The notes under the pieces were generated by a model. That model saw only the letters and a list, made by a program, of their open reading frames with translations. It searched no databases and was not told the origin of the DNA. The position numbers and the translations under genes are program-made. DNA of 26,366 nucleotides from a virus: positions 1 to 26,366 of IMG/VR virus record IMGVR_UViG_3300020159_004593. One strand, 5' to 3'. The number at the start of each line of letters is the position of its first letter. Within the stretch, counting starts at the first letter, position 1. Positions 1-26,366 of this stretch are shown here, one piece after another.

Positions 1-2400
1 AGTGGGGTTAGTGCCGATAAATTCGCTGGTGCTATAAGAACAATATCACAAGGAATAGTTGATTCTGCAAAAATATTTTCAAAGTCTAAATCTGCATTTT
101 CAAACTATCCAAGCTTGAAATGGTCTGAAGGTGTTAGTAAATCACTTCAGGCTTTCGCTCCTATTTTTGAGTATTTGAATAAAAATAAGAGTTTCTTAGG
201 TTCTCTATTTGGATCAGACCCTTCTAAGGATTTAAATAAAGCTATAGTTGGAATAGCTGATACAATCGTGAGTGTTTCATTTAAACTATCTAAAGGTAAA
301 TTTGGTAATTACATACCAGATGAATTCATAAAAGGATTAGACAGAACTTACAATTTTGTCTCAGGATTATCTTCTAAAATTAAAGATTTAAAGATTAAAA
401 AAATTGAAGATAATTTGATTAAAATAGCTGATTTGATTAGAATTGTGTCTTTAAAGTTATCAACAATTAATTTTAAGAATGTAATTACCGATTCATTTAT
501 AAAGGGTATAGACAAATCTATAGACTTAATAATAAATGGTATAAAGAAGACTAAGAATTTAAAATTAGAAGATACTTTTAAGTTATTTATAATATCTTCA
601 AGTATTTCAAATTTATCGAATAGCTTTAGTAAGGCTAACTTTAACAAGTACCCTACCACTAAGTGGTTAAATTCAACCTATAATTCAATAGTAAAATTCA
701 ATCAACTAATATCAACATTAAGTAAGAATGTGTCATCTGGTGTTTTAACTTTAAAAAATATAACAGATACTATTTTATGGGTTGATAAGAAGTTAGCAAC
801 TGGTAAATATTCAAAATGGCCAATTGATGTTTGGTTGAAAAAATCAATAAACTCAATAAAGACTTATGGTGATATGATCATCAAGAGTGATAAATCCTAT
901 CCATTTAGAAACTTAGCATCCGGTATTTTAAAAGATAAAATGATAGTTGAGTTTTTATTATGGGTTGATAAAAAACTAGAAACTGGTAAATATAAAAAGT
1001 GGCCTGATAAACCGTGGATACCTAAGAGCATTGATTCCATATTAAAATATGGAAGATTAGCAATTCAATCGGATAAGGAATTTTCTTGGAAAAATTTAAT
1101 ATCAGGATTTTTAAAAGTTAGATTAATTACAAACACCATTTTGTGGGTTGATAAAACTTTGGATAAGGGTAGATATAAAAAATGGCCAGAAAAATTATGG
1201 ATCGACAAAACATCGACCTCTATACTTAGATTTGGACAGTTGGCAATAGATGTTGATAAAAAATTCGGAATGGTTAAGTTATTTTTAGGACTGATGAAGG
1301 CTAAAAGTATATCAAATGCTATAAAGGATATATCACTTAATTTAGATAAAGGTAAGTATACAAAGTTTCCAAGTTTAGAATGGGCAAAGGGTGTACCAAT
1401 AGCTATAGCATCATTTATGACTCTTCCGTTTAAGGGAGTTTTAGGTCAAGTAGCGGACTTTATTCTTGGTCCAAGTGAAGATTCGAAGAAGTCACAATTA
1501 GCTAAAGTTGTTGACATGATGTTATTTGTTGATAAGAAATTACAATCAGGTAATTGGAAAAAGTTTCCAACTGTTAATTGGGTTAATGGAACAATATTGG
1601 CAATTCAAAAATTTAGACAAATGGTCTCATTATTGAGTTTTAGTTCACTTGGTGATAAGATTACACAAGCTTTTGGATTTAAAAATCCAATCGTTTCGGC
1701 ACTTTCAAATATAGAAATGTTGGCGGTATCATTTGATAAACTTGCTAAATCTGTCAAGACCTTCACCGAATCAATAAAATCAATTGATGCTGAGAAACTA
1801 TCGGCCATTAGAGGATTATCAAGTAATGTAATAATGATGTCTCTAATGGATCCTGCTCAGTTTGATAGTATGATGACTAAATTGGAAGAAAGATCCGGTG
1901 TTTTTGCTGACTTATTAAAGGATTTTGATTCTAAAAAATCAGAGACTTCTAAATCTGGTGGTGGCGGTGGTGTTAATTTTAAACCAGCATCAGAGGCAAA
2001 AAATCAAAAAACAGATTCACAAATTCTGGGTGAAAAGATGGATTTAATGAATGCATTGCTTTCTGATATTTCATCTGTTGTTGGATCTAGAGGAGCTCTA
2101 AAGAACTATCTAAATAAGATGAAAGATGATATAACAATTGGTGGATCGTCTAATTCTTTAAATCAGAGATCTGACTCAAGATTAAAGAATATAGTAAAGA
2201 AATTATATGTTTCGGATTCTGGAATAAATGTTTATTTGTTTAGTTATAAATTCGATCCTTCAACTTTATACCAAGGTGTTATAGCACAAGAGTTATTAAA
2301 TACCCCTTACGAGTCGGCTCTACATATGGATAAAAACGGATTATATTCAGTAGATTACTCACAAATAGATGTTGATTTTAAGAAAACAAATTTTGTTTGA
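1..2400 (+). CDS. Repeat-containing virion protein with C-terminal S74-like chaperone segment (5' end outside window)
   Basis: The frame is open from base 1, so the true start lies upstream; the ATG at 115 is internal to a repeat and is not the start. The protein carries about nine degenerate repeats of 55-68 residues. Each has a core like GKY-x-KWP followed by W/F-x(4)-SI and a spacer such as LWVDKKL. A Gly5 stretch lies near base 1960. The last 76 residues contain R-SDSRLK, YQGVIAQEL and NGLYSVDYSQID, which match the conserved core of the intramolecular chaperone (peptidase S74) found at the ends of phage tail fibres and other trimeric virion proteins. In that family the Ser before Asp is the self-cleavage site, and here it is present (codon at 2170). 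The helical tail that usually follows VDYS is missing. A tail fibre or a tape-measure-like protein are both possible. Virion location is likely; the exact role is unknown. Confidence 0.7.
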   Translation, partial: SGVSADKFAGAIRTISQGIVDSAKIFSKSKSAFSNYPSLKWSEGVSKSLQAFAPIFEYLNKNKSFLGSLFGSDPSKDLNKAIVGIADTIVSVSFKLSKGKFGNYIPDEFIKGLDRTYNFVSGLSSKIKDLKIKKIEDNLIKIADLIRIVSLKLSTINFKNVITDSFIKGIDKSIDLIINGIKKTKNLKLEDTFKLFIISSSISNLSNSFSKANFNKYPTTKWLNSTYNSIVKFNQLISTLSKNVSSGVLTLKNITDTILWVDKKLATGKYSKWPIDVWLKKSINSIKTYGDMIIKSDKSYPFRNLASGILKDKMIVEFLLWVDKKLETGKYKKWPDKPWIPKSIDSILKYGRLAIQSDKEFSWKNLISGFLKVRLITNTILWVDKTLDKGRYKKWPEKLWIDKTSTSILRFGQLAIDVDKKFGMVKLFLGLMKAKSISNAIKDISLNLDKGKYTKFPSLEWAKGVPIAIASFMTLPFKGVLGQVADFILGPSEDSKKSQLAKVVDMMLFVDKKLQSGNWKKFPTVNWVNGTILAIQKFRQMVSLLSFSSLGDKITQAFGFKNPIVSALSNIEMLAVSFDKLAKSVKTFTESIKSIDAEKLSAIRGLSSNVIMMSLMDPAQFDSMMTKLEERSGVFADLLKDFDSKKSETSKSGGGGGVNFKPASEAKNQKTDSQILGEKMDLMNALLSDISSVVGSRGALKNYLNKMKDDITIGGSSNSLNQRSDSRLKNIVKKLYVSDSGINVYLFSYKFDPSTLYQGVIAQELLNTPYESALHMDKNGLYSVDYSQIDVDFKKTNFV
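85..1640 (+). repeat. About nine degenerate protein repeats of 165-205 bp
   Basis: Repeat cores start near 85, 295, 470, 630, 800, 980, 1163, 1345 and 1543. The best conserved copies (800-1640) share the amino-acid pattern LWVDKKL-x-TGKY-x-KWP-x(3)-W-x(3)-SI. Spacing is close to 183 bp for the middle copies and looser outside. The DNA itself has diverged, so this is an old protein repeat and not a recent tandem duplication. Confidence 0.75.
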
Positions 2401-2414
2401 TAGATATAATATTT

Positions 2415-2846
2415 ATGGGATTTTTTAAAAATTTAAATCTACTAAGATTTTTTAGTAAAACTCTTAGAGAGAATAGGGTAGAATTAGAAGCAAATTTTGG
2501 AATGAGAATAGATAAGGCTTCTAGATTATACACTGTGCTAAATATACCGGAGGAATTTTTCGGAGAACCTTATAACCTTAGAAAAGCAGATATAGATTCT
2601 ATATCAGAAAATTATATACGTGAGTATATTGGTAAATTATCTGAATACCTAAACTCTAAAGGGTTGTCAGAATTATATGATTTTTATGAACCTATTAAAA
2701 AGATTAATAAATACTCTTATTTAATCATTATAGGTTTCAAGCCATTCAATTCTGTTAAGTTTAATAACATTCTTTGGTTAAGAGTTGTTCCTATTTTAAG
2801 TTTGGTTTTGTTGTTATCATTAATAACTTATTTAATTTTAAACTAA
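2415..2846 (+). CDS. Small protein with a C-terminal membrane anchor
   Basis: This is a 143-residue protein of unknown function. The start is taken at the ATG at 2415 (MGFFKNL). An in-frame TTG at 2397 would overlap the end of the previous gene and add only six residues. The body is soluble-looking and charged (residues 1-110). The last 25 or so residues (VVPILSLVLLLSLITYLIL) form one clear transmembrane helix with almost nothing after it, so the protein is probably tail-anchored with its N-terminal part in the cytoplasm. It follows the repeat protein by 14 bases and probably shares its transcript. I do not recognise the family. Confidence 0.65.
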   Translation: MGFFKNLNLLRFFSKTLRENRVELEANFGMRIDKASRLYTVLNIPEEFFGEPYNLRKADIDSISENYIREYIGKLSEYLNSKGLSELYDFYEPIKKINKYSYLIIIGFKPFNSVKFNNILWLRVVPILSLVLLLSLITYLILN

Positions 2847-2866
2847 ACAAAGATATAAAAACCACT

Positions 2867-2874
2867 TATAAATA
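2867..2874 (+). promoter_or_regulatory. Candidate T4-type late promoter box (TATAAATA)
   Basis: An exact match to the T4 late -10 box TATAAATA lies 20 bases before the ATG at 2895, at the right distance for a short leader. In DNA this AT-rich the 8-mer will also occur by chance, so the position upstream of a gene is the main support. Confidence 0.35.
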
Positions 2875-2894
2875 AAAATATAAATTTATATAAT

Positions 2895-3320
2895 ATGAGT
2901 AAATTTTACGATGTATCTTCAGATACTCAGGATACATTTTTTAAAGTTTTTAATAAAAAAACTTTTCCATTATCGATTAAGTTCCAATTTGTTGGTGCTG
3001 AAAAACAAAAATCACTAATAAAAATTAGTAAGTTACCAGATCAGTATAGTTTCCTTCTAGATAAGGAGTTATTAATACAGGTAAATGAGGATTTAATGTC
3101 AGTATTTGATGAGGAATCAGTTACTATTCTTATAGAACAGGAAATCGATAAAATATCAGTTGATACACAATCTGGTAAGATTAAATTGATTAAACCTGAC
3201 TTAACTACATTTTCTTCACTAATTTCAAAATATGGTGTGGATAAAGTAGCAAAGGCTAATCAGATAGAAGAATTATACCAACAACAAGTAAAAGACGGTA
3301 AAGAAGAATTTATAGCATAA
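2895..3320 (+). CDS. Conserved phage protein of unknown function (141 aa)
   Basis: A compact alpha/beta protein with no membrane segment or signal peptide. The middle reads PDQYSFLLDKELLIQVNEDL, followed by EESVTILIEQEIDKIS and IKPDLTTFSSLISKYG. This layout recalls phage proteins annotated as putative metallopeptidases, in which a helix at the EEQEI position carries the zinc motif. No HExxH is present here, so an enzyme role is not supported; that comparison is from memory and weak. It begins a run of three closely spaced genes (gaps of 4 and 12 bases) that ends at the hairpin at 4210, behind a TATAAATA box. Late virion or assembly protein is an inference from position. Confidence 0.6.
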   Translation: MSKFYDVSSDTQDTFFKVFNKKTFPLSIKFQFVGAEKQKSLIKISKLPDQYSFLLDKELLIQVNEDLMSVFDEESVTILIEQEIDKISVDTQSGKIKLIKPDLTTFSSLISKYGVDKVAKANQIEELYQQQVKDGKEEFIA

Positions 3321-3324
3321 TAAC

Positions 3325-3555
3325 ATGAACGATATAAGTATACATTATTTCAATGCCTTAAAAAAGAGATATGAGGCGCAAATAGAAGAAGCAAGAGCCA
3401 ATTTATATTTGTATTTCTCTACTAAAAATCTTGCAGCTATAGGTGAACATTCAGATTTGTTAGCTGAGCATGATAAGTGGATTGAACAACTAGCGAATGC
3501 TCAAGATAAACTTGAAACTTTAGAGGATTTTTTCTCTAAAATAGAAAAAAAATAA
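3325..3555 (+). CDS. Small helical protein (76 aa)
   Basis: A 76-residue protein, rich in Glu, Ala, Lys and Leu, predicted to be a helical hairpin or coiled coil (KKRYEAQIEEARANL, then HDKWIEQLANAQDKLETLEDFF). It has no signal peptide, membrane segment or recognisable motif. It starts 4 bases after the previous stop and so is probably translated from the same message. Function is unknown. The size and helical character would fit a small assembly chaperone or adaptor, but nothing in the sequence shows this directly. Confidence 0.6.
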   Translation: MNDISIHYFNALKKRYEAQIEEARANLYLYFSTKNLAAIGEHSDLLAEHDKWIEQLANAQDKLETLEDFFSKIEKK

Positions 3556-3567
3556 AAATAAAATAAT

Positions 3568-4206
3568 ATGACACAAATTAAAAATAATATAGATGTGGCG
3601 ACCGTAAAGCCTGAGATTAATCTCAGTATTAATGATACTGATTATAGAATTTTTGACTTTTTAGATGAAATGAGACTCGATGGTTCTATTAGTCAATTGG
3701 TAAGTTTTATGGAAACAACCTCTGGAAAAGGTAAATCCGAAGAAGAAAAAGATCTTGACTACGCAAACGCTCAGTCAATCTGGAAGGGATATCAACAAGA
3801 CTTGAGAACTGTTAAATTTAATTTCTATTTAGATAGAGCTCAGTACAATCTATTAACAGATATCTTATTGAGAAAGCTAGAATATGATGTTAATACTGTT
3901 TTTATAGCAATAGAACTAACAGAATTACTTGGGGGAATGAGTGGTACTAAATTTACTGATGATAAAGAAGTAAAATCTTTTAGAGTAGATGCAACTGAGA
4001 TTACCTACATTTATCACTTGATACAGAATTACAAGGTCAAAGGATTATCAAAAGATTCTTATACTTTTGCTAAAATTTTGAGAAGAATAGGTGAAATATC
4101 TAAAATAGTTAGTTACTATGATGCCAATGCTAAAAGTCTAACAGAGGAGATATCAAAATGGGCTTTGAACTTAGATTCAGTCACACAAATTGAAACAGAA
4201 GCTTAA
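3568..4206 (+). CDS. Unrecognised, mostly helical protein (212 aa)
   Basis: A soluble protein with no signal peptide or membrane segment, last in the rightward run that ends at the bidirectional hairpin at 4210. The C-terminal half (TYIYHLIQNYKVKGLSKDSY, then FAKILRRIGEISKIVSYYD) looks helical. The N-terminal part is acidic, with a disordered stretch (SGKGKSEEEKD). I do not recognise a family. The operon position after a virion protein suggests a structural or assembly part, which is an inference only. Confidence 0.6.
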   Translation: MTQIKNNIDVATVKPEINLSINDTDYRIFDFLDEMRLDGSISQLVSFMETTSGKGKSEEEKDLDYANAQSIWKGYQQDLRTVKFNFYLDRAQYNLLTDILLRKLEYDVNTVFIAIELTELLGGMSGTKFTDDKEVKSFRVDATEITYIYHLIQNYKVKGLSKDSYTFAKILRRIGEISKIVSYYDANAKSLTEEISKWALNLDSVTQIETEA

Positions 4207-4209
4207 AAT

Positions 4210-4236
4210 AAAAAACCACTCAATGAGTGGTTTTTT
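4210..4236. terminator. Bidirectional intrinsic terminator between convergent genes
   Basis: Stem CCACTC/GAGTGG (4216-4221 and 4225-4230) with an AAT loop, flanked by six A on the left and six T on the right. It can end transcription in both directions. It lies right after the plus gene ending at 4206 and touches the stop codon of the minus gene ending at 4235. Confidence 0.85.
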
Positions 4237-4852
4237 ATTTTATAGGACAGTGACTTGCTGACCAAATAAATTTATAGTTTCTGGAAATTTTAACACTTAA
4301 AGATTCTGCCGTGGTGAAAATATCATCTAAGCATTCTGAGTCAGATCCACCAACAATCTCTATTGATTTTTCTCCTATATTAGTGAGTACGTTGTATAGT
4401 TTTTTAGGACAATGAAACCATTTATGTTTATTTCCAATATAGGTGATTATTGTTCCTTGATTTGTTTTAAATATCTCACCCTTTTTAAGAGTATTTTTAA
4501 CTTCTTTGTTTTTAATCTCATTAAAAGTCTCTTTATCCAATATAGATTTGAAAAATTTAGAATCTACATCATAGTTATATCTCTTCTCAATTATATCTTT
4601 TTGATTTGGAAATGAATATAGATCTTGATGAATTGGTATTTCAGGATTCTCATCATATAAGTAACTTTTACTTGTATTTTTACCATCTATATGATTGTCC
4701 CATAGTTGATAAACATTTTCAAAATTATTACAATGTTTTTTAAGCTCATTCAAATACATTTCAGTGAAGAATTTTCTAAAACTTTTTTGAACATCTACTA
4801 TTAATAGTACTTTTGAGCTATTAAAACTTTCAAATGTTAATAATTTATTCAT
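4235..4852 (-). CDS. Isochorismatase-fold cysteine hydrolase with a leader-like N-terminus
   Basis: A 205-residue enzyme of the isochorismatase/nicotinamidase-like cysteine hydrolase superfamily. The family signature is visible: VLLIVDVQKSF at residues 15-25 (catalytic Asp20), IIEKRYNYDVDSKFF around Lys90, and IEIVGGSDSECLDDIFTTAE with the nucleophile Cys174. The Asp-Lys-Cys triad is therefore complete and an active enzyme is likely. The substrate cannot be read from the sequence; family members act on nicotinamide, isochorismate and various amides. The first ten residues, MNKLLTFESF, come before the fold and match the leader shared by other proteins in this window, which suggests head packaging (inference). 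It is an isolated gene bounded by two hairpins, so it probably has its own promoter. Confidence 0.75.
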   Translation of the reverse strand: MNKLLTFESFNSSKVLLIVDVQKSFRKFFTEMYLNELKKHCNNFENVYQLWDNHIDGKNTSKSYLYDENPEIPIHQDLYSFPNQKDIIEKRYNYDVDSKFFKSILDKETFNEIKNKEVKNTLKKGEIFKTNQGTIITYIGNKHKWFHCPKKLYNVLTNIGEKSIEIVGGSDSECLDDIFTTAESLSVKISRNYKFIWSASHCPIK

Positions 4853-4864
4853 TGTTTATATATT

Positions 4865-4894
4865 AAAAAACCCATCAATTTATATTGATGGGTT
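4865..4894 (-). terminator. Intrinsic terminator of the minus-strand gene ending at 4917
   Basis: An 11-bp stem AACCCATCAAT/ATTGATGGGTT (4869-4879 and 4884-4894) with a TTAT loop. On the minus strand it is followed by a run of six T (the A run at 4865-4870). It separates the Q/A/P-repeat gene from the hydrolase gene downstream. Confidence 0.85.
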
Positions 4895-4916
4895 TCCTTA
4901 TTTTAGTTTTTTATTA

Positions 4917-5507
4917 TTAAAGAGGTAGTTCTTCACCACCTTCTTCACCACCTTCAGCACCTTCTTCTTTTTCCTCTTCACCTTCTTCAGCAACTTCTTC
5001 AAATTCACCTTGACCCTGTGGTTGAGACTCAGCTTGAACTTGAACTTGTGGTTGTGCCTCAGCTTGTGGTTGTGTTTGTGGTTGTGCTTGAACCGGTTGT
5101 GCTTGAGCTTGTTGTGCTTGAGCTTGTGGCTGATCTTCAGTTTGAGCTTGTGCTGGTTGAGCTTGTGCTGGTTGAGCTTGTGCTTGAGGCTGTGAATCTA
5201 TTTGAGTTTCTCCTTGAGATTGTGCATCACCCATTAGAGCACCTGCTGGGATCTGATCCACATTTAAGAAATTTGTGTTGATATATTTAACAACCTCTTC
5301 AGCGATATCGACATCTCCAAAGAATTGACGAAGATTTTTACCTGTTGTATCTTTTACTTTTTTAACATATGCGTTAATTAAAGATTGTGGAATATCTATA
5401 AATGTTCTAACTTTATAGATGTCATTTACCTGAAGAACAGATTCTTTAATAATTTGATCTTTTTTTCTCAAATTAGTGTATTTTTCAAATTTTCTAAGAT
5501 GTTTCAT
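4917..5507 (-). CDS. Leader-bearing protein with AQAQP repeats and an acidic tail
   Basis: A 196-residue protein in three parts. Residues 1-93 are an ordered N-terminal region starting MKHLRKFEKY, with IIKE followed by S at 19-23. Residues 96-167 are almost only Gln, Ala and Pro in AQAQP-like units. Residues 168-194 are a Glu/Gly-rich acidic tail. The start at 5507 is supported by AGG six bases upstream and by the leader motif shared with other genes here. The IKE/S site fits the T4 prohead protease pattern [LI]-x-E. Acidic low-complexity proteins also occur in T4-type head cores, so an internal head or scaffold-core protein is plausible but unproven. No homologue is recognised for residues 24-93. 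Confidence 0.65.
   Translation of the reverse strand: MKHLRKFEKYTNLRKKDQIIKESVLQVNDIYKVRTFIDIPQSLINAYVKKVKDTTGKNLRQFFGDVDIAEEVVKYINTNFLNVDQIPAGALMGDAQSQGETQIDSQPQAQAQPAQAQPAQAQTEDQPQAQAQQAQAQPVQAQPQTQPQAEAQPQVQVQAESQPQGQGEFEEVAEEGEEEKEEGAEGGEEGGEELPL
5144..5183 (-). repeat. 15-bp tandem repeat coding for AQAQP
   Basis: GAGCTTGTGCTGGTT occurs at 5144-5158 and 5159-5173, followed by a partial third copy. The wider region 5000-5210 holds many diverged versions. It lies inside the Q/A/P-repeat gene and keeps its frame, so copy-number change would alter only linker length. Confidence 0.8.
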
Positions 5508-5550
5508 CCTGTATTTTAATTTTTTATATTATATATATTAAACTTTTTTA

Positions 5551-6051
5551 TTAGCTTTTTATAATTATTACTGTTGTAATAATTGCTAATGCAACATTTC
5601 CTCCTACGCTTATCCACTTTTTAACTTTTTGCCTAAAAATCTCTTTTTTAAGTATTTTTATCTCCTCACTTCTTAGATCTAATTCATCATTGCAAAGCCT
5701 TACGTTTTTTTCACAATTACCTAAAGCCATTTGAAGTTTGTTTATAGCACTATCCTTTTCTTGGCCCTGTTTTACTAGATCACTTTTTTGAAGTTCCAAA
5801 AGAGCTACTTTTTCTTCTAACGAGTTTATAATTTGAACATATATTGTATCCATCATATCACAATTAATATTCATCTGTTTAAATAAGTTAAGAAGTTCAG
5901 CACTATTGTCAAGTGATTGTGCCTGTTCCACCGACATTACTATTCCTATAGTGTCATTGTTTTCAACGAGATATCTCGGTAAATCTTGATTCTGAGACTT
6001 ACAAAAGAATGTAGTTAGAATTAAAATAAGTGTTAATAGTGTTTTTTTCAT
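5551..6051 (-). CDS. Spanin-like envelope protein with signal peptide and C-terminal membrane helix
   Basis: A 166-residue protein. It has an N-terminal signal sequence (MKKTLLTLILILTTFFC, Cys17, then KSQ), a long heptad-rich middle (about 62-140) and a C-terminal transmembrane helix (about 146-165, ISVGGNVALAIITTVIII). Anchors at both ends with a periplasmic coiled coil is the architecture of unimolecular spanins, which join outer and inner membranes during lysis. The residues before Cys17 (TFF) are a poor lipobox, so lipidation is uncertain, and cleavage after the SQ region is an alternative. It starts 3 bases after the stop of another coiled-coil membrane protein, so the two are probably a coupled pair. 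A different envelope role is possible. Confidence 0.55.
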   Translation of the reverse strand: MKKTLLTLILILTTFFCKSQNQDLPRYLVENNDTIGIVMSVEQAQSLDNSAELLNLFKQMNINCDMMDTIYVQIINSLEEKVALLELQKSDLVKQGQEKDSAINKLQMALGNCEKNVRLCNDELDLRSEEIKILKKEIFRQKVKKWISVGGNVALAIITTVIIIKS

Positions 6052-6054
6052 ATT

Positions 6055-6480
6055 TTATTTTGTTTTTTCTTTTAAAGAATTGATTAGATTCTCACCAACT
6101 CTTTTAATTGGATTTTTTTCAAGTTTTTCAATCTCTCTCTTTATTCTTTCATTTTCTTTTTTATAACCACTTATATTGGATTTTAGTCTGTTAATTTCTT
6201 TGTTTTTGCTATTTATAAGTGTTTGAATTGAATCTATTCTGTTCTGGTATATTATTATATTTTTTAAATGCTTATCGACATCTTTCTTGAGTTTTTCATT
6301 ATCCTTCTCAAGTGAGTCTCTTTTATTTTGTATGGATTTAATATCATTCTCTATTCTGGATATTTCTTTTTTGTATCCTGATGATGTGAAGAAGTAGTTT
6401 AGTGATAGCGCTAATACTGAAATAACTAGTATTACTATAACCCAGTCTTTAAGTTTGAGGTTAGAAAAAAATGAATTCAT
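6055..6480 (-). CDS. Inner-membrane coiled-coil protein, i-spanin-like
   Basis: A 141-residue protein. The start is set at the ATG at 6480 (MNSFFSNLKLKDW); an upstream in-frame start at 6585 would run back through the divergent promoter and the neighbouring gene and is rejected. Residues 13-31 (VIVILVISVLALSLNYFF) form one transmembrane helix. Residues 35-130 are a Lys/Glu-rich coiled coil with regular heptads. N-terminal anchor plus periplasmic coiled coil is the layout of i-spanins (lambda Rz type). The downstream gene, 3 bases away, codes for a second coiled-coil protein with an export signal, which strengthens a lysis-pair reading. No sequence motif is diagnostic, so this rests on architecture and gene pairing. 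Confidence 0.5.
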   Translation of the reverse strand: MNSFFSNLKLKDWVIVILVISVLALSLNYFFTSSGYKKEISRIENDIKSIQNKRDSLEKDNEKLKKDVDKHLKNIIIYQNRIDSIQTLINSKNKEINRLKSNISGYKKENERIKREIEKLEKNPIKRVGENLINSLKEKTK

Positions 6481-6510
6481 TTGTGTATATAAAAATTTTT
6501 TGTATATTTG
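6480..6510 (+). promoter_or_regulatory. Bacteroidota-type housekeeping promoter
   Basis: TTTG at 6480-6483, a 19-base spacer and TATATTTG at 6503-6510 exactly match the Bacteroidota primary sigma consensus (TTTG, 17-23 nt, TAnnTTTG). It lies 38 bases before the GTG start of the HAD gene, in a 68-base divergent gap, and reads toward HAD-clpS. A host-type promoter suggests early or constitutive expression. Confidence 0.6.
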
Positions 6511-6548
6511 TGATTCAATATATATATTCAATAAAAAAACCAATTTTT

Positions 6549-7058
6549 GTGAAAAAATTAATATCTTTCGACTTTGATAAAACACTTTGCTTCACACCTG
6601 AGCCAGAAGAGGGTCAAGTTATTTTTAAAAATGTTACTGGTTTAGACTGGCCGTATAGAGGTTGGTGGGGCCGTGGAGAAACGTTAAATTTGGAAATTTT
6701 TCCAATTCCAATTAATCAATATGTATACAAGGACTATCTGAAATACTCAGATGATCCAGATTCTTATATTATTTTAGCAACAGGTCGACTCTCAAAATTG
6801 AGAAAAGAAGTTGAAGACGTTTTGATGTCTCATAATTTTTCATTTGACGAAGTACATTTGAATCCGGGTATGGATACCTATTTGTTTAAAACACAACTTT
6901 TTGAAAAATTAATTTCAAAGCATAAACCAGATGTTTTCATTATGTATGATGATAGATCTGAACATCTTTCTAAATTTGTACACTGGGCTAAAACACAAGC
7001 TTGTGAAATTCATATAATCGATGTTATAAACAAAACAACTAAAATTGTAAATAAATAA
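6549..7058 (+). CDS. HAD-superfamily phosphatase, resembling HAD 'SAK' RNA-repair-like proteins
   Basis: A 169-residue HAD hydrolase. The start is set at the GTG at 6549 (then KKLISFDFDKTL). The upstream ATG at 6471 would add 26 residues translated from the promoter and overlap the opposite gene. All four HAD motifs are present: DFDKTL (Asp8, Asp10), LATGR (Thr78), the Lys in TYLFK (Lys114) and YDDR (Asp134, Asp135). The stretch GWWGRGETL and the order LATGR, TYLFK, YDDRSEHL recall the 'Swiss army knife' HAD proteins linked to RNA repair in eukaryotes and viruses. That family link is from memory and the substrate is not shown. It is first in a two-gene unit with clpS (1-base gap), behind a host-type promoter. 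Confidence 0.8.
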   Translation: MKKLISFDFDKTLCFTPEPEEGQVIFKNVTGLDWPYRGWWGRGETLNLEIFPIPINQYVYKDYLKYSDDPDSYIILATGRLSKLRKEVEDVLMSHNFSFDEVHLNPGMDTYLFKTQLFEKLISKHKPDVFIMYDDRSEHLSKFVHWAKTQACEIHIIDVINKTTKIVNK

Positions 7059-7059
7059 T

Positions 7060-7341
7060 ATGGCAACTATTACAGAAAAAAAGTCTCAATCTAAAGCAGA
7101 CGAAATACTATCTAAACCATTTAAACTAATACTTCATAATGATGATTATAACACATTTGAGTGGGTTATAACCTGTTTAATGAAAGTGTGTGGACATGAA
7201 TATGAACAAGCAAGTCAATGTGCTCATATTGTACACTTCAAAGGTGAGTGTGATGTTAAATATGGTGAATATGAAAAGATTTCTAAAATGAAGGATAAAT
7301 TACAAAATGCTGGTCTATCTGTAACGATAGAGGAGAATTAA
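7060..7341 (+). CDS. clpS: ATP-dependent Clp protease adaptor ClpS
   Basis: A 93-residue ClpS. The core starts FKLILHNDDYNTFEWVITCL, with Asn27-Asp28-Asp29 and Thr32 matching the N-degron pocket residues of ClpS (NDD motif). His59 in IVHFKGE sits at the position of E. coli ClpS His66. The N-terminal tail that engages ClpA/ClpC is about 20 residues long and Lys/Ser-rich. ClpS delivers proteins with destabilising N-terminal residues to the Clp unfoldase. A phage copy could redirect host proteolysis or tune N-end-rule turnover of phage proteins after prohead protease cleavage; these are inferences. It is cotranscribed with the HAD gene, and its stop overlaps that of the convergent gene at TTAA (7338-7341). 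Confidence 0.92.
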   Translation: MATITEKKSQSKADEILSKPFKLILHNDDYNTFEWVITCLMKVCGHEYEQASQCAHIVHFKGECDVKYGEYEKISKMKDKLQNAGLSVTIEEN

Positions 7342-8141
7342 AATTTATTTACATTACCAGATCTTATTCTTTCTTTGATTTGAAGTAAATCATCATTGGT
7401 CAATTCTTCCATTGTTCGATTTACTTCAAATCTTTTTTCATGCTCAGATTCCTCTTCATTCACATTATTAATCATTTTTCTAATGTCTTTTATAGATAAA
7501 TTAGTGGATTTAATACTTTCCGGCATAGTTGTAAAATTATCTGACTCTTTTGTGAGTTTATCCCATTCCTCTTTATAGTTAGGAATTTCATCTACAAATT
7601 CTTCTTTTTCTCCATCAGAGAAATCATTTATTATTGAAACTATTCTCCAGTCAAGTTTATCTTTATTTTTTCTTACAAAATCTATAGGAAGTTCGTTAGC
7701 GCTTATAAGTCTCCATAGGTTATATTTCTCTATAATCCATTCATATTTTGAAATGTCTTCTATTTTTTCTGATGAGCATAGGTAAAGTACCATTCTTTCC
7801 CAATTGATCCATTTTTCATAAATTCTAATGAATTTATCCGATAGATTAGAGTATGTTTTCATATTCAAATCACTTATATCTTCTAAATCAAACCAATCTA
7901 TCTCAATTGCTTCTTTTATGAAATTTTCAGATAGGTTTGAAATAGATATAATTATACTTTTTGAAAATCCATCAAATTCTGGACTAGGAGGTCCCCATTT
8001 TAAAATGAATGATTCCGGCACATCATATGATTGTAAGACACTAATTAGTCCTTCCTCTTCTATTCGCTTCAAAAGAGATTCCTCAGTTATTTTTAAAACT
8101 TCTTCTGTTTTGATTTCATCTACTATTTCAATTTTTCTCAT
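7338..8141 (-). CDS. Degenerate LSE-F-I/W repeat protein of unknown function
   Basis: A 267-residue acidic protein, starting 2 bases after the terminase stop and surely on the same message. It contains diverged copies of a unit like LSENFI-x(6)-IDW, LSDKFI-x(7)-INW and LPIDFV-x(7)-LDWRIVS. This repeat is common in large phages and giant viruses, where it forms helical hairpin stacks of unknown role. The copies cover about residues 38-180. The C-terminal third is charged and probably disordered. Coupling to the terminase could mean a packaging accessory, but the repeat is seen in many contexts, so this is weak. Its stop codon shares the TTAA with clpS. Confidence 0.65.
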   Translation of the reverse strand: MRKIEIVDEIKTEEVLKITEESLLKRIEEEGLISVLQSYDVPESFILKWGPPSPEFDGFSKSIIISISNLSENFIKEAIEIDWFDLEDISDLNMKTYSNLSDKFIRIYEKWINWERMVLYLCSSEKIEDISKYEWIIEKYNLWRLISANELPIDFVRKNKDKLDWRIVSIINDFSDGEKEEFVDEIPNYKEEWDKLTKESDNFTTMPESIKSTNLSIKDIRKMINNVNEEESEHEKRFEVNRTMEELTNDDLLQIKERIRSGNVNKF

Positions 8142-8143
8142 AT

Positions 8144-10258
8144 TTAATTATTATTTTTAAATGGATTGTTCCAATTATTTGACAAAACATCGTTTTTATA
8201 TCTATTTTGAGATATCTTTCTCCTTCTTATATCAAGTAATTGTGAGTAATCAACACCCTCGGTATATTCTGAGTTATTCAGTATTTGATCTATGTAGTTT
8301 TTTATAGATGTGTCTGATAATGTGTCTATAAAATCATCAACCAACTGTTTAAAATCATTTTTCTGAAAAATAGCACACATATCAATTAATGTCATTACTG
8401 TATCATCATGTGATGATCCATCCGCTGCATATCTTGTATTCCCTGCATTTGTTGTGTGTTTTATAAATGTTGTAATTTCCGATATGTTTATATCATTTGA
8501 TATAACTATTGATCTTTCTTCCATTCTATCTTGATATTCTTTTACAAGCAGATTCTTATTATCACCGACTTTTAATCCTATTTTTTCTTCAAGTGCATCA
8601 GATCTATGTTTAAATCTAAAAAATATTGAAGATCCATAGTCATTACTACCATCAAATACGTGCGGTAGGTGAGCTAATAGTTCATTTCCATAAGTGTTTA
8701 TCTCTAATACTATTTTAACATTATCTGGATTAAAAAATTCAAATGCTGTTAAGTATAATAGTTCTGAAAGCTGTTGAACCGAAATTAAGTTACTTCTAAA
8801 AATTCCTATTTGTCTTAATTGTACAAAGTCAACAATTGACTTATATTTACTTTTTTGTTTTTCAATTAATTCAATCGGTTTCATATCCATTTTGAATATG
8901 TTTACAACTGTATAATCCTGACCTAATCCTTCAGCCACATCGACTGATATAATTATTTTATAGTTTTTTCTACTTAGTGGTAAAAACTCATCCTCATCTT
9001 GGTTCCATTTAAAATCTTGATAAGAGAATTTCAATTTTCCTTCAAACTCTTCTATTCTTTCCCATTCAAACAATTTCTTATTTTTGGATAACTCATCTAT
9101 TAATGTTTCACTTAACAAACTTCTAGATGAATTTATAAACCTTAAATCATATTCTTGATTAAATGCTTCTTCACCACCAATATCTTTAATAGTCTCTTTT
9201 TTCCAAGTTGTTATATCTGAAAATTCTAATAATCTTACACCATTAAACGATTCAGCGAGTAGATCCTCTTCTGTACAATCTGATGTATTTAGTGATGTTA
9301 TTACCCATTTTTTTAATTCATCATTATATTTTAGATTGTGTTCATTTTTTTTATATTTTTCTCTTAGATATTTAAGTAGTTCTTCATTATTGATGTTAAA
9401 CTCATCTACTTTTTTTGAATTTAATCTTATATAAGTTGCAAATCTTTTTGGAACCTGCCACCAATAAACTCTCTTAGCCATATATGATGACTTTTCTCCT
9501 TCTGGCTTTTCAGCCTCTGTTAATAATTTATGAAAAAGGTTAAATCCGTTAGGTGTTGATGTTATTATAATTTTAGAGTTCTCAATATTTGATACTGTTG
9601 GGAAAACAGATTTATAAAATTTATCAGCTATATTATCTGGTAGATATGCAAACTCATCTAGATATAAAAAGTCAGCAGTTTGACCAATAGATGATGTTTT
9701 AGTGGTTGCAAATCCTTTTATTCGACTTTTATTTTCAAATACCATAAATTTTTGATTCCAGTTTATAATTCCTTGTTGTAGAAAAAACGGAAGTCTTTGG
9801 TAGATTTCTCTTATTTTATCTAATACTTCAACCGCAGTATCTAATTTATTTGCCGTTACTAATACATTTTTATTATTATTGAATAGAACATAATGTAACA
9901 TCATTATAGATGAGCATATTGTTTTTCCTATCTGACGACTCGCCATCAATATATTAAATCTATTAGAAAAGAAATTATCCAATATCTCATTTTGATAATC
10001 TCTTAGTGGTATTATTATTGGTTGTCCTTCTTCACCTTTAATATAACAGTATGTCGCTGCGAAATGGTGTATATCCAATGCACATTTAATATACTCTTCT
10101 TGTTCATCAGGGCTCATTTTGAATGTTAGTCCTGATGTTCTAAGGCCAACAACTTTCTCAAAAAATGGATTGTCCAATCTACTCAATACAAATCCATTGT
10201 TAATTTTCTCAGTAGCTTCTTCGACCATCTTAGTGGTCCATATTACTTGTCTAGACAT
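8144..10258 (-). CDS. Terminase large subunit (T4 gp17-like packaging ATPase/nuclease)
   Basis: A 704-residue DNA packaging motor. ATPase domain: Walker A SRQIGKT (107-113), Walker B FLYLDE (197-202) and the coupling motif TSTPNG (233-238). RNase H-like nuclease domain: SVDVAEGLGQDY (Asp440), VLEIN (Glu519) and SSHDD (Asp618, Asp619), giving the metal-binding acidic residues. The family's VPxR (269-272) and W-x(3)-TI (352-357) landmarks are almost adjacent in T4 gp17 but about 75 residues apart here, so most of the extra length over gp17 (610 aa) is an insertion between ATPase and nuclease domains. It acts on the prohead portal, cutting and translocating concatemeric DNA. It is transcribed divergently from the likely small terminase. 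Confidence 0.95.
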   Translation of the reverse strand: MSRQVIWTTKMVEEATEKINNGFVLSRLDNPFFEKVVGLRTSGLTFKMSPDEQEEYIKCALDIHHFAATYCYIKGEEGQPIIIPLRDYQNEILDNFFSNRFNILMASRQIGKTICSSIMMLHYVLFNNNKNVLVTANKLDTAVEVLDKIREIYQRLPFFLQQGIINWNQKFMVFENKSRIKGFATTKTSSIGQTADFLYLDEFAYLPDNIADKFYKSVFPTVSNIENSKIIITSTPNGFNLFHKLLTEAEKPEGEKSSYMAKRVYWWQVPKRFATYIRLNSKKVDEFNINNEELLKYLREKYKKNEHNLKYNDELKKWVITSLNTSDCTEEDLLAESFNGVRLLEFSDITTWKKETIKDIGGEEAFNQEYDLRFINSSRSLLSETLIDELSKNKKLFEWERIEEFEGKLKFSYQDFKWNQDEDEFLPLSRKNYKIIISVDVAEGLGQDYTVVNIFKMDMKPIELIEKQKSKYKSIVDFVQLRQIGIFRSNLISVQQLSELLYLTAFEFFNPDNVKIVLEINTYGNELLAHLPHVFDGSNDYGSSIFFRFKHRSDALEEKIGLKVGDNKNLLVKEYQDRMEERSIVISNDINISEITTFIKHTTNAGNTRYAADGSSHDDTVMTLIDMCAIFQKNDFKQLVDDFIDTLSDTSIKNYIDQILNNSEYTEGVDYSQLLDIRRRKISQNRYKNDVLSNNWNNPFKNNN

Positions 10259-10315
10259 AATATTGAAATTTTTAAAAAAAATTCACAAGAGTGATTTTTT
10301 AGTATATATAGTACT

Positions 10316-10927
10316 ATGAGCGCTACTATGTCAAAAAGTGAAAAGGAACATAATCGTATAAACGATGAGTTTGATATGATACAAGAAGAGAATAAAGAGT
10401 TTGATATCTCTAGCCATTTGGCTAAAATTGATGATCTACCAGATTTAGGTCAGATTGAGTTATATGATTACGATTCAGATCTAACCGTTGTTACACAAAA
10501 AGGTATGGAAGTCATTGAATCTTTGGTTGATCTATATTTAAGCGATTTCGGAGATTTGAAAAAGCATCCTTATATCAGAAATAAAGTAAGAGAAGATGCG
10601 ATGGTTTATGCGGAGACTTTGTTCTTACAGAAGATGACTCGTAAAAACTTCTTAACTCAAATGAGACAAGTAGATAATGGAGACAATTCTGCTAGAATGC
10701 ATGAGGTTATAAATCAAACTATAAGAGAAATTAGAGAAAATTCTAAATTTTCGTCCTCACAGAGAACTGAGTTAGAACAATACTATAAGACATTTAGAGA
10801 AGATTTAGGAGAGGTTTCTCAAAGTATGAAGTCAGAAGCTGATGCTAACAATGAAGATGGTCAAATTGTTGATAGTAAAAAGCTTAATGACTTGATAACA
10901 GAGGCAATGAAGAAGAAAAAGCCTTAA
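10316..10927 (+). CDS. Probable terminase small subunit
   Basis: A 203-residue helical, charged protein. The start at 10316 (MSATMSKSEKEH) is the first ATG; a second in-frame ATG lies at 10328. The central part (MEVIESLVDLYLSDFGDLKK, then YIRNKVREDAMVYAETLFLQ) and a later stretch (ARMHEVINQTIREIRENSKF) resemble the small terminase subunits of T4-like phages, which have an N-terminal DNA-binding part and a central coiled coil that forms rings. The tail is Lys-rich (EAMKKKKP). Position supports this: it is next to, but divergent from, the large subunit, with 57 bases between the starts. Similarity is from pattern memory and not from an alignment. Confidence 0.5.
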   Translation: MSATMSKSEKEHNRINDEFDMIQEENKEFDISSHLAKIDDLPDLGQIELYDYDSDLTVVTQKGMEVIESLVDLYLSDFGDLKKHPYIRNKVREDAMVYAETLFLQKMTRKNFLTQMRQVDNGDNSARMHEVINQTIREIRENSKFSSSQRTELEQYYKTFREDLGEVSQSMKSEADANNEDGQIVDSKKLNDLITEAMKKKKP

Positions 10928-11766
10928 AATTTAAAATTCTCATAACTTTTTATAACATTAGAGAACTCTAATCCTATTTGATATTCATTAAATTTATTTG
11001 ATCTATTGTGTGTATATTCTTTTACTATAAGAATCTTTTCATTGTTCTTTAAAATATCTTTAACATTTAACTTTACATTATTGTCTGTTTTAATTAGAAT
11101 TTTTTCTAAAATAGAGTTAATATTCTTAGACATTGTTATAGATTTTAAATCATCGTCATAAAATGTTATAGAGTTATACTCTTCGATTTTATCACTTGTT
11201 AATTTATCAACTTCAGTTTTTAATCCAAGTAAGTGTTGTAGTATTATTTTCGACTTAACGTATGAAATATCATCAAGATCTTTATTATAGAATGTTTCAG
11301 ATATAAAATAGTACTTTTTTACTATTAATCCCATTTCTTTTAAATTAGATTCAAATTTTTGAACCTGTTTTTCAAAGTTTTCCTTTGTGTTTTTAGAACA
11401 AATAATAAAAATATCATCATTTGTGTTTATTATATTGTTGAATAAGTCTAATTTCAATTCAAATGGTACGTTTTCAACAAGATCTTTATTTAGAAACTCC
11501 TGCATTGATATTGCTAGATTTGAAATATCTACTTTATATTGCTTCGACTTAACCTTTAGTCTATTCATAAAGTCATTTGATAACCAAAATACATTACCAT
11601 TAAATGATATTTTATTACCCTGACTTTTATAGATTCCTGATTTGAATAGATTAAAGTCGTGTTTATCTATTTTAATGATAGGAATATTCGGATTTCTTTT
11701 ATCTATTATCCAAGGTTTGGATTCAGCTTCTAATATTAAATCAAAGTCAATGAAATGTGCATTCAT
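10924..11766 (-). CDS. HAD-like protein with an altered nucleophile loop
   Basis: A 280-residue protein with a HAD-like motif order: FIDFD at 5-9 (Asp7, Asp9), IICSKN at 121-126 (Ser124 at the motif II place), KSKIILQHLLG at 171-181 and TFYDDDL at 201-207 (acidic motif IV). In an active HAD the first motif reads DxDxT; here it continues DFDLILE, so the Thr is replaced, and activity may be weak or lost. A similar layout (FIDFD, then PWIID, then GNKI-FNGN-FWL) is familiar from other large phages, where it is unassigned. It converges on the small terminase gene, and the two stop codons share TTAA (10924-10927). Substrate and role are unknown. Confidence 0.55.
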   Translation of the reverse strand: MNAHFIDFDLILEAESKPWIIDKRNPNIPIIKIDKHDFNLFKSGIYKSQGNKISFNGNVFWLSNDFMNRLKVKSKQYKVDISNLAISMQEFLNKDLVENVPFELKLDLFNNIINTNDDIFIICSKNTKENFEKQVQKFESNLKEMGLIVKKYYFISETFYNKDLDDISYVKSKIILQHLLGLKTEVDKLTSDKIEEYNSITFYDDDLKSITMSKNINSILEKILIKTDNNVKLNVKDILKNNEKILIVKEYTHNRSNKFNEYQIGLEFSNVIKSYENFKF

Positions 11767-11780
11767 ACTCTATATATAAA

Positions 11781-11808
11781 AAAACCCATCTAAATTAGAT
11801 GGGTTTTT
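11781..11808 (-). terminator. Intrinsic terminator of the minus-strand gene ending at 11812
   Basis: Stem CCCATCT/AGATGGG (11785-11791 and 11797-11803) around AAATT, flanked by A4 and T5. On the minus strand it sits directly after the stop at 11812 and separates that gene from the HAD-like gene downstream. Confidence 0.8.
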
Positions 11809-11811
11809 ATT

Positions 11812-12261
11812 TTATGCTATATTATTTTCTAATGAAAACTCATAGAGTGTTGGTAGATTTAAATATTTTGTAAAGTTTGTACGAACATCCTTTAGTGTTT
11901 TTGAACATCTTAAAATTGATATTATTCTTGTTCCAAATTTTTCCTGATATAAATGAGCTGATTCCATCCAACTTTTTTTATAATTGTTCATTAGTTTCCA
12001 CTCTATATCACCACCCGTTAACCAGTAAAGAGCTTTTTCAGGACATATATTGTAGTAGTCAACATCTTTTATTTCTAAATCCCAAACCTTATTATTATAT
12101 CTGTTTTTAGATCTCATCATAATTGCAACTGCTTCAGCTATATCTGTTGTTATATCACTTCCGATTTCGAAGTAATATTGTTCACCCTCTTTATCTATTT
12201 TTATGAAATTATCTGACCAAAAGTCAAATGTTCTCATTAGGGCTACTTTTTTTCTCTTCAT
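11812..12261 (-). CDS. Unrecognised small protein (149 aa)
   Basis: A soluble protein of 149 residues, rich in aromatic residues (MRTFDFWSDNFIKI, then PEKALYWLTGGDIEWKLMNN). No signal peptide, membrane helix or known motif is seen. The start at 12261 (MKRKKVALMRTF) is the first ATG after the preceding stop; the internal Met9 is an alternative. It ends at a strong hairpin, so it is the last gene of its unit, behind the small repeat protein at 12298-12576. The family is not recognised and no function can be given. Confidence 0.55.
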   Translation of the reverse strand: MKRKKVALMRTFDFWSDNFIKIDKEGEQYYFEIGSDITTDIAEAVAIMMRSKNRYNNKVWDLEIKDVDYYNICPEKALYWLTGGDIEWKLMNNYKKSWMESAHLYQEKFGTRIISILRCSKTLKDVRTNFTKYLNLPTLYEFSLENNIA

Positions 12262-12297
12262 AATAACTAAATTATTTTTTATATCATATTTGATTAA

Positions 12298-12576
12298 TTA
12301 TTTAATTCCGCTTTTCCAATTTCCTTTAAAATCACCACCTTCGAATATACCATTATGCCAATTTCCATGAAATTCTCCATTTTTAAAAACTCCGTATTTC
12401 CAATTTCCAAAGAAGTATCCATCATGCCAGATGATGGTATCTTTTTTTATTTCTATTACGGCATTTTCTATTTCCGAGTCTAGTAACCAGTAAAATTTTT
12501 TGGACTTTAACAGGTTTATGATTTCAACCTGGTTCTTTATGGACTTACTATCCATCAATAATTCTTTAAATCTCAT
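12298..12576 (-). CDS. Small protein with GNW/GxF repeats (MORN-like)
   Basis: A 92-residue protein. Residues 1-45 are an unrelated helical part. Residues 46-92 are repeats of an aromatic-glycine unit (WHDGYFFGNWKYGVF, NGEFHGNWHNGIF, GGDFKGNWKSGIK). Such F/W-x-G-x-W repeats in phages are usually long solenoids (over 100 residues); this copy has about three turns and ends abruptly, so it may be a shortened relative. MORN-type or pentapeptide-like beta structure is the likely fold. The start is taken at 12576 (MRFKELLMDSK); Met8 is possible. Function is unknown. Confidence 0.6.
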   Translation of the reverse strand: MRFKELLMDSKSIKNQVEIINLLKSKKFYWLLDSEIENAVIEIKKDTIIWHDGYFFGNWKYGVFKNGEFHGNWHNGIFEGGDFKGNWKSGIK

Positions 12577-12653
12577 AGCATTTATATTAGATATGAGTTA
12601 TATATTCGGGTAAATTTTTGATAAATGTTTTAATGTGGATTTTTTTTGAAAAT

Positions 12654-12685
12654 AAAAAAACCTAATTATAAAATTAGGTTTTTTT
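12654..12685 (-). terminator. Intrinsic terminator of the minus-strand gene ending at 12720
   Basis: Stem CCTAATT/AATTAGG (12661-12667 and 12672-12678) with an ATAA loop, flanked by seven A and seven T. On the minus strand it follows the stop at 12720 by about 35 bases and isolates that gene from 12298-12576. Confidence 0.8.
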
Positions 12686-12719
12686 AAAAATTTTTAATAA
12701 TTTTTTTTCAAAAAATATT

Positions 12720-13070
12720 TTAACTTAAACTATCTAAGAAGGTTTTTTCAATTTCGGTAAGTGAATCTATTCCAGATCCAGATATCTTCTCTAAGATTGT
12801 ATCTAAGTCTAATGACTTTTGTTTCTTAGGTAGTTCAACTGGTACAATTTCAGATAATTCTTTTGTAAAATCATCTGTAAATCTAACTGTATCATCTTTC
12901 TTCACCGTAAAAGCAAAAATCTTCATGGTGTTTTTATTGATCCAGATTTTAGCAAAACTTTGATTTTTTGTTGATAGGATAGTTTGGAAGTCAAGTCCAT
13001 GAATTTCACAAACCTCTTTCAACTTAATATGATTGAACATTCTTAAATCTATACAAATGACGTTTTCCAT
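12720..13070 (-). CDS. Small protein with a Bacteroidota-type C-terminal helical motif
   Basis: A 116-residue protein. The N-terminal 75 residues (MENVICIDLRMFNHIKLKEV, then FAKIWINKNTMKIFAF) look like a small alpha/beta domain that I do not recognise. The C-terminus (LDTILEKISGSGIDSLTEIE, then KTFLDSLS) matches a short helical motif (LD-x-ILDKI-x-x-SG-x-x-SLT-x-EEK-x-FL) that closes many Bacteroidota proteins, including rhomboid-like membrane proteins. In a phage this suggests capture from, or interaction with, a Bacteroidota host. It is a single-gene unit with its own terminator and a candidate host-type promoter (13086-13117). Confidence 0.6.
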   Translation of the reverse strand: MENVICIDLRMFNHIKLKEVCEIHGLDFQTILSTKNQSFAKIWINKNTMKIFAFTVKKDDTVRFTDDFTKELSEIVPVELPKKQKSLDLDTILEKISGSGIDSLTEIEKTFLDSLS

Positions 13071-13083
13071 ATTTCTTATTTTA

Positions 13084-13138
13084 TATAAATATACGGATAA
13101 TATATCGAATTGTCAAATTATTTTTTTATATATAAGTA
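13084..13138 (+). promoter_or_regulatory. Candidate T4-type late promoter boxes upstream of the 1024-aa gene
   Basis: TATAAATA at 13084-13091 and the near match TATAAGTA at 13131-13138 both precede the ATG at 13155. The second lies 16 bases upstream of it. Either could be the late -10 box for the operon that runs through the sheath gene. Chance matches are expected at this AT content. Confidence 0.3.
13086..13117 (-). promoter_or_regulatory. Candidate Bacteroidota-type promoter (minus strand)
   Basis: On the minus strand TTTG (13117-13114), a 20-base spacer and TATATTTA (13093-13086) give a one-mismatch fit to TTTG-N(17-23)-TAnnTTTG, ending 15 bases before the ATG at 13070. The 84-base divergent gap also holds plus-strand TATAAATA. 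Confidence 0.4.
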
Positions 13139-13154
13139 AAGTTTTAAAAAGTTT

Positions 13155-16100
13155 ATGAGAAAAATATTGACAAGAAAAGAGTATATATCTGGATTGAATG
13201 AAAAGCATTATACTAAATATACACTAATAAATGAGGTTTTTGCAAATGACTTGCCTTGGGGAGACACACATATTGGTAGAATGATAAACTCTTTTGCTAG
13301 AAAGGCTAAAATTTCTTTTAATAAAAGAAGAATAAGTGGATTAACTAATAGGTTAAAATCCATTTTTGATGAAATGTTAGAAGTTGGATCTGTTGAGATC
13401 GCTGATAGTTCAGTGAGTATTCTTTTTTTGCAAATATCATCAATACTTGGTATACTTATTTCACAAGTCAATGATGATGCTGATGTTAAGGATTTAATTC
13501 GTACAACAGAAGATCTACTGGATCATGTAAATCGTTATGAGTATGATAAGAAAGAAGAAATGGTTAAAGTATTAAAGGAATTTTTAGAATACTTAAAGAG
13601 TCTCAAATCAGATGATTTAACTACATCTGATGATGATAAAGAGGAGACTAAAGAGACCGGTGATCCAAATAAGATTTTTTATCAGAATTCAAGAAGTCTA
13701 TTACAATCAGTAGTTGATTTACATATGATGATTGAAGAGAATGTTGTTAGAATTGGAGGAGGTCAAGAATCGTATGATAATAAATTGGCAGTTGCTAAAT
13801 CCAAATTAAAAGTAGGTAATGAGTATAACTATTTAAACTCTGAAGGTGTGACTATAAGATGTATGTTATTAAGTTTAACAAATCAGATACAAAGAGCTGT
13901 TGATAAAAAATGGCTTACCGAGGATGATGCTGTTGGTAGGAAGTTAGGACCAGATCAGGCTTGTGTTGTATATAAGAAAGACAAAGATGGTAATGATGTT
14001 CAAGAGTACAATAAAGTATTTAATAGTCAGGTTATTGAGTTATTAAAGCTTTACCCTATTGGTGGTAAGATGCCTGGTAAAATAGAAAAGCCTGGAGAAA
14101 ATTTATCAACAAATTTTAATAAGGATAAATATTCAGAGTTAGAAAAAAAATATCTTTCTTCTAAGAAATATGAGATTATTAAAAATTTGATTAAAATGGG
14201 TGAACAGGCCATTAAGATATACACCGCAAAAAAAGATAATCAGAATTCTAAATTTTATACAGATAAAACTAATAGTTATCTAAGTTCATTGGTTAAGATG
14301 CAGGCAAAAAGTTATGGTATAGCAACTGAAGAAACTAAGGATTTTAAACAACCAGATGGTACAATTAAGAAGAAACCAACTGGTAAGCATAAAGATATTA
14401 AAACTCTAAAAGATGAAATTAAAAGTGTTTCAAAGGAAATTTGGTCAGTTGATCTTCCTTTAGGTAAATCTTCTGGTAAGGTTTCACAACCACCTACTGG
14501 AGTTGCCGCTACTATGCAAAAAGCTAGTTATAATATTGAGACTGACTTTGATTCTATTTTGGAAGAAGTAGAGGCTAATTTACAAAATGAAGAATCACAA
14601 GCAAAAAATGTTTGGAAAAAAATAGTTAATTCTTATAATCAATCTGGTGTTTCTAAATTCATTCCTGAAATAGAGAAACTCTTAAAAGATTCAAAGGATG
14701 TTAGAGTTAAGGATGAATATAAGAAAGCTAAGAGTTTAATCACCACAATTTGTAAACAAATAGTTAATAATAAATCTACTGTTGGTAAGCCAATATCATT
14801 TGAAGATTTAGTTAAAGAAGATTTGAGTGTTAATGATACTTCTAAGTCAATATCACTTATGGCTAGAGTTATTTTATCTTTAAAAGAAGATATGGGACTT
14901 ATTGGATCTTTTGGTAGTGCTATTAGTCCTTTAAAGTCATTTATAACATCATTTTCAGAACTTGAAAAAAATATATCAAAAATATCAACCGATAAAAAAG
15001 AATCATTATACAGGTATACGAATTTTAGTAAGATTTTTGAAAAAAATCAGTATTCTGAACAAATTAAAGAGAAGTTTAATGAGATGTTCACTGAAGAAGT
15101 TAAATCTCATTTTGAGATAAGTGAGTCTAGAAAAGTTGAGATTGAGAAATCAATTAAAGAGAGACCTCAAGGTGAGTTAGTTTTTACAGACGCTGATCCA
15201 ATTATTGAAATTGTTAGATTATTTAATAGAGCTTGGAGAATACACACACCTGGAGTTATTCCTTCTGGTAGAACAGGTGGTAGAGTTTCTAATTCAGTAT
15301 TTAGAGAATATGAAGATTTAGGATCTGGTAATGGTACCCCCGATTCACCAGGAAGTGGTCCTTATAGAAATATTGAATTGTTTGATCAGTGGAATGAGGT
15401 TGTTCAAGATGTATTGAGTGATACTAAATATAGACCTATTTTTAATGAAACTACAGTTTTTAGATTTGTAAACGAAGAGACTGGACAAGAAGGAGATCCC
15501 ATTGAAAAAGGAGGTAAAACTCTTTTAAAATTCATTAATGAACTTCTTTCAGAAAGTAAGATGTATAAAAAGGGAGCTATGAATAATTTTATTGAAGAGT
15601 ATTTTAAGCTTTCAGATAAACAGGTAGAAAAACTGGGAGGTCAATCTTTTGATCCAAGTGATTTAACAAAGAATTCAGAAGTTGTTGATAGCATTAAAGA
15701 TACAGAAGTCATTTATAAAAAATTAGACTCTGTTGCTTCTCTTGGTAATGATTTACATAAAATATTTACAGGTGGGAAAAAGTCCGAATTTGAAGGTCTT
15801 TCTTTTAAAGTTAAATTGAAAGTGGATGATAAGTCAGATACTTATTATTTTAAATATATTTCAACTGAAAATAACTATCCAATTCTTGTTTTTAGTAAAG
15901 TTAATTTTCCATACGATTTGACACAGATTAAAGGTAGAGATATAAATAAAGCAAATATACCTATTAATATTTATTTATCTAGCTTATCACCAACTGGTAA
16001 ATTTAACAACGGTAGTTCGATAGATTTGAAGTTTATTGAGATATCAAGTGATGTTGTAAAACAGGACCAGGTAACAAATAGAAAGAAATTTACGGTAGAG

Positions 16101-16229
16101 AATGTTGAGATTCTTTGTACATCGGAAAGTGGTGATCCATTTTTAGACCTTAATAAGTTTTTGCCTAAGTTTAAAAAGTTTGAAAAAAATATAAATACCG
16201 CTAAGTCGTGGTTAAAATCTAATACCTAA
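13155..16229 (+). CDS. Large unrecognised protein (1024 aa), candidate internal virion protein
   Basis: A 1024-residue, Lys/Glu/Ser-rich protein without signal peptide or membrane helix. The N-terminus (MRKILTRKEYISGLNE, then YTLINEVFANDLPWGD) holds two [LI]-N-E sites like those cut by T4-type prohead proteases. It is variant-matched to the leader of other genes here. Around residues 150-175 is an acidic disordered linker (DDDKEETKETGDP). The C-terminal 150 residues look like a beta-rich domain (KVKLKVDDKSDTYYFKYIST). It starts an operon in which the next two genes also carry leaders and the fourth is the tail sheath. No enzyme motif is seen. An internal head or injected protein is the leading guess; a tail or baseplate component is the alternative. 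Confidence 0.6.
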   Translation: MRKILTRKEYISGLNEKHYTKYTLINEVFANDLPWGDTHIGRMINSFARKAKISFNKRRISGLTNRLKSIFDEMLEVGSVEIADSSVSILFLQISSILGILISQVNDDADVKDLIRTTEDLLDHVNRYEYDKKEEMVKVLKEFLEYLKSLKSDDLTTSDDDKEETKETGDPNKIFYQNSRSLLQSVVDLHMMIEENVVRIGGGQESYDNKLAVAKSKLKVGNEYNYLNSEGVTIRCMLLSLTNQIQRAVDKKWLTEDDAVGRKLGPDQACVVYKKDKDGNDVQEYNKVFNSQVIELLKLYPIGGKMPGKIEKPGENLSTNFNKDKYSELEKKYLSSKKYEIIKNLIKMGEQAIKIYTAKKDNQNSKFYTDKTNSYLSSLVKMQAKSYGIATEETKDFKQPDGTIKKKPTGKHKDIKTLKDEIKSVSKEIWSVDLPLGKSSGKVSQPPTGVAATMQKASYNIETDFDSILEEVEANLQNEESQAKNVWKKIVNSYNQSGVSKFIPEIEKLLKDSKDVRVKDEYKKAKSLITTICKQIVNNKSTVGKPISFEDLVKEDLSVNDTSKSISLMARVILSLKEDMGLIGSFGSAISPLKSFITSFSELEKNISKISTDKKESLYRYTNFSKIFEKNQYSEQIKEKFNEMFTEEVKSHFEISESRKVEIEKSIKERPQGELVFTDADPIIEIVRLFNRAWRIHTPGVIPSGRTGGRVSNSVFREYEDLGSGNGTPDSPGSGPYRNIELFDQWNEVVQDVLSDTKYRPIFNETTVFRFVNEETGQEGDPIEKGGKTLLKFINELLSESKMYKKGAMNNFIEEYFKLSDKQVEKLGGQSFDPSDLTKNSEVVDSIKDTEVIYKKLDSVASLGNDLHKIFTGGKKSEFEGLSFKVKLKVDDKSDTYYFKYISTENNYPILVFSKVNFPYDLTQIKGRDINKANIPINIYLSSLSPTGKFNNGSSIDLKFIEISSDVVKQDQVTNRKKFTVENVEILCTSESGDPFLDLNKFLPKFKKFEKNINTAKSWLKSNT

Positions 16230-16230
16230 A

Positions 16231-16737
16231 ATGAAAAACTTAAAAACATTTGAAGCGTTTTTTGATTTCCTTAAAAAAGATAAATCCGAAAATCAAAAAA
16301 ATAAAAGAGAGACTAAGAATAAATCTAATTTTTCTATAAAAAGTTTTTTTAGTAAAAGAGATGATGAGTTTGCTGAGAAAGTTTTTAACTCTTTAAAAAA
16401 TACTTTAGAATCTAAAGAAGATCAAAAGTCACAAATTTTAGGAGATGTTGTCCGATATGCTGATTATAAGAGAAAAGTCAAATTTAAGTCTAAAGAGGGT
16501 AATATTTATGACATTTCTATCCAAAAATCATCTAGTAAGAATAGAACCACATCGAAGTTATTTTTATCCTCATCTGAGACTTATGTACTGGTTATAAATA
16601 ATAGACATTTTATCGATAGAAAAACCGGAAATCCTACTATTTCTCAATCTATTTCAAAAAAAATATGGGATATTTTAGATAAATCTCATGAAAAAAAGTG
16701 GATTGACAAGGACCGTATGGAGAAAGATTTTGAATAA
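16231..16737 (+). CDS. Small leader-bearing protein (168 aa)
   Basis: It starts MKNLKTFEAFFDFLKKDK, a clear example of the leader shared by several genes in this window. Residues 18-50 are Lys/Asn/Ser-rich and probably disordered. The rest (55-168) is a small alpha/beta domain with KRKVKFKSKEGNIYDISIQK and ETYVLVINNRHFIDRK, which I do not recognise. It begins one base after the stop of the 1024-aa gene (TAA-a-ATG), so the two are translationally linked. The stop codon lies inside the stem of the terminator that follows. Basic, small and leader-tagged fits a T4-style internal protein (inference). Confidence 0.6.
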   Translation: MKNLKTFEAFFDFLKKDKSENQKNKRETKNKSNFSIKSFFSKRDDEFAEKVFNSLKNTLESKEDQKSQILGDVVRYADYKRKVKFKSKEGNIYDISIQKSSSKNRTTSKLFLSSSETYVLVINNRHFIDRKTGNPTISQSISKKIWDILDKSHEKKWIDKDRMEKDFE

Positions 16738-16759
16738 CCCGTTTAATACGGGTTTTTTT
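16736..16759 (+). terminator. Intrinsic terminator overlapping a stop codon
   Basis: Stem AACCCGT/ACGGGTT (16736-16742 and 16748-16754) with a TTAAT loop, followed by a T run. The stem begins inside the TAA (16735-16737) of the preceding gene. It should reduce read-through into the coiled-coil gene and sheath gene downstream. Confidence 0.8.
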
Positions 16760-16784
16760 ATATCTATATTTTAATATATATGTT

Positions 16785-17396
16785 ATGAAATATTTAAAGT
16801 ATTTTCCAATTTTTGAAGCAGAAGAGGGAACGGATGATATAAAATCCTTACCAGAAGACCAACAATTGGATGATCAAACAAGATCAGTTAATAAACAAGC
16901 AATTGAGGATTCACAGAGGATTTTAAAAGAGTTTCAGGAAAAAAGAAGTAAAATTGAGAGTATTTTTAAAGATCCTAAAATATCTGATGATACTCTCTTA
17001 GATTCTACTTTAACATCTCAAATTTATAATTCAAAAAAAGAAGCTAGACTTAGAAATAAATGGATTGTTAAATTTGAATCTGTTCTTAGAATGGAAAGAA
17101 GAAAAAATGCACTTCAAGACTCTATAAATAAAGACTTGGATCAAATCAAGAATACTAATGATGATATATCAAGACTTAGTAATGAGATAAGTGACGCTTC
17201 ACAAACTAGAAAGGTTCAAATATCTTCTATGCTTGATAAAAATCGTAAAAGATTGAAAGAGTTGAAAGATAATGTAAACTCAAACAAACGTCTATTATCA
17301 CAAGATACTTTCAATTGGAAAAAGAAGCACGAAGACTTTAAAAAGGATATTAAACTAGAAGAAGATAGAGTGAAAAATTTATTATCTAAAATATAA
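16785..17396 (+). CDS. Leader-bearing coiled-coil protein (203 aa)
   Basis: It starts MKYLKYFPIFEAEEG, the closest match in this window to a T4 capsid-targeting leader: I-F-E followed by A fits the prohead protease rule [LI]-x-E/[AGS]. The remaining 190 residues are very charged and form long helices with heptads (ALQDSINKDLDQIKNTNDD, then ISRLSNEISDASQTRK). T4-type scaffolding and core proteins share this highly helical, charged character, so a head-core or internal protein is a good candidate. The gene follows a terminator by about 25 bases and precedes the sheath by 64, so it may have its own promoter. The family is not recognised. Confidence 0.6.
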   Translation: MKYLKYFPIFEAEEGTDDIKSLPEDQQLDDQTRSVNKQAIEDSQRILKEFQEKRSKIESIFKDPKISDDTLLDSTLTSQIYNSKKEARLRNKWIVKFESVLRMERRKNALQDSINKDLDQIKNTNDDISRLSNEISDASQTRKVQISSMLDKNRKRLKELKDNVNSNKRLLSQDTFNWKKKHEDFKKDIKLEEDRVKNLLSKI

Positions 17397-17460
17397 AATA
17401 GAAAAAAAATGGTTTTTTCTTTTAATATATAAAACATAAAATAAAAAATAATTAAAAAAT

Positions 17461-20400
17461 ATGGCAATTCAAATCGGTAAATACAAAAGACCAGGAATCT
17501 TCATAGAAGAGATTGACAAATCGATTATTACCAGTCCTACAGTTGAAGGTTTTGCAAACCTTGTTGTTGGTTTCTCTAAAAAGGGACCAGTTAACTCAGC
17601 TGTTTTATTAAAGACAGTCGGTGATCTTGAAAGAATTTTTGGCTCTGTTGATAGACAATTAGAAAGAAAAGGATCGTTCTTCCACAGAACAATATCAAAA
17701 ATGCTTGAGGCATCTCCAGTCTATGCAGTAAACTTACTCTTGACTGATGATACACTTGATCAGATTGAATATCAATCAGTATCAGCAAGTCCTGTTTATA
17801 GTAATGACATAGAAAGATTAGCATCTTATAGAAAATTCTTCGATACGACTGGTTTCTGGAAAAGAGATACTGATTCTTTTATAGACATCTCAAAAGCTAA
17901 CTCTGGTTATGAGGGTAGAGTTTTAAACTTTACTAACTTATCAGATAGATACATCACAGTATTTTGTGTTAAATCAGCAGTGAGTGGTTTTGATAGACCA
18001 TTGCTTGAATGGTATGGATCTATAGAAAAATTACCACCATATCTTTATCCTACTGATTTGGCTTCTGAATATTTGGTTGATGTTGTAGTTGTTGGTGGTG
18101 ACTGGTCAAATTACCAAGAATTATCTGTTGATCCAAGATGGACAGCATACTTTGGTGAAGATGGTTTAAAGAAATCACAAATAAGAAATTTCGCTAATGA
18201 CAGAAATGTGACATTACTTGGATACTATGAAGGACTTTCTTTGATTCCATATTTTAGAGATTTGAACGGTAGAAATATATTTATAGAAACTGTTATAAAC
18301 AGAGAGACTGATAGAACTGGTCTATTCTGTGCATTTAATAACGACTTGGTAGAAACAGATTATCCTAAAGGTCTACTTGACTTAGTTGGTAATTCATTAG
18401 TTTCTGATGATTTATTGAGTAATCCTCCAACATCTGATAAGACATACTATCAATCACTTGATGCTAATGATGGTAGTATTGATGGTGAACTTTCTATTAA
18501 CTTCTTATCATATAATGAGAAAATAACTGAAACATTAGCTTATTCAAATAGAGTTCTTGATAGACCGGGTAACGTAGTTGCTATTTTTGGTACAACATCA
18601 ATTACTAAATTGAATACTTGGACACACTCTTATAATGACTCTTCATCTGTTTTAGGTGGGGTTATATCTGGTCCGAATTTAGATGTTAATTTGGGATATG
18701 TTAAATATCCACAAAGAACATATTGGTTCGCTGAAGGATATGTTAATGACCTTTATAGATCTGGTGGTTTTATTACAACTACTCATAGTGTTAAATTAGA
18801 TTATGCTGTTAATTCAACTTCTAATAATGGTTATGCGATAATTGGTGGTAACTATATTCCACTTGCTGGTACATATTCAACTGAGTTGTTATACACTGAC
18901 TATCCACAACTTGGTACAGCATCAGGTACACAGTCTTATAACATTGCTTATGTTATAGATACACAAGGTAATATTTCTGTTAAAAAGACAACTGCTACTG
19001 GTTCAAAACCAACAGTTAGTGCTACAGATGTAGTTCTTGGTTGGGGTACAGTTAGTTTGAATGCTGGTATCTTCGTAACAGGTTCTTTTGCACCTTCTAT
19101 TACAGATGTTACTATTGGACTTACTTCTAGTACTGGAGCTGGAGCTGACGCTTACATTCCTTTGACAAAAGATGTGGACTTCACATTCTCTACTGCTTCT
19201 ACAGCTCAATTGGTACTTGCTCATGGTGACTTTAAAGTTACATTCTTAGATACAAACTCAACACCTGATGTTACTAACTATTCACAATATAGAAAGTTCA
19301 AATTGTTCAGTTCTTTACTTACTTATATTGACACAAGTGCTACATTTAGAGGATCTATGTTGTTAACTCCTAATACTACAACTGATAAAATGAGTTTATC
19401 AAGTGTTACATTTAGTAATATAGCACTTGGAACAACGGTTAATAAATCATTTGTTGTTTCTACTGGATTAGAACCATCAGATTTAAATGAAATTTTAACT
19501 CGTGGTGAATTAGCATTCTACAAATTAGATGATGAATTCTTAATCGGTCAAGCTGGTTTCGAGACAAAAGACACTATACCTGTTATTGATGGTACTACAA
19601 CATCTTATGGTGTTGTTGGTAAATACTCTAGATTCTATACACAATATGATCAGGGCATCATTAGTACTGGAGACATCTTCTATCAAAATGAATTAAGTGA
19701 TGATGTTAAAGTTAGTTTTGTACGTGGATCTTCCGCTACAGCTTCACTTTCTGGTTACAACTATGTTGTTTTCCAAGTTGAAAAGAATAGAACTTACACT
19801 TCAAGAAATGAAAACTACTTCGAGGCAGTTAATGACTACCAAGGAGATGATACTGGTGTACAAGGATATCAATTTTTAATTGGTGGTGTTAATAATTCTG
19901 GAGCATTTACTGTTAAGTATGACCAAGGATTGGCAATTGAAAATGGACTGTCTCTACCATATGACGCATCTGGTGATTCTGCCCTTGGTGGTAGAGCATT
20001 CTTATTAGCAACTTATAGTGGTGGTGTGTTAGATTTTATTGATAACGCTACTTATAGCTACTACGCTTATGAGGTGTTTGAAGACGTTGTTACTGAGGAG
20101 TTAAATATTAGTAAGTTATACGGATATAATTCAGAGTTCAATGGAGGTCCAGTTTATTTGGCACCTTACTTGAAGGATAATGGTGACCTTGTTGTTTCTT
20201 TTGTAGATTCTACACTTGAAGGACAAAATCTACTATCAACTTTGAATGATGTTGATGGTAATCCATTAGCTACAAATGGTACAATTTATGTTAAGTCACA
20301 GAAGAGTAACTTTAAACAAACTATCGAGGTTGAATATCCAAGTGGATGGACACCAATTCCTAATAAGATTCTTGTTAATAGAAACAGATATGCTGAAGTT

Positions 20401-21660
20401 AGAGTTGGTGATTTCTTAGAAGCATCTTATGATCCTACTTTACTTAAAGCAGATCAAATGCCTAAGAAACTTACTAGAATTCAGACTAAGAAAGTTTGGT
20501 CAGGTGATTCTAACTATGTCGAGTTATCTTGTGATACATCTATCAAATTGAGAACATTCAATGGTGATGTTCAAACTAATAGATATACTAAGATTGATGA
20601 TTATGTTACAACATATAAGGCTATATCACTTAAAGGATTTAGACTTAGAGACGCATCTATTCCAGATGGTACTGAGACAAAACAATCAGCTATCTTAGAT
20701 GTTATCACAAAGGGTACTCCTTTATTCAAAGCTTTGACAAATAAAGAAGCATTTGACTTCAGATATTTGATAGACTCATTTGGATTAGGTCTTAGTGCAG
20801 ATTCTAAACAACAATTGGTTGACATTTGTGGTGATAGATTGGATGCATTTGGTATCTTAAATATGCCATCATTGAAATTATTTAAAAATTCTGTAAATCC
20901 ACTTTTCAAAGATGGAAATGGAACTTTACAAATTGAATATATTGCAAAAGGTGGTGATCCTGAAAGCAACCCAGAGTTCTTATACTCATTCGGTAAAGGA
21001 ATCGGAGTTACTTCAGTTGGATACTTCTTACCTTATGTTACAATTGATGACTTTGGAAGACCAATTGATGTTCCACCATCAGCTTATGTAGGATTAACAT
21101 TTATGAGAAAGCATAATAGTACAACTACAAGTATTGTTCCTTGGACAATCGCTGCGGGTGTTAATAATGGTAGAATTACTGGAATTCAAGATCTTGAGCA
21201 GATATTTACACCATCTGATTTGGAATACTTGAACCAGGCTCAAATTAATCCATTAACATTCAAGAGAAACAGAGGATTCGTAATTGAAACTGAGAACACT
21301 GCACAAGTTCTTTATAAATCAGCTCTTTCTTTCATACACGTGAGAGAAGTATTGATTGAACTTGAGAGAGAACTTTCAAGAATGTTGTTAGACTTCCAGT
21401 GGAAATTTAACACTAAAGAAATCAGAGCTCAGATTAAGTTACAAGCTGACGTTATCTGTGAGAAGTATGTAGCACAGAATGGTCTATATAACTACTTCAA
21501 CAAGATTGATGAGGAAAACAATACCGCAGAAATTATTGACAATCAAATTGGTGTACTTGATACCTATGTTGAACCAATAAAAGGTATGGGTATTATAGTT
21601 AACAATATAACTATCTTGAGAACTGGAGCTATCTCAGCAGGTGGATTCATTAACTCATAA
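17461..21660 (+). CDS. Contractile tail sheath protein (T4 gp18-like), giant form
   Basis: The N-terminus (RPGIFIEEIDKSIITSPTVE, then FANLVVGFSKKGPVN, VLLKTVGDLERIFG) is the classic start of myovirus sheath proteins. The last 200 residues (TFMRKHNSTTTSIVPWTIAA, then GRITGIQDLEQIFTPSDLEY, NRGFVIETENTA, FIHVREVLIELERELSRML) are the conserved C-terminal domain that packs on the tail tube. At 1399 residues it is about twice T4 gp18 (659). The excess lies mainly at about residues 380-980, rich in Ser, Thr, Gly, Asn and Tyr, and looks like several inserted beta domains that would decorate the outside of the tail. It polymerises around the tube and contracts on infection. Two hairpins follow. Codon use is smoother and richer in preferred codons than in neighbours, in keeping with high expression. 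Confidence 0.93.
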   Translation: MAIQIGKYKRPGIFIEEIDKSIITSPTVEGFANLVVGFSKKGPVNSAVLLKTVGDLERIFGSVDRQLERKGSFFHRTISKMLEASPVYAVNLLLTDDTLDQIEYQSVSASPVYSNDIERLASYRKFFDTTGFWKRDTDSFIDISKANSGYEGRVLNFTNLSDRYITVFCVKSAVSGFDRPLLEWYGSIEKLPPYLYPTDLASEYLVDVVVVGGDWSNYQELSVDPRWTAYFGEDGLKKSQIRNFANDRNVTLLGYYEGLSLIPYFRDLNGRNIFIETVINRETDRTGLFCAFNNDLVETDYPKGLLDLVGNSLVSDDLLSNPPTSDKTYYQSLDANDGSIDGELSINFLSYNEKITETLAYSNRVLDRPGNVVAIFGTTSITKLNTWTHSYNDSSSVLGGVISGPNLDVNLGYVKYPQRTYWFAEGYVNDLYRSGGFITTTHSVKLDYAVNSTSNNGYAIIGGNYIPLAGTYSTELLYTDYPQLGTASGTQSYNIAYVIDTQGNISVKKTTATGSKPTVSATDVVLGWGTVSLNAGIFVTGSFAPSITDVTIGLTSSTGAGADAYIPLTKDVDFTFSTASTAQLVLAHGDFKVTFLDTNSTPDVTNYSQYRKFKLFSSLLTYIDTSATFRGSMLLTPNTTTDKMSLSSVTFSNIALGTTVNKSFVVSTGLEPSDLNEILTRGELAFYKLDDEFLIGQAGFETKDTIPVIDGTTTSYGVVGKYSRFYTQYDQGIISTGDIFYQNELSDDVKVSFVRGSSATASLSGYNYVVFQVEKNRTYTSRNENYFEAVNDYQGDDTGVQGYQFLIGGVNNSGAFTVKYDQGLAIENGLSLPYDASGDSALGGRAFLLATYSGGVLDFIDNATYSYYAYEVFEDVVTEELNISKLYGYNSEFNGGPVYLAPYLKDNGDLVVSFVDSTLEGQNLLSTLNDVDGNPLATNGTIYVKSQKSNFKQTIEVEYPSGWTPIPNKILVNRNRYAEVRVGDFLEASYDPTLLKADQMPKKLTRIQTKKVWSGDSNYVELSCDTSIKLRTFNGDVQTNRYTKIDDYVTTYKAISLKGFRLRDASIPDGTETKQSAILDVITKGTPLFKALTNKEAFDFRYLIDSFGLGLSADSKQQLVDICGDRLDAFGILNMPSLKLFKNSVNPLFKDGNGTLQIEYIAKGGDPESNPEFLYSFGKGIGVTSVGYFLPYVTIDDFGRPIDVPPSAYVGLTFMRKHNSTTTSIVPWTIAAGVNNGRITGIQDLEQIFTPSDLEYLNQAQINPLTFKRNRGFVIETENTAQVLYKSALSFIHVREVLIELERELSRMLLDFQWKFNTKEIRAQIKLQADVICEKYVAQNGLYNYFNKIDEENNTAEIIDNQIGVLDTYVEPIKGMGIIVNNITILRTGAISAGGFINS

Positions 21661-21675
21661 TAAATGAAATAAATT

Positions 21676-21707
21676 AAAAACCCAGATTGAAAAATCTGGG
21701 TTTTTTT
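21676..21707 (+). terminator. Intrinsic terminator of the sheath gene
   Basis: Stem CCCAGATT/AATCTGGG (21681-21688 and 21693-21700) with a GAAA tetraloop, preceded by five A and followed by seven T. It is a textbook terminator placed 20 bases after the sheath stop. Confidence 0.9.
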
Positions 21708-21742
21708 ATGCATTTTAGTTAGACTCGTTAAGTTATTTAAAT

Positions 21743-21774
21743 AAAAAAGTCCGAATTTTATTCGGACTTTTTTT
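21743..21774. terminator. Second, bidirectional terminator at the convergent junction
   Basis: Stem GTCCGAA/TTCGGAC (21749-21755 and 21761-21767) around TTTTA, flanked by six A and seven T. It mainly serves the minus gene whose stop is at 21773, but can also stop read-through from the sheath gene. Confidence 0.85.
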
Positions 21775-22033
21775 ATGTTCCCATATTTCCAAAGTTTGAT
21801 CCCATATTTCCAATATTGTTCATCATAGAACCTGGATTGAAGTTTGGCATTGACTTTTGTTGTGTTTCTTCGTCTTGTTTTCTTTGTTTCTCTTCTTCCT
21901 CGTTTAGTTCATTTACTATCTTAATGTTTTCCTCGAGCATCCAAAATGGCCATTCGTCTATTGAAAACTCATTAACATGGAAATGTTTTTGTAAAAGAAG
22001 TTTATTCTTTAATAAAGGCTTCAAAGGCATCAT
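21773..22033 (-). CDS. Small protein overlapping the gp26-like gene, candidate gp51-type assembly factor
   Basis: This is an 86-residue protein if read from the tandem ATG-ATG at 22033/22030. It overlaps the last 32 bases of the gp26-like gene in the +1 frame. The body is HFHVNEFSIDEWPFWMLEEN followed by a Glu/Gln/Lys-rich helix (NELNEEEEKQRKQDEETQQK). The C-terminus is a Met/Asn/Gly-rich tail (NNIGNMGSNFGNMG). In T4 genes 26 and 51 are neighbours and both are needed for hub assembly, so a gp51-like role is a reasonable positional guess; sequence similarity is not evident. The reading frame stays open upstream to about 22134, so entry by frameshifting from the upstream gene is an alternative to a separate start. 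Confidence 0.5.
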   Translation of the reverse strand: MMPLKPLLKNKLLLQKHFHVNEFSIDEWPFWMLEENIKIVNELNEEEEKQRKQDEETQQKSMPNFNPGSMMNNIGNMGSNFGNMGT

Positions 22034-22946
22034 GAACAACGAAAACACCTGACGCTCCGTTGGGAAATTGCATTTCGGCACGGACCTCCTGACCGTCAAT
22101 TTCTTTTGCAAGTTCTTTAATACCGAAGGTCATTTTACCAACTGCTGCGTTTAAGAATTGAAAAGACACATCATCCATTTGTTCAAAATCTGACAATTTA
22201 GCTTTTATTCCCTCATATGTAATTGAGGATCTACCTTCTAACATGAAAGGAATAATCTTTAAAAATGCTAAATTCGGAGTTTTACTTTCGTTATTTTCCC
22301 TGATAATATAGTCAGTAAACGACTTTTGAATTCCAATATTTGGAGGAGTTAATTCAAACTCTTTACCGTTAATTGTTCTAAAAACATAACAGTTTTTAGC
22401 TTTATTAAAATATTTATCTAGCTTAGGATCAATTTCATGAAATTTAAAATTTTCTCTTTTTAATTCAATTTGAGATTCACCCGAACCGGTTTGTACATTT
22501 ACTGCTAAAGTATTTCCAGATTGAAAAGTTAATTCTCTGATTGTAAAAATCAAATATAATCTGTCCTGATCTTTTATATCTAAAAAGCTAGCTATATTAC
22601 CATTAGAATATTTAACTCTTACACAAGACTGTAACATATCATTCATTTTCTCAACTATATCGTAAAAATTATTATCATCTACCATTGAATAGGCTTGAAT
22701 TTCTTTTACTTGTGCCGCTCTTATCATAAGTACAGTACCAGATGGATAAAATTTACCACATGGTAGGTCTTTTACATCAAAGTGAAAATATTGTAAATCA
22801 GTAGTTCTTGTTGAATCAACTTGATTTTTATATGGAGCTTGCTCAATCATTGATTGGGCAGGATTGAAGTTCTGTTTTGCTCCCGATGTTTCTTCTAAGT
22901 GCTTTTTTAGAAAATCTTCTTCTGACATTTCTTTATTATTTGCCAT
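22002..22946 (-). CDS. Baseplate hub assembly protein, T4 gp26-like (putative)
   Basis: A 314-residue protein. The start is set at the ATG at 22946 (MANNKEMSEEDFLKKHLEET); an upstream in-frame start at 23039 adds an unconvincing Asn/Phe-rich stretch that covers the promoter region. The core (DVKDLPCGKFYPSGTVLMIR, then AAQVKEIQAYS, DRLYLIFTIRELTFQSGNTL) matches the pattern of T4-type base plate proteins of the gp26 family (LPS-G-FYP-GT, IR...KEI, DRLY-L--IREL). These are non-virion factors that help assemble the baseplate hub and tape measure. It reads divergently from the tail tube gene and overlaps the small gene after it. Confidence 0.55.
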   Translation of the reverse strand: MANNKEMSEEDFLKKHLEETSGAKQNFNPAQSMIEQAPYKNQVDSTRTTDLQYFHFDVKDLPCGKFYPSGTVLMIRAAQVKEIQAYSMVDDNNFYDIVEKMNDMLQSCVRVKYSNGNIASFLDIKDQDRLYLIFTIRELTFQSGNTLAVNVQTGSGESQIELKRENFKFHEIDPKLDKYFNKAKNCYVFRTINGKEFELTPPNIGIQKSFTDYIIRENNESKTPNLAFLKIIPFMLEGRSSITYEGIKAKLSDFEQMDDVSFQFLNAAVGKMTFGIKELAKEIDGQEVRAEMQFPNGASGVFVVHDAFEAFIKE

Positions 22947-22974
22947 GTTTAAAATATTTATTTTAAGGTATATA

Positions 22975-22982
22975 TACTTATA
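22975..22982 (-). promoter_or_regulatory. Candidate late promoter box (TATAAGTA) for the gp26-like gene
   Basis: On the minus strand TATAAGTA lies 28 bases before the ATG at 22946. The same variant precedes the 1024-aa gene at 13131. Chance occurrence cannot be ruled out in this AT-rich gap. Confidence 0.3.
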
Positions 22983-23136
22983 CTTATCTTCCCCTCCTGG
23001 ATTGTTTTTAAAAAAATTAAAATTTAACAGTATAAACAATCGGAAATAGAAAAAAGTTAATTTTTTAAATGAATATATAAATGAGAAAAAAATAATAATT
23101 GTAATACGAACAAATAAGGATTAAATATATAATCTA

Positions 23137-23155
23137 TAATTGTTCTAAACAATTA
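23137..23155 (+). promoter_or_regulatory. Inverted repeat in the leader of the tail tube gene
   Basis: TAATTGTT and AACAATTA (8-bp arms, CTA loop) lie 25 bases before the ATG of the tail tube gene. There is no T run, so it is not a terminator. It may be an operator or a 5' hairpin that protects an abundant late message. The rest of the 234-base gap (22947-23180) is AT-rich, with TATAAATG at 23075 and nothing else clear. Confidence 0.3.
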
Positions 23156-23180
23156 AATAAAAAAATAATAAAAAAAGACT

Positions 23181-23807
23181 ATGCCGCTTCCACATTTTAC
23201 TCAATTACAAGTAACTGGTAGTCCTGGGGGACCTGGTACTCAACCACAAGAGCCAGTATATTTAAATTTATTTGAAATCACCTTTGTACTTCCAACAATA
23301 TTACAAGCACAAGGTAGAGATCCTGTATTGTTATTACAACAAGCACTTTCAGTTGACTTGAATTTGACAAATAAAACTATTGCAACTTCTAACCAAAGAT
23401 GGAAGTACACAACAAGAGCATTCTTAAATGCTGGTCCTGCTGAAACACACATTGATGATTTAGCAATAACATTCAATGTTAACGTTAATAATAACGGTTC
23501 AATGGAAAGCTGGGCAGCTTTGAAAGCTTGGTATGATTTGGTGTGGAATTCACAAAATGGTTATTTACATTATAAGGCTGATACTATTGGTACTATTATA
23601 GTAAACCAACATGATAAGAAAGGTCTTGTATTGAGAAGAGTTACTTTCCAAAATGCTCAGATTAAGTCTGTGGCGAGTCCTACTTTAAACTATGATGGGC
23701 AAGGTATTCTTCAAAATATCACAGCTAACTTCGTTGCTGACTACTGGATTGATGAGTATATTGATAACAACTTCACTATCACTCCTCCATTTGTTCAAGG
23801 ATATTAA
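23181..23807 (+). CDS. Tail tube protein (T4 gp19-like)
   Basis: A 208-residue structural protein. NLFEITFVLPTIL near residue 28, then WKALKAWYDLVWN-type text (ESWAALKAWYDLVWNSQNGY), HYKADTIGTIIVNQHDKKG and VLRRVTFQNAQIKSV follow the gp19 tube-protein pattern of a beta-barrel that stacks in hexamers to form the inner tube. It is slightly longer than T4 gp19 (163 aa), mostly from a Gly/Pro-rich N-terminal segment (GSPGGPGTQPQEP) and a C-terminal extension. It pairs functionally with the sheath but is separated from it by the two minus-strand hub-assembly genes. It ends at a strong hairpin and has regular, preferred codon use, as expected of an abundant virion protein. Confidence 0.85.
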   Translation: MPLPHFTQLQVTGSPGGPGTQPQEPVYLNLFEITFVLPTILQAQGRDPVLLLQQALSVDLNLTNKTIATSNQRWKYTTRAFLNAGPAETHIDDLAITFNVNVNNNGSMESWAALKAWYDLVWNSQNGYLHYKADTIGTIIVNQHDKKGLVLRRVTFQNAQIKSVASPTLNYDGQGILQNITANFVADYWIDEYIDNNFTITPPFVQGY

Positions 23808-23830
23808 TAGTAATAATTTAGAAAATACTA

Positions 23831-23860
23831 AAAAGTCGATAAGAAATTATCGACTTTTTT
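23831..23860 (+). terminator. Intrinsic terminator of the tail tube gene
   Basis: Stem GTCGATAA/TTATCGAC (23835-23842 and 23847-23854) with a GAAA tetraloop, flanked by four A and a run of six T. It lies 27 bases after the stop at 23807. Confidence 0.9.
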
Positions 23861-23912
23861 ATTTAAAACAAGTTCTAATCTATTCATATAAATTACAAAT
23901 ATAATTGTATGA

Positions 23913-25019
23913 ATGAAAGTATTTATTACAACAGATTGGCATTTTGGTGTCTATGTCAATAATTTAGATAAATGGTTAAATATGATGGAAGATTATTTCT
24001 ATAACTTCTTCATTCCATATCTTAAAGAAAATGTTAAAGAAGGTGATGTATTAATACACTGTGGAGATCTTTATGATAACAGAACTTCCATTCCTATAAT
24101 TGCATCATATAAAGCTGAAAAAATACTAACTGAGATATCTAAAATACTTCCAGTTCACCTGATTGTTGGTAATCACGATCTTTGGAATAAAGGATCTAAT
24201 GATATTAATTCTGTACGTCTTTTCAACTTTGTTGATAATATCAATGTCTATACTGATACAACTACTATTGAACTATTTGGAAGTAAATTAGTTTTAATGC
24301 CTTGGGTTGAAAAGAGATTAGATATGATTAAACAGATTCAATCTAATTCTGGAGATTATTTATTCTGTCATAGTGATTTAAATGGGTGTAGAATGCACTT
24401 AAATTCTGTTGCTCATAGGAATGCTGATAAGATAGATGTTGATGAGTTTAATCGATTTAAACACGTATTTTCGGGTCACATACATATAAGACAAACTAAT
24501 AAGAATTTTACATTTATTGGCTCGCCATATCAAATGGATAGAAATGATATGGGAGATCAGAAAGGAATAACTGTTTTAGACTTAATAAGTGGTGATATTC
24601 ATTTTGAACCTAATACACACTCACCAGTTTTTAAAAAGGTACAAGTTGTTAATGAAGATGATATTGAGTTGATTGACTCTTTAAAAGATACAAAAGATTA
24701 TGTTGATTTGGCTATTTCCAATAATCTATTAATTAATAATCGTAAATTAAGAAGAAAGTTAGAAACAATTTTAGAAACTGGTAATTTTGCTTCAGTTGAA
24801 TATCTTGATGATATTGTTAAAACTGAAAAAGAAAAGAAAGAAAAAGAATTAACAGAAGAAGAATTACAAATTTCTATTCAATTAGAATATGAAGAATTTA
24901 TTAAAGGATACATTCAGAGTCAAAATTACGAAAGTGATCCTTTTAAAGAAGGACTATTAGGGGAATTTGAAGAGGTTATTCGTATTTATAATGAGAATTA
25001 TAAGGTTAAGAATGAATAA
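23913..25019 (+). CDS. SbcD/Mre11-type recombination nuclease subunit (T4 gp47-like)
   Basis: A 368-residue metallophosphoesterase with all nuclease motifs in order: TTDWHFG (Asp8, His10), HCGDLYDNR (Asp52), VGNHDLW (Asn87, His88), FCHSDLNG (His153) and FSGHIHIR (His189, His191). The match to T4 gp47 is good throughout the first 260 residues (also VLMPWVE and FIGSPYQMDRND). The C-terminal part is charged and helical, as in the segment that docks on the SMC-like partner (gp46/SbcC). The partner gene is not in this window. The complex processes DNA ends for recombination-dependent replication and takes part in host DNA breakdown. TATAAATT at 23887 is a possible late-type box. T4 keeps gp47 with replication genes; here it follows the tail tube. 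Confidence 0.92.
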   Translation: MKVFITTDWHFGVYVNNLDKWLNMMEDYFYNFFIPYLKENVKEGDVLIHCGDLYDNRTSIPIIASYKAEKILTEISKILPVHLIVGNHDLWNKGSNDINSVRLFNFVDNINVYTDTTTIELFGSKLVLMPWVEKRLDMIKQIQSNSGDYLFCHSDLNGCRMHLNSVAHRNADKIDVDEFNRFKHVFSGHIHIRQTNKNFTFIGSPYQMDRNDMGDQKGITVLDLISGDIHFEPNTHSPVFKKVQVVNEDDIELIDSLKDTKDYVDLAISNNLLINNRKLRRKLETILETGNFASVEYLDDIVKTEKEKKEKELTEEELQISIQLEYEEFIKGYIQSQNYESDPFKEGLLGEFEEVIRIYNENYKVKNE

Positions 25020-25078
25020 AGAAACTTTAAAGAAACAACATTATTTTAATTTTAGGATATAAAAATAAAAAAAGAACT

Positions 25079-25657
25079 ATGAATATAGGAATAAAACCCA
25101 CTGGTGCTTGGGATTATAATACCAACTCACATGATGAAAGTAGATATTTAGATATACCCCTAGCTAATTGGATTGTAAATTTTCTTAAAGAACACAACAT
25201 AACTAATCTATTTGACTTTGGATGTTCCACGGGTTACTATTTAAAATATATCTCAGAAAAAACTACTAATATAAATCTGATTGGTGTGGAGCCTAGTATT
25301 CAAGAAAGAAATGATAAGTTCTTTGAGAACATTCTGTCATACGACCTTGCTCTACCATTCAGTTTAGAACAAAGGGGTTCAGTACTTTGTTTAGAAGTAT
25401 TAGAACATATTCCACCACAGTTTGAATCAAATGCTATAGATAATGTAGTTAATCACTGTGATAAATATCTACTTATGAGCTGGGCCACACCAGGACAAGG
25501 TGGTTATGGACATTTCAATGAGAAAAGCTTTGATGATGTTTTAATACTTTTTAAAAGTAGGGGATTTAATTTGATGGAAGAAGAAACTAAAGAAGCTAGA
25601 AGTGTTTCAACACTATACTGGTTACAAAATAATTTCTCAGTTTTTCAGAGAGTATAA
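25079..25657 (+). CDS. Class I SAM-dependent methyltransferase
   Basis: A 192-residue methyltransferase with a Rossmann fold. Motif I is LFDFGCSTGYYLKYI (44-58), an acidic residue ends strand 2 (GVEPS, Glu71), and the post-I region reads SVLCLEVLEHIPP (101-113). The EVLEHIP form is typical of small-molecule, sugar or lipid methyltransferases, and no DNA-methylase catalytic motif (NPPY or PCQ) is present, so DNA methylation is unlikely. The SWATPGQGGYGHFNEKS stretch resembles phage and bacterial methyltransferases found near polysaccharide genes. The substrate is unknown; modification of a virion glycan or host surface is possible. It follows the gp47-like gene by 59 bases. Confidence 0.85.
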   Translation: MNIGIKPTGAWDYNTNSHDESRYLDIPLANWIVNFLKEHNITNLFDFGCSTGYYLKYISEKTTNINLIGVEPSIQERNDKFFENILSYDLALPFSLEQRGSVLCLEVLEHIPPQFESNAIDNVVNHCDKYLLMSWATPGQGGYGHFNEKSFDDVLILFKSRGFNLMEEETKEARSVSTLYWLQNNFSVFQRV

Positions 25658-25666
25658 CAGTTTTTA

Positions 25667-25936
25667 TTAAAATTTTTCTAATTTAATTTTTAAATCACTA
25701 GTTCCTTTTATTATTCTGTGATAAACACCTTTTGGTATAAATATTTCACCTTCTATATTAATTGGTAATTTATCATCTAGTTGAAATTTCCAATCAGTTT
25801 CTTCAATTGATTCTATTACTCTATCTTCGAAATCACGATGCCAGTATAAATCTCCAGAATCAACATCTTGATAGAATGTTCTAATGAATGTATTTTCAGA
25901 TACTTGTTCTTCTTTAAATGGTAGTGTATCTTTCAT
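25667..25936 (-). CDS. Small cupin-like phage protein
   Basis: An 89-residue protein. The pattern FIRTFYQDVDSGDLYWHRDF, EDRVIE, WKFQLDD, LP, IFIPKGVYHRIIKG matches a small single-domain family common in T4-like marine phages, with the turn and His layout of a cupin barrel (His33, His73). It probably binds a metal, but no reaction can be assigned. Its ATG overlaps the stop of the upstream gene in ATGA (25933-25936), so translation is coupled. It converges with the methyltransferase gene with only 9 bases between the stops and no hairpin. Confidence 0.65.
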   Translation of the reverse strand: MKDTLPFKEEQVSENTFIRTFYQDVDSGDLYWHRDFEDRVIESIEETDWKFQLDDKLPINIEGEIFIPKGVYHRIIKGTSDLKIKLEKF

Positions 25937-26316
25937 AAGGTAAATATTATATGTATGTCTCTTTCAACATTTCCATTTACATCGATCTGTGTTTCAAATT
26001 CGAATTTAGTTTTTATATTTGGGTATTCATCTTCTACTCTTTTTATACAAGTTTTTATCGTCCTTGAAAAGTTAAGAAATGATTCTGCATTTTCAATATA
26101 GTCATCAATATCTCCTCTTAATCCTCTAATTGATCCATCTTTTACTGAGTTTTTATATATCATTGGCTCTTTTATAAATATTTCCCAATACATATCACCT
26201 GTCTCTATATCATAGTCTACCTCAGCACCATTGTCAATAAAATCATCAAATATGAAATTTAAATATTTCGGATCGATTGTATCAGACTTCGATTCATTAA
26301 ACTTTCTTATCTTCAT
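25933..26316 (-). CDS. Small leader-bearing protein (127 aa)
   Basis: It starts MKIRKFNESKSD, a shortened version of the N-terminal leader found on other genes of this window (F-N-E then S). The rest is an acidic alpha/beta domain (DFIDNGAEVDYDIETGDMYW, then YPNIKTKFEFETQIDVNGNV) of a type often seen as an unassigned small protein in large phages. It has no signal peptide or membrane helix. It forms a two-gene unit with the cupin-like gene through an ATGA overlap. Function is unknown. The upstream 50 bases to the window end show no clear promoter. Confidence 0.6.
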   Translation of the reverse strand: MKIRKFNESKSDTIDPKYLNFIFDDFIDNGAEVDYDIETGDMYWEIFIKEPMIYKNSVKDGSIRGLRGDIDDYIENAESFLNFSRTIKTCIKRVEDEYPNIKTKFEFETQIDVNGNVERDIHIIFTL

Positions 26317-26366
26317 AGTATCTTTTTGAAATTTTTAATTGATTTTTCATAATTCAAATTCTATTA

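Follow-up and report, generated by a model that had tools for sequence, protein, structure and literature searches.

The 26,366-nt stretch of DNA analysed here (hereafter the window) is, to judge from its sequence, a fragment of a T4-like phage close to the Mahaphages of 634-735 kb, a clade named by Al-Shayeb et al. (2020). By pairwise identity rather than by tree, the best matches of its TerL lie in records of 635, 642, 636 and 735 kb (56, 55, 38 and 41% identity, respectively). The window also encodes a ClpS homologue, and its other relevant features are given in Table 1; gene calls, including start codons, were made with our own script, and one start in Syn33 differs from that of the record. 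A preliminary description of the window had singled out six proteins, starting at 4852(-), 5507(-), 13155(+), 16231(+), 16785(+) and 26316(-), as sharing a short N-terminal leader that resembles a capsid-targeting, protease-cleaved signal (proteins with this leader are called tagged below). The six ORFs have the starts and N-termini that it quoted, and the proteins are mutually unrelated, as it had stated, since no BLAST match joins them at E 1e-3.

Table 1. Tagged genes, their leaders and context genes in the window (a slash marks the predicted cut).
Position	Strand	Feature	Basis
4235..4852	-	Tagged isochorismatase/nicotinamidase-like protein, 205 aa, predicted cysteine-hydrolase fold	Predicted-structure match
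4823..4852	-	Leader MNKLLTFESF, F7xxF10, without clear phi-x-E	Profile 0.98
4917..5507	-	Tagged conserved protein, Q/A/P-rich acidic tail	Homologues
5442..5507	-	Leader, linker and predicted site, MKHLRKFEKY...IIKE/S	Profile, homologue alignment
8144..10258	-	TerL, untagged; anchor placing the window near Mahaphages	Family and homology matches
13155..13235	+	Variant leader and predicted site, MRKILTRKEY...LINE/V	Profile 0.60; 0.43 with LR745206-only profile
13155..16229	+	Tagged 1024-aa protein	Homologues in this phage group only
16231..16260	+	Leader MKNLKTFEAF, F7xxF10, without clear phi-x-E	
16231..16737	+	Tagged 168-aa protein	
16785..16817	+	Leader and predicted site, MKYLKYFPIFE/A	
16785..17396	+	Tagged coiled-coil-like protein (read from sequence), adjoins sheath gene	
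17461..21660	+	Context gene without a tag: tail sheath	
23181..23807	+	Context gene without a tag: tail tube	
25933..26316	-	Tagged 127-aa protein; LR745206 homologues bear full class A leader	
26293..26316	-	Leader one residue short and predicted site, MKIRKFNE/S	

The protein at 4235-4852 is predicted to have an isochorismatase-like cysteine hydrolase fold. Its AlphaFold model (mean pLDDT 81.7) aligns with the nicotinamidase 6kua_E (VIA-align Z 9.9, rmsd 2.8, 121 aligned), and of the 50 matches listed almost all are annotated as isochorismatases, nicotinamidases or hydrolases related to these; support from sequence and Foldseek is weak, with no convincing Pfam match and a best Foldseek E of only 0.014. 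Five residues (D20, D52, H54, K90 and C174) are invariant in 24 sequences and may form the catalytic Asp/Lys/Cys and metal site. Residues 1-11 of the model have a pLDDT below 50, as do residues 1-9 of 26316(-). When loci were examined for the 4852(-) leader, 43 of 45 gave a start (L265 and L267 being the exceptions), corresponding to 31 distinct proteins, and all 31 fit a loose leader pattern (L270, which fits nominally only, is not counted).

In 12 aligned sequences of the 5507(-) family the site reads IKE in seven, VNE in two, IRE, VKE and TNE in one each, the last not being phi-x-E, and its position before one domain is constant while the linker varies. The protein matches no family above cut-off, and we infer that it is a candidate prohead-core component. 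In the 13155 family, phi-x-E precedes a conserved WGDSLIGRL domain in eight of ten aligned sequences, and TNE stands there in the other two. This 1024-aa protein has no family match, and its matches among 50,697 phage records are two, both huge phages; a search by short exact patterns returned nothing, probably because these are poorly conserved, but BLAST against the relatives' genomes did find homologues. Sites in 16785 homologues are FLE/A, FE/A or FLE/E. Family searches assigned no family to the 168-aa protein, and the fold matches of the 127-aa protein, at best E 0.004 and with a TM of ~0.4 to segments of larger peptidases, were not convincing. The short leader of the latter has a profile score of 0.000 as it stands and of 1.000 with an extra residue between residues 2 and 3 (the best of 20 residues tried). 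Two homologues of the protein have the full form, MKYLKKYNES in W01_455887, whose start was trimmed to the inner Met, and MKHLKRYNES in W01_457944.

The start motif M-[KNR]-x-[LI]-x-x-[FR]-[EPN], which the preliminary description had set beforehand for a genome scan, is enriched over shuffled starts in the window (4/29 genes; column-shuffle mean 0.29, maximum 3 in 500) and in relatives, with 38/897 genes in LR745206 (shuffle mean 3.82, maximum 11), 42/912 in LR756502 and 17/856 in LR756504; it is found in 0/288 genes of Tenacibaculum phage PTm1 and at 4/3211 internal Met of LR745206. A leader profile fitted by EM tags 369 of 3361 starts (column-shuffle mean 23.4, maximum 37 in 200) and 10 of 12,415 internal Met, a protein being tagged when it scores at least 0.9, our own threshold. 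These counts exclude proteins shorter than 50 aa or with odd letters, cover 400 of the 735 kb of LR756501, and leave out G003, of which a 20 kb stretch was obtained; G010, a repeat of G007, is not part of the EM counts. Four of the six window proteins score 0.98-1.00, 13155(+) reaches 0.60 and 26316(-) 0.000. A profile trained on LR745206 only tags 146/906, 52/853, 8/494, 20/154, 9/68 and 18/174 genes in other genomes and 4/29 in the window, about 0.1% of internal Met, and no gene in PTm1, T4 or Syn33. The window's 4/29 is not independent, since this profile was seeded with the preliminary motif, itself drawn from the window. Tags in the other genomes and none in the three controls count in favour of a capsid-targeting role.

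Tag candidates number 133 and 166 proteins in two complete genomes of giant relatives, 15% and 18% of the genes of two of the largest phages known; two further genomes have fewer, about 7% (64/853 in LR756504 and 33/494 in LR756501), which counts against the capsid-targeting reading. The pattern [FY]xx[FY] has its maximum at residue 7 in three genomes (69 vs 8.6, 98 vs 8.5 and 52 vs 9.6) and at residue 5 in LR756501 (46 vs 5.6, over 400 kb), and the peak is absent in PTm1 (5 vs 2.8 at residue 7). Two classes share this spacing: class A, the main form, M[KR][YH][LI][KR]x[FY]xx[FY] or in short MK[YH]LKx[FY]xx[FY], usually has a phi-x-E site soon after, and class B has [FY]xx[FY][IL]xE within the first dozen or so residues. 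The spacing is present in four of the six window leaders, 13155 having R7/Y10 and 26316 F6 only. The leader is confirmed as real and shared by otherwise unrelated proteins. A secretion signal peptide was rejected, as judged from the profile, for want of a hydrophobic core, columns 5-9 being rich in K/R, E/N and aromatics.

The sites IFE/A, IKE/S, LNE/K and INE/V occur where the preliminary description had placed them, and the predicted site of 26316(-) is FNE/S. Four of the six window leaders have a site, and since 4852(-) and 16231(+) have no convincing phi-x-E, the designation "cleaved" may not cover all six and may fail for some tagged proteins. With the tag defined by residues 1-5, phi-x-E lies just after the leader in 178 of 258 tagged proteins against 530 of 2508 others, 44 of 247 tagged proteins at residues 60-78, and a mean of 75.7 (maximum 96) when residues 6-24 are shuffled. 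Here phi is L or I plus F, V, M, W and Y, proteins sharing residues 13-24 were removed (3055 left), and untagged proteins that begin with M[KR]x[LIV] were left out of the others; we prefer this test because a first one was partly circular. Of the class A leaders, 227 have [FY]xx[FY] at residues 7 and 10, and in 37 of these no phi-x-E places its Glu within residues 9-32.

The gp21-like protease that cleavage would call for is matched in relatives, mostly under the Pfam cut-off, but not in the window, where a PF03420 search of the 26 kb, with T4 as positive control, gave no match. Matches to a gp21-type S77 protease occur in 7 of 18 records, six of them under the cut-off; those in huge phages score 20-26 bits against a cut-off of 27, and only PTm1, T4 and Syn33 exceed it. 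PTm1 has the protease and lacks the leaders. In relatives a Gp23-family capsid gene adjoins the protease gene, and the capsid protein begins with Y-x-x-[FYM]...(I/M)xE/N, the same kind of site. In six huge-phage records the scaffold is fused to the S77 protease in one ORF of 699-807 aa and consists of tandem 14-residue repeats (YSEYIAENLDKNIA) that carry [FY]xx[FY][IL]xE, as in the class B leader; the PTm1 protease frame (597 aa) is without such repeats. A profile built only from scaffold repeats, themselves chosen by the motif, ranks T4 IPII and IPIII first among 49,125 T4 windows and a Syn33 leader first among 49,545 windows. Of its top 30 matches, those starting at residues 3-8 number 8 in LR745206, 7 in LR756502, 4 in LR756504 and 9 in LR756501 (0.8-0.9 expected), 2 in G002 and 5 in G007, and 3 in the control PTm1 (0.8 expected). 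Against the capsid-targeting reading stand the low protease scores in huge phages, the leaderless PTm1 and the leaders without a site; in addition, many of the high matches in huge phages are internal to proteins, and the class A leader is unlike the scaffold repeat except in aromatic spacing.

Clustered on the part after the tag, 133 tagged proteins fall into 126 clusters and 164 into 142 in the two genomes, the largest having 3 members in LR745206 and 10 in LR756502. In LR745206, tagged genes are adjacent on one strand in 45 pairs (14.7 expected), and 10 of the 63 head/tail module genes are tagged. Among 418 ortholog pairs, 43 are tagged in both genomes and 21 in one, where the tagged start could also be an internal one, up to residue 46. 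Enzyme domains carried by tagged proteins include T4 RNA ligase 1, NUDIX, 2H phosphoesterase plus exonuclease, PPK2 and lysozyme. For RNA ligase 1, only LR745206 and LR756502 align from residue 1-2 among the 15 listed of 1500 matches, the other 13 aligning from residue 16 or later; this marks the tag as an added module. Searched one by one against Pfam, 16 of 20 large tagged LR745206 proteins have no family at E 0.01, and PHROGs gave one endolysin and nothing for nine among ten more. An anti-CBASS identity is not given to one tagged protein because its Acb1 match (23.1 bits) is under the Pfam cut-off of 27. The tagged set also holds proteins that are not obvious cargo, namely a DnaG-like protein, endolysins and, from LR756502, a PQ-loop membrane protein, which counts against the capsid-targeting reading.

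We consider it quite probable that the leader is a capsid-targeting sequence of the T4 kind, which would load cargo, then be cut and leave the cargo to be delivered with the DNA. Start enrichment, sites and the relatives' protease support this reading of the preliminary description, and its T4 analogy extends to a residue-by-residue correspondence with the T4 internal-protein leaders. Packaging, cutting and injection of the tagged proteins are what we infer from these data. The leader most likely corresponds to one unit of the scaffold repeat; acting as such a unit, it would bring cargo into the growing prohead core. During maturation the S77 protease would cleave after Glu and shred the scaffold, and the freed cargo would stay in the head, packed with the DNA, until delivery at infection. 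The 4917, 13155 and 16785 families, near head and tail genes, may be inner-core structural proteins. For the many small variable proteins and the enzymes with a tag, a role as cargo for take-over or counter-defence is more likely, as for T4 IPI-III.

It is possible, though unlikely, that the leader serves assembly alone, by attaching proteins to the prohead core, the tagged parts being removed or retained in the shell without delivery. The place of the conserved 4917, 13155 and 16785 families among head and tail genes, the tagged share of the LR745206 module and the resemblance of the class B leader to the scaffold repeat would suit such a role. However, the 133 and 166 tagged proteins, mostly of different families, in same-strand clusters and some of them enzymes, are too numerous and too varied for structural parts. 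That the leader directs proteins elsewhere, to a membrane or a replication compartment, or sets their stability is a good deal less probable: short N-terminal signals can have such roles, a ClpS homologue lies in the window and one tagged protein is the PQ-loop membrane protein, but the phi-x-E/[SNAE] sites and the matches to scaffold repeat, capsid propeptide and mapped T4 residues would be left unexplained, and the leaders are charged, without the hydrophobic stretch of a secretion-type signal. That the shared start reflects the nucleic acid, as a copied 5' element or a translation enhancer would, or recent gene duplication is already disfavoured and highly improbable, although the clustering of tagged genes, some near-identical leaders and a codon sharing slightly above expectation in LR745206 (0.603 vs 0.537) might point that way. 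Variation at synonymous codons is close to that elsewhere and no upstream DNA is held in common, which rules out a DNA-level repeat or shared upstream element in LR745206, the clustering of the sequences after residue 25 rules out duplicated paralogues as the general cause (small families do exist), and the leader is kept in homologues that diverge widely downstream of it.

If the leader is a capsid-targeting sequence, it provides a sequence rule to read out an injected protein set, mostly without assigned function, and a candidate list of counter-defence and take-over proteins. T4 packages a handful of proteins in its capsid, three of which are restriction inhibitors. A broader proposal, to which we give an even chance, is that Mahaphage-type virions are delivery capsules for more than 100 proteins; in that reading the tag, on about one-sixth of the genes in two genomes, copies a scaffold-repeat unit, the scaffold is therefore a generic loading dock, and some ten codons make any gene cargo. 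The likeness of the leader to both the scaffold repeat and the capsid propeptide offers a concrete hypothesis for how the T4 sequence works, and the leader could serve as a portable loading tag.

A search limited to one open library brought up no description of a leader of this kind in huge phages. In phages of the phiKZ/SPN3US type, as described in the available part of PMC10052503, N-terminal propeptides of head proteins are cut after Glu by a gp21-related protease and many head proteins are ejected into the host. According to the same text, nine SPN3US proteins are cleaved after A-x-E, at 14 sites in all, about 80% of head proteins are uncut, and six of eight N-terminal propeptides are 111-254 residues long, the other two 20 and 24. 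An N-terminal segment, a gp21-type protease and a cut after Glu, the last predicted in the present case, are common to both, whereas a short common leader is not described for SPN3US in that text.

PMC9026906 places the T4 capsid-targeting sequence on IPI, IPII and IPIII (citing Mullaney and Black, 1996), assigns targeting to residues 4 and 7 and processing to residues 8 and 10 by mutagenesis, has gp21 cleave after L/I-x-E, gives gp23 a propeptide of 65 residues and describes T4-type internal proteins as basic. Compared with the other proteins, the tagged ones are somewhat more acidic, which counts against the capsid-targeting reading. As in T4, some ten N-terminal residues with aromatics three apart precede phi-x-E on unrelated proteins in phages with an S77 protease, and the class B leader has all four T4 positions assigned to targeting and cutting; the class A aromatic pair starts three residues later than that of T4, and its cut site often stands apart, as it does in T4 IPI (FKEF, then ITE/A). 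T4 gp23 reads FGSFLTE/A, with Glu 65 before the cut, and T4 gp61.1 has the leader MKTFKEFIKED. T4 has three such internal proteins, whereas the candidates in two genomes here, 133 and 166, are far more numerous. As with gp21 and gp22, the protease lies beside a Gp23-family capsid gene and the scaffold has many potential phi-x-E sites. However, gp21 and gp22 are separate genes (212 and 269 aa), whereas here protease and scaffold form one ORF, and it is the scaffold of these phages that repeats the leader motif.

The short leader that opens otherwise unrelated proteins of this virus is real and genome-wide. An EM profile covering residues 2-10 tags 4/29 genes of the window and 114/891, 149/906 and 54/853 genes of the huge phages LR745206, LR756502 and LR756504; three fragments yield 20/154, 11/68 and 17/174, and the Tenacibaculum phage PTm1 yields 0/286. 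These 369 tagged starts compare with a column-shuffled mean of 23.4 (max 37), and 10/12,415 internal methionines score. To limit circularity, the profile was retrained on LR745206 alone; it then tags 121/891 genes at home, 146/906 in LR756502, 52/853 in LR756504, 20/154, 9/68 and 18/174 in the fragments and 4/29 in the window, just 8/494 in LR756501 for this leader form, and none in PTm1, T4 or the cyanophage Syn33. The simple start motif that the preliminary description had put forward for a genome-wide scan is likewise enriched in each of seven relatives examined, and PTm1 has no match to it.

The 26,366-base virus fragment (29% G+C) encodes a tail sheath, a tail tube and a T4-type large terminase (TerL) with 56%, 55%, 38% and 41% identity to those of LR745206 (635 kb), LR756502 (642 kb), LR756504 (636 kb) and LR756501 (735 kb); nearer IMG/VR fragments reach 77-87%. 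Al-Shayeb et al. (2020) assign the four largest complete genomes of their study to the Mahaphage clade, with Bacteroidetes as predicted hosts (PMC7162821). The window also holds a ClpS homologue, repeats and a presumptive phosphoesterase (see table). ClpS is an adaptor for N-terminal degrons, and this phage may itself generate numerous new N-termini through cleavage.

The leader behaves as an added module. Tagged proteins have unrelated bodies: comparison from residue 26 onward yields 126 clusters for 133 proteins in LR745206 and 142 for 164 in LR756502. In LR745206 the homologue of RNA ligase 1 begins MKLFKYIEFINENSKNEYSIPSY; among the best 15 of 1500 matching phage records, LR745206 and LR756502 alone align from residue 1-2, and in the other 13 the alignment begins at residue 16 or later. 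The LR756501 ortholog lacks the leader, since its own residue 2 aligns to LR745206 residue 16. In the family of the window protein 4235, a start was obtained for 43/45 IMG/VR relatives (31 distinct proteins), and all but one (L270) carry a recognisable leader. AlphaFold models of two tagged proteins place the leader (residues 1-11 and 1-9) outside the domain with pLDDT <50. The tag is also kept in orthologs. The two large genomes that match best share 418 reciprocal pairs, with both members tagged in 43, only one or only the other in 11 and 10, and neither in 354; many one-sided pairs, judged by eye, have variant leaders that the patterns miss. Codon sharing is only in slight excess (0.603 vs 0.537 expected) and tagged genes have no common upstream DNA; selection is thus on the protein rather than the DNA. 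Same-strand adjacent tagged pairs exceed expectation in 3/4 records, namely LR745206 (45 vs 14.7, max 24), LR756502 (65 vs 23.0, max 34) and the fragment G002 (8 vs 2.5, max 7), whereas LR756504 (9 vs 3.4) lies inside the shuffle range (max 10).

Leaders come in two forms with one common spacing, [FY]xx[FY]: class A, M[KR][YH][LI][KR]x[FY]xx[FY], and class B, [FY]xx[FY][IL]xE near the start methionine. Class B, counted with a somewhat looser expression, occurs in 22, 25 and 21 genes of LR745206, LR756502 and LR756504 and in 29/494 of LR756501 (first 400 kb); rates at internal methionines (9/3067, 7/3237, 12/2666 and 10/2068) lead us to expect 2-4 chance matches per genome. Both classes together cover 133/891, 166/906, 64/853 and 33/494 genes. 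The spacing peaks from residue 7 in the first three phages (69, 98 and 52 vs background 8.6, 8.5 and 9.6) and from residue 5 in LR756501 (46 vs 5.6); PTm1 has no peak (5 vs 2.8 at residue 7).

A gp21-like protease, whose presence the preliminary description had left to be checked, is encoded in 7/18 records: an S77 domain was found in the four huge phages, PTm1 and two IMG/VR fragments, above the Pfam cut-off only in PTm1, with T4 and Syn33 matching as positive controls. The same seven records (7/9 searched) have a Gp23-family capsid gene, beside the protease by coordinates. In the six huge-phage records, 14-residue repeats such as YSEYIAENLDKNIA, each with a potential cut site, make up a long tail to which the protease is fused; prohead protease and scaffold appear to share one ORF. 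The LR745206 scaffold has 11 motif matches, 10 of them in tandem at exact 14-residue spacing. The strict motif [FY]xE[FY][ILV]AE occurs 10, 10, 7 and 7 times in LR745206, LR756502, LR756504 and the 400 kb covered of LR756501; a single one of these occurrences lies outside this ORF. T4 has two, in ipII and ipIII. A profile derived solely from 69 repeats in the six records puts IPII and IPIII in the first two places among 49,125 T4 windows and MKSYNEFISES in first place among 49,545 in Syn33. Outside the scaffold, 8, 7, 4 and 9 of its top 30 matches in the four huge phages start at residues 3-8 (0.8-0.9 expected), as do 3 in PTm1 (0.8 expected), and many other high matches fall inside proteins. 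Of the six huge-phage records in which a capsid gene was called, five have YAEFHSINE/N (slash, predicted cut position) or a close variant in the capsid protein and LR756501 has YAEMHQMNE/N; PTm1 has TINE/N without the aromatic pair.

With the tag defined from residues 1-5 only, and proteins treated as independent, a predicted site, [hydrophobic]-x-E-[SANGDE] within residues 6-24, follows 178/258 tagged starts vs 530/2508 others; tagged proteins have it in 44/247 cases at residues 60-78, and shuffling residues 6-24 gives a mean of 75.7 (max 96). A predicted Glu cut site after the leader is enriched but not universal: the window proteins 4852(-) and 16231(+) have none, and among 227 class A leaders whose [FY]xx[FY] stands at 7/10, 37 lack a site with Glu at residues 9-32. 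In two window families the site is kept while the linker varies: the 4917 family has E/S before the same domain in 12/12 sequences (IKE 7, VNE 2, IRE 1 and VKE 1, hence a hydrophobic-x-Glu site in 11, and TNE in 1), and the 13155 family has INE, IKE, VNE or LLE before a conserved WGDSLIGRL domain in 8/10 and TNE in 2/10.

We consider it likely that the leader is a capsid-targeting sequence (CTS). By mimicking one scaffold unit, it would dock cargo to the prohead core, after which leader cutting, cargo packaging and injection would follow; class A is tied to the scaffold by aromatic spacing and site only. Whether more than 100 different proteins are delivered per virion we regard as an even chance. 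Known families account for only a minority of the tagged proteins. Among the matches listed for the 133 tagged LR745206 proteins, covering 25 of 32 Pfam families, are NUDIX, RNA ligase 1, a nucleotide cyclase domain, endolysins, a DnaG-like protein and a two-domain fusion (see table). The LR756502 scan, of 60 of 166 tagged proteins (those of at least 180 aa and inside one stretch), gave PPK2, HNH, methyltransferase, lysozyme, a PQ-loop protein and RNA ligase 1, and the window protein 4235 has a nicotinamidase/isochorismatase fold (Z 9.9, rmsd 2.8, 121 aligned). Some of these might serve to counter defences based on nucleotides or NAD.

Coordinates of the protease-scaffold ORF, candidate cargo, T4-like leaders and other window features
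Feature	Record	Position	Remark
S77 protease-scaffold ORF	LR745206	198546-200669	also LR756502, LR756504, LR756501, G002, G007, AP019524
Tagged fusion, 2H phosphoesterase (2'-5' RNA ligase family) + DnaQ-type exonuclease	LR745206	448257-449573	weak, sub-threshold match to anti-CBASS Acb1
T4 gene 61.1	NC_000866.4	18966-19130	54-aa hypothetical protein next to primase gene; starts MKTFKEFIKED
Syn33 leader MKSYNEFISES	GU071108	99408-99734	T4-like leader; record start four codons upstream (99396)
Syn33 leader MKKFSAFLTEA	GU071108	146376-147533	T4-like; annotated 'cytitidyltransferase'
ClpS homologue, phage-encoded	window	7060-7341	Pfam E 2.5e-19
Repeats like GNWKYGVFKNGEFHGNWHNGIFEGG	window	12298-12576	possibly MORN-like
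SbcD/gp47-type phosphoesterase, presumed by motif	window	23913-25019

The likeness to T4 internal head proteins noted at the outset extends to single positions. In the literature on the T4 CTS, residues 4 and 7 are assigned to targeting, residues 8 and 10 to processing, and L/I-x-E is given as the sequence after which gp21 cleaves; a variant with Asp at position 10 is reported to be targeted without processing (PMC9026906), so that targeting without cutting is possible. The conserved class B positions are these same four residues, and the class B pattern picks 4/247 T4 genes (ipII, ipIII, 61.1 and 24.2) and 2/161 in Syn33. T4 IPI, an annotated internal virion protein, reads MKTFKEF...TITE/A, with the aromatic pair, spacer and site of the class A layout; we take TITE/A to be its real cut. 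In T4 gp23 the corresponding site is FGSFLTE/A, its Glu at residue 65, the propeptide length given in the same source being 65 residues (PMC9026906). Our literature search found no report of a tag on such a scale or of a link between CTS and scaffold repeats; that T4-like phages may use the CTS to load various proteins is an idea already published there (PMC9026906). T4 Ip1, Ip2 and Ip3 are described as injected restriction inhibitors (PMC12373910), and 61.1, whose leader is much like those of IPII and IPIII, is possibly an overlooked T4 internal protein.

Follow-up and report, generated by a model that had tools for sequence, protein, structure and literature searches.

A conserved HAD–ClpS gene cassette with a putative host-type promoter among the virion genes of probable huge Bacteroidota phages

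Introduction

A gene for the protease adaptor ClpS in the middle of a phage virion-gene cluster raises the question of when such an adaptor would be made and whose proteins it would act on. In the window studied here (the whole stretch of DNA analysed, 26,366 nt), a HAD phosphatase gene and a ClpS gene follow one another amid virion genes. The first-pass annotation, made from the letters alone, read them as a two-gene unit with a host-type promoter, suggesting early proteins that act on the host or counter its defences. We asked which parts of this reading hold across relatives of the window.

Results

The window's clade appears to be related to the Mahaphage-size genomes of 635–642 kb, and its source would be a very large bacterial virus, in our best explanation a Bacteroidota phage. 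Window genes match two genomes, LR745206 and LR756502 (635 and 642 kb), in identical gene order, and Al-Shayeb et al. 2020 assigned those of their genomes that exceed 634 kb to their Mahaphage clade (PMC7162821). The window's own genome is known here from 26 kb, and genes of the larger genome are read in relatives only. ClpS searches gave 32 viral loci at first and, from a later list of 354, the best 80; three uncultured phage genomes of 635–642 kb were added to these; because the loci were picked mostly via ClpS, its presence in them is by construction.

The location amid virion genes noted at first was confirmed, with a terminase large subunit, a tail sheath and a tail tube found around HAD–ClpS. 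The terminase gene (TerL; 8144–10258, minus strand; phrog_5989, 5.9e-40) is convergent with ClpS, and a divergent coiled-coil gene (6055–6480, minus strand), coding for 141 aa with a hydrophobic N-terminal stretch and weak Rz-spanin-like matches, shares its intergenic region with HAD. A putative phage metallopeptidase is encoded at 2895–3320 (plus strand; PF18894, 1.1e-8), and searches for Rfam families and tRNAs found none in the window.

HAD (6549–7058, plus strand) lies directly upstream of ClpS (7060–7341, plus strand) with the promoter ahead of it, in agreement with the proposed two-gene unit. The first-pass annotation had also made its proposal depend on conservation of the pair, and among 110 ClpS-selected loci 93 have HAD at most 110 nt upstream, five have it at a greater distance, and 12 showed no HAD. 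Of the 102 loci that include TerL, 101 have it convergent with ClpS on the downstream side. A TerL-based search gave 12 loci, with both genes in ten; one of the others ends within TerL, and the last, L256, is a close relative (TerL 81%) in which other genes replace HAD–ClpS within the 2 kb left on the contig. Several lineages keep ClpS without HAD, and the 636-kb relative LR756504 has its HAD relative well away from ClpS. The cassette is thus conserved yet not obligatory, and the link between its genes is positional; given these exceptions, a joint function of the two proteins, which the first annotation had hinted at, is not supported. In L256, another small gene (8056–8355, minus strand) occupies the place where HAD–ClpS would be.

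Ahead of HAD, a -33-like TTTG (6480–6483, plus strand) is followed after 19 nt by a -7 element, TATATTTG (6503–6510, plus strand), which satisfies the TAHHTTTG consensus of Bacteroidota sigma-A promoters (PMC6847099). No other match in the window has a 19-nt spacer; spacers of 17–23 nt give four matches vs 2.6 expected, a count that is not significant. It is the relatives that bear out the host-type promoter: of 45 non-redundant loci, 37 have TAnnTTTG within 90 nt upstream of HAD, whereas shuffles predict 5.8 and the opposite strand gives three. A chance match can be ruled out by this conservation and strand control, despite the non-significant count in the window. Both elements are present upstream of HAD in just 7/45 loci (0.3 expected; 45–47 relatives), so that it is chiefly the -7 half that is kept, the -33-like TTTG being mostly not conserved; predominance of the -7 half fits Flavobacterium johnsoniae (PMC7366714). 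At four loci without HAD (L023, L025, L026 and L028), TAnCTTTG stands 44–45 nt upstream of ClpS, and on the coiled-coil gene's own strand the intergenic region is without a -7 element (1/17). Sites of the E. coli sigma-70 type were uninformative, as 67 were found between 3000 and 13200 vs 67 expected. Transcription from this putative promoter would be carried out by host RNA polymerase.

The 90 nt upstream of virion genes are nearly devoid of TAnnTTTG (TerL 0/30, 4917m 1/49, 5551m 0/34, 4235m 1/43). A virion-type motif with the consensus TTAATATATAA, derived from the 4917m, 12298m and 4235m sites, exceeds its threshold of 8 on the coding strand at 96% of 4917m loci, 86% of 12298m, 58% of 13155, 5% of 4235m and 0% of TerL loci, and the shorter ATATATA is enriched upstream of most of the virion-type-motif genes tested. 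Judged by the genes downstream of it, this motif would be a late one. The window itself has a virion-type-like ATATATAT after the -7 element and before HAD, but its score of 6.1 on that strand falls short of the threshold of 8. The gene 12720m (12720–13070, minus strand), which encodes a DUF6576 protein, is a second gene with a host-type promoter in relatives: TAnnTTTG precedes it at 13 of 18 loci vs 1.1 expected, ten having both elements, and the window copy carries TATATTTA in place of the host-type element. With this promoter split, sequence offers a means of telling probable early genes from late ones in huge Bacteroidota phages that have been seen only in metagenomes.

An RNA polymerase beta subunit was not detected in eight larger relatives, where divergent phage polymerases could be missed, and sigma-70 region 2 matches were found in seven of the eight, six of them above the cut-off; both results would fit a reliance on the host enzyme. 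In three relatives the sigma-70 region 2 gene adjoins a short ClpP-like gene (LR756502 363741–365000; G009 179010–180122; G008 81468–82581), which possibly encodes a prohead protease.

The window protein is a true ClpS. It matches PF02617 at 2.5e-19 and 69.3 bits (Pfam cut-off 23), and its predicted structure (pLDDT 77) has ClpS crystal structures as top matches, with E of about 1e-7 and TM of at most 0.78 by query length. Its N-degron pocket residues N27, D28, D29 and H59 correspond to N34, D35, D36 and H66 of E. coli; in the phage clade the equivalents of N34, D35 and H66 are kept in 44/44 sequences and that of D36 in 43/44, and the pocket is common to these 44 phage and 80 bacterial sequences, the latter nearly all from Bacteroidota. 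The two groups also share Phe at the position of E. coli M40, found in all sequences compared including 80/80 bacterial ones, and up to 60% identity; they differ at H56 and K80, which are invariable within the phage clade and uncommon in the bacterial set. Compared with L002, dN/dS is about 0.05 for ClpS, indicating strong purifying selection, and about 0.05 for HAD.

In a tree of 128 rows the 44 phage sequences form one supported clade (99/96) beside or among Bacteroidota, with few columns and bootstrap unsettled, and three other phage rows fall elsewhere. ClpS was probably acquired long ago, once, from a Bacteroidota bacterium. Around the 80 bacterial clpS genes, a clpA/C-like gene is absent within 3 kb. 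Bacterial ClpS sequences were found by an alignment search, whereas searching the bacterial genomes with one ClpS sequence gave no match. Phage-wide ClpS searches, in a collection that includes Lak-A1, list none of the Lak records, which is weak evidence of absence.

The HAD protein belongs to the Swiss-Army-Knife type (HAD_SAK_1, PF10307; 5.6e-8, 33.2 bits, Pfam cut-off 25.6). We place its start at the GTG at 6549, 38 nt downstream of the -7 element, because the alternative ATG at 6471 is upstream of the promoter; that candidate was ruled out, and relatives also align from 6549. The catalytic motifs of HAD enzymes are present, and D8, D10, T78, R80, K114, D134, D135 and R136 are invariant in 32 sequences. 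Resemblance to RNA-repair enzymes, suspected from the start, is upheld by the predicted fold (pLDDT 96.6), whose best solved matches are the 3'-phosphatases of Pnkp1 (Z 15.2) and T4 PNKP (Z 14.8), about 2–3 Z above most other HAD matches. By sequence, the protein is weakly similar to RNA-repair phosphatases of solved structure (E 0.13 to Pnkp1), a PDB sequence search gave no convincing match (best E 0.039), and PADLOC matched HAD weakly (E 0.027) and ClpS not at all. In fold and in its DxD, TGR, Lys and DDR positions, the protein resembles HAD_SAK_1 proteins and the phosphatases of the PNKP type, among them Pnkp1 from the RNA-repair complex Pnkp1/Rnl/Hen1, and it differs from these in being stand-alone, without a kinase domain, in its conserved GWW segment and in its weak sequence similarity. 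On the modelled fold, it is a probable RNA 3'-end phosphatase.

Larger relatives encode possible partners. ClpP was found in 8/10 records of a first set and 4/8 of a second, and RNA ligases occur in large relatives, one family with up to five matches per genome. The ClpC-like unfoldases of LR745206 and LR756502 are double-AAA proteins of about 700 aa that carry a UVR motif and lack Clp_N, and G008 and G009 have open frames (714 and 711 aa) that fit such an N-domain-less ClpC. The L030 lineage has a full ClpC, Clp_N included, downstream of ClpS, with one small gene between. Among the nearest larger fragments (G002–G004), ClpP is present in two of three, and searches for RNA ligase and ClpC matches found none. 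A ClpC-like gene in a 464-kb relative (L075, G001:120000–125500; 910–2103, minus strand) is apparently interrupted by an intein-like segment with a weak Intein_splicing match.

Discussion

Our preferred reading, to which we give a probability of roughly 0.5, is that HAD–ClpS is an early cassette, transcribed by host RNA polymerase, whose two genes provide one countermeasure each: proteolysis directed at N-degrons in one case, RNA end-healing in the other. What we observe are the genes, folds, pocket and catalytic-type residues, the conservation of promoter and cassette, and ClpP, ClpC and RNA ligases in larger relatives; from these we infer the timing, substrates, partners and purpose of HAD–ClpS, the direction and number of its acquisitions, and with them early expression, host targets and counter-defence. 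The compact unit would be transcribed rightward from the host sigma-A-type promoter amid the virion-gene cluster, a promoter type that makes early expression probable. ClpS would then capture proteins with bulky hydrophobic N-termini and steer them to Clp proteases, to host ClpA/C–ClpP through the canonical N-domain and possibly also to the phage's own ClpP with the N-domain-less ClpC. Such delivery of N-degron substrates would shift proteolysis toward such substrates and away from ssrA-tagged ones. The HAD protein may act separately as an RNA end-healing 3'-phosphatase that, together with phage RNA ligases, would undo RNA cleavage by host defences. One of the largest phage groups would then keep targeted proteolysis and RNA repair side by side as conserved functions.

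With a phage unfoldase that lacks the N-domain, the usual dock of ClpS, the phage ClpS may use another docking site or work with host ClpA/C only. In mycobacteria, ClpS acts on the middle domain of ClpC1 to inhibit it, and the N-domain is not needed (PMC6274998), which is by analogy a possible precedent for N-domain-less docking. It is tempting to go further and speculate, tentatively, that the phage distributes a Clp system over its genome, in which an early ClpS behind its host-type promoter, a ClpP and the N-domain-less unfoldase rewire proteolysis, with ClpS docking elsewhere on phage ClpC (for example at its middle domain) or hijacking host ClpA/C only. How adaptors dock becomes a question that can be put to a direct test where an N-domain-less ClpC occurs together with ClpS and ClpP.

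ClpS might instead work mainly late, alongside the terminase and the capsid-maturation protease, where it would clear N-degron fragments of capsid maturation or aid quality control of virion proteins, the host-type promoter giving basal expression only. ClpS adjoins terL in nearly all loci, short ClpP-like proteins occur in several relatives, and about 21% of 52 loci have a forward virion-type motif of their own just upstream of ClpS, so that ClpS may be made late there too. However, the conserved promoter of the unit is of the host type, unlike those of the virion genes, and in HAD-less lineages the host-type element precedes ClpS itself, and we consider a mainly late role unlikely. Rather less likely still is a phage ClpS that is mainly an inhibitor or decoy, blocking host Clp degradation of ssrA-tagged or other phage proteins and not delivering N-degrons. 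The known effect of ClpS on ClpA (PMC9663308) and the mycobacterial action on ClpC1 even without its N-domain would fit it, but the N-degron pocket is conserved, and a pure inhibitor would not need one.

Compatible with any reading of ClpS is the idea that HAD is a nucleotidase or another small-molecule phosphatase and has no part in RNA repair. Many other HAD phosphatases match its fold at Z 10–13, the PDB sequence search gave nothing convincing, and RNA ligases were not found in G002–G004, all of which would fit this idea. Against it stand the lead of Pnkp1 and T4 PNKP among the structural matches, the top viral-model match, which is a Swiss-Army-Knife RNA-repair HAD protein, and the ligases of the larger relatives; we regard it as a doubtful though serious alternative to an RNA end-healing HAD.

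Both kinds of protein have been described in jumbo phages before. ClpS and Swiss-Army-Knife HAD proteins were reported by Iyer et al. 2021, and a jumbo-phage ClpS (AMM43882.1) was proposed to bring targets to host ClpAP (PMC7824862). The jumbo phage Atu_ph07 has ClpA, ClpX, a ClpP-type subunit and ClpS together (PMC6102473), and ClpS is also found in PA5oct, Paride and others; a literature search on the timing of phage ClpS in PA5oct gave nothing usable. Unlike in these phages, ClpS is here of the Bacteroidota type, stands in a fixed HAD–ClpS–terL order behind a host-type promoter, and is accompanied in large relatives by a ClpC-like unfoldase without N-domain. New are the conservation of HAD–ClpS as a cassette, the split between promoter types and a ClpC that has no N-domain.

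A further observation concerns the neighbouring terL, which in L005, L007, L017, L165 and L199 is interrupted each time at residue 113, close to the ATP-binding motif; the insert measures at least several hundred bases and is likely an intron or intein.
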